Origin: Tomocerus qinae
Lineage: Eukaryota; Arthropoda; Collembola; Entomobryomorpha; Tomoceridae
Direction of reading: 5' to 3'
Length of the DNA stretch: 64,000 nucleotides
NCBI GenBank assembly: GCA_020055645.1
Contig: CM034546.1
Span: 84,444,001-84,508,000 of the forward strand
This document shows positions 1 through 64,000 of this stretch, one piece after another. Numbering within the stretch: position 1 is the first letter of the stretch; each line of letters begins with the position of its first letter. The notes below the pieces were generated by a model. That model saw only the letters and a program-made list of their open reading frames with translations. It made no database searches and was not told the DNA's origin. Both the position numbers and the translations under genes were made by a program.

Positions 1-1000
1 GATGATGCAACACCTCCAACTCAATTATTATGTTGTACGTTTTTAATTAGTATTTTTAAGAACAATTAATTAGTGGCAAATGGTGATCAGCCACATACAT
101 TGACAATGAACTTATGAAACAGTAGCAGCATTGTGCTTTCCCAACTCATGCAATAATTAAGTAAATGCATATTTAGCAATAGACAATGTCGCAAGTATTG
201 TTATTGTGAGACTGGGTCAGTCATACTGCACTCCCTATTCAAACAACTACTATTACCAACATTTTTCCTCAATTAATAACCCATCATTGACTGGGTATTG
301 TAATTGTATATACGAAACAGCTTCAGCTATAACCTAAAGATCTCGTCATAGACGACTACGCCGTGTAATTGCACACATAATTGTACACCAAAAATTGGCC
401 CTACAACCACTGAAAAGCTAAATCGTGGTTGAAGATTTTGTTGTAATGTAATCGATTAGTGACGTCACACGGTGACAATAAGCTTTTTAAACAATAATGT
501 TAAATAAATTATACCTAATGTTTAATATAAAGAATTAAGTTAAAGGGTACATCAATAAAACATAAACGACAAGTTATGCTCAATTCTGTACAGCGCGGGG
601 AAAATTCAAATCTCACAATATTGCATTTTCAACAATTTCGTTGATTCGAATCATTCGATTTAGTTTTTTCGAAACTTTAATATTATATTATAGTCTAATA
701 ATTATTGTTATAATAATAATAATAATTACTCCTCGATAAAATTATAAAATGCATATTGATCTCGCTCGGACCTGAAATTGTATTGGTTTAACCCAATTCA
801 GGTAAATGTAACCTTCTTTCACTTATGATATACTCACCAATTAAATGAATTATATTTTAAGGTCAAAGGTACGAGTTTCTAGTTACAGACAGATTAATCC
901 GACTACCATATTATCCATTAACATTTTAGAATGATGATATGAGACCAGTGGTCCACGAAGAAATTTAGATTACAGCGTAAGTTTGGACAATGATTATTAT
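1..1000. other. AT-rich non-coding DNA
   Basis: No reading frame, RNA gene or clear repeat could be recognised. Frames are short and broken in all six phases, and base composition is AT-rich with homopolymer runs. It is intergenic or, if flotillin exon 1 lies further left, part of flotillin intron 1. Confidence 0.5.
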
Positions 1001-1595
1001 TGACTATCAAAATCAGCAGAAAATCAATATTGATTAATTTTGATGATCAAAATAAACAGAAAATCAAAATTGATTAATATATAAGTATCAAAACAAACAA
1101 AATCAACATTGGTCAATATGGAGTATAAAAATCAATAGAAAATCAAAATTGGTTAATATTGGCTATCATAATGAAAAGCAATTGGAAAAATGTAAATTTG
1201 ACTATCAATTGGGATATAAATGTGTAGTAGATTTATTTCAGTCTTATAATAGTTATTTTTCGGTGTTAGGTATAGGTCAGTACTTTATTACAAAATCTTA
1301 AATTTGGTCGAAGCGGCATTAAATATTTTATACTATCAGGCTAACAACTAGGAAACAATTTTTGATATGCCCATTTTCTGATTTGACTATCAAAATGAAG
1401 AGAAAGTGAGCGTTGGATCAACCATTGGATCAATTTGACCTATTTTCAATGTCATTAGCAATGTTATTAGCAATGTTATTAGCAATGTTTTGACAAGTTT
1501 GATCAAAATCTGTCAATGCGTTCGAAAGTTATCTTGTTCACGAACGAACGGGACTGTGCGATTCTATAAGCTGCCTTATCCAGGCGAGCTAAATA
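1001..1595 (-). mobile_element. AGCTCGCCTGA-headed minisatellite element, decayed copy
   Basis: The right end contains GCGATTCTATAAGC followed by CCAGGCGAGCTAAA, which is the reverse complement of the head seen at 13419 and matches the right end of the element at 35937-37193. At 1001-1200 there are about five decayed units of roughly 40 bp built on ATCAAAATTGATTAATATTG, the same array type as at 36060-36790. The tail module was not found at the left. A small 14-bp repeat (ATTAGCAATGTT) sits near 1450-1490. Confidence 0.55.
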
Positions 1596-2350
1596 CGCCA
1601 ACTGAACTCTGAATAAATGTTACTCTACTTTGAGCAAATCGTTACCAACAGCTGCATAATATTACACCGATTTGCTCAACACTTCAGTAAAACTTTGTTA
1701 ACATTGCGTTAATCTTATTCAGAAGCTCAGTCGGCGCATTTCTAACTACAAACTTAACGTTGATTAAAGTGTACTCAAAATATTTTACATTGTACGTCCA
1801 GAGAAACGGAGTAGATTAAATGGTGGTCATTAAAACCCAAGAATGCCATTTCTAAAGATTTTTAATTACTTCCACCTGCATTCTGGTTGTAATTCGGTTG
1901 AACACCATTACCAAAATCACAGAATTAGAAGAACATTGTGTTTATATGTATTTTGCAAGTAATTTTGTGTTTAATTAAGATTTTTAACTTGTGAATTTGG
2001 CCTTTAACTTTCCCATTTTTATACGGGGAGAAACTACAAAGCAGACAGTGCATTTATTGGAACCTTTAGCTGTCTTTTTAATGGTTGTTGTGGCATTTTG
2101 GTAACTCTCTTTGTTCAAGAATTATAGACCGTAAATGTCGATAGACTTTCTACTTTTCCAAATGTTAGCGCCCGGGTAGTCAAAAATTCCAGCTTTCTAC
2201 AGAAATCGAATAAATTAATGACACAAAAATTGTTACGTATGTGGTGGTACATCACTTACAAATGAAAGATTGCACGATGGGGAAAGTCATTAAAGACATA
2301 TTTGGGCAAGATAGTCAGAAAAAAAATCAAATATAGTTGCACTTCAGAGA
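1596..2350. other. non-coding DNA, nothing recognised
   Basis: No frame with recognisable protein similarity and no repeat shared with the rest of the window was seen here. Confidence 0.4.
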
Positions 2351-2765
2351 TTAAGAGCCCAGTACCTTTAAATTTGGAAATCTCTGATGACTACCAAAAT
2401 ACATGTAAAAATTGTTTTACAACTCTTGGAATTCTAAAGTTCTTACCCGATTTTCTTGTGTGGCACATTTTTGGAAACCTGAATATATTGTCAACCACCC
2501 CATTGTACAAAATATACGATATGTTTACTCAGTAATATATCTTATTGCGATTATAATTTTGTAAACGACAAAATCTGCTAGAAAATTTAAATATCGTATA
2601 TTTTGTACAATGGGGTGGTTGACAATATATTCAGGATTCCAAAAATGTACCACACAAGAAAATTGGGTAAGAACTTTAGACAGAATTCCAAGAGTTGTAA
2701 CACAATATTTACATGTATTTTGATAGTCATCAGAGATTTCCAAATTTAAAGGTACTGGGCCCTTA
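2351..2765. mobile_element. foldback DNA element with ~170-bp inverted arms (family F1)
   Basis: The arms at about 2351-2521 and 2594-2765 are near-perfect reverse complements around a ~70-bp spacer. The outer ends read TTAAGAGCCCAGTACC and its complement, and the inner ends read ATATACGAT. Short open frames on both strands here are by-products of the palindrome. Related single arms lie at 50146-50329 and 50563-50659. The structure fits a non-autonomous foldback or MITE; the superfamily is unknown because no target duplication is obvious. Confidence 0.75.
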
Positions 2766-4167
2766 ACCACATGCTTTTTGGCATAAAAATTTTAAGAAAG
2801 CTCTATAGCAATGACCTGGCACAGAATAATTGACAGTATAATATTATGGTCACATGAGACGAGTCTCTCTTCATAGTGAATTAGTGAATGATTGAAATGA
2901 AAGAAAAAATATTTACTATGAGGAGGGAGAGCAAAAGGCCTACTACTGGTCTCCGGAAAATTCTGAACGGAGAAGGTTCCATTGACGCTTCCATGGTCAA
3001 AAAAAATCCCACAGGTAAAACAATTGCTACAGAGTTGTAGCTAAGAATCAGGGCTATCACGTCCAAGGTACTAATACAATGAAAAAATCACCATCATTAG
3101 GGGAAAGTAAGAAAAAGTGCTTTTTCTTCTAATCCCACCCTTAGTATACATCATTCAAAAGGCCTTTACAAGAGCTTTCTAACTTTGAAAATTTCAACCA
3201 CCTATTTTGACCTTTGACCGAGGTATTGACCTTTGAATTTAAATACCTGAATTCATAATTTAGGGAGGAATAGCCGATAATTAAAAAGTGGTTCTAAAGT
3301 CATTTTAGTCCCAATTACCACTTATTTTACCCAGTGAGACTTTTATATTCAATCAGCACTACCATTGTGCGCTACGAATAGGGTTTGCTAACTTGTGAAA
3401 AGGTGATGACATGTGTGGATTTATAGTGCGTCAAATGAATAATTTTAGCCAAAAATGTCTTATGTGCACGAATTGCGTGAGTCAACAGCTATAGCGATAA
3501 TCTTTAATCTAAATCTAAGTGACCCAAAAAGAGACAAATCTTTTTTTATCGTGATTGTCGTCGATGTGGCTTTTAGCTGTATTTGCTCTTGCTCCCTTTA
3601 TGCTCACTGATTAAACGTTCGCATTCAAGTCTAACATAACTTGGTTACGTCACTTGCTATCTTGCATACTTACTTCTCATAAGTACAATAAGTCTAAGGT
3701 ATTTACGTGACCTGCACTTTAAAATCTTTTTGATTGTCAATATGCCACAAATGCTATTTAACTAACAAAAATGATCATAAATGACAAACTTTATGCAAAA
3801 TTCGTACTTTTTATAGGATCATACATTTATACATACATACAGACACAGACAGATACCATTGGTAGGTGCATATATCTTAGATTATATAACTAGTACTGTA
3901 GATCTAGATGCGACATACGGTCACATGATTGAACTTTTGTTTACATTTGGAATTTGGGTAAACTGAGGCAAATACAAAAAATGCCGCTTGTCTAATACAA
4001 TATGACAATCCCAATATTCTCAATGTTGTCAAACAAATCAATTGAGCTTTTAAATTGCCCCGCCTTTTACCCAATTCACTCTTAAGTCTGTCCTTCGCAA
4101 GTCATAAAACTGCAATACATTAAATGAATGGAGATGTCCAATCTATCCAAATGTATGGCATATATGT
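2766..4167. other. non-coding DNA
   Basis: No gene or element is recognised. Short ATAC/CAGA-type simple repeats occur near 3830-3870. Confidence 0.4.
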
Positions 4168-4964
4168 ATACTAGAAAAATGCCCGTCCTACGGACGGGAA
4201 ATTATCAACACTAACCACTCATAATAACACCAAATCCAATAATTTTACCAAGAGTTTAAACAGTTGCTGTTTAAAGTCATTTTATCACCAGCACAGCATT
4301 TTGTTTATGTTTCGAATAGTTTCGAATATTTTCGAACAGTTTCGAATATTTTCGAACAGTTTCGAACAGTTTCGAATATTTTCGAACAGTTTCGAATATT
4401 TTCGAACAGTTTCGAATATTTTCGAACAGTTTCGAATATTTTCGAACAGTTTCGAATATTTTCGAACAGTTTCGAATATTTTCGAACAGTTTCGAATATT
4501 TTCGAACAGTTTCGAATATTTTCGAACAGTTTCGAATATTTTCGAACAGTTTCGAATATTTTCGAACAGTTTCGAATATTTTCGAACAGTTTCGAATATT
4601 TTCGAACAGTTTCGAATATTTTCGAACAGTTTCGAATATTTTCGAACAGTTTCGAATATTTTCGAACAGTTTCGAATATTTTCGAACAGTTTCGAATATT
4701 TTCGAACAGTTTCGAATATTTTCGAACAGTTTCGAATATTTTCGAACAGTTTCGAATATTTTCGAACAGTTTCGAATATTTTCGAACAGTTTCGAATATT
4801 TTCGAACAGTACATTAATCTATTGATTTTCTATTGCTTTTGATGGTCAAAATTATTTTATTTTGATACTCAAAATTTACCAATAAATATGAAAATAAACC
4901 TAAAACTTTGTAAACGGTCCCCTTCACTCAGGCGAGCTTCTGTTACGGCTTGCCGTAGGTTTTA
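4168..4964 (+). mobile_element. head-array-tail element with 20-bp minisatellite (copy 1)
   Basis: The left end reads ACTAGAAAAATG followed by the palindrome CCCGTCCTACGGACGGG (4182-4198). After about 110 bp, a 500-bp array fills 4311-4810. The right part (4811-4964) has a tail found again at 14160-14318 and ending with CAGGCGAGCTTCTGTTACGG and GTAGGTTTT. No protein is encoded. The plan (short hairpin near the 5' end, central tandem repeat, conserved tail) resembles non-autonomous Helentron/HINE or pearl-type elements; that assignment is inference. Confidence 0.7.
4311..4810. repeat. 20-bp minisatellite, 25 units
   Basis: The unit TTCGAATATTTTCGAACAGT repeats 25 times. After irregular first units, nearly every unit is identical. 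Each unit contains two TTCGAA palindromes or near-palindromes. As 20 is not divisible by three, all frames stay open and give spurious repetitive peptides on both strands. Confidence 0.97.
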
Positions 4965-4983
4965 AAATGCAGACGTTACCCCA

Positions 4984-5142
4984 TATAAGCCTTTCTCACA
5001 ATTGCTTTCTGGTCACCAGTTGAAGTGAAGCTCAGTAGATGGAAACATAGTATTTTCAGGCTTTTTAATTTCTAATTCTCTACCTCCATCTACTGAGTTT
5101 CACTTCAACTGGTGACCAGGAAGCAATTGTGAGGAAGGCTTA
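4984..5142. mobile_element. short foldback element (~59-bp arms)
   Basis: The sequence 4984-5042 (starting ATAAGCCTTTCTCACAATTG) is repeated in inverted form at about 5084-5142 around a ~40-bp spacer. No coding capacity; it looks like a MITE. No second copy was noticed in the window. Confidence 0.7.
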
Positions 5143-7465
5143 TTGGCAGTAGTCCATTATTTATCGCATTAAAGAATCGATGAACCTAATTATTTGTGTC
5201 AGAGGGAATCCTAAAACATAAATCCCTTAAAAAGTTAAAATATGATGGTCAGAGTTGTTTTCAGAAATACGCGTAATTCTTAATCGTAAGATGATGCCAT
5301 ATTATAAGAATATGGAAGTGTCACTATACCTGAGAGTTGGGTTTCCGGTTTGAATGGCAGAAGGGTGCGTCTGTGGTCTGTGTATATGGTATGTGTGTAT
5401 AGAGAAAATAGGAGGAAGGTGGGAAGTTTGGAACAGGGACTTATTAGGAATGTCTATCTAGTGTCATTGGATTTCCAACTTTCTCTCACTTGACTGTACC
5501 ATGAACCAAAGACATCTCTTGTAATACTTAGTACACACTCAAGGCGACACACACATTCACTTAAGAATAATATGTATGCATGGCCTGGTCTGACTCTGAC
5601 CCTCCTGCACTCCACGCGATGCAATGTAACTTTCTTCCACTCTCGCCACGATGTTGACCACAAACATCTCACACTACTGTCTTCTCTCTGTTTCTCCCGC
5701 TTCGTTCCACACGCTCATCTATTGTTTATCAGAGATATAAACACTACTTGCACTAACTGTAACTATCTACACTATGACTTACACTAACTGTAACTATCTG
5801 CACAGATTTTGTAATCAACTTTGTAGCTATCATTCTATAATAGTTGAAGTTTTTGGCACACAAAAGGCATTGCTTATTTTCGCTAATAGTTTTTGTGGAA
5901 GTTTTAGATGGAGTGTTGATCATGATCCTCCGAGTCTGGGATCCTCCACACACCGATCAACTAACCGTTTGTGTCATGGCACTGTAATTGAATTGACTCA
6001 CTGTACTGCACTATTGAGATGTCACAGGAACAAGATGGACAGAGTTGTCTAGGGAGGAGATCTGTCTGAGTTGTGTTGAAGTGATATTGAGCAGAAAGAG
6101 GAGGTCGGCTGAACAGATATACATCTTCCAATAACAGAATATTATTACGACAGTAGTATGTAGTAGCCCTTCTAGTCCCTCCACTGCCTCTGTCTCAATC
6201 TTCAACAGTCAATATCTATCCTTGCAAGCCAACCCTGTTTTTCGTTTGGGCCAAGTAAAAGGATATTTCGACAAGAAATCAAAAGACTACTCTTGCAGTA
6301 CATTGACTAGGCGTGTACATTTATAGCCTCTGTTACAGATATCCTTCGCTCACTTGAGATATTCGCGATGTGAAATTAGCCACATTACAATGTAATAATA
6401 ATGTATCAGTACAGTAGTACGCACTCACCGTAGTACTGACTAAATTAAAGCGAGGTTTTGTTCCAATTAAAGGATGGGGATGAAATGGTCAAATGATAGT
6501 GCATATAGCTGGGTGAGTGTGAGAGTAAATTGGACAGAGAGAGAGTCCGTCGGTGTGTGATAAAGAGTACTAGAGAAGAAAGGGATATGCGTGGAGTTTT
6601 TGTCGCAATCCAGTGTGAAATGAGCATGAAGTGTAGTGTGCAAGTAAACTGGTAAGTGTGGTGCTCCTCGATAGACTCGCTAATAAAACAGTTTAGTGTA
6701 TCTTGGACTTAAGTAGTCATTGCATATTGCTCCTCCTACTTCCATTTCTGTGCTTATTTAACTTCAATCTTAGCTTGATGTAGTTTTACTCTTCTTAAAA
6801 GCTTGAAACAATAATAATGTTCAGCGATAGTACCTAAGTACCTATTACTATCTATTACTTATGAATAATTTTATATGCACATATTATACGTGGATATTAG
6901 TAGTTCATACGTACACTGATGAGCATAATATTATATCGATGAGGACGGGTAAGTAGTAGGAAGAACCATCATCTAAAGACAAACTCCTCCACTACTCCAC
7001 TACTACTGACATTTAATAAAATAACAGTATAGGCGAATATATACAGAGCTGATGCGAAAAGCTACAGAATAGGCCGAGAGAACGCTATACGCGACTTGCT
7101 AAGGTAAATGATGGCATTTAAAGGTTAAGGCTTTGTTTGGCTGCAAGAAAGATCACTCTCATTCATCTGCTTACAAGACTATGCTATCTATCCACCCTCC
7201 ACACTTACTTAAGGAACTCGTACTCAAATTATTATACACTTTTATGCGTCTGTAATAGTTCTGTGCATACAGGACAGGTTAGGGAAGCAAGAGAGGTGCA
7301 GAAGATCTATGGAGATGAACAGACTGAAAACCAACTCGCCCTTTGTTATTTTTGGCTAATATAATATTACTCTGCGCTGCCTGATCCCTGTATCGGGTCT
7401 ACCCCTATACTATAAACACTTGTCATTAAATGTCTAAAATATCGCTCTCTGGGCCGTTTATCTAT
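5143..7465. other. non-coding DNA
   Basis: About 2.3 kb without a supported gene. Open frames of 60-90 codons occur on both strands but none resembles a known protein or has splice-flanked conservation. Composition is a little less AT-rich at 5400-6700. Confidence 0.35.
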
Positions 7466-8147
7466 CGGGTTAATGATTTTGTGGCTGTAAAAGAAGTAAC
7501 TTTGGCAGTAAAAAAAAGTCTTTTGGGCAAGGGTACTATAGGCAATACGTCTAATTTTTCAGGGCTGTAAAATAAAGTACGAAAGGCAGTAATACCAGTA
7601 GTAGTGGCTGTAACGAAAATGATTTTTATTTAGTCAAAATTAAATCACAATTAGTTGAAAATTAAATCAGCGGTCAAATCAGTGTCCACTAAAACTAAGT
7701 GTCCACTAATTTTCCACTAAAACTCAGTATACTAAGTAAACTCAGTAAATTATACGAATCGAGTCTACGTCTAAGTTTAGTCTGAGTCTTAGAATTAATG
7801 GAACATATTTTATTACAAACCACCAGCAACTCCAACGAAATAATGAATTACCTTAAATTTCTTATCAGATGTAAAGTATAATATAGCAAGCTATCACTGC
7901 ATCGCACTACATCAAGTTGAATTGCATTCATTTTTATGCTCAAAGAGTATTCGAAGCCTTAAGTCTTCTAATTATTAATGCTAATTTTTCACCTACAGCC
8001 ACTACTACCCGTACTACTGCCTTTCGTACTTTATATTACTGCTGTCAATACTCAGTTTTAATGCCTATTGTACCCTTGTTCAAAAGACTTTATTTTACTG
8101 CCAAAGTCCAAAGTTAATTCTTTTACAGCCCCGTAAATCCCTACCCG
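7466..8147. mobile_element. TIR element with ~150-bp inverted ends
   Basis: The stretch 7466-7625 (GGCTGTAAAAGAAGTAACTTTGG, then AGTACGAAAGGCAGTA) recurs in inverted form at about 7985-8147. Outer ends read CGGGT and its complement ACCCG. The ~360-bp core is AT-rich and has short repeats of GTCCACTAA. No transposase is present, so it is a non-autonomous DNA element. Superfamily not determined. Confidence 0.7.
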
Positions 8148-8794
8148 TTTTCAAAAAAATCCTGAAATTGTTTTTTTTTCATATCACTTAGTAGATTAGA
8201 ATCTGAAAGTGACAACTTCTTGGCTGTGACATTTTGTTCCGAGCCTGCATGGTCTCTTATGTATTTACTCATGTACTGTAGAAAAATAGCCACTTAGGAG
8301 AATACCAACGTATGGATGTTACCGACTCACTGTCTTTTATTTGCCTGATATTTTGGCAATTAGTATAATTTTAGAGTGAAAATGAGAAATTATTATTATA
8401 CATTTTGGAATTAGAATGTGATCTATACATCACCTTTTAAATATGTCAAGAAAAAATTTTGTCCCTCATATGACGGAAGATATTTACAGATATAGTTATG
8501 CCCCGGTTACATATATGTTCTTATGGTGTATGGACAATATTTAAGTTTCTATAACTTTAGTTCTCACCACTTCCCACCATTCATACTACTACATATTATT
8601 TTACTACATTATACTACACTAGGCTCCCAATAAAATTTGGCAAATTTAGAAAGGTAGGCGTCTGGCAACCATTAGCAGAAGTTACAAATAATTGCAAAAG
8701 TTCCAGCACTTGTCGCATAACAAAACACTTTTCACACAGATGAGAATGTTGACAATTCGCGTCAATTGGAGGTAACTCATTTCGATGGAAGAGG

Positions 8795-9030
8795 AAGTGG
8801 GCATGCGCATTTTGTTATTTTGCCTTTAAGGAGCGTGCACATATTAAGTGTACAGTTGATGGGAGGAGGAGGTAACTGAAAGTGTTACAGTCAGCATTTA
8901 CGTTACAGATAGGGAAGGGGTTTTGCGTTGCACAATAAATGCAGGTCTCCTATAGGCTCTCCTACCAGACATACATAGATATATAGTTAGGTTGGTAAAT
9001 TTATTGGTTTATCTCAGCCTGTGGTTATAA
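8795..9030 (+). mobile_element. 3' part of an ACTAGTGAACCC-headed element (family H2)
   Basis: Shares with 42480-42690 and 45585-45790 the run GGGCATGCGCATTTT, GATGGGAGGAGGAGGT, TTACAGTCAGCA and CTCTCCTACCA. The head module is missing, so this is a truncated copy. It is followed directly by the TAC repeat, as if the element had seeded or landed in a microsatellite. Confidence 0.6.
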
Positions 9031-9038
9031 TATAAAGA

Positions 9039-9297
9039 TTACTACTACTACTACTACTACTTACTACTACTACTACTACTACTTACTACTACTACTACTA
9101 CTACTTACTACTACTACTACTACTTACTACTACTTACTACTACTACTACTTACTACTACTACTACTTACTACTACTACTACTTACTACTACTACTACTAC
9201 TACCTACTACTACTACTACTTACTACTACTACTACTACTACCTACTACTACTACTACATTATACTACTACTACTACATTATACTACTACATACTACA
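9039..9297. repeat. TAC/ACT trinucleotide microsatellite
   Basis: About 260 bp of TAC repeats interrupted by an extra T or C at regular intervals (TACTACTACTTACTAC). The interruptions give a secondary period of about 16-25 bp. Confidence 0.95.
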
Positions 9298-9565
9298 TAT
9301 TTTATGGAGAATTTTTTGAAATAATCTCCATATGCGCATAGCTGCGCCTTAAGAGACTTATTTTTCCCGGAAAAGCAAGCTTATAAAACTGTAGTTTGTC
9401 AGTCAGTTCAATAAACTCTAGTAAACTTTGATAGATATTGACTAAACCTGACTTAAACATTGGTTTAAAACCAGGGGCAAATGCATTTGCATCTCTAGCA
9501 AACTATTATGCAGCGCTTTAATTAGGGCGATCTTCTGTAATGGCTTGTAAAGTAGGTCTTGCAAT

Positions 9566-10507
9566 TTTTTTAAATTTTCTTTGTTACTGAACATTAAAGT
9601 ACACTGGGTTACACTATTACAAACTTAATTAGTTCGGTTTTAACAAAAATAAAGACCTAAACGAATTTCCAAAAAATCAGCCAATTAAAACACTGTGCGA
9701 CTGTACCAATGTTGCTGTTGTACTCACCTAGTATGCTAGAGTCTCATGGGAGGGTTGCGTGTGCCTGTCGAATTTCTTGTCGTTGGTTATAGTACAATAT
9801 TATATTTAAAATAAAACAAAATAAATCTCTAACTCATCGGACCTCTCTTGACTAGATTCAATTCTTGGGAAATATCTCCCTCTCCCTGTCTTAATGTGTG
9901 TTATTCAGAGATGTGAAAATACCCAATACCCGCATATCTAAACGGTATATTCAGACATTCAGAGCATACGTAGAGAATCATGAGTAGAGATAAGGTAGAA
10001 AGAAGGGGGAGGGGAAAGACAGCACAATCTCCAATATCTTTTCATGGTCGACGTCCAAATCAGTGAAAAACATTCGGCCTAAAGACACAACTGCCGCTTA
10101 GATTTCTATGAAGTGTCAATGAAGTCCTTTTGAACTTGTAGACGTGGCCTCTATTTGATGAAGGTCAAGAGCGTGTAGCCACAGTAGCCAGTATAGTCAT
10201 AAGTATACGTGTACGTGAGTTGTATTTCAGAGTTGTGGTTGTGGTGATTTGATTGAGGTAGGTTAAGTGAGAGAATTTCTTAGCTTGATGTTTTGTTGAT
10301 AAAATAACTTTACTGTTTAAACAAGGCCGCAGCGAGGGGGGGACCAGGGCATGTGCCCCCGAAATCGAGAGAAATAAAGTATCCAAAAACGCAAAAATTA
10401 CTACATTATGATATTTTATCTCGGTGATCATTTCATTTGATAAATAGTTACTTATTTTTATATGTAGCCTTAGCCCTGTACAATATTGTACATGATTGTA
10501 CTTTAAT
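9566..10507. other. non-coding DNA
   Basis: No gene is recognised. Near 10320-10370 there is a GGCCGCAGCGAGGGGGG..TGCCCCCGAAATCG signature, shared with the small hAT-like element at 49342 and with 33720-33770. It marks the end of an old DNA transposon relic. Confidence 0.4.
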
Positions 10508-10730
10508 ATAATAGCCGATATCTGTATTTCACGTGACATTTAGTGAGCACAACGATTTGTAGTGAATTTGATGTGAATTTGATGGCGGGATCCTTCGTAC
10601 CATGAAGATATTCTGAATATCTTCATGGTACGAAGGATCCCGCCATCAAATTCACATATATTCACATTAAATTCACTACAAATCGTTGTGCTCACTAGAT
10701 GTCAAGGGAAATACAGATATCGGCTATTAT
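10508..10730. mobile_element. near-perfect 223-bp foldback element
   Basis: The arms 10508-10610 and about 10617-10730 are almost identical in inverted orientation, with only a few loop bases around TTCTGA. The outer ends read ATAATAGCCGATATCTG and the complement. The few differences (an extra ATAT and a T/G change) suggest a young insertion. RNA from either strand would fold into a ~100-bp stem. Confidence 0.85.
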
Positions 10731-11690
10731 TGTCTATAATGTCTTGTGGATATTTTGATGGCTGATTATATCACAATATTACATTAGGCACTACTATTTA
10801 TTATTTATATTATATACTGTTAATTATAAAGTCAATTAATCTCAAGGTTTGTACTCAATGTCCCTTATATGCAAATGTCACTACTTCTGCCATGCAGTGT
10901 GCCCAAGTAAAAGTAATTCAATTGCTACTTCGTAATCTGCAATGCGAAAGGCAGTGGTTTTGTGATGATTGGGACGTGCGGAGTGGTTTAAGTATGAAGT
11001 TCATAAAGTGCATAAAGGTTCAGTTGAGTTGAGATTATGTCGCTGCTACTTTCGCTCTCTTGACTTTTGACCCTATTATGAGAAATGGTGACTAAAGTAT
11101 TTGGCTCTGTTCTTTGACCCACACTCTCCTCATAGAGTCTAAGAGAGGATGATAGCTTAATAGCTTATATCACATCTCATTTACTATAAGCTATATTATA
11201 GGCACCCTCCATTCCTTTGCTCATGCGTGGCGCGTAAGTAAATGACCAAAGCCACGCCGGGGCGTAGGAAGCTGTATTTTAAAGCACACTTAATGCTAAA
11301 AAATTAATTCTGGTCAACATATGAACATTTTGAAGATATTTTTGTTCCTACAATGATTGCAATAACGAGCCAGTATTTTTAAAAAACAATTCATATTTTT
11401 ATGATTTAAAACATGGAAGATAGCATTTTTCATGCTCAAGCTGGCGAAGAGTAGGGCCGCCCCAACGTGTGTTTTGTAGTATATACATTGCGCGCTTTTT
11501 GTGGCTCACACTCGCAATAAGGTTTCAGAATAGAGGATCCCTATAGATATATGTAACTGTAATATACACTGACTGTAATAAAGTAGTGTATTAATAGCTT
11601 ACGATATCAAAATGTACTGTGAACGGTCCTAACAGTCAGTCTGTCTGTCCGTCTGAATGTAGACAAAATCGGGTGAAGATACATATACGA
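10731..11690. other. non-coding DNA
   Basis: No supported gene or element was seen. A short GTCTGTCTGTCCGTC simple repeat sits near 11640. Confidence 0.35.
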
Positions 11691-11734
11691 CAGCCAAAAG
11701 GAACATATTTTTTCCTTAGTTTGGCGCGAAATTT

Positions 11735-11815
11735 AAAAGTCATGATTTTTGGCCACTAGCCATTTTAGCCGGCTGGTTGGTCAAAATCATTTTCAGCCGG
11801 CTAAAATGGAACACT
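11735..11815 (+). mobile_element. fragment of AGCCGGCT hAT-type MITE
   Basis: GCCACTAGCCATTTTAGCCG, then GGTTGGTCAAAATCATTTT and AGCCGGCTAAAATGGAACACT match the right half of the elements at 32578-32826 and 61160-61333. The left end is not preserved. Confidence 0.6.
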
Positions 11816-12092
11816 ACCCGAAAGGGTATACCGTATTAATCGAATTAATTCTCCGGGTTGTTATTTTGTTATTGTTTCATTGGCCTTTTTTATTGACTAG
11901 TAACTAGGCTTGATTGCTGTCAGCAATACAGCCTAGAAGCGTTCATTGTCTTATTTGCATCTAACTTTGTAACGATATTCGTTACAAACAGAGTTGATGG
12001 CCGACACGAGGCGAGGCAGAAATGAGGGAAGGCGGCCAGAATTAATTTTTACAATTGGTGCTAATAATTGTAAAGTCGACTAGTTTACTAGA

Positions 12093-12600
12093 TTCGAATA
12101 AATTCGGCAAGTTTCGAATAAATTCGACACGTTTCGAATAAATTCGGCAAGTTTCGAATAAATTCGGCAAGTTTCGAATAAATTCAGAAAGTTTCGAATA
12201 AATTCGGCATGTTTCGAATAAATTCGACAAGTTTCGAATAAATTCGGCAAGTCTCGAATAAATTCGACAAGTTTCGAATAAATTCGGCAAGTTTCGAATA
12301 AATTCAGAAAGTTTCGAATAAATTCGGCAAGTCTCGAATAAATTCGACAAGTTTCGAATAAATTCGGCAAGTCTCGAATAAATTCGACAAGTTTCGAATA
12401 AATTCAGCAAGTTTTGAATAAATTCGACAAGTTTCGAATAAATTTGACAAGTTTCGTATAAATTCAGCAAGTTTCGAATAAATTCGGCAAGTTTCGTATA
12501 AATTCGACAAGTTTCGTATAAATTCAGCAAGTTTCGAATAAATTCGGCAAGTTTCGTATAAATTCAGCAAGTTTCGAATAAATTCGGCAAGTTTCGAATA
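12093..12600. repeat. 20-bp minisatellite, ~25 units
   Basis: Units of TTCGAATAAATTCGGCAAGT with variants (GACAAG, AGAAAG, GCATG, TCTCGAATA). Same unit length and same TTCGAA core as the array at 4311-4810, although the remaining bases differ. Long repetitive frames on the minus strand are artefacts. About 280 bp before it lies ACCCGAAAGGGT (near 11817), a hairpin-like motif in the position where other copies have the CCCGTCC hairpin. Confidence 0.95.
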
Positions 12601-12730
12601 GGAGTTTATCTCCTATGTATGCGTTTACCCTTTCTCTCATTCGTAAAAACGAAGTTTTTTTGAACAAGTGAATACTATGGAAATGTTATTTTCCACATGT
12701 AAACACAAATTAAATAAACACTACTTCTAA

Positions 12731-13092
12731 GTGTCAACGTATGGTTATGCTGCTACCAAAAGTGTCGACATAGGGTTGTATCGCTGTTAGAAGTGTCGAC
12801 ATGAGATTTTACTGCTTCTAGAAGTGTCAACATATGGTTTTACTACTTTTAGAAGTGTCGCCATATGGTTTTACTGCTTCTAGAAGTGTCAACATATATA
12901 ATATGTTTTACTGCTTCTAGAAGTGTCAACATATATAATATGTTTTACTGCTTCTAGAAGTGTCAACATATGGTTTTACTGCTTCCAGCAACATATGGTT
13001 TTACTGCTTCTAAAAGTGTCATCATATGGTTTTCCTGCTTTCAGAAGTGTCAACATATGGTTTTACTGCTTCCAGAAGTGCCAACATAGGGT
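12731..13092. repeat. 31-bp minisatellite, ~11 decayed units
   Basis: The unit is built on AAGTGTCAACATATGGTTTT plus ACTGCTTCTAG. Units differ by substitutions, and two contain a small ATATAATATG insertion shared between neighbours, which shows local duplication. Confidence 0.9.
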
Positions 13093-13337
13093 TATTATAT
13101 AATGACTAATATAATATAATTATAATGTAGATCATTGATGAAAAAAAGGAAAAAATCAAAATAATATATTCTAAATGTTTAAAACTTTCAGCATTAAATA
13201 AGATTTAAACAATTTCTTTAAACACAACATTTTTAGTTAGAATTACAACCAAGTTTGACTTTTCTTTGCTCGCCTGTGTCGTTTACCAAAACTTTAAGAC
13301 TGTTCAAATTGATAGTAAAATTTACATTTTTCGAATT

Positions 13338-14318
13338 GCTTTTCATTATGATGGTCAATATTTACTGATTTTGATTTTCTTTTGATTTTTATACTCCATA
13401 TTAATCAATTTAGATTTTAGCTCACCTGACGAGCTTATAGAACCCTCCGTCCGTACCCAAGATAACTTTTGAACGAATAGACTGAAGTTGGCCAAAATTG
13501 GCATAAACAATGCATATGGACTGGTGACGATTCCTATTGATTTTGATATGAATCGGTCCATAGGTTGCTGAGATACCTCAATTTGTCTTCATTTTAATAG
13601 TCAAAGTGAAAAATATAATCGTAAATAATTCCAGTCCAAATATATTATGCGGCTTTTATAGAAGTTGATATTTTATAGTAAAGTCACTAAAACCGATAAA
13701 AACGTGTTGTAGGATCTAAATCAATCTTTTCAAATTGTTTTTATATTTCATAGTTATTATTAATGTATTTTGATTTTCTGTTAATTTCGATACTCAATAT
13801 CAATCAATTTTGATTTTCTGTTGATTTTGGTATTCAATTTTAATCAATTTTGATATTCAATTTTAATCAATTTTGATTTTATTTTGATTTTGGTATTCAA
13901 TGTTGATTAATTTTGATTTTTGTTTATTTTGATATTCAATATTATTTAACTTTGATTTTTGTTTATTTTGATACTCAATATTATTAAATTTTGATGTTCT
14001 GGTGATTTTCATAGTCAACAATTATCTATTTTCATTTTCTGTTGATTTTCATAGTGTACATTATAATATTAGGATTTTCCGTTGATTTTGTTAGTGTACG
14101 TTATGATATTATGATTTTATGTTGATTTTGATAGTGAACATTATTCTATTGATTTTCATAGTCAACTTTAATCTATTGATTTTCTATTGCTTTTGAAGGT
14201 CAAAATTAATTAATTTTGATTTTGATACCCAAAATTAACCAATAAATATGAAAATAGAACTGTGTACACCGTCCCCTTCACTCAGGCGAGCTTCTGTTAC
14301 GGCTTGTTGTAGGTTTTT
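13338..14318 (+). mobile_element. AGCTCACCTGA-headed minisatellite element with shared tail
   Basis: A head at 13419 (TAGCTCACCTGACGAGCTTA, then TAGAACC and CCGTCCGTACC) is followed by a subterminal region, an array of about 40-bp units (13770-14200) and a tail ending at 14318 with CAGGCGAGCTTCTGTTACGG and TTGTAGGTTTTT. The head motif AGCTCRCCTGA recurs inverted in the tail. A piece of a second array (13338-13418) abuts the head. The element on the minus strand at 35937-37193 is a relative. Confidence 0.65.
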
Positions 14319-15318
14319 AATAGTAATAATTGTAAACTTAAATGGAGATTGACCAATTTGATCTGTTATTTACAGTCCTATGGAAACAGCCTAGCCATCA
14401 TATCCAAAATGACTTTCGTACAGGGCAGAAGGTCGTGACATAGCTTTCAAACGTAAAAATCAATTTTAACACACACTGGACCATATATGTGGTCACTGGA
14501 CGGGCGAAAAATCTAGCCCTGTGGTAATTTAGTTAGTATGGAAGGGATTACCGGCGTAGTCACTCACTCACAAAGTCAACTTTCTACAGTGAGTATATGT
14601 CCTATCCTCTCTGTATATCGACGTTTTAAGAATAAAACAATACACTTCATTCCTTTCATAGCAGTAAATTTTTCTTGTTTTTTAACTGGTAATTTTTCAA
14701 TAACTGTTGTTGCATTTCACTTTCAGTGATTTTTCAGTTTAGATAGTACGATAAGCCGAAATGAACACATTCAAAGTAGGTCTTTGTGACGTGGGTCTGA
14801 TATGCAGAACCACGGCTATCGGATCGCATTAACGAAAATTATTCAAATTTAAATTAGCTACAACTTAAGCCACGGGCCATTCCGGTGTCTATAACTGACA
14901 TATTATTGCCAATTCGAATGTGAGGATTGCAATGGTGTATATACGAATTCTCTCTGTCGTTAGTGTTCGGTGCTAAATGTAATAGTAGCTAGACTACATA
15001 AATAGTTTATATTATAACCAAACAAATGTTGTTTATTTAGTGTTTTATAAAAAGTAGAATAGATGGTCTAGTCAGGAGTCTGAGTACTTTTTGCTCCACC
15101 GTGATCTTCTTTCCCCTCAAATTTCATTTAGCATAAGTTGGTAAACGGAAGTATTACTACCATTTTATACAGTATGCTTTTGTGGCAATTTATTCTGAAA
15201 AGAAGGGGTGGGATTTCAAACAAAAATACCTCGTAATTAGTTAGTAACTAAGGTGATTTTCAACAAATTTGACTCCGACTCTTGATTCTCTTATTACGAA
15301 GTGATAAGAATAGAATAA
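14319..15318. other. non-coding DNA
   Basis: No gene recognised. The segment near 15270-15310 is similar in inverted form to 32080-32110 (shared GACTCTTGATTCTC), an old dispersed repeat. Confidence 0.35.
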
Positions 15319-15903
15319 GGGGTGGCATCACGTATCTTTTCAAATAAGCCGCTTAGATATAATCCAAAGTTAACCCGAGTTTAACCGTAAATATAACCTT
15401 ATTCTGTAGCAAAAAGTAATATGGCTCAACTTTGGTTCAAACTAAACCATGGTTTAACTTTTTTAACCACAATAGTTTGATCCCCATGGCTACTCCTACA
15501 TGTGGATGGGTCAAATTACTAATGTGGTTTGCAGATTTAAAAATGTAGTTTATATGAGTCTTCAAGTATACTTCCAAAATAAAAGTGTCCATGACTACCT
15601 ACGCTGAGATTTGGACTTGGACTATAAAGTATGAGAAAATACAATGCAAAATAACATTATTATCAGACTTAATCCACCTGTGAGGCTGGATTAACTTTTT
15701 TGGCTCAATTCGTGGTTTGAACTAGACGTTTAAAGTTACAGAATATGCGTATTCGCTAATTTTGGTCAAAGTGACGATGACTTAACTTCTTCTCATCTTT
15801 TGTTGTCTCAGCCATTTTATTTCCGGTTATAGAATAGGTTTAAGTCTGGATTAGAAGATAACCCGATTATTTCTGGCTTAACGAAGTTACGTAATGCCAC
15901 CCC
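15319..15903 (+). mobile_element. 585-bp TIR element, copy A
   Basis: The ends are inverted: left GGGGTGGCATCACGTA, right TACGTAATGCCACCCC. No transposase frame is present. It is followed after one base by a second copy in the same orientation (15905-16489) that is identical except for a handful of substitutions. Interior motifs such as TTTAACC and GGTTTAA are repeated in both orientations. Superfamily not certain. Confidence 0.85.
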
Positions 15904-15904
15904 A

Positions 15905-16489
15905 GGGGTGGCATCACGTATCTTTTCAAATAAGCCGCTTAGATATAATCCAAAGTTAACCCAAGTTTAACCGTAAATATAACCTCATTCTGTAGCAAAA
16001 AGTAATATGGCTCAACTTTGGTTCAAACTAAACCATGGTTTAACTTTTTTAACCACAATAGTTTGATCCCCATGGCTACTCCTACATGTGGATGGGTCAA
16101 ATTACTAATGTGGTTTGCAGATTTAAAAATATAGTTTATATGAGTCTTCAAGTTTACTTCCAAAATAAAAGTGTCCATGACTACCTACGCTGAGATTTGG
16201 ACTTGGACTATAAAGTATGAGAAAATACAATGCAAAATAACATTATTATCAGACTTAATCCACCTATGAGGCTGGATTAACTTTTTTGGCTCAATTCGTG
16301 GTTTGAACTTGATGTTTAAAGTTACAGAATATGCGTATTCGCTAATTTAGGTCAAAGTGACGATGACTTAACTTTTTCTCATCTTTTGTTGTCTCAGCCA
16401 TTTTATTTCCGGTTATAGAATAGGTTTAAGTCTGGATTAGAAGATAACCTGATTATTTCTGGCTTAACGAAGTTACGTAATGCCACCCC
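15905..16489 (+). mobile_element. 585-bp TIR element, copy B (tandem with A)
   Basis: Head-to-tail with copy A, with only an A between the two terminal repeats. It has the same inverted ends. The very high identity implies either a recent tandem duplication or two insertions of young sister copies. Confidence 0.85.
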
Positions 16490-17575
16490 AGGAAATCTTG
16501 ATTATGGTCATGATCTGTCCATGAGTCACACGTCACATTCGTCCTCTCGTTAAATGTCCATGAATGTCAGTGTTTTCAGAGTTAAACAAATTGTGTTACG
16601 TTTAAAAATACAGTCCTATGCATCAGCAGCATACAGTTAGTTTATGCTTAAAAAGTCGATTTGAAAAATGTAAATGGGAGATTACATTGTTAAGCTTGAG
16701 GAGCAGTGGAAAAGTACTGGGATTTTTGACGTCCGCGCCAACACATGTATTAAAAAGATAGAGCTATCCTTCCCTTCCTACAAGGTACTTAACCTTATAA
16801 CTTGTTAACTTACTTGTTATTAACCAGTACGGAATATAGTTTTTGTTCCTTGGCGGAGATTTTGAAACCGATCTACTCGGCCGCTAGACTAGCCATTCTA
16901 GTAGATTCGAAGCTTTAATTTTTACATATAATATTTCCTTTTAACTTCTCTAATTCACATTAGTTATAAGGACCACGCTGTCGCAACTATTCTTATATCG
17001 TTTACGATGGTTTATTAAATGCCAATATAATTTCTCGTAAGCTGGTTATTCCATTACAATGGTATATTACCTATTATCTGCATGTCTAATCCACTGTAGT
17101 AACACTGTGTACTAGTATAAGTAAGAAATTCAAGAGTCAGATCTGAATAATATACCATGATGTCGTATCCAATCATCATGATGAATGCGTGGATATGTAC
17201 ATGAAGCAACAGATACGGAGGCACGTTCTATGGGTTGTGTAGCCGCCTGTTTGTTTGAATGGGTAAATATATGAGTGGAGTGTGTGAATGGAGAGTTTGG
17301 AGAGTGTTTGATTTGAGTTGGTGGAGATGAAAGAAAGGTTTGGCAAGGTGCAATGCAAGATCACTCTGATCGGGGTCAGTGTGTGAGTGAGGTGAAAAGG
17401 AAATCATTTTTTGGGTCGATTCCCTCTTTGCTCTCGGCCGTCCTTCCTCCACTCCCCACCACTTCAGGTGGACTAATCTCATCACTCTCTTTATGCATCC
17501 ACCTTGTTAAATATGTATACTAACTAGGTGCTTTTATATTATATATATGCAATCAGTACATATATTACACAAAGA
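16490..17575. other. non-coding DNA
   Basis: No gene or repeat could be supported. The reading frames near 17176-17485 on the minus strand show no protein similarity I recognise. Confidence 0.35.
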
Positions 17576-17997
17576 AACTTACTATCAAAAAAACCCATTC
17601 CTATTACCAACTAGTGAAGTTACCCGTCCTACGGACGGGGTAGTAACAGAACGGTTGCATTCCTTAAAAAATTTCTAAATTTTTTAAGGAATTCAAGCGT
17701 AAAATTTGTAAAAGTTATGTTTATCAATGTGGAATGATGTGTAGAGTAGAATATGGAGTAAGTGTGGAGTAAAATAAGGACTAAGTGTGGAGTAGCATAT
17801 GGAGTAAGTGTGGAGTAGCATATGGAGTAAGTGTGGAGTAGCATACGGAGTAAGTGAGGAGTAGCATATGGAGTAAGTGTGGAGTAGCATATGGAGTAAG
17901 TGTGGAGTAGCATATGGAGTAAGTGTGGAGTAGCATATGGAGTAAGTGTGGAGTAGCATATGGAGTAAGTGTGGAGTAGCATATTGTAAGCAATGCA
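17576..17997 (+). mobile_element. head plus 23-bp minisatellite (copy 2), left direct repeat of a 3.9 kb block
   Basis: From AACTTACTATCAAAAAAACC onward this stretch is repeated at 21103-21500. It includes CTAGTGAAGTTAC, the hairpin CCCGTCCTACGGACGGG (17623-17639), a small CTTAAAAAATTT..AAATTTTTTAAG hairpin and a 23-bp array at about 17745-17986 (unit core GGAGTAAGTGTGGAGTAGCA). No tail module follows. Identity before the array appears complete between the two copies. Confidence 0.75.
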
Positions 17998-19331
17998 TAG
18001 ATGTATGCTCAACTATTATATGTCAGGGGGATATTATTAGTAGTAGTGCTACTCGTATGGGGGATAATAATATTGCCAAGCCAAGCCAGAATAATTATTA
18101 CACATATGCTAGCCGCTCTCGGCTAGAAATAAAACACGTCATAGGGTACACACAGATTCGGATCAATCAATTAATTGTATTGTAATAAACCAAATATTAT
18201 AAATTGTATTTTTACGACTGAATGGACCAAGATGAAAACACAATCGCGACAATGACAGTTGGGACGGAAATACGACGATGGTGACAAGATGACGACGGTG
18301 ACAGTTGTGACTGAATGACGACGACACTCACGATCCAACACGACGACAATTCCTGGCTTGGTCCAAACACTTTCCTTCGGGACAAAACTCTTCCTTCTTT
18401 CCTTGGCTTCTTCGGCTTCGCTCCTGCTGGCTTCCACATTCACTTCCAAACGGCAACTTCAGGTTGCTTCCTCGCCAAAGCCCAGACCTCCACTAACTTG
18501 ACTAACTCCAAAACCTGTTCTTTTCCTTCCTTGCTGTTTTTCGCCCTTTCCCGCTCTCCCGGCTTTGCTTCTAAATATCTCGGCAGACGGAGTCTGCCTC
18601 TCATCTCCTTTAGTAGCGGGGGGTATTTTTGGGGGGTTTGGGAACGGACTCTTTTAGTCCATTATATTTTCTGGGGCGGGGCGATGAGACGGATGCGGTT
18701 TTCAGAGTAGTTTCCATTGCGGCGGTGGGGACAACTGGATAAAAGGTCGGAGGGTCCTTTGTAGTTGTTGATGTTGAGTCGGGGGTGTCGGTATAGTTCA
18801 CCAAGGTGGTCCTACTATGTAGGACTCCTTCTGGTGCGTCTCTTTGGCATCATGGGCGTAGTAAAGGGATAATGTTCAGGTTTCACAGTGTTTTTGGAGT
18901 TCTGGCGTCTTGGGTAAATTTAGGGAACTGCTTTAGGCTTCTTGGCGACGTCGTAGTTTTTGGGGTCCTTCCAATTAGGCAAAGATGGGAGCAAAAAAAC
19001 GAAATGGGTTTATGGTTACGTTTGTAGGGACGGGTTCAAAATAACGGTTCCAGTTGCTGCTAAAAAGAAGACAAAATTAATTCAAACCAAAAAATATGTA
19101 AATAACTTGTGTCGGGGCTCTAGATTAGGTGAAGTTGGGAATTATTTATTTTCTGCGTCAAATGGGTTCGCGCTTCTGGGCGAAGTAGGGATGGGTTCCA
19201 GTTTCGGCAAGTTCGGGAAAAGTTAATTTAAATTGACGGTCCGACTGCAGCTAAAAAAAACAAAGACAAATTAGTTCCATGGTTTAGGACTAGATTTAGG
19301 ATCGATTACGGATTTGGGAATTAGGGCAACG
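17998..19331. other. relatively GC-rich non-coding interior of the fossil block
   Basis: From about 18240 to 18900 the sequence is richer in G and C than its surroundings. It contains frames on both strands, none of which I recognise. It is treated here as part of the decayed element. Confidence 0.35.
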
Positions 19332-20000
19332 TTATCGGGCGTCTTCAAAATCGTACATCAGCTTATTATACCGGTCCACTAAAAAGTCTATGTGTTCGTC
19401 CTCTGATGATTCCGAAATTGCAACACATAGTGACCGGGTGTGGGATTTTCGTGATCCAGTAGGGGGCTGATTAGGTTCCGTTTTAGCTGGTTTAGGGTTC
19501 AAATCAGAATCGAGGGCATCCATTTTGTCCATTAATTTCCGTAATCGGGGGGACGCATATTTTTCATATAATTCCCGTTGTTATGGGTTAATAACGAATA
19601 GAGCGTTCAATTGGGCGATGTCATCTAATTCCTTCGTGGATTGGACAGTTTCAGATTTTCGGGACCTCGATTTTCTCTTTTTCTTTTGGGATGTTTTAGA
19701 AGAATTAGGGGGCGGGAATCTTTGATAAGAACTGGCATCTGAACATTCTCCGTACATGGATCCGATTGCACTATCAGTTTCGTGGTTAGGGACTTTTTGG
19801 GTGTTACATGGGCTTGATTTAGTGCGATTTCGACTGCCGATGTCATCTTGCAGGTAAGTCTGGTCGGGATTGGCGGCCGTGTTTGGTGTGTGGCCGAAGA
19901 CTTTCTTCAGTTGCTTAATGGATCCAGGGGAAAACCAGTGTGTTCCCCATTGTTCGGTTTTATTTGAGCAGTTATAGGTGGGCGAATTAAGCGTCACCAA
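19332..20000 (-). pseudogene. fossil reading frame, polar Ser/Lys-rich protein, unknown
   Basis: A largely open minus-strand region. The protein is hydrophilic, with a basic stretch of Lys, Arg and Ser and acidic Ser/Glu/Asp segments. It lacks a recognised domain. It lies divergent from, and directly next to, the retropepsin-like frame, so it may be the gag-like part of the same element in rearranged orientation, or unrelated. It is broken. Confidence 0.35.
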
Positions 20001-20353
20001 CTAGCAGATGCGAAAATATTCGAAACCCAATCCCTGTATGTAATGTTACCGTCCCAGCCCCCAATGTACAGCAATGTTCAGAACCTACAATTTCATACTT
20101 TAAGAAAATCAACACAAAAAAATCTTCAATTTACAATCAATCCATAAAAATCATAAAACCCCAAAAACAATGTTCTAGTATTAACTCCCCTACATTTAAC
20201 GATATAAAATCTTTCTTTTCTGAACCTAATGTCCCAAAACCCGCTTCTGAAAGCAGAGCAACGTATTCTACTGCGAATACGCCCTTAACGTACACACGGT
20301 ACGGATATTATCCCACTAGATATAAGTACATAAAATTAAGAAGAATTCTAAAA

Positions 20354-21076
20354 ATGGTGGAAGTCTACGCCTCTAACACATACGTCCCGACTTTGGCAGA
20401 TTCTGGAGCCACGATTTCTGCTATCAGCCCAGCAATGCTAGAGAAATGTACAAACAGTAGCGACAAGTCCATAATTCATCGTATTAGCCCAGTTAAACCT
20501 TTTTCAGTCAAATTGGCAGTTGGAAAGAAAAACATTGTAATAGTAAACACCCAAGTCGAAATGTTTATAAAGGTTGATGGAAACCACCAAATACTTTGGA
20601 GATTTTTCCTAGTCCCACGTCTCAACAATTTATTAATTCTTGGACAAGATTGGCTACAGGCTTACAAAATTATACTAGATTTCAGCGACATGAAGATCGT
20701 CTATGGCATCAACATGAATAAAGATGCACCGAGAGAAGTCCCTAAGCAAAATGCCCCCAGCCTACCCAAAAATACCCAAGAAACCACAGAGATACCTTCA
20801 GCGCCATCTACGACCGAAGATTCTACAGAATCCGATGACTCAGACGTTCCAACTACCGAACATACACTGTGTGACAAATGCAACAATTGCATCGACCTAT
20901 CCGACTGCAAGTTACAAAAGATAGGAAAAGTTAAACTTCCCAAAAAGAAGTCGAAAACTCCCAACAAGCCCAAGAAATCAAAGAAACCCATGAAAATCTT
21001 CGCAGAATCTAAAACGACTGAATCACCCCCGGCTACTACTACTGACCCTATCACAACGACTACCACAGCGAATTAA
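20354..21076 (+). pseudogene. retropepsin-like (aspartic protease) fragment of an LTR-type retroelement
   Basis: The frame has the retroviral-type aspartic protease signature: an active-site loop LADSGATISAIS about 17 residues in, and a second conserved block LILGQDWL about 100 residues later followed by the hydrophobic DFSDMKIVYG strand. The C-terminal ~120 residues are low in complexity: Thr/Glu/Ser-rich, a Cys cluster (CDKCNNC), a Lys-rich stretch, then Thr-rich. The open frame runs upstream to about 19990 without a start codon. No reverse transcriptase follows; the frame ends 27 bp before the right direct repeat. It is a fossil of a Ty3/gypsy- or BEL-like element, family not certain. Confidence 0.65.
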
Positions 21077-21102
21077 GCCCCCCAGCGTCCGACTTACAAC
21101 TT

Positions 21103-22143
21103 ACTATCAAAAAAACCCATTCCTATTACCAACTAGTGAAGTTACCCGTCCTACGGACGGGGTAGTAACAGAACGGTTGCATTCCTTAAAAAATTTCTAA
21201 ATTTTTTAAGGAATTCAAGCGTAAAATTTGTAAAAGTTATGTTTATCAATGTGGAATGATGTGTAGAGTAGAATATGGAGTAAGTGTGGAGTAAAATAAG
21301 GACTAAGTGTGGAGTAGCATATGGAGTAAGTGTGGAGTAGCATATGGAGTAAGTGTGGAGTAGCATATGGAGTAAGTGTGGAGTAGCATATGGAGTAAAT
21401 GTGGTGTAACATATGCAGTAAGTGTGGAGTAGCATATGGAGTAAGTGTGGAGTAGCATATGGAGTAAATGTTGTGTAACATATGGAGTAAGTGTGGAGTA
21501 GAACATAAAGTGGTTTAAAGAGTACTAACCTCAAGGGTGCATGAATTACCCGTCACCCACCACGAAGTTACTCCCTGTCAAAATGCCACCTGCCGTGTAA
21601 TTACCCTTCAAAATTAAACCTGCCATCCACTTGCCCATTAAACATCTACCTGCCGTCCACTCGACCATCAAACATCCACCTGTCGTCCACTTGCCCATCA
21701 CACATACCTCTGTCGTCCACTTGCCCATCAAACATCTACTTTGATTTTATGTAGATATTTCAAATGATATAGCTTCGTTTCCTTATAATATCAATGTCTG
21801 AATTTTTAATATGTCGTAGCTACATATATAAAGACTCAATTCTGAAGGTTTGGTCAAAATCCGTACGCTCGGTCTTATATTACACTTATTCAAGTGATAC
21901 AACTACGTTTTGGCTGCGTTATGACTGTATTAGGATCACGTCAGTTTTCATATATCCTTATAATATCAATGTCTGTATTTGTAATATGTCGTAGCTACGT
22001 ATATAAAGACTAAATGCTGAAAGTTTGGTCAAAATCCGTACGCTAGATTTTGTGTTACATACGAATTTTGTTCTTCTACCAAATTGTGTACACGATACCC
22101 TTTACTCAGGCGAGCTTCTGTTACGGCTTGTTATAGGTTTTTA
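21103..22143 (+). mobile_element. head-array-tail element (copy 3), apparently full length
   Basis: The head CTAGTGAAGTTAC plus CCCGTCCTACGGACGGG (21145-21161) is followed by a 23-bp array at about 21270-21500. A second array of ~30-bp units lies at about 21560-21735 (core CCACTTGCCCATCAAACATC). Next comes an internal duplication (21790-21870 and 21965-22045, sharing ATATGTCGTAGCTAC), and then the tail CAGGCGAGCTTCTGTTACGG ending near 22143. The left ~400 bp equals 17576-17997. Confidence 0.7.
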
Positions 22144-22520
22144 GCTAGCCTGACGAGCTATAAAGAATCGCACAGTCTGTCCGTCCGCGCGATGAAACTA
22201 CCCCAAGTCCGTCCCCACGATAACTCCCGAAGGAATTGACAGAATTTGGCCAAACTTGGCAAAAACGTCGTCTATGGGTTTGTGACGATCCCTATTGATT
22301 GTTGACAAAATATGTCTAACGGTTCGCAAATAACAGCTGAAACAATATGTTATTTAATCTTTGGTGTCACTGTTGATTTGCATAATGCCGCTTTTATTGA
22401 AAACTTGTTGAAAAATTCTGTCAATTCCTTTGGAAGTTATCGTAGGGACGGACTTGGGGTAGTTTCATCGCGCGGACGGACATATTGTGCGATTCTATAC
22501 AGCTCGTCAGGCGAGCTAAA
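22141..22520. mobile_element. inverted-repeat element built from two AGCTCGCCTGA heads
   Basis: The left end TTAGCTAGCCTGACGAGCTA and about 115 bp after it are repeated in inverted form at the right end (to TCGTCAGGCGAGCTAAA). The arms include CGCACA, GTCCGTCCGCGCGATGAAAC and AGGAATTGACAGAATTT. Each arm is the head module known from 13419 and 37193, so this is a head-to-head version without array or tail. It starts exactly where the tail of copy 3 ends. Confidence 0.75.
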
Positions 22521-22559
22521 ACACTCAATTTTCTAATTAATCGCTTGACACTACATTGC

Positions 22560-23106
22560 TAATTAAGGCTAACTCGGCCTTAAAATGGTCCATTGTCCAG
22601 TGATAGCAGTATGTTTAATGGTGATTAAAAGTATCCGAGTCAAAAATGTGGTGGGTAACCGGAGTAATTTGCCAATAGCCAAATTCTCTTTCTACAAAAA
22701 GGTTGACCCTAGGCCGCACTAAGGCGAAGTTTTGGAATATTTTTCGACTCTATCAATGTAACGGAAAATCTGTACTACTGGCCCTGGCTCATCTAATGAG
22801 AAAGCATGAAAAGGTCAATTGGAATTAACATAAAAATCTATGTATCTGAAATACATTCTACCCATCGCACAATATTGCCCCGGAAATACACAGTAGCTTT
22901 ATTTATAACAGGACTTGTGTCCTGTGGCCGGTACATTATATTAATGATGAACCCAATTGAATGCCGGTGTAATTGGCCTACTAAAAACCATAATTCTTAC
23001 AAAATTGTTTGTAGATGCACTAGCACCATGTACTATAGGACCTTGGTCTTGTGACCGCCTAGTACTACAATAAAACTGATTTACGCTACTTTTTTACGCC
23101 CTTGGA
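22560..23106. repeat. dispersed repeat (family R4)
   Basis: The part at about 22698-23045 is similar in inverted form to 53255-53495 (shared ACATTCTACCCATC, CAATATTG, TAGCTTTATTTATAACAGGAC and CCTGTGNCCGG). A shorter relative lies at 32468-32560. No coding capacity. Confidence 0.55.
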
Positions 23107-23614
23107 ACCAGTGTTGGGAAATTGACCAATTTTTTGCATTTTGACCGGGCCAGGTGGTCAAAACGGTTAAAACCGGCCAAAACGGTCAAAATATCAGTAT
23201 ACAGTTACTTAGGCTAGCAAAGCATATTTAAAATATTTAGAGAATGAAATATTACCTAAAACCAATGAAACACTAATCTACCAACATCCAACTACAAAAT
23301 GACACACTCTAATCATTTTTAACTGCAATCTTTAGAAAGTTTTATTTGTTGTTCACTGTTGCAGTAAAAGCTACTTTGGGGTCTCAGTGTACCCCAAAAG
23401 GGTATTTTGACCGCTTTTTGGACTTGCCGCTTAGACCGAAAATGGTCAAAACGGTTTTGACCACGACCCTGCTTGGAACATGGTTTATCCTTAGTGTAAT
23501 TAGTATCTATGTCACATCTATTATTCTAAAAATTTGGTATTAGGTTATTATTTATTAGGTTAAAATTATTTCTTTAGGCAAATTACACATTAGTATTGTA
23601 TTTACTATTTCCAG
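23107..23614. other. flotillin intron 1 end with GGTCAAAACGG-rich repeat
   Basis: Starts with CCAGTGTTGGGAAATTGACC and has several copies of GGTCAAAA(C/T)GG at 23150-23190 and 23440-23465. It resembles a decayed inverted-repeat element. The intron ends at the acceptor TTTACTATTTCCAG (AG at 23613-23614). Confidence 0.4.
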
Positions 23615-23709
23615 GAGGGTGTTTTGGCGCTACTTCCAAGAGAACAATTGTTGGTGGGTGGGCATGGGCTTGGTGGCTTGTCACTGATGTTCAGAGACTC
23701 TCCCTTGAG
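23615..23709 (+). CDS. Flo2: flotillin-2 exon 2
   Basis: Encodes [20 protein letters not shown] onward to RLSLE. It starts in phase 1 (GA completes a codon begun in exon 1) and ends in phase 0 at GAG before the donor GTAAAT. The hydrophobic Trp-rich stretch is the membrane-associated start of the SPFH domain and holds the Cys used for palmitoylation in relatives (one Cys here, GGCF, where fly and human have GGCC). Confidence 0.95.
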
Positions 23710-26700
23710 GTAAATCAATGTAATTATATTTATTTTATGTTAGTAATAGTAGCTGACTGGCAGACATGGCACTTGAAACCGGAAGTGACTTGGTTAATTT
23801 GAAGTATTTAGTAAAATATTTTACCTCCACTTTTTTGAGAAATTAATTTTTGAAAACATGATATAATTTATGCCTATATATAGGAATATATTTGCGCGTT
23901 GTATTTATTTCAAAAATTTAATTTTTTGAATCTTTCTTAAAATAAGAAACTAATTCCATATCTGTACCCGATGAAGATTATGGCCTCTGTAATTTATTAC
24001 AAACTGTAATTGTAGCTTTTGCGTGCAATAAATGTCGTAATACCTGCATGATGACTATATATATATATACCTTCTATATATAGGGGTGCTATCGTGTTCT
24101 CACCATTTATTTACTATTTAATTATTTAACTCCAAATTGTGAGGAACATATTTTTAATTTCGTGAGCCACAATTGCATATTATATGTATCTTATTTTCGA
24201 GCATTTTCGTATCCGTTTGAGCATTTACGAATATGTTCGAGCGCTTTCGAAAATATTCAAGTGCTTTCAAATTGTTCGAGCGCTTCCGTATATGTTCGAC
24301 CATTTTCGAATCCTTTTTTTCCTATATTGACCCTTATTAGGATTTGAGATTATCTTGAATACAAAAGGAAATGTATCGAGCAATTTAATTGGCCACTTAT
24401 GAAATGAGGTTTTCTGTTTATAACACTTAAAATTAAATCTGCCGAACTGAGTGGATAATGACAATTAAATCACGTATTTAGAAGGGGTACTACACCCACT
24501 CCCCCTAAATCTCGAAAGTGGATTTTTTATAAAAGATTGTTGAAATTCATAAATATTTTCGCGCGATAATGTCGTATTTTTGGCAATATATGTATTGTGG
24601 CGTTCTAATTTATTTGACTTATGCAGGACCTATTTTAAAAATTAGCACCCCCTTGATTCAATTTCTAGATACGCCCTTGGTTGTATACATAATTATTATT
24701 CTCAATTTTAATTAAGGAGGCTCTCCACACACGCCTGCATAGCAACCACAACCACACTGGCCAATCTAAATGCATGTTAAAAAATGTTTGACATCCGGCT
24801 TTATTCTTCCCGAAGGATAAGCCCTATTTTCATGGGACTTGCATTTTTGGAATCCAGGAATATCCAGTAACAGTAACAGATTCTATAATTCTGACGTTTG
24901 ACATTGTTCAAGTTCAAGTTCAGCTTTATTAACGTGACATCATAGGCCCATCAATTACACGAATTGAAATCAGTAATAACAATTAAGCTACCACTGCTCT
25001 TCCCCCAAAGTCACAAATAACAAAATAAAAATCTTTACAAAGTAGCAAAATACAATAAATTATATTTAATACATTAAGTAAAGGTCATTCCGTTTAGAGA
25101 TCATTAGTTGCTTCACACGATCAATCAGCATTTTTAGGGATATATCTTTGTACACCCACTTTCGCGGAAGATTATTCCATGCCATTGCTGCTGCGTGCTT
25201 TACCGAAGTTGACCTAGATGATACATAATTCACTTTGGGAAAAGAGTTACAATAATTGTTCATTATATTATACCATCCTTCCGTACCTACTATATGTACA
25301 GGGTGTCAAACTAGGATTCAGGCCCTATGTATCTAAAGAACCGTAAGTAGCACGACAAAACCGTTGATACCAATCGAAAGCCCGTGCAAAGTTACATTGA
25401 AACACCGGTTTTCATCAACTTATTCCTACGCATTCGCTTACACCTGCAGTTCTCCCAAAAAAGTTGAAAATATAAATAAATTACTAGCTAATTCGTGACC
25501 AAATCTCTCGCGGGGCTGAATTTAGGCAGCGGTACTGTGTTGCCACTGTTTTCGCTGTTGCCGTTGGGAGGTATGGGGGATGAACGGCAACAGCATAATA
25601 GCGGAGACAGTGGCAACGGCGGCAACACGCTACAATCACTGGCGGCAACAGTGGCGACACGCTACAACCACTAGCGGCAACAGCGGCGACACGCTGCAAC
25701 CACTAACGGCAACAGAGACACACTAATCTGATTTCCTCTGTTGCCGCTAAACCTAGCATAAGCCAGCAGGGCTCTGTTGCTCTGAGCTCAATGCTCTAAG
25801 ACAAGAGCAAGACAGAGGAAACCAGATTAATGAGTCTCTGTTGCCGCTGGTCAGTGTTGCCGCTAGTGATTGCAGCATGTCTCCGCTGTAGCCGCTTGTG
25901 GTTTTAGCTGTGTCGCCGCTGTTGCCGCCAGTGGTTGTAGCGTGTTGCCGCCGTTGCCACTGTCTCTGCTATTATGCTGTTGCCGCTGGAAGGTATGGGT
26001 GATGAGCTGCTCATCACCCATACCTTCCAGCGGCAACAGCGGAGACAGTGGCAACAACGTACCGCTGCCTTAATTCAGCCCCCGCGAGAGATTTGGTCAC
26101 GAATTAGCTAGTAATTTATTTATATTTTCAACTTTTTTTGGGAGAACTGCAGGTGTAAGCGAATGCGTAGGAATAAGTTGATGAAAACCGGTGTTTCAAT
26201 GTAACTTTGCACGGGCTTTCGATTGGTATTAACGGTTTGGTCGTGCTACTTACGGTTCTTTAGATACATAGGGCTTGAATCCTAGTTTAACACCCTGTAG
26301 TTTATTATTAATATTCTTCCAAACTATTTTAATTAAACTAATTTCACGTCTTTCCCATATAGTAAATAAATTTAATTTATCTAGTAGGGGATTAATAACA
26401 ACTTTACATAATTTTTTTGAACTTTTTGCTTTTTTACAACGGTTGTTAAAAGCCTTGAATTTACATATTTTTGGGTAGTAAAAATTAGTGATGAATCTGT
26501 TTATTATATTCTGTATTACATCCAGTTGCAATCTTGTATGGATTGACCAAATACTAATAGCACTATCAGATATCGACATAACATAACAGTGGATTAACAT
26601 ACTCATAATTTTTTCCGTCGCTAAACGTTTTATAGAGTATAGCCGCGCTAAAGCAGTTTTTGATCTTTGATCAACATATTCCAAATTTGCTTTAAAAGTT

Positions 26701-29700
26701 AAAGTGGAATCAAGTATTACCCCTAAGTAACGAAACTAATATACTCTATCTATTACCATTCCATTATATATAACATCATCATATAATTTTTTAATACACC
26801 TTTGTGGAAGATCATATATTTAGTTTTTTCTATATTAACTTCTATTTTGTTTATTTTGCACTAATACGGTAATTTAACAAGATTTTCATTCAATAACTTA
26901 ATAGCTACATTTACGTCACTATTCTCAACCCAACATACCAGATGATCTGCATAAAGTGCATATTCTATATTAAAGCACTTACCCACATCATTTATAAAAC
27001 AACTAAATAGTAGTGGTCCTAAAGCCGAGCCGGCTCCTGTCCCTGCTTCTATTATGTTGTATTCTGAGTAATAGCTACCATTTCTAAGCCTTACAATTCT
27101 ATCATTAAGATAATTATTTAATAATTTTACCATGTTAGGTTTAAGCTTAAACTGTTCAATTAATTTAATCATAAGTAGGTCTTTTTGAACAACATTGAAT
27201 GCAGTCTTAAAGTCAACAAATATTGCTACCACTCTATCATTTACTTTGTCTATATTGTCATACACACTTTGTGTAATTTTTAGAATGGCATTCTCACAAC
27301 CACGATTCGCTCTGAAACCGAACTGGTTGATATCTAAATCATTATCTACCATTCTTGTTAGCCTTTTAAATATTACATTTTCAAATATTTTACATAAAAA
27401 TGTCAGACCAGCAATTGATCTGTAACTTCTTGCCCCGAAGTAGGAGCCTTTACCCTTATATAGTGGTGTAACACTTGCCATTTTGAATTGCACTGGCAGA
27501 ATGTATGTATCAAGTATAAAGGTAAACATAATTGCTAACGGTCGAGCCATTGACTCAGGTAATTGCTTAAAAACTCTTTTTGGAATATGATGTTCCATGT
27601 TGCTACCTTTATTTACAGAACCAATGGCTTTTGTAACTTCTTCATTAGATAACTTCGAAATCATATTATTTCATAGTATCCTTATGCTCTTTACAATACC
27701 ACTCAATTCTATTACTCAAGTCTGTATCACTAAATGTACTATCTTTTTTTTACAAACATAGCATCATAAAACTCTTTACATATATCATCTTCACGTTCTA
27801 AAACTACCCCATCATCATTAATTAGTTTCGTGATAGCCATGCCAGATTTATTCCTATATCCAGTAATTTCATTCACAACATCCCATATATTTTCACCGCT
27901 GGCATCCTGAAACTTCTTAGTATCGTATTTTCGTTTAGCTGCATACATCATATTGCTAGCTTTATTCTTAACAATTTTATATTGTTTCCAATCATCCTTA
28001 TTATTGGACTTAATTGCACATTTCTTAAGCTTGTCCCTTGTTCTATTAATTTCCACTATATCACTACTGAACCAGGGTGCATTTCTATTTTTGCACAATT
28101 TTTTTGTTACAGGAGCGTATTTATCTAATAAAGCTATGATTTCGGATTCAAACCTAAAAATATTTACATCTATTACATCATCAGTCAAATAATTAAAATC
28201 CATACCCATTATTTCATTCTCAAAGGCTTCCCAATTAATTTCCTTTCAATGGATTTAAAAATATTAAATTCCTAAAAATGGGACAATTTAAAAGTTCTTT
28301 GGGGCTTTTAAACTATTTTAGGATAGGAAAACTATTTAATAGGATTTTTTTAAACTATTTTAAAGGAACAATGACAAACATCAGAAATTATAGAATCTGC
28401 TACTGGATATTCCCGGATTCCAAATCTGTCAGTACCATCAAAATCAACTGCTTGGTTCGGGAGGAATTTCGCCAAATGTAACGACAGTTTTAACATGCAT
28501 TTTGATACTTCCTTGTGGTTGCTATGTATGATGTAGGTGTGTAGTCCATACTTAACTACTTATGCTTTCATTATTTCAATTCATTGATGTACTGCCTCCT
28601 AATTAAAGCTCTCCATTAACGGCGGAATTTCACAACAAAGGCAATTTAATCAGTAAAATATTACAGTGCATAATTTGATCACTATGATCACTACTTGTTA
28701 CCAAATAGTAATAATAATATACGTGCTTACGAAAAGTAATGTGTTTGCTTATGGCTGTGTTAAAATATGTTAATGTTAACACTTTTTATGCCTTAAATTT
28801 TGTTTATATAAGCCTAAATAATAGTAGTTGCAAACTTACACCAATGTTGTTATTGTCAGATGTAGTATTCTCCTATAGAATAATATAGGCTTGCATTTAA
28901 GCCAATAATTATAAAAATAACCTTAAACTCAAAAGACCACAAAAACCGGGGGGAGGGCCGAAGGTTTTTTTCCTAAAAAACATTTTCCCAATAATCGTTT
29001 TCGATAGCTAGGATAGGAATAGGAGTAAATACTAGAATTAAGCCCGTTCTACGGCCAGGAAATAAAATACAATACTTATCAAATCAACATAAATTCAATA
29101 TCATTTAACCAAGCAGTGAAATTTTTTCTACAGCAAATGCTCGAAATCCTTTCCCCTGCGCCTGATTTTCATGAATATCATTAACTTTAAATAACCCTGC
29201 CGTTTTACATTACCCGTCATTGTAATGTAAATGACCCCGTAATTTTAAACCGACGTCATTGTAAATGACCTTGTAATTTTACACAGATGTCATTGTAAAT
29301 GACCCCGCGTCCTTTTGAAATAGACGTCGTTGTAAATGACTCCTTAATTTCGAAACATACATCATTGTAAATGACCCCCTAATTTTAAACAGACGACATT
29401 ATAAGTGACCCTGTAATTTTGAAATAGACGTCATTATAAATGACCTCGTCATTTTGAAATAGATGTCATTGTAAATGACCCCGTAATTTTAAACAGACGC
29501 CATTGTAAATGACCCCGTAATTTTAAACAGTCGCCATTGTAAATGACCCCGTAATTTTTAACAGACGTCATTGTAAATGACCCCGTAGTTTTAAACAGAC
29601 GTCATTGTAAATGACCCCGTAATTTTAAACGGACGTCATTGTAAAAGACCCGGTAATTTTAAACAGACATCATTGTAAATGACCCCGTTATTTTAAACAG

Positions 29701-32700
29701 ACGTCATAGTAAATGACCCCGTAATTTTGAAATATGCGTCATTGTAAATGACCCCGTAATTTTGAAATATGCGTCATTGTAAATGACCCCGTAATTTTGA
29801 AATATGCGTCATTGTAAATGACCCCGTAATTTTGAAATATGCGTCATTGTAAATGACCCCGTAATTTTGAAATATGCGTCATTGTAAATGACCCCGTCGT
29901 CATTGTAAATGACCCCGTCGTCATTGTAAATGACCCCGTCGTCATTGTAAATGACCCCGTCGTCATTGTAAATGACCCCGTCGTCATTGTAAATGACCCC
30001 GTCGTCATTGTAAATGACCCCGTCGTCATTGTAAATGACCCCGTCGTCATTGTAAATGACCCCGTCGTCATTGTAAATGACCCCGTCGTCATTGTAAATG
30101 ACCCCGTAGTTTTGAAATATGCGTCATTGTAAATGACCCCGTCGTCATTGTAAATGGCCCCGTCCTCATTGTAAATGACCCCGTCGTCTTTGTAAATGAC
30201 CTCGTCGTAATTTTAAATAGACGTCATTGTAAATGTCCCCGTCGTAATTTTAAATAGAGGTCATTGTAAATGTCCCCGTCGTAATTTTAAACAGACGTCA
30301 TTGTAAATTTCTGCCACTCCTTTCGTGTTAAAATTCGACATTCAAAAATTCGTAAAACGATTTCTATGAAAGATATCGTTTTGAAACTCGAGGTTTATGG
30401 TTCTGACTCTGATGTGCCTATCTAGAAAAAGTCTGTAGCTAAAAAACTACTATGAAGTCTGTTACAATACAAATATTATAATGATAATATTGTCCATGTG
30501 TGAGTTATAGGTGATGACAGTGAATCCGATGTGTGAACACGTGGAGACGGCCCAGGGAGTCCCTCTGACAGTCACGGGAGTTGCCCAAGTGAAAGTAATG
30601 CGGGCCGAAGACTTGCTACGAACTGCTGCTGAGCAATTTCTCGGAGTTCCTGTCCACGCCCTCAAGTCCACTGTCAACCAGACACTTGAGGGACACTTAC
30701 GAGCTATTCTGGGCAAGTTATTTGATAGAATTAAATATTATAATTTCTCTATTAATTATTTGGTGTTCTGCATCTCAATTAAATCTACTTATTAACAATG
30801 ACGATCTTTATCTGAGAGAAAGGTTAGGAAAAAAACAGAACTTTTCTCAGGTTACGGATATGGAACATCACAGATCGTTCGAAAATTGTAAGAAATTAAA
30901 TTAGGAATTCACAGGATTTTCTTGTTAACATTGATACCCATGATGAAACTGTTAAAGATCCTGTTCCTCTGATAATAATTTAAAAAGTTTCGAATTTTGA
31001 AAAACAGTGGTTTTCTAATCTAATATTAGCCGAAACCCTCATCTTAACCTAATCGACACACTAACGACGTATAGTTAAAACTATCCCTGGTTTATTGTAT
31101 AATCTATGCAGTTTTTTATTTGTAGTTGCAAATGCAAATCTAATGAAATTACAAATTGCAACATGAGTTCAGTTGTAAGCAAAATGAGAGAATGATATAT
31201 CCCTTGGATGCCCGCAGTGGTCCATCCATGGATTTTAGGACTTTGTTCTGTCCTTACTCAGAGCAGATTATGCCTTATAACCTTGTGAATTTTTGTGTTT
31301 GTCAAGAATGCGTTTCTCTCTTTATGTAGAAAATTTCATTAAAATTGGTTGATATTTAAGGCAAAATAAAAATAAATAACTCAAAAGTGGGACCACTTTC
31401 CTAAGTTAAGATAGATCCATAGCATGTAAATATTGCGTTGAATTTCAGCTAACTTTGTGTCGCTGCAAGCCAAGTTATACTATAGCTACAAGGACAAGTA
31501 ATATCTCAAAAAAAGAGAATTTTCTAACTTGGTTACTAACGTATAAAAACTTTCAAAATTTAATTTCGATAAAAATTTATGAAAGCATTTGCAATAGTCA
31601 TCAGTATACGGCTATCACAAAAAAATTTGAAAAATTCTCAACGTCAGTAACCAAGTTAGACCAACCTCTTTTTTTGAGTCCCTGATTAAGGGTGTAGCTA
31701 TAGTAGAACTGGGTGATCAATGGGAAATAAATTTCGAAAAGTTATTGTATGTAATTTAGTACAAATAACTACCCCTGCCAGTTTGATCATCGTTACATAG
31801 GTGCCACACCGGTGTAACCGTTACAGTAACGTAGGATTGTGAGTGGGGTAATAAGAAAATGTGTATCATTAATCATTATTGAAGTTTGTTGTCTATCCTC
31901 ATCCTCACTCACTCACAGCCGTCATTTTACATTAAAACTCCCATTCCTAAAATGACACAAACCACAACCAGGCCAAAGGTTATTTCTTGCGAGGGAAATT
32001 TAAATTTTGACACTCGCAATATTTTTGTAGTACTACGTAATCAATACTTCCTGTATTATTCTTAATTCTTATTATTTCATAAGAGAATCAAGAGTCGGAG
32101 TAAAATTTTTTTTAAATCCCCTTAGCTAAATGTATCTATTCGGTGTATATTATCATACTTCATACTTTGGTGTGCCAATTTAATGCTAAGTGTTTGTTGA
32201 GGAGATTATGAAACGGCACCTGCTAGGAGCCCGACCCTAGGCCCTAGACTAGTACTACGAGTACCAGTTCTAGAGTATCGTCGTTCAAATCCTATGAAAT
32301 CGAACATCTTGTGTATTGAAGTGTCAGTAGCAGTGTCAACATTTGGGTTTGTCTTTGCATAACAACAATAAAAATCATAATATTATAGTATTAACAGTAT
32401 TAAGTTGGAAACGGAATTAGACAAGTGACATTGGCATTTTGAAATTATATTTTTCAATTTTATTCTTTCCATCGAACAATATTGCCCCAGACACCAGAAT
32501 ACACAATTGACAATAGCGTTATTGTAACAGGACCTGTATCCTGAATCCTGCAACTCGGCTAGTTACCACATAATCACCAGTGTTCGGTGACCAGCCGGCT
32601 GGTTGGTTAAAAGGGCCGGCCAGCTAATTGAAATTCTTGGTTAGCCAGTGGCTATAAAATGGCCAAAAATAATCAAATGGGGCTTTGTGAACAGAGAAAA

Positions 32701-35700
32701 TCATCCCTGATTTAGCGGTAAATTTAAAAAACCATGATATTTGGCTATTTTGGGCACTAGCCATTTCAGCCACTTTAGCCGGCTGGCTGGTCAAAATCAT
32801 TTTTAGCCGGCTAAAATGAAGCGCTGATAATCACAACAACTCACAACACACACTACACACCAATTCCATTCCCATTCTATCATCTATCATTTCCAACTCC
32901 AGCTGAATTGGAAAAAATTGAAATGTTTGACAGCAGACGATAAGCGATCAGTGCGTCACGAACGTAAGTGGTATTGACCGTGAGCCATTGGAGAACTCGG
33001 AGGACATTTGCCTTGTTTAAGTCCTGAAATAAAGTCTACAGTGGCTCATAGTCGACCACAGCGGAATTAGAGTGTCTTTAACGATGCGAGGAATCACCTT
33101 AATGTATAAGCTGGTCCATCCATGGACAGTGATGGTTTCGAAATCCCTGAGTTCATGGGTTCAGGGCCGTCCCGAGGCATGTGTCACCCGGGCACCCGCA
33201 CTGGGCGGCAAATTTTAGAGGGCGGTAAAATTTTCGGTTTAGACTATATAATTTGGCACTTTATTGAAATTAGAAAAGTTAAAATATTGGATAGAAATAG
33301 AATATTATAATCTGAATAGGAATTAGAGAAATATTTTAGTCGCAAGAAATCCTTGATCTTGTATTTGTTATAGCAAACCAAAATAAGGCGATGATTGATT
33401 ACTGTGATGAAACATGAGCGCAAAAACAAAAGACTGAGTTAGATTAATTGAATTTAAAAATGGCAAAGACAAGAGCATTTAAGTCTTTAATATAAATGTT
33501 TTTAGAAGTAAACTGTTATATGTAGTTTTGATGTCACTGAAGAAACGGTCAGATAAATTGTCTAGGGCCGAGTATTGGCGGAAAAGACAGTATGAAGAAG
33601 AATTACTGGGCAGTTTGAAAAATTCGTGGTTAAGTTTTTGATAAAAGTTCCAAAGAATTACAGTAATGAGAAAGCCCTGAAAACTCTGAACAAAAATAAT
33701 TTGCTTTAGATGTCAACACCAAGGCCGTATTGAGTGGGGGCATTGGGGGCAAATGTACCCCCCGAAGTCCAAGAAAAAAGGAAATTTTTTCTCAAAATAC
33801 CAAAAAAATTTGGCGCTTCGCGCGATTTTATGTGATTTTTAGGCTATTTTTGATTCATTTTAGACAAATTAAATATCAATAGTAATAGTACATACAGTAT
33901 TTACTGTCCATATGTACTCGAAATTTATATACAATTCCATCAATATTCACTCCATGTATATGATCTTCTTCAATTCAATCCATTGTCGGTTTTCTGTGTA
34001 CTATTGAATGCCACGTAGAAGTCAATGTCTTGATCAAAACTCCAATTCATTGAAGAACACGCGGAAGAAATGCTTATTGATAACAGCAGATCAAACTGCA
34101 ATATTTGGAATGAAAGTATTTATAATAGTCGTCAAAATATCAATTGCGATAATGCATTCAGTATTTACTGTCCACGTGTATTTAAACATTATGTACAATT
34201 CCTTCAATATTCACTCACCGTGTAGGATCCTCAGCCCAGTCCTTTTTCGTTTATCTGTACACTATTGCAGGCGGTGTAAAAGTAATTTAAAAATCAAACA
34301 GTCAAAAAAACCTTTATCCTTTGACCCGATTCTTCAACATTCACTCAAATTTCTAAAAAGTTGATACTACTGATTAACCAACTCCTCATGGTGATTTAAA
34401 AATAATTCAAAAACCAAAATGTCAAAATGTCAATTGCCTTCTGACCCAATTCTTCAACACTCACTCAAATTTCCAAAAAGTTGATTCTACTCAAGAACCA
34501 ACGCCTCTCCTGAGGAAATCTCCCGCACTTCAATGCAAATGGCCGACTTGTCTGTGTATTGACCCCTCTCTAGAAATCCACAGTGATGTGCTTGTGTGCA
34601 TTATCTTGACTCCATTCACTCATGCATTACCCTCGCTCCGCAGTGCAGTGCTTGTTTGTGCGTATTGCAACGTTCATGAGAATTCCGAATGCGCGAACAG
34701 ACAGACAGACAGATTGGGCATGGCTATAAAGTAACTCCGTTACTTAATAAGGTCAAATAATATGATGTAACCGTATGTAATCAAATCTTATAATTTACGA
34801 CGTTTTGTTTTCTTTTTCTGATATTAAATTCTGTCTCTTGTGAATTGCTTGATCTCTCAAGTGGCCCATGAATTTCCAAAATGTGGTGTGAATACATGGA
34901 AATCTTCCATGTACAACCTTCAATGAATTGTGATAGTCCTTTGAACTGTTTGTTCTTCTAGCTGCAATTTCATCCGACCGACTATTCATATTACACATTG
35001 ATATTGGAAAAATTGAAGGGGTGTCTCAGGTTCCGATGCAATTTTGTTTGACATATTGGTCAAACATATTGGTATTTGAATTTGGCATAATGGTTTTAGA
35101 GCATCATAATAAGTTTAATCTTAAGTCAGCAAATCTTGCCGGTGCATCTAACATAATTTCTAAATGGAAACTACCTTTTACCATAATTCATGGTTGTAAA
35201 ACTACAGTACCTGTTTGTAAAACTCTAGTTCTAGCTTGTAAAACTGCAGTATACGTTTTGTAAAACTGCAGTATACGTTTTGTAAAACTGCAGTATACGT
35301 TTTGTAAAACTGCAGTACATGGTTGTAAAACTGCAGTACATGGTTGTAAAACTGCAGTACCTAGTTGTAAAACTGCAGTACATTGTTGTAAAACTGCAGT
35401 ACATTGTTGTAAAACAGCAGTACATGGTTGTAAAACTGCAGTACATGGTTGTAAAACTACAGTACATGGTTGTAAAGTTTAGTGTCCTTAACTAGGAGCC
35501 AGTATTTAAATTTAAAGGGACGATATAATGCCAAAAACTGGGTTTTTCTCTTCCCCATCTCTTTCAAGCTTTAAACAAAGTTAACTGTGTGTGATAAAAA
35601 TTAATAATAATTTATATAATATTAAGTATTGAGAATTTAAGACATACCATTATTTGACTGATTTTATTTGATATAGGTAAATGGTCAGGCCAATGGCTTC

Positions 35701-38700
35701 CAAAATGCCATTTCCTTCTCTCTACATTTGAGGAATGGCAATATGTATTATTCCATTACCTTTTCTTTGACCTCCATGCATTTTTGATTCATGTCCAGTG
35801 TGCGAAACAACAACCACTAACCCCTATATAAATATGAGAGTTTTCGTTCACACTGTTACAATTACACACAATTATTTTAATATGAATTATTGTTGCATTC
35901 AATAATTTTTAAAATAAAAACCAACCTAAATGATTTACTAAAACCTACGGCAAGCCGTAACAGAAGCTCGCCTGATCAAAGGGGGCCGTGTACACATTTT
36001 TTGGTGGAACAAAATACATTTATTTTGATAAGTAAATTGTTATTCGAATTAGTTCAATATTAATCTATTTTGATTTAAATAGATTAATATTGACTATTAA
36101 AATCAACAGAAAATCAAAATAGATTAGTATTGACTATTAAAATCAACAGAAAATCAAAATAGATTAATATTGACTATTAAAATCAACAGAGAATCAAAAT
36201 AGATTAATATTGACTATGAAATTCAACAGAAAATCAAAATAGATTAATATTGACTATTAAAATCAGCATAAAATCAAAATAGATTAATATTGACTAATAA
36301 AATCAATATAAAATCAAAATAGATTAATATTGACTATTAAAATCAATATAAAATCAAAATAGATTAATATTGACTATTAAAATCAACAGAAAATCAACAT
36401 AGATTAACATTGACTGTGAAAATCAACAGAAAATCAAAATAGATTAGTATTGACTATTAAAATCAACAGAAAATCAAAATAGATTAATATTGACTATTAA
36501 AATCAACAGAGAATCAAAATAGATTAATATTGACTATGAAATTCAACAGAAAATCAAAATAGATTAATATTGACTATTAAAATCAGCATAAAATCAAAAT
36601 AGATTAATATTGACTAATAAAATCAATATAAAATCAAAATAGATTAATATTGACTATTAAAATCAATATAAAATCAAAATAGATTAATATTGACTATTAA
36701 AATCAACAGAAAATCAACATAGATTAACATTGACTGTGAAAATCAACAGAAAATCAAAATAGATTGATATTGACTATTAAAATAAACAAAAAATCAAAAT
36801 TGACTAATATTGAGTATCAAACTAAACAAAAAATCAAAGTTGATTAATATTGAGTATCAAAATCAAAAGAATATAAAAATCGGTTAATATTGAGTATCAA
36901 AATCAAAAGAATATAAAAATCGGTTAATATTGACTATCATAATGAATTTGGTAGAAGCGTATTGAAATATTTTATACTATCCCGCTAAGCGCGCGGTATC
37001 TCAGCAACCAATAGACCGATTTACCCCAAATTCAATAGGGATCGTCAGTGGTCCATAGGCATTGTTTTTGCCAAGTTTGGTCAATATCCGTCATTGCTTT
37101 CGAAAGTTATCGTGGCGACGGACGTACGGACGTACGGACGGACGTACGGACAGACTGTGCGGTTCTATAAGCTCGCTTCCTCAGGCGAGCTAAAAATCAA
37201 CAAATTGTACTAGGGATTGTTGCGTTACTACTATTCTGGACCCTTACTAGATCGTTGTATTGGATTGAAACGATTCGCTCACATTTTTATGTATTCATAG
37301 TTCATTGGCACACAATCATAATGAGAAAACGTCATTTTTGAACCTACATTATTTATGGACGGTCCCTAATATTTTTTGTTAATATTTAATTTGGTATATC
37401 ATTTAGTACGGAATTAATAAATACAATATACGAAATTTTATAATTTATATCATTACATCATTAGCGGAGACTGCCCTTGGTATGATTATAGGAGGCGTTG
37501 AGTGTATTAGCCTGTCGTCCTTGCCCTTTGACACGCCTTGATGTCAAAAGAACGACACAAATGCTGAAATTGGAAGTGTGTGGACATTATCTTCCATTTT
37601 GGACTGTTTCTGTCGCCCCATTCCGTTCGTGCCAGTTTCTACCACTGGCCACTATCACCTATAATGTCAGCCTTCCTCGACTCGGAAAATTTCTTTTGTC
37701 TACGAGTGCACAGTGTTCCATTAGCCATGAGGTTTTGGCATTCTGTATATTTTTAGATTAAAAACATGAAATGAATTTTTAACATTTTCAAATTAGAAGC
37801 TGTTGTAGACATCGCCAACAAAATTTTGTGGGCACAAAAAAAATTTTGTGACCGTTATACCAGTATATATGTGCATATATTATCATCTGATTATTATGGA
37901 CTCTTATGGAAACTGGATAAGTTCCTATAATTATTGTTCTCCCCACTTCTCCCCTATCATTCTAGTATCGAAAATTTTCTAATTTTATGAAGAATTTTTT
38001 GAAATTATTTCCAGCTGCACATAGCTGCACCATTTTTAGATACAGCTTACCCGAAAAAACAAACTTATAAAACTGGTCTTATACGGTCTTATAACGATAG
38101 CTCTCGAACTCATTGACGGATTTTGACTAAACTTTACAAAAACGTTGTTTATAAGCCATTGACGAAACTCAGTGATTCTGGATTAAATCGGTTCGCCGGC
38201 TATTGAGTTTATGCGGCCCCAATACTTGGGCGGGCTTCTGTAACTACTTAAAAAGTGAGGTTTTGGATGATGGTGAAAATATGCTTTCAAACCTCAAGCC
38301 AACTAGTTTGCAAAACTACTTGGTTAATTAAACTGGTTTTTAAAACGAATAAAAGCATATTAGACAAATTGCCAAAACCTCATGGCAAATGGAACACTGT
38401 GGAGTGTGAATGGGAACTGTACAGTGTGAACGAAAACTCTCATATTTGTAGAGGGGGTAGTGGTTGTTGTTTCGCACACTGGACATGAATCAAAAAATGC
38501 ATGCAGGTCAAAGAAAAGGTAATGGAGTAAAAAAAATCATTTTTAACCCTGTCAGCAGTTATATGAAAAAGACCTCTTAAAAAGGAAAGCAAAATATCTT
38601 TTGAACCTCTGGACAGATGTTGATGAAAAATGGTATGGAGACCCCTCATAAGTATATCTCCGGACGTATTTTGAATAAGCTGTAAATTCTCGGTTTTTCG

Positions 38701-41700
38701 ATTGCAAAACCCCCGGCAAAGTTTCAAAAAGTGGGTTTTTTCAGATTTTTTCTAGAGAGAAAAAGTTTTTGCAAAAATCTGTTCGGTTCAAATTAGAGAG
38801 ATTATAATAAACTACACCTTGGGGGCATATCAAGTATTTTACTTTCGATGACTCCTGCTTGGTGTCAAAGGTCAAAAATTGATACCATACCAAGTATCAA
38901 GCTAACAAGGACCTCGATGCCGCTAAAGGAATTATTTTGGTTATAATAATGACCTCCAAAAGAGTTTAAGGGCAACAGACAATATACTACAACATTAATG
39001 TATATGAACACTCACAAAATTGCAACGTAATTCCGAAAAATTATGCTTATTTCTGCATATTAAAGGCTACCATGTGTCATCTAACATGTCGTTAGATGTC
39101 ATTTCAATGTCAATGTTAGCACAGCAATCCGGGTCGGCTGGAAGTGTTTGAATAATTGAATATATAATATCAAGTCATAATTTTTTTCCATGCATTAAGT
39201 ATATACACATAGCCAGGCACGGCCTCGTGTATTAAATTGGACTCGGAATACGGGTTACTGCACAATTACGAGTGATCAATAATCCTTCTTTATAAAATCA
39301 CAATAGCTCCTACCAGTACTACTCACCCAGATTGCTATGTTAACATCCAAAGATATATGTTAGACGACACATGGTAGCCTTTAGTATGCAGAAATTGGTA
39401 TATTATTTCCGAATTATTTATCGATTTTGGGAAAGTTCATATATATGCATTAATGTTGCAGTATTATTCCATTATATGACCCTTTTACTCTTTTAGAGGT
39501 CCTTATTAGCCAAAATAATGCCTTTAGCAACATCGAGGTCCTTGTTAGCTTTCGATTGATACCTCAGACGATGAAAGGACGGTATCCAACTTTTCGTTTT
39601 CGTGGTATTCTGATAGCCCAAATAAATGGGACAAAAATAGTATAGGAAGCTATAGGTCAAAAATGAGGCCCTGATTTTTTAAAAATGAAAAACAAAGAAG
39701 GGCGCCAATACTTCCTTTGTTATAATTTTTTGTATGGAAACCCTGGTTTGGGGTATTTGGCCGGGGTTTTTATAGGGTACAATTAAGACGGAAAGTGATC
39801 AGTATTTCGTAATATGTAAAAATTCAAAAAATCGAAATTAAAAATCGGTGTTAAATAGTCCGCACACAGTTTTTTCTCAGAAGTTGGTTCAGACTCTAAA
39901 GATCACTTTCCGTCTATATTTTACCCTATAAAAACCCCAGCCAAATACCCCAAATCAGGGTTTCCATACAAAAAATTATAACAAAGGAAGTATTGGCGCC
40001 CTTTTTTGTTTTTCATTTAAAAAAAATCAGAGCCTCATTTTTGACCTATAGCTTGTCCCATTTTTTCTGGGCTATCAGAATACCCCAAAAACGAAAAGTT
40101 GGATACCGTCCTTTGACACCTTTGATACCAAGCAGGAGTCATCGAAAATAAAATACTTGATATGCCCCCAAGGTGTAGTTTTATAACCTCTCTAATTTGA
40201 ACCGAACAGATTTTTGCAAAAACTTTTTCATTCTAGAAAAAATCTGAAAAAACCCACTTTTTGAAACTTTGCCGGGGGTTTTGCAATCGAAAAACCGAGA
40301 ATTTACAGCTTATTCAAAATACGTCCGGAGGTATACTTATAAAGGGTCTCCATACCATTTTTCATCAAATCCGTCCAGGGGTTCATAAGATATTTTGCTT
40401 TCCTTTTTAAGAGGTCTTTTTCATATTACTGCTGACAGGGTTAAAAATGATTTTTTTTCCTGAAAGTTGTTTGTACCTATTGCCATTCCTCACATGTAGA
40501 GAGAAGGAAATGGCATTTTGGAAGCCATTGGGCTGACCATTTACCTATATCAAATAAAATCTGTCTATTGTACAATTGTATATTACATTGATCAATTACA
40601 AGACTTGGATAATATTATAATCTATATAATTGATGTATATAGTTGTTAAAAATAGTATTCTGTTCTGTGTGTAAGTTGGGTGATGCCGGCTGATACGTAT
40701 CACGCAATTGCTGCGGGTTTAAAAATGTTCTGAGGTAGGACTTCGGACTAGAGCCAATCTGTTTTGATGAGATCTGCAGCCTTTTCTGCAATCATGATTG
40801 TGGGGGCATTGGTGTTACCTAAACAATAGACACAAGTCTTAGAACATTAAATAGTGATCAAGGTGATGGTTAATGCTTTACTTTGTAATGATAATTTACC
40901 GCTGACGAGAGTGGGCATGATGGAAGCATCAGCCACTCGAAGGTTGTTGATGCCGTAGACTCTAAGCCGTGGGTCAACCACGGCGTCTGGGTCAGAGGGA
41001 GGTCCCATCTTACAAGTCCCCACAGGGTGGTAGATGGTGGATGTGTAGTGGCGGGTGACACAGGCCCAGTAGTCGTCACTCCACAGGATGAACTGGACAC
41101 ATTGTGGGTACGGCACATCGTGCAGACGAGCTCCGAAACGCTGCATGGCCTCCGTCTGGGAGTGAGCCAAGGCAATTTTGATGCCCTCCACGATTGTCGC
41201 CACATCCCGTGGGTCAGAGAGGTAGTTCGGGTAGATGTAGGGCGGGAGGAAGGGGTGGCCAGATCTTAACTGGATGACCCCTCTGCTCTTTGGTCGCAGG
41301 AGGACAGGGAGGGTTGTATAAGTGTCCTGGTAAGACAACTCCTTGTAAACACTCTCCCATAGGAACTCACTCACACCTGTCCAATTATGCCAATAAAATA
41401 GTTACAGCTTACAGGTATATCACAAAGTACTACAGAAATATTATTGTCGCGTTAGCGAGGATTTACGAACCAAGAGCGTGTCGAAGTGTGAGTCCTCCGT
41501 CACTACTCACACTCCCTGGAACCAAATGGAACTGAATATCGGGCCAGTCGTCGCTCACATTTGAGAACCTACAATCATAGTTTTGATTAGAACTTGAGCT
41601 AAGTCTATACATAGACATATAGAGGTATATAAGATATATATTAGGCCTTAATTTGGAAATCAGTTTAGTGTTTAGTTTATACTAGTGAACCCATCTAAGG

Positions 41701-44700
41701 GGCAAACCTAGCACTCAAGAGAAATTCAGCAGGCCACCCAACACAGTAATAAAAACAATTTCGAAATGATCCCTTAGGTTATTATGTTAACTTAAATAAG
41801 TAAATACAAAGTTTATTTAAATTAATATACTTTTGGTTGCAAAATTGGCTAAAACCCCAACTTCCTGCTAAAAAAGAATTTCCTAAACCAAAATAATAAC
41901 TGTAGCTTCAAATGCAGGGAAAAATGAAAAACTCCATTTTGGAAAAAAATCTACAAAGTCACCAAAAAGCTCCCTTTTAAATCAGAAAAATAAGATTCCC
42001 CCTCGGATTTTAGAAAAACGTACAAATTCTATGAGTTCAATTTACGAATAAATATTTTTAAAGAATAAATAGTTAGTTACCTAGTACTGTTATTTAATTC
42101 TACAAAAAGGTGTGCAAACTGCCAAAGGAATCAAGAGGGTAGTAAAAAAAGTAAACCCATCTCTACTAAAAAATGTTAATAAATAAATAAGTCTGTCGAT
42201 ATAACAGAGCCAATTTGGATTAGAAGTTTTGAAATGCTATTTAATAAGGCACATTGCGATCATTACGAAATGTCCCCTTTCGCTAATCATTTCCATTCAA
42301 TCACGAATCACCATTCAACCTTCTTATGTAAATTTCTAATATTTTGGTGTTACAATAATATGAAACGACTCATTTCGGTTGTTTAGAGGAATTAATGGTT
42401 TCAATAATGTACCCCAACGCATACCTCCATGTACTAAATTTATCACATGAAGATATGCGTTGGGGTACTTTATTGAAAACATTAATTGGGCTTGCGCATT
42501 TTGCTTTAAGGAACATGCATATATTACGTGTGCAGTTGATGGGAGGAGGAGGTACTCAAATGTGTTGCAGTCACCACTTGCGTTACACAAGGTGGAGTGG
42601 GTTTTGCATTACGTAATATATGTAGATTTCCTAAGTTCTCCTACCAAGACAAACATACATAGGTAATTTTTTTCAAGTCTAGGATTATATTATAGATTAG
42701 TTGGGCTCGACCACACTTTAAAAAAGATGGATTTCAGCAGTATTCAGCAGAATTAAGTTTAATAGTAAGAAGTTTACGTATTTTGTATTTACTTAGTGTG
42801 CACAAAGGCAAGGGTTTCCACCCCACCCAGCACAGTCATCGGCCCATTTCCATGAACATAGAATCGGAAGACTGCCTCCAAATTCTCATAGCGAGCCTGA
42901 ACGAGAGAAACGGGCTGGTCTAGGGTAAACACCAAACCGCCGTAGCCAATGTGGTCTTGTAGATTATGCCCAACTGATAAATCCTACTGGGCAGGAAAGA
43001 AAACAATCTCAGTCAATTATACTCACAGATAAAAGAGAATTAACCATCCAAGGAGTTCGCTAACTTGAATGCGATAGTGTAGATTTGTGTTAGGGATTAG
43101 TATTTGTACCTGAACTACGGGAATTCCCATTTGAGCTAGATGGGCGGCAGGTCCGACACCGGACAGCATGAGAAGGTGTGGTGAGGAGACACCACCAGCC
43201 GACAAAATGATTTCCTTACTAGCCGTGACCACTCTGGGTTTCCCGTTGTGGAAAACTTGGACTCCCCAGGCGCGTTTGTGAACGGAGTCGATGAGAACTC
43301 TAACGACATGGGCGTGGGTGGCCACATTTAAATTAGGTCTCAGACGAGCGGGACGGAGGAATGCTCGGGAAGTACTGCAGCGAGAGCCTCTTCGAATTGT
43401 TCCTTGAGCTACCATAAACCCCGTCTGGTACTCCCCATTGATATCTCGGTTGTCGTAGCCCAATTCGTTGCCTCCTTGGACGAAAGCGAGAGCAAGGGGA
43501 GTGCGCCATGGAGCTTCCTGTACGGTCAGGTACCCTCCTGCCGAATGGTATGGAGTGTCCACCAGATAAGGATTTCGGTTGTCCTCTGATTTCTGTGGTA
43601 TACACCGAATCAACAACTCGTTAGACCTCATCTCTAGAATAAGACTTTATTTTTACATCTTCGGTCGATGGGGGAATATGAAGTCGTTCTAAGTCGTGTC
43701 GTGTATCACCTGGAAGTAGTAGAGGGCACTGTCATAGCCCCATCCGGGGTTCCCTAGAGACTCCCAGAGGTTGTAGTCGTTGCGGTTGCCTCGAACATAT
43801 AGCATGTAGTTGAGGACGGATGAACCTCCGAGGACTCGGCCTCGGGGCCAATTTGACCTCCCTCCTGTCAGTCCCAGACAGGCCGTGGGCATCGGCTCGC
43901 TTTTGTAGCCCCAGTCTACTCTCGTTAGTTGGAGGTATCCCGCCAAGGCCGGAGCATTCGAGATCAATTCAGGCTCATCTCCTCCTGCTTCCAGCACTAG
44001 AACATTCCACTTCGGATTTTCTGACAATCGATTTGCGATGACCGCACCTATTTAAATGTAGATGAGTATGTAATGCGTCCAATTAAGAATCCATAGAGGT
44101 ATAAAAATGTAAAATTGTAGGCATGTACCTGCAGATCCAGCCCCAACAACAATAAAGTCGTAAGAGTTAAGTAGTTCTGAAACAACGATAGGTCGTCCCT
44201 CCGGGTCGTACATGTCGTACAAGTTGTAACCAAAGAAGGCAAGGGGAATGGGCAAGAGCCAGAGACCCGCCAATACTATCGCCAATCCCGCAGTAATCAT
44301 GTCATCGGATTCTCTCCAACCGTTCTCACACTTAAAGAACTCACAATACTAAACGTCCTTACATGCACACAGCAACGATACACGTCTTCTTATAATATTC
44401 CATCCATTATATAGTATTTCAAATTTCCATTCTCGGATTCAATGAGTTCGGTTATTGTGTTACATACAGAATCACACTCCACCACAAGTCTTCTTAACTT
44501 TACTTGGAAGCAGTGAAGAATTGATGTTAATCATTCCGTAGAAACTGTTTAAAAAAGTTTTAAAAAAGTGTTTCCTTCGAAGTGCTTCACATGTGTACAA
44601 TCACATTATTTATATATATTGACGCACATTGAACGACCGCAAGTTACCTTTTCCACGTGTGCAGAAAAACTAATAAAATGCTCCATTATCTGCTACTGCT

Positions 44701-47700
44701 ACTGGTAAAGTTGTATCGTAGTTGTTGAGGATTGAGTATGTCTCTGTTATCCTGTCCACGAGGATTATATGAGAATTCAAAGGCTATCTATGTCCAATAA
44801 TTGTAAATATGTTCATTGAATGAAAGTTCATTTACATATTTACATCTCATTTACTGATGATGGAGAAATAAGGCAGTCTTGTTAGTCTTAGGAGAGTATA
44901 TATCGTTGCCCAAGGCAAAGACTAGGAAGCTGAACATAATATGATAGCACCTCGCACTGCATACTCCGCTGTTACTCGCTCCTGAATACCTCCAATGTCT
45001 GCTATTCTTAGCACTTATTCAAATACAAAAATGGTACCACTGATTACTGTCTGTCAATCTCAGGAGCTACGAGCTGTCTCTTCTTTATGTGAATACCTTT
45101 ATATAAGTACAGAGGACGATGCCACCTAAAGCGGTCGTACCTGTCTTCTCAGAACTCACTCACTCATACTGATTTTAATATTGGGTATTATTATCACTGA
45201 AAGTCACAACTCTTACCTGTATATAATAAAACTAGTGAACCCAGCTAAGGGGCGAACCTGGCACTCATGAGAAATTAAGCAGGCCACCCATCACAGTAAT
45301 AAAAACAATTCCGGTTCAAATGGAAAAGTCCCTAAACCAAAATAATAATTGTAGATCGTAGTGTCCAATGCAGGGAATAATAAAAGATTATTTTTATTAA
45401 ATACTCCAGAATGTTCCCCTTTAAAATCAGAAAAATATGATCCCGGGATTTTGGAAAAAGAATTGTCTTCTTTAGCTAATTATTTCCATTCAATCACCAA
45501 TAATCATCTTATGTGAATTTGTATTATTGTTCTGATGTTATAACAATATGAAGCAACTCAATTCGTTGGTTTAGAGGGAGGGGCATGCGCATTTTAGTTT
45601 TGTGCTTTCAAGGAACGTGCATATATTACGTTGATAGTTGATGGGAGGAGACGATATCCAAAAGAGTTACAGCCAGCACTTGCGCTACACTTGGGAGAGG
45701 GAGTTTTAGGTTACGCAATATATACAGGTTTCCTAGGCTCTCCTACCAAGACATAGATAGTCAGGTATTAGTGCGATTATATTATAGAATTATTAGGGAT
45801 ATGTTGGTTGTGTAGGTATAACGTATAACGTGCAAGAAGATATAAACACGTTAGCAACTGTATTTGTACACCTTCAACTCCTAACTAACCCATTTTGAAT
45901 TTCCATTCTGTTTAAGCAGCTATTTACTACTGTTACATATTATGTACTAAAAATATATAACCGTCCTACGGACGGGAAATTTTCTGCAGTTATTCAATCA
46001 TTATAATAATGTATCTCAAATTCAATCATTTAATCGAACAGTGAAACTTTTTCTGCTTTTGCTGTTTAAAGTCCTTTCATCACATGTAGAAAATTTTCAT
46101 TATTGACAAAAAGTAACCCCGTTATTTTCAATAACCCCCACCCATTCAATAACCCCTGGGATTTTCAATAACTCTCGGTATTATCAATAACCCATGGTAT
46201 TTATGGTATAAATAACTCCGGTATTTTAAATAACCCCAATATTTTACATAACCCCGGTATTTTAAATACCTCAGTATTTTTATTAGTCCCACTGTTTTAA
46301 TCGGCCTCGTTGATAAAAGAGTAAAAGTAGCCTTAGCCAAGTTAGACTCACTTAAAAGGCTGGTAACTGAGAAAGTAATGGGTATGTTGATTCATTGTTA
46401 TGTAATAAGTATTTATGATAATTGTATTTGTGTCTGGGCTAGACAAAATAGATTACAACTGCAGCTTACACAAGATAGAATTAATAGGTTGGTGGTAAAT
46501 TTTTTATCCTAGAATATGTAAGTTTAGGGGGATTAGAAGAAAAGTTGGAAGCAGATTTGTTAGTAGTTGGTTTAACAAAATTAAAATTAATTGTCTACAG
46601 TTGTTTACTAAGGCTACAATTGTTTACTATTTATGAAAGACGAGAAATAGGCCTGGTAAAGTTGGTATGGAAAAAATTAATTGGTAAGCTAGCAGGAACT
46701 GAAAGTTTGTTCAATGTAAATATTAAATATAGTGGTACCTTTCCACGAGTGACCTCTATTATATCTAGATTGACTTCTGTTAAACATACTGCTGCTGCAG
46801 CATGGAATAAGTTACCGCGAAAATGGGTATACAAAGATATGTCTTTAGTTATGCTGGTTGATCAATTTAAAACGATATTGGAATCGAAGCGGGATAATAT
46901 GTTTATTTTTTACTGATGTAATTGCGTGTTGTTATTATTAATTACTAGTTATTAATGTTTATTTATATTATGACTGTTGGTGAAGAGCGGTGATTGTTTT
47001 TACTAACTATCACCGATTTGTGATGCGGTGTAATTGCGGTGTAATTGAAGGGTCTATCTTGTCACTTGAATAAAGCTGAACTCTGAACTATTACGGCATT
47101 TGTATTTCCATTACTGGAAGGAATATTAGGGTGGAGGGAACGGCGCACAAGACTGTTCGCTCCTTTTAGTGTATGAATTGTTGGGAGCTCTGCTCTCTAA
47201 CACATGTGCAGTAAAAATTTCAAAGATATTTAACTGTAGTAATAAGGGGTATCTGAAATGCTATTATTATATAGATAGGAGACCTGAAGAATTTTCCACT
47301 GCACTGCTGCGGTGTCAAATACTGTGTTTAGAATTTACTACTCACTCTACAATAATATAAATTATGTACTAAAAGAATGTTATCTTTCGGCGATTTGTTC
47401 ACGACACAAAGATTCATGTGATCAGTGTGACGGTAGTTGGGTGAGTGGTGTGAAGTGTGGCGTGTGATGGAAGAATGCGCCGTTGTTGCTAATTTCCTAT
47501 GTTAGCGACTAACCACCTAACCTTCTTCCTGTATTCTTATTCTGCTATAACCCAACACACTCAACACTATTCAACAGTCTTAAGTCTTCCTAAGCCAACA
47601 ATAACCTCTTGTCGTCTCATCCCACAATCACCACATAGAGATTTATAAGATGTTAACTCAGACTCAGATCAAGTACATTTCAGTATAGGACTTGAAATAT

Positions 47701-50700
47701 TATATAACTTAATTGCAGACATAGGTAATAGGTAACTATAATTACTTTACTTCTCCATTTTGTTACATTTTTACCACTATTATTCCATATTGCAGAACTA
47801 CACAATCATCACAATGTCACAATAAATAAAGCTCTTTCCACATATATCTCATGTAACTGTCTTGGATTTTGCAGCTTTTTGTTGGAATGCGCAAGCGCGT
47901 ATGGCTAATCGTATTCCATTTATTTCGACATATTTTTGTCGTTACGTTTTATGCCCCTTGATTACTCTGTGCCAGTTTGCACACATTTTTTTGTGGAATT
48001 AAACAACTGAACAAGGGGACACACTGTTTATTCTATAAAAATATTTATTAGTAAGTTGTACTCGTGGGATTTTTACGTTTTTCCAAAATCCCGAAATCAA
48101 ATTTTTGTGGTTTTAAATGGGAACTTTTTGAAGTTTTTTATTAAATATTTGATGCTACGATCTACAGTTATTATTTTGGTTTAGGAACTTCCTTTTGACC
48201 AGAAAGTTTAAGCTCCAGGTAATTTTCCAACCGCTGTAGAAAATAAAGGATGCCAATTAATTTGTATGGCACACACATGACTTTTGTATGGAGGATTTTG
48301 TTGTGACATTTAGTGTGACTTTGTATGGTGTGTTATGACTTACCTAATGAATTTGTATGGAAATAATTACTATGTATGCTGACAGTTTTATATAAACATG
48401 CATATTATACCGATACACGATACTGTCAACATAGGTTGGTAAGTTTATTCTAAGATTATATTATAGAATGATAAGACCCAAGCAGAAACAGCACAGATAT
48501 GCAGAAAGTGTGTACAGTTATGTAGGCGAAGTGGAGTCAATGCTCTGAGCTCCTACGCTGTATCCAAGTTACCATGTTATCAGTATAATATTTCCTCTCC
48601 TCTGCATTTGTGGGGACTTTATTTCGTTACAAATTGCATCTCAGTGAATATAAGTACCATGGCCAGGTCAAGTAAACTTGTAAGTTTGGAATACAAAATG
48701 GACCCTGACGCTGATAAAAGTGAGGTTGCAAATAAAGAAAATGAAAAAAGAAGGCAAAGGTACAACATACATGGACGAAAATTGGCATTAGCATTGAAGA
48801 ATTATGATTTTGAAAGTTCAAACAAACATTTAAATACTAAACTTCAGTACCGAATATTATGATTGTGTGAAAGGTGGTACGAGTTACCCAGCCAGTTTTA
48901 AATGTGTTAGCACAAAGTACTATTTTAATGATCGTCCACATTACATACTAATACATATGTTATCTATTACGACAAAATAAACTTACCATGCATATTCGAT
49001 ATTGCCATACAAAGTCATAAACCACTATACAAAGTCATAAACAACCATACAAAGCCACACTATCTATTTTTAGTTCTCCCATACAAAAGCCATGTGTGTG
49101 CCATACAAATTCCTATTTTCCCGAAAATAAAAGCACATTTAAATGGTTGTATTTACAAAGTTAACACAACCTATGATGGAAATACCGATGATATTTTTGG
49201 AATTGTTTTTATTACTGTGATGTGATGGGTGGCCTGCTGAATTTCTCTTGAGTCCTAGGTTCACCCCTTAGCTGGGTTCACTAGTACCTAGATAATACTC
49301 ATTAATAGCTGCATATTTATATTTTTTGGTAATAGTAATAGCAGGGCCGCAGCCGAGTTGGGCGGGGGGACCTGGCCTACCCCCGAAATCGAAGAAAAGA
49401 AAAAATATTGCCTTTAAACCCAAAAGTTTTTTACGTATCATTTCCGACCCCTTCCCCTCTACACGATGTCGACAGCCCTGAGTAGTAGAGTGCATAATAA
49501 ATGCTCATTTGTACTTTTGTGTTAAGGGTAAGGTTAACCACATACATAGTTACTTATATCTGTCTTCAAATAGTGACTATTTACTTTGCATAGAAGTTGT
49601 TAGAATAACGGCGTTTAAAATATGTATACATAGACATACGCCTTAGGGCTCCCTTAAGGGAGCCCTTCCCATACGTCGGAACACTATAATTGACGATTAA
49701 ACGAACAAAATGATGTTCGATCGTAATTATTTGAAAGAGTCTTGCCCGAATACCTCATCCAGTTTCAATTAAAATCTAATGGTGTAGTGTCTGCTAGCCA
49801 GGGGTCACTGGGTCCACTATTTTAAAGCTAAACTAAAAAGCGCCCTAATACAGCATTCCTGCTTCTTTGTACCTTCATTATTCAAAAAAATTTTCGTCAA
49901 CAAACGGGTGGGTTCAACTCGTCTACTTGTTTGACGAGTAAGGGTGGGGATGAGGTATTTGGGCAAGACTTACAAATAATTACGATCGAACATCATTTTG
50001 TTCGCTTAATCGTCAATTATTTTTCAATCGTCTTGCCCTCTACCTCTTCCAGTTTCAATTATAATCTAATGGTGTAGTTGTTTAAAGTACTACGAAAAAC
50101 GATAGCTGCGAGTAAAGTGTACATATTTTATTCTCAAAAATTCAAGGTGTCTGGTGTATATTTTGTACAATGAGGGGGTAAACAATATATCCAGGATTCC
50201 AAAAATGTGCCACACAAGAAAATCGGGTAAGAACTTTAGACAGAATTCCAAGAGTTGTAAAGCAATTTTTACATGTATTTTGATAGTCATCAGAGATTTC
50301 CAAATGTAAAGGAACTGGACTCTTAAAGAAGACAGAATTGAGATATGTATTTCTAATGCAGTTAAGACAACAGCACCGGGCAAGCCCAAGCGTTTGTTAT
50401 TGTTACCACGATTCAAAGATAACAATAACTTATGTGTAATGGAAGCAACTTTAGAATACATTAATCGTACTAAAATTTTCAGAAATAACGAAGATTTTTT
50501 CTTTTTAAGTATAAGTAAGCAATACCGAAAGCAAAGGTCGGCACTCAAACCAGACCTCGATAAGAACTTTAGACAGAATTCCAAGAGTTGTAAAACAATT
50601 TTTACATGTATTTTGATAGTCATCAGAGATTTCCAAATGTAAAGGAACTGGACTCTTAATAGACATTGCTTAATTTAATCAAACTTAAAGTTTGTATCCT

Positions 50701-53700
50701 GCGAGAAGAGCAATTAAAGTTGCACAAATCTGCGATAAGTCCGATAATGACAATTCTGAAAAAGGCCCTTTAGATTTTACGTATTCTACAGATGGGTCCC
50801 ATATCAAATTATATTTAGGGGTTGGGGGTTTTAACTTAGAAACTCCCCTTAAAAATCTTGTTATAATTGGGTGAGTGCCCAAAGAGTAATTGTCTATCTG
50901 TTTTAAAACCAATGAAAAAGCGGACCTAGCAGTATTAAGACTGCTATCACCCAATTCATTTTTAACCAAGATGGTGAGAAATTCAGTTACATAAGTTTAC
51001 TGTTAAACAGATCACATTGCTTTTCATGACATTTAAGCATTCTACCGCCTGAAGATTCCATCATACTGTTTCCATGATGATTGTGATAGAGTTTAAAATA
51101 ATGTCAGCTGCTTCTGAGGAGAGGCCCTTGTTTTTATACGCTTGGCGGACAAAATCCCTGCCATTAAGGTAAGTGAATTTGCCAGCGGATGGAATCTGTC
51201 TCCAAAAACCAATAAATCTTCTTTAGGTCCAAAAATATAGGTTTTGTAATTAATAGTGCCTTATTTATAGGAAACCAAGGTTAGTTTACCCAAAACGGAA
51301 CCACCACTATCCCTTCGGAGGAGGGTGCAAATTGGATTTTTTTCAAAACTTTTAAAATTAGGTTGAATGGAGGGAAAGCATAGAAGAAATCTTCCTTCAA
51401 ACTAATCGTAAATGCATTGACATTACAAGCAAATTGGTCTGGCTTCCATGAAATGTACCTTTCGCATTTATTATTTCCCCAAGAAGCAAACAAATCTACT
51501 TCTGGAGTTCCAAAGACTTTTCCAATTGCTGAAAAGCGTCATCAGACAAAGACTACTCGGTCTCCGTTGTAGTAATTCTGGATTCTGAATTAGCTGCATA
51601 ATTTTTTTTAAAGCAATGTAAGTTGCAAAAATCCACAAGTTTTTCCTTTCACAAAACTGCCAGATTTTTCGAGCTTATTTGCTTAAATGAGCATGTTATA
51701 TTCCTCCCATTTTACTTATATAACTAATTGCGGTCGTGTAATCTACTCGCAATAAAATTTGTTTATCAAAAAAGTTTCGGACAAAGATCTTAACCCATAA
51801 TAAATGGCTAATAATTCTAGGTAATTTATGGGAAAATTCCGTTCATCTGCACTCCACGAGCCTCTTATACATTGTTTTTCGGAAACCGCTCCCCATCCTG
51901 TGAGGGAGGCATCGCTGAATATTTCGCAATGAATTCTATCGTTTAATATTGGACGTGGAATTCTAATAGTGTTTACCCACCAAAAAATATCGGTTTTCAC
52001 ATCCTGATTTACAAATAACTTTACTGTTAGGATCATTCCTTATATTTCTGTCGCTCTAAAACTTTGGTATACAACATACTATAAGGTACTCCTGTAGTCG
52101 CCGCAATCAAATTACCTAACAACTCGGAATACAAACCGAAATACTAATTTGTATACATTGATAGAAATAATCGCAGTCCTTTAAATAAGACTTGACAAAT
52201 TGTTTTAGTTCCGGGTTCAACTATGGAGTTGAAAATGTGCAATTTTTTGGGGGCAAGTATTCCTTTTGAAGACGCTCTCTTTCATCTTTTGGCAGGCCAA
52301 ATTTGGCGGTTGAGCTCCATCGAGAGGCAAATTTATCGTTAAAATTTGGACCTATGTCCTGTGTCTTTGTTGGGTCATTTCCCAATAATATATCATCCTC
52401 ATTGTCTGAAGGATTAATGACCAATATTTGGCACGTACCAGTGTTGTCGACAAAGGGAGATCCCTTATCTGTTAAGTCACTTTTCGTGACCTTGGCAGTT
52501 TCAGCAAAATCATTTTTCTTTGCTGTCCATACTCGACGATCGATAAATAAATGTAGACCAGGTAATGCCAAGTTACAAAATTAAGGATTTTTTAATTTTT
52601 GGAATGTTGTATTCCTAACCCGGTTTTTTACTGGTAACTAGTGATTCATGGGTAATGAAAATTGTCAGGGTCAAAAGGATGCTTTAGCTGGAAAATTTGC
52701 CCTAAGGTTTTGAGCATGTCACCTGATTGTTGGAGTTACCATGACCGGCTGTGAGTGGGGATAACGAAAAGCAATAATAAACGTAATTTCAATTATCCTG
52801 CACTGCTACGGTTGCACTAATGCGGCACCTAAGTAAGGATGCCCGCAGGAGTTGTTACTTGTACCAAATTACATGCAATTCATTTTCGAAATGTATTTGC
52901 AGTGATCCTCCAGTTCTACGATAGCTACAACCTTAATAAAGGACTCAAAAAAAGAGGATATCGTAACTTGGTTACGGACTTTGAGAATTTTCAACATTTT
53001 TTTTGTGATAGCCGTATACTGATGACCATTGCAAATCTTTCATAAATTTTTATCGAAATAAAATTTCGAAAGTTTTTTTCCGTTAGTAACCAAGTTAGAA
53101 AGTTCTATTTTTTGAGCCATTACTTGTCTTCGTAGCTATCGTAGAACTTTCTATCTATCCACACAAAGTTAGAGTACAATATGTAGGCTAGTCAGGCTTG
53201 TTGGGCGCTCTTAATAAATACATGTGCATAGTTCTAGTACACTTCGTACTCTTATAATTATAATAATACCAGCCGGTCACAGGACCCAAGTCCTGTTATA
53301 AATAAAGCTAGTGTGAATTTCGGGACAATATTGTAATGATGGGTAGAATGTATTTCAGATACATAGATTTTTATGTTAATTCCAAATGACCTTTTAACGC
53401 TTTGTCATTATGTGGGCCAGAAGTACAGATTTTACATCACATTGATAAGTCATAATATATTCCAAAACTTCGCATTAGTATTAGGGTCAACCCAAGGAAA
53501 ATAGAATATAATATATTGAAAAAGGAATGGTATATAAAATCAATCTATTGGGATTTCGGAACAATCAGGCACACCCTCGGGGGTTTGCATTTAAAATACA
53601 GTGACGTCATTTATTTTGAGGTCAATTTAGCCTTAATTAGCAATGCAGAGTCAATCTTTTTTGGCAACAGTTCGCACTCAACTCCAAGCACGTATCCACT

Positions 53701-56700
53701 GGGGGAGGGGGCGCAGCGCTCCCCTTAAAGTAACGTTAACCGGTTACCTTATACCCCAAGTTAAAAATGTGACCCTAGATGGGTGGCCAGAGTAAGTTGC
53801 AGAGAGCCAAAATGTTATTTAAATATTGACCCTAGGTGTAATCAATAGGTACTATTATTAGAAATCATAATTTTATAATAATGAATCCAAAATGTACATA
53901 CAAAACCGAAACAGTAAAATAGTGTGCCACTTTATCCCATTATGATTATTTTCTAATTAAGGTTCAGGGGTGGTTCAAAATACGGGGAAATTCAATGAGG
54001 GGCAGGTAATGGGGAAGTATCTATGGCTACGATTTAAAATACACAGAGCCATAGAAATTTACTCCATGACAATACAGCAAAATGAATAGGGCATAAAAGT
54101 GACGATTTTTTTGGGACACTTGGATCTAGTCCGAGAATATTGGTCGTAGAAATACGAAGTTGGTCTCTAAAAACGCAGAAAATGTCAATTTATAGCAGCT
54201 TGGACTTAGATTCCCAATTTTTACCTCTGGTTACGAGATATTAATTAAAATTGCAATAACTTGCAAACGAAGGTTAAAGGTAGAAATCTAAGTCCAAGCT
54301 GCTATAAATTGACATTTTCTGCGTTTTTAAAGACCAACTTCGTCTTTCTACGACCAATATTCACGGACTAGATCCAAGTTTCCCAAAAAAATTTTAGAGC
54401 GAATATGATAGTCAAACCCAATCGTCATTAGGAACCATACCTACCTCTTAAGAATGGGCTTCAAGGATTTATTACGTGAAAGGATGACTGTTGTAAAAAA
54501 ATCTATTGCGTTCTTTTGGAGAAACATATTGTTGTTGGTTGGGAGATATCCCCTAGATACTATTCTATATTGCTATTTTATTTGTTTGTTGATTATGTTG
54601 CAATATTATATACGAAACTTTGATGAAATATGATCAGTCAAATTGTTAATGTTAATGTTTAACTGATTCTACTAATTCTCTTTCTCCAATACATATCATA
54701 ATCAGTTATGAATGAATGCGCAAGAATGAAATGTTAAATCTATAGCCCGTTTTAGCCTTTCAGTTTTCTATTCCCTTTGATGTTTAGTGACGTCAAAATG
54801 TCGCCCTAGTGTTGAAAGAATTAATTGTAGTGACGTCACAAAACTTAAAAGTGAAGAGGAAACGGGAAGTATAGAATAGGCTTGAAGCCTCCCGAAAGAA
54901 TCAGTTGATTTTAATGGTACTTGAACTTTTGCATCGTAGAATATTTAGGCACAAAAAATTAGAATCGGATTTTTGATATCTGTGTTTTAGATGTCTAAGT
55001 TAAAAAATCAAAATGAGGGACAATTTATAACCTTTCCAAACTAAGATTTTTCGAAACCAATTCTTAACCTTGTCGCAGTATTCTGCTGGTTGGAATGAGT
55101 TTACCTTATTACTCACCCTACAGATTTACCCCGTATAAATAGGGTACGTTTTGCCTAACGTAACACCACAAAAAGCCGCGCGGGTAGGGCAAGGCCGCCT
55201 GTGAAGAGTTTGGAGTATACGCTACACATACACATTACATGGCGGAATAAAAGTGACTTACTACACTAAAATTCGTTGTGCGGTAGTAGTTGATTTTTTT
55301 CCCAATAGATACCACTTGTGCTGAAGAAGATCTCGTACATACACACATCCGTACACACAAACATCCGTACACACAAAATTTATTAAATTATTACGCTTAG
55401 GGAATTAAGGTTTTTTGTTTTTTGTGCCAATTTTTGCCAAAAAATTTAACCCAGACATGACACCTATGAATGTCGCTTCGCTAATAATAAGACAAGGTAG
55501 GAATGTCATACATCATGCCACAGCAGCAAGCGTTGTTTAGCTTTGTGTGTGAATTTTAGCTACGGCTGAAGGAGTGAATGAGTGAGGATTACGGTATTTT
55601 CGTTTTGCATGCCGTCAGCACCTCAGGTAACATAATACATAGTAAATGGGACACGGAAGAAAAGTTAGCAACTCACGAATTTCGTTATATCTTGCTTTTA
55701 GTCCGTTGACATTTTGATGGATAAATTTTAGTCCCGTCGGAAGTCGATGTTGTGGTGTTTGTTCAGACAAAGATGCTTAATTTGGCGTAAGTTGTAGTGA
55801 ATAGTTGAATATTGACGTCTGAAGATTATATAGTGGATGTAATTCATCATTCAGATTAGGTAAAGAGTTGCCGGTCACAGGATTTAAGCTGTTTTCACAT
55901 GGCGAGCATCTCCAATCATTCAAGTTCTCTTCAGCAGCGATTTGGAAGGTCTAAAAATCGTGTAGTGGGTATGATTCATCAGCCAAATTATGTAAAGGGT
56001 TGTCCGTAAAATTTAGGTGGTTTTCGCAAGTTAAACATCTACATCCCTTCCTTATCCATTCAGCAAAGATTGTAAATGAAACAGGCAGAAGGCAGCCCTT
56101 TCGATGATAGTATGCATCACAGCTAGAACAATTTACAAAATGCTGGAGTTTAGTAATAGGTTTGCCACAATTATTGCAATTTTTAGCCATTAGAGATATA
56201 TTTTCAGATTTGGATCCAGTAGTTACATCATACAATTTAATTTGTAAGGTCAATTGACAAAATTTCAAGAGGCCTTACAGTAAGTGGTGTATATTGTTTA
56301 TAGTGCCATACACAGGTCACTATTGGTCAGTTGAAGTTGGTATGCGGAAGTCCAATGGAATTTTCGGCTTGTGGCAAGTCATCAGGCAAGGTGGAGATTC
56401 ATTCAGCACGTAGTAACAGCAAAGAATAAAAGTACGGAGTTTTGAAATGAAACCATGTTGAGAATATCACTATGTTAGCCGGCAGGCGAATTAAATGAAA
56501 CGCGATATAGAATATCAATTATTTAGAATTAAAAGTTAAGTGTAACAGTCACAATTTAATTCGCAGTTATAACAGTGATCGACTATAACTGGAAGAGTTT
56601 TCAATAATAAATGAAATTTTGCAGCCAATTATGTAAAAATCAATTAATAAATGAATTTTAAATGAAAAGAATTTTATTGAAAAGAATTTAGGAAGAGGAA

Positions 56701-59558
56701 TTGTTTGTAGTATAGTTAGTAGTGTAGTATAGTTAGTGTATAGTTAGTAGTGTAGTATAGTTAGTGTATAGTTAGTAGTGTAGTATAGTTAGTGTATAGT
56801 TAGTAGTGTAGTATAGTTAGTGTATAGTTAGTAGTGTAGTTTAACTGCTTTGGTTTCATTAAAGATTTCAAGAGGATAATGTTTTGGCAGGAACTTGCAT
56901 TTCTTTAAAGGAGCATGCTTGTCAAATGGTTCTACATGAGACAACAAAGAAATGGATTTATTTTTTAAGACATTTTCCTTTTCAGCAAATACAAGATTTT
57001 GTACATCAGTATCTAACAAAGCAATATCTATATAATACAAATACACGCTTGAACGAGTAATAAACATTTACGAAAATCAGAATTTTCACAATTTAGTCCG
57101 AAAATTCGGATTTTATCAAATGTCTGTTACCCACTTAAGCGGGTATTGGTGATCCTGGTTGGAGTGGCTTCGAATACAATGTGTACATATCTAGAATATC
57201 TACTTGTTGCGTTGAGGTCGGCTTTTAAATGTTTTGTTGGCCAGTGGGTGAATTCTAAAAGGATATTACAGGAGAAATCCCCCCATGATTATAACTACTT
57301 TTAACAGTTTACTTTTAAAATCGTAAACGTTAAATGCTGTTGTTCTACGTCATTTTAAATTTAAATTCATATACCTAAGTCAGTCTATAACTTTACGATA
57401 ACTATAACTAACTTTTTGCGCACATGGCCATCAATCATCACCCTATTTTGACTTGCTGTGAATAAAAGGTGCAAGCACAAGCAGGATTTCTATACTATGA
57501 GAATCTTTCTCTAATTGCTATTCAAACTATTCATATTATATTCTATTACTATCCAATATTCCTACCCATTCTAAATTCCGACCAAGTGTTTAATTATGTA
57601 GTCTACACCGATGCCCCCCAGTGCGGGTGCACGGGTTGCACGGCCTTCGGGATAGGCCTGCTTGGAAGGCACTAGCTGCATTCATGATTGATTATATTAT
57701 TAAATACTAGTAGCCCCAGCATGAGTGACTCGATTTAAAAAGATAGGCATCCACATCCAGCATAATCCTGTGTATTGGTTTATTTCGAAATACTTTTAAC
57801 CCATGGCGGGCTTATTGTTATGCGTTTGCGCATTGCAACAAAAAGCCGCAAAGTCCAAGAGACATGGAACATAATAAGAATAAATATTTTTATTATACTG
57901 ATTTGTTTCTGCAGGGACACTGACAGTTGAGGAAGTGTACAGAGACCGAGATCAGTTTGCTGCTTTGGTGCGGGAAGTAGCAGCTCCGGATGTAGGACGG
58001 ATGGGTATTGAAATACTCTCCTTCACTATCAAAGATGTATTTGATGACGTCGAGTACTTGAGTTCTCTGGGCAAGTCCCAAACTGCTGCTGTGAGGAGAG
58101 ACGCCGATATCGGAGTCGCCCAAGCTAACCGAGATGCGGGAATACGCGTTAGTCTTTTAACACTCGTCATGTCAATGTCTTAGTGTCATTCAGCTTTAGT
58201 TATGCGTAGGCTCAGTCAGACCAATTACCGTCTTTCCATATTACCGCATTCTAACGCAAGCAATATGTACTTGATGAATATTCAAAATTATTTTGGTGGG
58301 AACAGTGTCTCGGATGTAGTTTATCAGAGAAAGTACTACTGCTGTCTCGGAAAAACTACATCCGAGACACTGTTCCCACCAAAATAATTTTGAATATTCA
58401 TCAAGTACATATTGCTTGCGTTAGAATGCGGTAATATGGAAAGACGCCTATTAGCTAATTCGACTTGTGTATATATTATGGACTGGCAATTACTTTATTT
58501 ATTTTCATATGGACAAAATATAGAAATGAAATGGCATACCTGGTCAGCTTATTGCCATTTTTATTCGTGGAGTAATTCATATGTTTAAGTGCAGGAGTCG
58601 GAGTGTGACAAAGCATCGATGGATGTGAAATACTCGACAGACACGAAAGTGGAAGACTGTTTTCGCCTGTATAAGCTGCAGCAGGCACAGTTCGATAAGG
58701 AAATCAACACGGCTAAGGCAGAAGCTCGACTTGCCTTTGAGCTGTCCACTGCTAAAGTCAATCAAAAGCTTATGCAAGAAGAAAAAATGGGGGATGTAAT
58801 CGAGAGGAAGAAGATGGTTGAGCTGGAGGAGCAAGAAGTGCAGCGCAAGGAGAGAGATCTTATCGCGGTTGTCAAACTCCCCGCCGAGGCTGAGGCCTAC
58901 CGTCTCCAAGCTGTCGGTCAGTTATTCTACACCATATCAAGTCTACACAGTTATAATGCTATGGGAGTTTCAAAATGATTTAATGCTTTAGCGGAAGGAA
59001 GGCGGACACAAACTTTGGAAGAGGCTCGGGCTGAGGCCGAACGAATCAGAAAGATCGGAGGGGCGGAGGCCGAAGCCATTGCGGCCATTGGAAAATCCCA
59101 GGCTGAGGCAATGAAAAGCAAAGCTGCGGCCTACTCTTCATTCGGACATGCAGGGGTACGTTCCACCCTTCTCCTCCCTTCCCATTCTGCCAATTGTTCT
59201 GAAATTATCATTTTATTTTCTTAAATGCTTTTAGATTTGTGCAATGGTTACTCAAGCTCTACCACAAATTGCTGCCGAAGTTTCTGCTCCACTGGCCAAA
59301 ACTCAGGAAATTCTTATAATTGGAGGCAATAAAGGTTCGTCTTTGTTGTAAAACTAACAATTCCCATCTGTACAGATAATACTATGGATTTCAACAAAAT
59401 TTTGTATTGGGTGTGCAGATGGAAGTAGTTTGGTGGGGGAGTTGACGAAGACAATTGCAGCTTTAAATCCAGCAGTGAAAGCTGTGACTGGAATTGACAT
59501 GGCAGCCGCCGTAGGGCAGAAGCTGTCTAGTTCACATTCAAGTGCAAAAACGAAATAA
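23615..59558 (+). CDS. Flo2: flotillin-2 (reggie-1) gene, exons 2-8 (exon 1 not found)
   Basis: Membrane scaffold protein of lipid microdomains, with an N-terminal SPFH/Band-7 domain and a C-terminal flotillin coiled-coil domain. Exons: 23615-23709, 30511-30712, 57915-58147, 58595-58916, 58992-59155, 59235-59334, 59419-59558. Every junction keeps phase and encodes 418 residues. Landmarks are [60 protein letters not shown], then Ala/Glu-rich heptads ([13 protein letters not shown]) and [16 protein letters not shown], matching remembered insect flotillin-2 almost residue for residue. About 17 residues with the N-myristoylation glycine should come from exon 1, which must end in a G to complete the first codon; I did not find it. 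Flotillin-1 is excluded by the GGWAWAWW block. Introns 2 and 3 (6.8 and 27.2 kb) are packed with repeats, while introns 5-7 are only 75-84 bp. Confidence 0.95.
23890..24714. other. flotillin intron 2, unannotated part with a decayed TTCGA repeat
   Basis: Around 24190-24310 there are about six diverged ~20-bp units on TTCGAGCATTTTCGTAT, reminiscent of the 20-bp arrays at 4311 and 12093. An (AT)n tract is at 24058-24069. The rest is not recognised. Confidence 0.5.
24906..28246 (-). mobile_element. 5'-truncated LINE, interrupted by a foldback element
   Basis: Minus-strand non-LTR retrotransposon of CR1/Jockey-like type. From the 5' side it has the end of the endonuclease and linker (28246-27739, with [10 protein letters not shown] and [20 protein letters not shown]), reverse transcriptase (27664-26861) and C-terminal region (26684-26299, continuing 25296-25066 with [19 protein letters not shown]). 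The 3' end is AATAAAGCTGAACTTGAACTTGAAC-like, a short TTGAAC tail. It is inactive: the catalytic YADD box reads YADH (near 26950-26940), the FVDF..AFD box reads [11 protein letters not shown], and there are frame breaks between 27739 and 27664 and near 26861. The insertion at 25299-26297 separates codons that otherwise continue. A sister copy lies at 46309-47088. Confidence 0.85.
25299..26297. mobile_element. 999-bp full-length foldback element, TA target duplication
   Basis: The ends are CAGGGTGTCAAACTAGGATTC and the inverted complement. It is flanked by TA on both sides (25297-25298 and 26298-26299). The arms extend almost to the middle (~480 bp each). Unlike the surroundings, the inner arms are GC-rich and made of short CGGCAACAGCGG repeats. 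In the right arm there is a further hairpin, GGTATGGGTGATGAGC and complement (25990-26030). It sits inside the LINE, whose reading frame continues across it when one TA is removed. No transposase; TA duplication is compatible with Tc1/mariner-like mobilisation but the end sequence is not diagnostic. Confidence 0.88.
28555..28970 (+). repeat. dispersed repeat (family R5), copy 1
   Basis: Similar in inverted form to 62170-62530. Shared landmarks are TCAATTCATTG.TGTACTGC, AATTAAAGCTCT, TTTTATGCCTTAAATTTTGTTT, TTGTTATTGTCAG and TATAGGCTTGCATTTA. No frame. The end near CTCAAAAGACC is purine/GG-rich. Confidence 0.65.
29030..30310 (+). mobile_element. head-array element (copy 4) with long 34/21-bp minisatellite
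   Basis: ACTAGAATTAAG is followed by a decayed hairpin CCCGTTCTACGGCCAGG (29043-29059) and, after ~100 bp also resembling copies 1 and 5 (GCAGTGAAATTTTTTCT), by a minisatellite at about 29205-30310. No known tail is seen; the element ends about 200 bp before flotillin exon 3. Confidence 0.65.
29205..30310. repeat. minisatellite of 34-bp units with a homogeneous 21-bp block
   Basis: Outer units of about 34 bp contain CATTGTAAATGACCCCGTAA plus TTTTAAACAGACGT. At about 29890-30105 the unit shrinks to 21 bp (GTCGTCATTGTAAATGACCC plus C), repeated about ten times without change. The 21-bp block has been amplified more recently than the diverged 34-bp flanks. The repetitive MTTGSFT peptide on the minus strand is a by-product. 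Confidence 0.95.
30511..30712 (+). CDS. Flo2: flotillin-2 exon 3
   Basis: Starts after acceptor TGTGAGTTATAG and encodes [20 protein letters not shown] to the start of ILG, the middle of the SPFH domain. It ends in phase 1 at CTGG. The only position that keeps phase and matches the protein is followed by GCAAGT, so the intron starts with GC instead of GT. Confidence 0.95.
30725..31439. other. start of flotillin intron 3, nothing recognised
   Basis: AT-rich intronic DNA without recognisable repeat or frame. Confidence 0.4.
31445..31790 (-). mobile_element. ~340-bp dispersed repeat with internal inverted ends (family M1)
   Basis: Inverted copy of 52838-53172. Within it, 31473-31710 has inverted termini (AGTTATACTATAGCTAC and GTAGCTATAGTAGAACT), and both copies have exactly 238 bp between these. 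The terminal region includes CTAACTTGGTTACT in both arms. No coding capacity. Confidence 0.65.
32578..32826 (+). mobile_element. 249-bp hAT-type MITE with 8-bp target duplication
   Basis: The ends are CAGTGTTCGG and its decayed complement GAAGCGCTG. It is flanked by ATAATCAC on both sides (32570-32577 and 32827-32834), the 8-bp duplication typical of hAT elements. The interior carries several AGCCGGCT and TAGCCA..TGGCTA motifs in both orientations. Relatives are at 61160-61333 and 11735-11815. Confidence 0.85.
32835..35190. other. flotillin intron 3 with old repeats and internal tandem duplications
   Basis: At about 33880-34240 a ~250-bp stretch is duplicated in diverged form (shared CAGTATTTACTGTCCA and CTTCAATATTCACTC). 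A ~130-bp one is repeated at 34260-34500 (shared GACCC.ATTCTTCAACA and AAAAAGTTGAT). The GGCCGT..GGGGGCA signature near 33720 marks an old DNA-transposon end. No gene was recognised. Confidence 0.45.
35195..35475. repeat. 21-22-bp minisatellite with PstI-type palindrome
   Basis: About 13 units of TTGTAAAACTGCAGTACATGG. The leading units carry TATACGTTT instead of TACATGG. Every unit has the palindrome CTGCAG. Confidence 0.95.
35937..37193 (-). mobile_element. AGCTCGCCTGA-headed minisatellite element, apparently complete
   Basis: On the minus strand the head (GCTCGCCTGAGGAAGCGAGC near 37193) is followed by CGCACAGTC, CCGTCCGTACGTCCG, a subterminal part, a ~720-bp array (36060-36790) and the tail, whose complement CCGTAACAGAAGCTCGCCTG lies at 35955-35975. 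It is the best-preserved member of the type at 13338-14318. Confidence 0.75.
36060..36790. repeat. 40-bp minisatellite with 320-bp higher-order period
   Basis: The unit is AGATTAATATTGACTATTAA plus AATCAACAGAAAATCAAAAT. Diagnostic variants (AGATTAGTAT, GAATCAAAAT, TATGAAATTC, CAGCATAA, GACTAATAA, AATCAACAT, TGACTGTGAA) occur in the same order in 36121-36440 and 36441-36760, so eight 40-bp units were duplicated as a 320-bp block. Confidence 0.95.
37194..37889. other. intronic DNA, nothing recognised
   Basis: The part 37460-37760 is less AT-rich than its neighbours and has an open + strand frame of 87 codons, but no protein similarity that I recognise and no flanking splice logic. It may be a captured fragment. 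Confidence 0.3.
37890..38250 (+). repeat. dispersed repeat (family R3), copy 2
   Basis: Contiguous counterpart of 8515-8630 plus 9298-9560. It ends with GGGCGGGCTTCTGTAACTACTT, similar to the GGCGAGCTTCTGTTACGGCTT tail of the minisatellite elements. Confidence 0.55.
40748..40818 (-). CDS. GMC oxidoreductase exon 7 with stop
   Basis: Encodes [20 protein letters not shown] then WL and [20 protein letters not shown] is the conserved GMC C-terminus with the second active-site residue. Confidence 0.92.
40748..44300 (-). CDS. GMC-family FAD oxidoreductase (glucose dehydrogenase-like), seven exons, complete
   Basis: Predicted flavoprotein of 609 residues that oxidises an alcohol or sugar, passing electrons to a quinone or oxygen; the substrate cannot be read from sequence. 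Exons in gene order: 44300-44129, 44047-43710, 43592-43110, 42983-42793, 41568-41471, 41376-40900, 40818-40748. All introns are GT-AG and phases agree; the stop is TAG. Residues 1-24 are hydrophobic (signal peptide or anchor). The FAD-binding GAGSAG is at 53-58, GMC signature 1 near 124-139 ([16 protein letters not shown]), signature 2 near 302-318 ([15 protein letters not shown]). The catalytic His is about residue 544 ([10 protein letters not shown]) and its partner Asn about 590 (NTNAPT). Length matches insect GLD/GMC proteins. It lies antisense inside flotillin-2 intron 3, with introns of 81, 117, 126, 1224, 94 and 81 bp. Confidence 0.95.
40900..41376 (-). CDS. GMC oxidoreductase exon 6
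   Basis: Encodes [20 protein letters not shown] to MPTLVSG. It contains the SRGVIQLRS block, the catalytic [10 protein letters not shown] and the [20 protein letters not shown] block. Donor GTAAAT. Confidence 0.95.
41471..41568 (-). CDS. GMC oxidoreductase exon 5
   Basis: Short exon of 98 bp encoding [20 protein letters not shown] to [13 protein letters not shown] is a conserved GMC substrate-domain segment. Acceptor ATTGTAG, donor GTTCGT. Confidence 0.9.
41691..42697 (+). mobile_element. ACTAGTGAACCC-headed element (family H2) in GMC intron 4
   Basis: The left end ACTAGTGAACCCATCTAAGG GG forms a small CCC/GGG hairpin near the start. The right end is GATTATATTATAGA. It is parallel to the copy at 45231 over most of its length (GCAGGCCACCCA, ACAGTAATAAAAACAATT, CTAAACCAAAATAATAA). 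It explains almost the whole extra length of GMC intron 4 and is antisense to that gene. A 96-bp hairpin is inserted in it. Confidence 0.7.
42391..42486. mobile_element. 96-bp hairpin MITE inserted in the H2 element
   Basis: The arms ATTAATGGTTTCAATAATGT plus ACCCCAACGCAT and the complement end in ATTAAT on both sides. The sister H2 copy at 45231 lacks this segment, so it is a later insertion. Confidence 0.7.
42793..42983 (-). CDS. GMC oxidoreductase exon 4
   Basis: Encodes [20 protein letters not shown] to AFVHTK. DLxVGxNLQDH is the typical GMC motif after signature 2. Acceptor CAGTAG, donor GTAAAT in phase 2. The frame would stop three bases after the donor, so splicing is needed. Confidence 0.9.
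43110..43592 (-). CDS. GMC oxidoreductase exon 3
   Basis: Encodes [20 protein letters not shown] to GIPVVQ, including GMC signature 2 ([15 protein letters not shown]). Donor GTACAA. Confidence 0.95.
43710..44047 (-). CDS. GMC oxidoreductase exon 2
   Basis: Encodes [20 protein letters not shown] to ALYYFQ, with the GGSS loop of GMC signature 1 and the NPGWGYDS segment. Donor GTGATA. Confidence 0.95.
44129..44300 (-). CDS. GMC oxidoreductase exon 1
   Basis: Start codon at 44300-44298, followed by [20 protein letters not shown], a hydrophobic leader, then [14 protein letters not shown]. It ends in phase 1 before GTACAT. This ATG is the first in frame and places the FAD motif at the usual distance from the leader. 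Confidence 0.92.
44407..44414 (-). promoter_or_regulatory. possible TATA box of the GMC gene
   Basis: Reads TATATAAT on the minus strand, about 107-114 bp upstream of the start codon. Position and sequence suit a TATA box, but such motifs are frequent in AT-rich DNA. Confidence 0.3.
45231..45792 (+). mobile_element. ACTAGTGAACCC-headed element (family H2), second copy
   Basis: Starts ACTAGTGAACCCAGCTAAGG GG and ends near GCGATTATATTATAGAAT, shorter than the copy at 41691 because the middle is deleted. It lies about 0.9 kb upstream of the GMC start codon. Confidence 0.7.
45955..46275 (+). mobile_element. head-array element (copy 5) with ~18-bp units
   Basis: The hairpin CCGTCCTACGGACGGG (45961-45976), then GAAATTTTCTGCAG and a region similar to copies 1 and 4 (AACAGTGAAACTTTTTCTGC, GCTGTTTAAAGTCCTTTCATCAC), lead into a short decayed array at about 46105-46275 built on ATAACCCCGGTATTTTAA. 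The right side is cut by the LINE fragment at 46309, so no tail. Confidence 0.65.
46309..47088 (+). mobile_element. 3' fragment of the same LINE family
   Basis: Encodes the C-terminal part of the LINE protein: [30 protein letters not shown], then after a frame break [19 protein letters not shown] and [20 protein letters not shown] to the stop near 46916. It ends with a 3' UTR and AATAAAGCTGAACTCTGAAC. It matches the minus-strand copy at 24906-28246. Strongly 5' truncated. Confidence 0.85.
47095..47985. other. intronic DNA, nothing recognised
   Basis: No gene or repeat could be supported in this stretch. Confidence 0.35.
47990..49285 (-). mobile_element. ACTAGTGAACCC-headed element (family H2), minus strand, interrupted
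   Basis: On the minus strand it starts ACTAGTGAACCCAGCTAAGG GG at 49285 and continues through GCAGGCCACCCATC and ACAGTAATAAAAACAATT to 49113. After the inserted element it goes on from about 48250 down to 47990 (CTAAACCAAAATAATAACTG). The 3' end is not present. Confidence 0.65.
48257..49112. mobile_element. inverted-repeat element with TTTGTATGG sub-repeats, inserted in H2
   Basis: The ends are AATTTGTATGGCACACACATG and complement. Each ~130-bp arm has several TTTGTATGG copies. The interior holds a short H2 3'-end fragment (48430-48475, GATTATATTATAGAAT) and an 84-codon + strand frame (48608-48862) with a basic/acidic peptide I do not recognise. It may be a captured fragment. Confidence 0.6.
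49342..49480 (+). mobile_element. 139-bp hAT-like MITE
   Basis: The ends CAGGGCCGCAGCC and GACAGCCCTG are roughly inverted. It is flanked by AGTAATAG (49334-49341) and AGTAGTAG (49481-49488), an 8-bp duplication with one mismatch. The start GGCCGCAGC..GGGGGG..CCCCCGAAATCG is shared with relics near 10320 and 33720. Confidence 0.7.
49640..50080. mobile_element. partial inverted-repeat element
   Basis: The segment 49690-49790 and the segment 49935-50080 share GACGATTAA.CGAACAAAATGA, CGATCGTAATTATT and TCCAGTTTCAATTA.AATCTA, partly inverted and partly direct. A GGGCTCCCTTAAGGGAGCCC palindrome lies at 49647-49667. It looks like a rearranged non-autonomous element. Confidence 0.45.
50146..50659 (-). 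mobile_element. two direct single arms of foldback family F1
   Basis: Both 50146-50329 and 50563-50659 match the right arm of the element at 2351-2765 (AGAACTTTAGACAGAATTCC, AGAGATTTCCAAATGTAAAGG) and end with GGAACTGGACTCTTAA. Here the arms are in the same orientation, separated by 230 bp of other sequence. Confidence 0.65.
50685..52600 (-). mobile_element. DIRS-like (tyrosine-recombinase) retroelement fossil
   Basis: On the minus strand, in the family's order, there are remains of a gag-like part (52571-52221, with [19 protein letters not shown]), RNase H (52036-51743, with [13 protein letters not shown] and NYLELLAI), a post-RNase H segment (51493-51281, with [15 protein letters not shown] and EGIVVVPFW) and the beginning of a tyrosine recombinase (50969-50685, with NTARSAFS and [13 protein letters not shown]). 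The reverse transcriptase core was not recognised. The element is broken, with several breaks, and old. Terminal repeats were not found. Confidence 0.75.
52838..53172 (+). mobile_element. ~335-bp dispersed repeat (family M1), second copy
   Basis: Inverted relative of 31445-31790. Inverted inner termini lie at 52912 (AGTTCTACGATAGCTACAA) and 53149 (GTAGCTATCGTAGAACT), 238 bp apart as in the other copy. Confidence 0.65.
53255..53840 (-). repeat. dispersed repeat (family R4), second copy
   Basis: The part 53255-53495 is the inverted counterpart of 22698-23045. A short + oriented relative of 22640-22700 follows at about 53760-53840, which suggests the repeat has inverted halves. Confidence 0.5.
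54107..54400. mobile_element. foldback element (family F2, copy 1)
   Basis: The ends TTTTTTGGGACACTTGGATC TAGTC and complement, with ~120-bp arms (AGCAGCTTGGACTTAGATT, ATTTTCTGCGTTTTT) around a ~55-bp loop. The terminal GGATCTAGTC is shared with 62650-62957, whose arms are otherwise unrelated. Confidence 0.8.
54401..55800. other. intronic DNA, nothing recognised
   Basis: No gene or dispersed repeat is recognised. A short ACATCCGTACACACAAA duplication occurs near 55345-55378. Confidence 0.35.
55805..56268 (-). pseudogene. PHD-like zinc-finger reading frame with a diverged tandem copy
   Basis: A 105-codon minus-strand frame (56268-55951) has a C4-H-C3 arrangement: CNNC, then VNCSSC, YYHRKGC and CLTC, spaced like a PHD finger except for three residues between His and Cys. 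PHD fingers occur in chromatin proteins and in ORF1 of CR1-like LINEs. No transposon or gene context decides between them. Directly downstream, 55805-55945 is a diverged copy of the last ~130 bp (GGTAAAGAGTTGCCGGTCAC against GTAAAGGGTTGTCCGTAAAA) without an open frame. Confidence 0.45.
56705..56839. repeat. 28-bp minisatellite, ~5 units
   Basis: The unit TAGTGTAGTATAGTTAGTGT plus ATAGTTAG is repeated almost without change. Confidence 0.95.
56828..57067 (-). pseudogene. LINE-like endonuclease/RT linker fragment
   Basis: A 79-codon frame with [19 protein letters not shown], which resembles the segment between endonuclease and reverse transcriptase in CR1/Jockey-like LINEs (compare [14 protein letters not shown] at about 28100 on the minus strand). 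No further LINE domains follow, so it is a short remnant. Confidence 0.35.
57068..57914. other. end of flotillin intron 3
   Basis: No frame is recognised. A local GC-rich patch at 57605-57670 (GTGCGGGTGCACGGGTTGCACGG) stands out. The intron ends with TTGTTTCTGCAG (AG at 57913-57914). Confidence 0.5.
57915..58147 (+). CDS. Flo2: flotillin-2 exon 4
   Basis: Encodes [20 protein letters not shown] to RDAGIR, the end of the SPFH domain and the most conserved part of the protein. Donor GTTAGT, phase 0. Confidence 0.96.
58230..58448. mobile_element. young foldback element in flotillin intron 4
   Basis: The arms GTCTTTCCATATTACCGCAT and about 70 further bases are repeated in perfect inverted form up to GAAAGAC at 58446, around a ~35-bp loop (AGAGAAAGTACTACTGCTGT). 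It makes up half of the 447-bp intron. Perfect arm identity indicates recent origin. Confidence 0.9.
58595..58916 (+). CDS. Flo2: flotillin-2 exon 5
   Basis: Starts after AAGTGCAG with [20 protein letters not shown] and ends at [13 protein letters not shown], the first part of the flotillin coiled-coil domain. Donor GTCAGT in phase 1. Confidence 0.96.
58992..59155 (+). CDS. Flo2: flotillin-2 exon 6
   Basis: Encodes [20 protein letters not shown] to SSFGHAG, the Ala/Glu heptads needed for oligomerisation in relatives. Acceptor TGCTTTAG, donor GTACGT. Confidence 0.96.
59235..59334 (+). CDS. Flo2: flotillin-2 exon 7
   Basis: Encodes [20 protein letters not shown] to IIGGNK. Acceptor GCTTTTAG, donor GTTCGT, phase 1. 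Confidence 0.95.
59419..59558 (+). CDS. Flo2: flotillin-2 exon 8 with stop
   Basis: Encodes [20 protein letters not shown] to the Ser/Lys-rich end SSAKTK and TAA. TGID is the conserved C-terminal landmark; the last ~15 residues are variable in the family. Confidence 0.95.
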
Positions 59559-59703
59559 CGTAAAGACCGACGACCTCGATCGAATCGACGAAAAATGAAA
59601 TCCTTCGAAAACTAATGTCAAGATAAAGATTAAATGCTGCATGCTTGATACATTAGCTTAAAACTACAAATTAGAATTTCTATATCTGCGCTGTGGTCAG
59701 GCC

Positions 59704-59709
59704 AATAAA
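59704..59709 (+). terminator. flotillin-2 polyadenylation signal
   Basis: AATAAA about 145 bp after the stop codon, the first canonical signal downstream. Confidence 0.6.
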
Positions 59710-59719
59710 TCTTCTGCTG

Positions 59720-60538
59720 ATCTATCATTATTCTTATGATGATGTAAACGGATAAATATTTTATGTTTATACTAATCCACTGCAGTTTTCTCTTGCTGCA
59801 GATTTTGTAACCATATGATATCGACCAAGGATGTTTAAGTGTACGATGATTAACGAGATTCTCTTTTCTCTAAATAGGCTTGCAAAACAATTGTCTTTCT
59901 ACTATCCCGGATCTAAGCAATTAAGGGCTGCTATATAGACATTAACTGCCCTGCTCAGATGTTTAATTTGTTAGTTCAGAATTAGTTGACTCTTAAGAAG
60001 TTTTGTTGTCCTAAGTGCTGGTAACTATAATATATTATATAACAAAGGGGAAAATGTAATCATAGTATGCTGAATAGCAGTAGTTACTAAAATGAACAGG
60101 TGTGTGGAAGCGTGTCATAAAAGGTCATTTGCTTACTACTACAGTATCCGCAATATCTACTACTACGCAATACTACAGTCACCTGGAAAATGGAGCTGTA
60201 TTGTTACAATGGGTGATATTGATTACGTATGTCTATTAACTGCAGTCAAGAGTTGTAGTTCAGTTGTCAAAGTATGTAGATAAATTTCCAAATCCTTCGT
60301 TCTCTTATAATAGCAGTGAGTCACGATATTGATCATAGTCAAATGGCTTCAGGTTAATTATTTACAAATAATATGTACTGTTGACTGTATTATATTTGCA
60401 ACATAACTGACACTATACAATCAATAATTTTATTCATAATAGTTAAGTTTCCTATTATAAGTCTTCTATTGAATTTGGTACTCACTAAATCTACCCAAAA
60501 TTCATGTAGTATTAGTGAGACAGAGAGGTGTGTGTAGA
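59720..60538. other. DNA downstream of flotillin-2, nothing recognised
   Basis: Possibly a longer 3' UTR variant. No gene or repeat is recognised. Confidence 0.4.
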
Positions 60539-60760
60539 AGGTTGGCTCAATTGGGTGTTTGAGAAATGAAAATTCAATTTTTTGTCTATACTCAAAGCTA
60601 TGACCCACCAACACATACGAATGACTCCGCGTACCCAATGGCAACCATCCTTGGTCATTAAAAGATAGATTTGGCTGTGAATCCAAATCGTCCAATTTGG
60701 ATCCACGAATGAAAAAACTGAATTTTCATTTCTCATACATCCGACTAAGCCAACCTAATA
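60539..60760. mobile_element. ~220-bp MITE with ~50-bp inverted ends
   Basis: Left GGTTGGCTCAATTGGGTGTT followed by TGAGAAATGAAAATTCA, right the complement ending AAGCCAACC. No coding capacity. An internal AATCCAAATCGTCCAATTTGGATT palindrome is also present. Confidence 0.75.
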
Positions 60761-61159
60761 CGCAATCACTGGTTACAATGCTGAGTAAATTGGTTTTAAA
60801 ATCCCCCGCAAAGTAACAAGAACTATATCCTGTACTGTCCCATAGAATAATGTCCAATAGTTAATAGTTAAGTACCTTGAAAGAAGGGAAGGATAGGTGT
60901 GATTCACCCCAAGCACTTTACTCTAAATTGCTTTTCTCTGAACAAAACTAAGTATGACGTTACTTAGTGTGCTTGTTCTGTAGGCCTACACTTTTATAAA
61001 GGGGAAGAATTTCATAGACAAAAGCTCAGCGTTCTAACTCATTCAACTGTCTTACAACTTATTACAACGTAAGCCGTCAAGTTTGAATGAGAATAGAATT
61101 TCTAACTAATGTAGATGCTTCACCCACCACCAGTGACCACCAACTGGTGCACTAGTGAC

Positions 61160-61333
61160 CAGTGTTCGGTTACCAGCCGGCTGGTTGGTTAAAATGGCTG
61201 GCTAAAATGGCCGGCCGACTGGTTGAAATTCTTTGTTAGCCAGTGGCTAAAATGGCCAAAAATAGTCAAATGGGGCTATATGAACTGAAAAAATCAGTCA
61301 AAATCATTTTTAGCCGGCTAAAATGGAACACTG
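61160..61333 (+). mobile_element. hAT-type MITE (AGCCGGCT family), second copy
   Basis: The ends are CAGTGTTCGG and GGAACACTG. The interior is like 32578-32826 but shorter. No clear 8-bp duplication. Confidence 0.75.
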
Positions 61334-61617
61334 CCCCCACCATTGCATTCTGCATTGAAAACAGATTGTCTACATTCACATACTTTATTGCATCATCAGC
61401 TATCGAGCACAGCACTGCCTAATGGTCACTTTAGTGAGTACCAAATCCAATAGAAAAGACTTAATAGGAAATTCAACTATTGACTTAAAGGATTATTTTA
61501 TTTTTTATTAGTTTAACCGAAGTAATAATAATTTACAGCCAATACTTAAACGATAACAAGTCATGCTATCTACAAATAATGTAACACTAAATGAACTTAA
61601 TATTCAAGTCACTGTTT

Positions 61618-61712
61618 TTGCCTTTTTTCTAACCTAACCTAATAAAAATGAATATAATAATGTTTGGTTGTTTCAATTTTATTAGGTTAGGTCAAAAAAG
61701 AGGCAAATAGTG
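61618..61712. repeat. small hairpin with TTAGG motifs
   Basis: TTTTTTCTAACCTAACCTAATAAAA is answered by TTTTATTAGGTTAGGTCAAAAAAG. Only two TTAGG units lie in each arm. Confidence 0.65.
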
Positions 61713-61823
61713 ACTAGTTTTGAAAATACTTAGAAATTTGTTGCCTGATTATTGCATTGGGAAAAAACTTAGAAAAATTTCGGTTACTGCGTCCCGTTTG
61801 TAGCAATCTAACCAAAGCTTATT

Positions 61824-61847
61824 GGTGGACCTTTGCAAAGGTCCACC
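61824..61847. repeat. perfect 24-bp palindrome
   Basis: GGTGGACCTTTG followed directly by CAAAGGTCCACC. It could be a cruciform or a dimeric binding site, or the centre of a lost foldback element. Confidence 0.8.
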
Positions 61848-62169
61848 TATTAGTGTACTCAATAGACTGAATACAGTCGACGATATTATTATACGTATTA
61901 TACGGTCAACGGTCATAAAATAAGGAATGGTATTATAATTATCTTCTGTTATTATGCCCTATATAGCTCTGAGATTTTATGGTATTATTAAAAATGTATA
62001 CTAAATACTAAGTAGATCGGAAAGAGATCGTTTGGATTCAATTCGTTACGACCAAGATGACCATTGTTACTAGTTCCCATCCCACCTTTAATTACTCAAC
62101 AAATGTGATTTGTTTTATGTTCTGCTTACTCACTCCAAAACTTGTGTTTCATTATCAAGGTATTGAAAA

Positions 62170-62530
62170 TCTCAGGTTTTTTTAAGAAAATACCCTCGAC
62201 TCTAGGTTTTTTGGGTTTAGGGGTGTAAGGGTTTTTTTTTATAAAACTATAGACATAAATGCAAGCCTATATTATACCATATAGGAAAAATACAGCTGAC
62301 AATAACAAAATCCATGTAATTTTGCGAATGCTATGATTTACCCTTATAAAAACAAAATTTAAGGCATAAAACGTTTTAATATCGAATTCGAATGAGAATT
62401 ATGCATTCATTTATAATATTTTAGTGATTACATTGCCTTTTTAAAATTCCTTCGTTAATGTAGAGCTTTAATTGTGAAGCAGTACAGCAATGAATTGAAA
62501 ATATGAGTAATTAATTAAAATTGAGAATAT
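62170..62530 (-). repeat. dispersed repeat (family R5), copy 2
   Basis: Inverted counterpart of 28555-28970 with the same order of landmarks. Confidence 0.65.
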
Positions 62531-62649
62531 ACAACAAATATTTAATACTACTACTAGTAGCTCCCAGCATATGGAAAGGTATTATATAGTAATAATGACT
62601 CCTTAAGAATAAGGTATTCCTGGAAACGACCAATTACTCTGACTATCAT

Positions 62650-62957
62650 ATTCCATGTTAACTTTTTTTAGGAAATTCGGATCTAGTCTGGGGCTTCTAA
62701 ACCTACAAAAAAAGTGTAAATACAAAGAAGGTTCATCGAAAGCTGAACTACAATGTTGATGTGGAAAATCTGACATATCTACCTTGGATATTAAGATATC
62801 TTCAATTGAATTGCAAACGTTAATAACTTAATATCCACAGTAGATATATCAGATTTTCCACATCAAGATTGTAGTTCAGCTTTCGGCGAACCTTCTTTGT
62901 ATTTGCACTTTTTTGTAGGTTTAGAAGCCCCAGACTAGATCCGAATTTCCTAAAAAA
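62650..62957. mobile_element. foldback element (family F2, copy 2)
   Basis: The ends TTTTTTTAGGAAATTCGGATC TAGTC and complement, with ~120-bp arms (GTAGGTTTAGAAGCC, ACAAAGAAGGTTC, GTGGAAAATCTGA) around an AT-rich loop. It has the same termini as 54107-54400. Confidence 0.8.
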
Positions 62958-63104
62958 ATTTGAACTTTTGACTTTGTCTCACATTGTCAATGATAAGCTC
63001 AACGGGCGTGGGGCTTAGTAATATTGTTGTTTGACAAGATGTGGCCCTGTATTGAAATATGCATAGTGAATACTATGCATTTATTGTATGACTACAGATG
63101 AAAT

Positions 63105-63350
63105 CAGTTAGTTAAATTGGTTTCGTTGCAGTCACGTTGGTTCAATCAGGTGGAGAATTGCTGTTATAAATAAGTAGACCACAAAGAAGTACCAAAAATA
63201 AGGTCGTACTTGAATTCGAATTTTCGGAAATAGTTTCATTGCAGACGTTCGTTCAAAATAAGAAAAGAGGTACCAAGAAGGATAAGAAAAATGTAAGGTA
63301 GTACGCCTAATATTTGGAAATATTTTCATTGCAATCCTTGGTCAGACGAC
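63105..63350. repeat. ~85-bp tandem repeat, three diverged copies
   Basis: TTTCRTTGCA..C.TTGGTTCA-like segments recur near 63122, 63235 and 63328, together with the preceding GGAAAT and AAGGT.GTAC in the last two. Confidence 0.5.
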
Positions 63351-64000
63351 TTTTTGACTTCTTGTTTCATTCATTCAAATATGCCCCTCCTGTCGAAAGT
63401 TATGAGGAAATCTTTAAATACATGGAGAAATAGGTAGATAGATAAATAGATAGACAAAGAAAGAGGGACAAATTACTCCCATACAGTAATCTACAAATTC
63501 TGGAATAATAGTTATCGAGGTACTTCCTTAAACTTACAGTACAGTCCATTAAGTCTACAAGTGCACGGGCTTTAGAGTTGGATTTTTTGAGGTACTATCT
63601 CTAACTTTAATTAATATCCATAGAGATTTTATTATTGATGAAATAGTCAAATTCATACACTTTATCGAATATACGCGTACCTTAAATAAATCAATGCGGT
63701 AAAATTTAAATCTGCCCTACCAACCATATATTAGGTAGGAAAATACTTCTCAGCCTACGATTATATTATATAATCTTCACAAAGATTAAAATTTACATAA
63801 AACTCAAATATAGTCATCACGCTATGATTGATGATACATTTATTGCACGTAGAAGAGGCTACAATTTGTTTCCACCTGATTGTGTATTTGTTTTTTGTTT
63901 ACATTTTTGAATGGAGATATAACAAAATTAGTATGCCTTGCTTATACAGACGGAGCTTTAGTGCACATTTTTGTATGTTTTGTAAAAAAAACCCAAAAAA
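63351..64000. other. non-coding DNA
   Basis: A short GATA/GATAAATA simple repeat at 63430-63465 and a possible H2 3' end near 63738-63775 (GATTATATTATATAATC). Nothing else is recognised. Confidence 0.4.

Follow-up and report, generated by a model that had tools for sequence, protein, structure and literature searches.

Juxtaposed canonical Helitron and Helentron sequences probably account for apparent modular elements in Tomocerus qinae

A stretch of 64,000 nucleotides from the collembolan Tomocerus qinae (GenBank assembly GCA_020055645.1, contig CM034546.1, positions 84,444,001 to 84,508,000; hereafter the window) raises the question of whether mobile elements can be assembled from exchangeable parts. 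An earlier note on this DNA described five palindromic heads, each followed by a tandem array of its own, and a common tail closing two complete copies. The motifs themselves are real and above chance. The palindrome is exact at 4182, 17623 and 21145, has one mismatch at 45960 and three at 29043, compared with a chance mean of 0.03 matches; its eight recorded matches amount to five sites because three of them register on the minus strand too. Exact copies of the tail, CAGGCGAGCTTCTGTTACGG, lie on the plus strand at 4929, 14283 and 22107 and on the minus strand at 35955 (chance expectation 0.00). CTAG does precede four of the palindromes and ACTAAAAATA the fifth, and after each site there is a tandem array with the period that had been claimed. 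Our reading, to which we assign a probability of about 0.9, is that the modular elements are two known rolling-circle classes merged into one, a canonical Helitron read backwards and an adjoining Helentron, both non-autonomous and with arrays that are common within families.

On the minus strand the palindromic head is a 17-nt hairpin followed, after 6-9 nt (mostly 6-8), by CTAG|T, the 3' end of a canonical Helitron. According to PMC4067079, canonical Helitrons start with TC, end in CTRR, have a palindrome of 16-20 nt some 11 nt short of that end and insert between A and T without a target-site duplication (TSD). In our reading the CTAG…CCCGTCCTACGGACGGG head is the reverse complement of their 3' terminus, in non-autonomous elements of the form 5'-TCATACCC…17-nt hairpin, 6-9 nt, CTAG-3'. 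The window holds five such ends, belonging to a family that we call H1, to an array-bearing subfamily, H3, and to two divergent elements:

4171..4316, minus strand: 3' part of H1, 5'-truncated; CTAG 4171-4174, host A 4170, hairpin 4182-4198
17611..17984, minus strand: apparent H3 3' part with a 23-bp array; CTAG 17611-17614, hairpin 17623-17639
21133..21739, minus strand: apparent H3 canonical Helitron; CTAG 21133-21136, hairpin 21145-21161, 23-bp array 21261-21501, 30-bp array 21578-21736
29032..30305, minus strand: 3' end of a divergent canonical Helitron; CTAG at 29032-29035, a hairpin in decay at 29043-29059, arrays of 34/21 bp at 29226-30291; single end known
45947..46280, minus strand: 3' end of a divergent canonical Helitron; reads TTAG on this strand, with the hairpin at 45960-45976 and an array of 18-bp units at 46114-46280; single end known

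The hairpin folds well at 4168 and 17609 (z = -3.67 and -3.06), and the pattern of hairpin plus CTAGT has 242 matches genome-wide, compared with 0 for the reversed pattern. The 45947..46280 element is about 70-76% identical to H1 copies over about 15-138. The opposite ends of the two divergent elements were not found, nor was the opposite end of H1 (…CTATGGGTATGA) when looked for within the window.

Outside the window, 46 records match 4171..4316 and represent 39 distinct places, seven of them present twice. These further head copies were taken from the 40 best-scoring of 151 candidates for the 4168 head, a choice that leaves divergent relatives with arrays under-sampled. In them H1 is a compact element of 273 bp whose opposite end, reverse-complemented, reads A|TCATACCC. 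Between ACTAG and TATGAT the copies mostly agree at 0.8-1.0, a value that drops to 0.3-0.7 beyond these limits (37 of 39 copies, L045 and L051 omitted). A stands directly before CTAG in 28 of the 29 copies in which an exact CTAG was placed, several of the other ten having variant letters, and T follows …TATGA in 27 of the 30 with that end placed, the GA having been part of the search motif. The mean TSD score, 2.5 in the 33 usable copies of the 39 and 2.1 in mismatched flank pairs, is without excess; scores of at least 7 occur in 2/33 copies and in 0.85% of mismatched pairs, one of the two being L042, which lies inside an array. Rebuilt empty sites, which the earlier note had proposed to look for, came to one clean and one suggestive case. 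In L045 a 1456-bp TC…CTAG element of another family interrupts an H1 copy at ATTTATACATTA|TCACGG, and the join restores the H1 consensus text. In L042 the joined flanks of H1 give ATGATAATA|TAATGT, a word of the host's 27-bp array; this case rests on a 15-bp word because a 30-bp comparison at the join has 11 mismatches at best. H1 is a non-autonomous canonical Helitron that begins with TC, ends in CTAG and sits between A and T with no evident duplication of its target.

Two other identities were considered for these sequences. The …GATGATG end of the 273-bp element resembled the short-repeat tail of a SINE or other retroposon, an assignment rejected since there is no mean TSD excess and the reverse complement reads TC…hairpin…CTAG at A|T. 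A structured RNA was likewise set aside, as the window has no Rfam match at gathering thresholds. Other frames of the window encode a reverse transcriptase (26861-27664), a GMC oxidoreductase domain (43023-43631) and, at 20354-21076, a weak gag-protease-like match that falls under the Pfam cut-off; each is a neighbour with no tie to the Helitron or Helentron elements.

The tail belongs to another class. It appears to be the 3' end of a Helentron, and the AGCTCRCCTGA head, with which it is paired elsewhere in the window, appears to be the 5' end of the same family, with a central 40-bp array. The ends form inverted subterminal repeats, AGCTCRCCTGA at the 5' side and TCAGGCGAGCT at the 3' side, within T-rich borders. 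The likeness to Helentrons and HINEs proposed by the earlier note thus holds for the tail and this head and fails for the palindromic head, a canonical Helitron 3' end on the opposite strand. The window contains:

991..1590 (end at about 1580-1590), minus strand: Helentron-type 5' end with the 40-bp array at 991-1172
4811..4966, plus strand: Helentron-type 3' end, 5'-truncated; subterminal repeat TCAGGCGAGCT at 4928-4938, hairpin, TTTT
13419..14318, plus strand: Helentron-type element with both ends and the 40-bp array; AGCTCACCTGA … TCAGGCGAGCT plus hairpin
21780..22143, plus strand: Helentron-type 3' part with a 105-bp direct repeat and a TCAGGCGAGCT tail; L043 matches 21780-22141 at 83%
22139..22521, no strand assigned: short element in which two Helentron 5' ends face each other as an inverted repeat of 109 bp (92.7%)
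35938..37195, minus strand: Helentron-type element, both ends present; the 40-bp unit is repeated about 21 times

The exact 36-bp tail occurs 316 times genome-wide and its reversed sequence 0 times; 10-11 records match 4811..4966, some of them the same place twice. At 12 loci, window included, the stretch examined shows a head upstream of 7 of 19 tails, at a distance of 0.66-1.22 kb, and the 40-bp array is common to several Helentron-type copies. TAGGTTT follows all 19 tails and TT directly precedes 10 of 11 heads (the 22143 head left out), so that TT or a T-rich sequence is a candidate target; border Ts can be part of the Helentron itself, as PMC4067079 notes. A palindrome, TACGGCTTGCCGTA, can be read near the tail end, where the sequence has no better fold than its shuffles (z -0.98, 32/200 as good), and its arms are altered in some copies.

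The two stretches that had been taken for complete copies, 4168-4964 and 21103-22143, each consist of two blocks matching different families. Each would pair a Helitron on the minus strand with a neighbouring Helentron on the plus strand, both 5'-truncated, the joins having perhaps arisen by deletion or by array-mediated recombination between neighbours. The earlier note had instead envisaged a single modular family whose heads, arrays and tails are exchanged and whose every copy acquires a minisatellite of its own. The head-array-tail order at these two loci and the closing of elements with another head by the same tail would fit such a family, as would L025, where a complete 273-bp H1 stands directly before 23-bp and 30-bp arrays of H3 type with no H3 head in the 5 kb covered; those arrays lie beyond the end of the H1 element. 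However, head and tail motifs are both 3' ends, of different classes, and arrays are common within families. The proposed check for array-less heads found an array starting inside the element in 0 of the 39 sampled H1 copies. A Helentron tail in the same orientation lies within 4 kb of just one of these 39 loci, L043, which matches 4811-4966, and there it closes a Helentron that has a 5' end of its own. We regard a modular family as very improbable.

A point against our reading is that a Helentron 3' end lies near a Helitron 3' end more often in the window (2/5, within 1 kb) than elsewhere (1/39, within 4 kb). Both outer ends of each composite are 3' termini, a structure expected of chimeras with two 3' ends, produced by template switching during rolling-circle copying and able to move as units. 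A duplicate of about 400 bp of the 17611 H3 copy, with some 35 bp from beyond CTAG, moreover lies 3.5 kb away at 21098-21501 (97.5% identity), as read-through of a terminator would give. Against such chimeras, the 4168 join does not recur among the 39 H1 loci, and the 21739/21780 join was not seen again in the few loci able to show it (L025 in full, L080 and L075 as far as their 701-bp stretches reach, and L043 approached from the opposite side). Canonical Helitrons and Helentrons also use different targets, and neighbouring insertions followed by deletion are simpler. Mobile chimeras are accordingly hard to credit, and juxtaposition of the two classes is preferred.

The arrays follow the families. 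The 23-bp array, held to be private to its copies, is present in 6/6 further H3 copies sampled and keeps to this subfamily; 38 H3 copies were scored outside the window. L080 matches 21132-21739 as a single piece, and one copy with both ends, L076, ends in ACTTTGCGATTATCTTATGGGTATGA as H1 does. H3 therefore looks like a sister of H1 with the same kind of ends plus a 23-bp minisatellite, its opposite end being that of L076. The array units had also been called unrelated apart from the duplicated pair, yet those at 29226 and 46114 are related (score 22 vs a shuffle maximum of 16, n=100), and the 4309 array is related to those at 12093 and 24192 in the same window. Slippage, or unequal exchange between members of one family, may have lengthened the arrays.

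The first array of the window deserves separate treatment:

4309..4810, no strand assigned: 20-bp array, unit GTTTCGAATATTTTCGAACA, 25 copies; unit common to other loci

Far from private, this unit has 591 genome matches (up to three mismatches) and is exact at at least four further loci. It is possible, if doubtful, that this TTCGAA minisatellite disperses independently and inserted into H1 at 4168 as well as at other places, making an apparent module, which would be compatible with the two-class explanation. The four other loci read place the unit in three different flanking contexts, L072 and L074 sharing one flank, and their 1.4-1.5 kb of flank and array edge each contain no hairpin (up to four mismatches), tail (up to four) or H1 5' end (up to two). 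L017, the nearest relative of the H1 piece (93%), has TTTTCGAATA at the position where the array starts, without the array. On the other hand, all four loci are on C1, a carrier family may have its ends further out, and no empty site was found. It is less probable still that the minisatellite spreads alone, seeds at TTTCGAA words in unrelated elements or host DNA, and forms arrays that then weld pieces of rolling-circle transposons by recombination. The dispersed 20-bp array offers a reasonable system in which to study the spread of minisatellites.

Both classes would have been mobilized in trans, H1 and H3 by a Rep-Pif1 Helitron and the tail family by a Helentron. The search for an autonomous relative with Rep and helicase frames, also proposed earlier, gave a result on the canonical Helitron side. 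On C1, a decayed Rep-Pif1 Helitron has, all on the plus strand, Rep at 54405728-54406121, a Pif1 2B domain at 54406928-54407068 and an exact hairpin-CTAGT at 54407990-54408018. It is a single case, with about 0.02 such expected by chance among the matches listed; it appears to end in the same hairpin as H1, a kinship read from the 3' end of a decayed copy. In L033, which has frames for Rep and PIF1, a CTAG stands some 0.7 kb past the Pif1 2B domain. None of the 96 Rep-like matches in the genome, some of which are pieces of one copy, is linked to tail-family ends.

These results illustrate how back-to-back rolling-circle families, if one of them is read on the wrong strand, can mimic a modular element of a new kind. 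They also provide ends, flanks and lower-bound copy numbers for one canonical Helitron and one Helentron family in the T. qinae genome.

Among known systems, H1 and H3 share TC, CTAG and the palindrome with the canonical non-autonomous Helitrons of PMC4067079, and H1 also shares A|T insertion without a TSD. H3 differs from them by its internal 23-bp minisatellite, a design otherwise described, in the literature as sampled, for Helentrons; no canonical Helitron with an internal minisatellite was met in a search mostly at the level of titles and abstract openings, which is a weak negative. Heltirs and ATons (PMC3422177) have terminal inverted repeats; those of Heltirs look like the 3' ends of Helitrons, and ATons insert at AT. 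At least seven convergent hairpin pairs about 1 kb apart occur among 100 of the 242 hairpin-CTAGT matches. The one pair read, L081, belongs to a 189-bp inverted repeat that runs past CTAG, covering the outer 28 bp, to both ends of the stretch; as the pair lies inside this longer repeat, a Heltir identity is unsupported. The tail family resembles Helentrons, HINEs and DINE-1, for which PMC4067079 gives a palindromic 5' subterminal inverted repeat, a 3' subterminal inverted repeat with a short palindrome, border Ts and central repeats; as far as searched, both its sequence and its 40-bp unit are peculiar to this genome. Helentrons with exchangeable tandem repeats have been reported from oyster (PMC7492417). 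In the Cg_HINE elements of Crassostrea gigas and the Pearl-type elements described there, as here, flanks enclose an array kept with one flank pair, related flanks may carry unrelated arrays, and some elements have two arrays. The oyster units are mostly 140-180 bp, compared with 18-40 bp in T. qinae, where one of the two classes is a canonical Helitron.

The hairpin 'head' at 4168 is the end of a compact element, H1, whose marks are, as far as sequence can tell, those of a canonical Helitron. When this head was searched against the 334-Mb assembly, the best 40 of 151 candidates were scored; one was the window's own, and the other 39, each taken with about 1 kb before and about 4 kb after, form a sample biased toward near relatives of that head. 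Compared pairwise, the 39 copies resemble one another over the stretch between ACTAG and about position 273, and the similarity usually stops there. In an alignment of 37 of them (L045 and L051 were left out), agreement is mostly 0.8-1.0 from ACTAG to TATGAT and 0.3-0.7 outside. The copy at 4168 is only the first ~149 bases of the element. Reverse-complemented, the H1 consensus reads TCATACCCATAGG … CCCGTCCGTAGGACGGG-CTTATTT-CTAG. A host A precedes CTAG in 28 of the 29 copies with an exact CTAG placed (10/39 unplaced), and in 27 of the 30 with the opposite end placed (9/39 unplaced) the base after …TATGA is T. The mean flank-repeat score is 2.5 versus 2.1 in mismatched flank pairs (33/39 usable), with scores of at least 7 in 2/33 copies versus 0.85% of mismatched pairs. 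At locus L045, an H1 copy is split by a different 1456-bp TC…CTAG element at ATTTATACATTA|TCACGG, and the rejoined flanks match the H1 consensus across the join. At L042, next to a 27-bp array, the joined flanks contain ATGATAATA|TAATGT, a 15-bp word also present in the array itself; as a 30-bp comparison with the array has 11 mismatches at best, this join is only suggestive of an empty site.

Candidate sources of mobility are present in the genome. Helitron_like_N (PF14214) has 96 genome matches, some of them fragments of one copy, and the Pif1 2B domain has 49. At C1:54.4 Mb, on one strand and within 2.3 kb, a broken match to Rep is followed by one to Pif1 2B and then by the exact hairpin with CTAGT. 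On the minus strand of L033, Rep and PIF1 frames lead to a CTAG terminus ~0.7 kb past the Pif1 2B domain, abutting an H1 copy at H1 position 264, beyond which the remainder of H1 was not seen at this locus. Either Rep-Pif1 copy may drive H1. The end of the L033 element is similar to another CTAG-ended family (ACTAGTGAACCCAGCTAAGG… on the strand read in the earlier note), found at 45231 (+) and 49264 (-) in the window and as the 1456-bp copy in L045.

The window occupies C1:84444001-84508000; the earlier note's five hairpin sites and four exact tails are present in it beyond chance, and an array does follow the hairpin at 5/5 sites. The hairpin folds better than 200/200 shuffles at 4168 and 17609, 197/200 at 29030 and 199/200 at 45946. 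That each copy acquires its own array is not supported in this sample: at none of the 39 further loci does an array (score at least 50) begin inside H1, the nearest starting at +292, and at 13/39 one begins within 1.5 kb past the head start. Nor is the minisatellite private to a copy, since 591 genome matches with at most 3 mismatches exist for the 20-bp unit at 4309, and a 23-bp array of varying copy number follows the hairpin in all six further copies (701 bp each) of the H3 subfamily. Among 12 units (66 pairs, 100 single-letter shuffles per pair, pairs at p 0.01-0.02 uncounted), there are three clearly related groups: TTCGAA units (4309, 12093, 24192), ACCCCG…TTTTAAA units (29226 with 29877 and 46114) and 40-bp units (991, 13847, 36077), the last recurring in L023 and L043. 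At four other loci (L067-L074), the 20-bp TTCGAA array has flanks of three unrelated contexts, two loci having a common upstream flank (…GTGTGCCAACAGTAATACTTC…), and neither hairpin, tail nor H1 5' end was found in the pieces examined around them. The contexts of this dispersed array are one remaining point of some interest. A frame on the minus strand at 43023-43631 of the window encodes a GMC oxidoreductase N-terminal domain and may be a host-gene exon.

The heads at 17623 and 21145 are members of the sister subfamily H3 (best 40 of 167 candidates scored, 2 being the window's own). In one further copy, L076, the opposite end is visible as …ACTTTGCGATTATCTTATGGGTATGA, like that of H1; it was not seen in the remaining five 701-bp copies. 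The two window copies (17576-17984 and 21098-21501), 3.5 kb apart, have ~400 bp in common at 97.5%, and the duplication reaches ~35 bp outside CTAG, the Helitron terminus; it may reflect local duplication or read-through transposition. In favour of head exchange one could point to L025 (C1:84435530-84440530, 4.6 kb from the window), where a complete H1 is followed by the 23-bp array of H3 at +314 and, further along, its 30-bp array, while the 5 kb examined contains no head of H3. Because these arrays begin outside the end of H1, L025 is read as H1 adjoining a putative broken H3.

Convergent pairs of the hairpin with TAATATACTAGT, ~0.95-1.34 kb apart, number 7 among the 100 matches listed.

Convergent hairpin pairs
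C1:30836770-30837810, convergent hairpin pair (L081), sequence read
C1:4303722, similar pair, among matches listed
C1:45660729, similar pair, among matches listed
C1:65374275, similar pair, among matches listed
C1:80709304, similar pair, among matches listed
C1:82459262, similar pair, among matches listed
C1:102727004, similar pair, among matches listed

A 189-bp inverted repeat extending past CTAG frames the L081 pair; inside are an 18-bp array and 7.6 tandem units of (TAGGT), a run that resembles the insect telomere repeat.

The tail belongs to another family. Across 12 loci, window included, TAGGTTT follows 19/19 tails and TT directly precedes 10/11 AGCTCRCCTGA heads; these counts exclude duplicate loci and any head, 22143 among them, that did not pass the hairpin filter. 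This head and the tail are inverted repeats of each other, the former lying 0.66-1.22 kb upstream of 7/19 tails within the stretch examined. Across the genome the exact 36-bp tail occurs 316 times and its reversed control 0 times; folded in isolation, the family's 3' end is no better than shuffles. A short element at 22139-22521, two inverted Helentron 5' ends in a 109-bp inverted repeat (92.7%), directly follows a Helentron 3' end. At 9523-9547 lies a degraded Helentron-like tail, with 5 mismatches or fewer in 25 bases and no clear partner.

The stretches 4168-4964 and 21103-22143, previously taken for complete copies, each come apart into two blocks. With records repeating the window left out and the low-complexity filter on, 4100-5000 yields 4171-4316, matched by 46 records from 39 distinct places, and ~4811-4966, matched by 10-11 records; the array separates the two blocks. 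Of the 39 H1 loci tested, only L043 has a match to 4811-4966 in the same orientation within 4 kb, and there the Helentron following H1 has a 5' end of its own. Similarly, 21080-22560 yields 21132-21739, a single piece in L080, and 21780-22141, a single piece in L043; the 21739/21780 join is testable in few loci because the L075-L080 stretches end at 701 bp. In each composite both partners are without 5' ends and their 3' ends face outward. The simplest cause would be either a deletion joining adjacent insertions or recombination mediated by the arrays.

Helentrons whose central repeats can be exchanged are already well known (PMC7492417), Helitrons have been reviewed as spreaders of satellite-like arrays (PMC9659126), and Heltirs and ATons are described in PMC3422177. 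No canonical Helitron subfamily with a minisatellite was met in the literature, judged mostly by titles and abstract openings. As set out in PMC4067079, canonical Helitrons have a 5' TC, a 3' CTRR, an A|T target without target site duplication and a 16-20 nt palindrome ~11 nt from the 3' end, and the termini, palindrome and A|T flanks of H1 agree with these marks, as does its lack, on average, of an excess of flank repeats. By its sequence the tail family follows the Helentron/HINE plan, its inverted ends and central 40-bp repeats being like those described in the same source.
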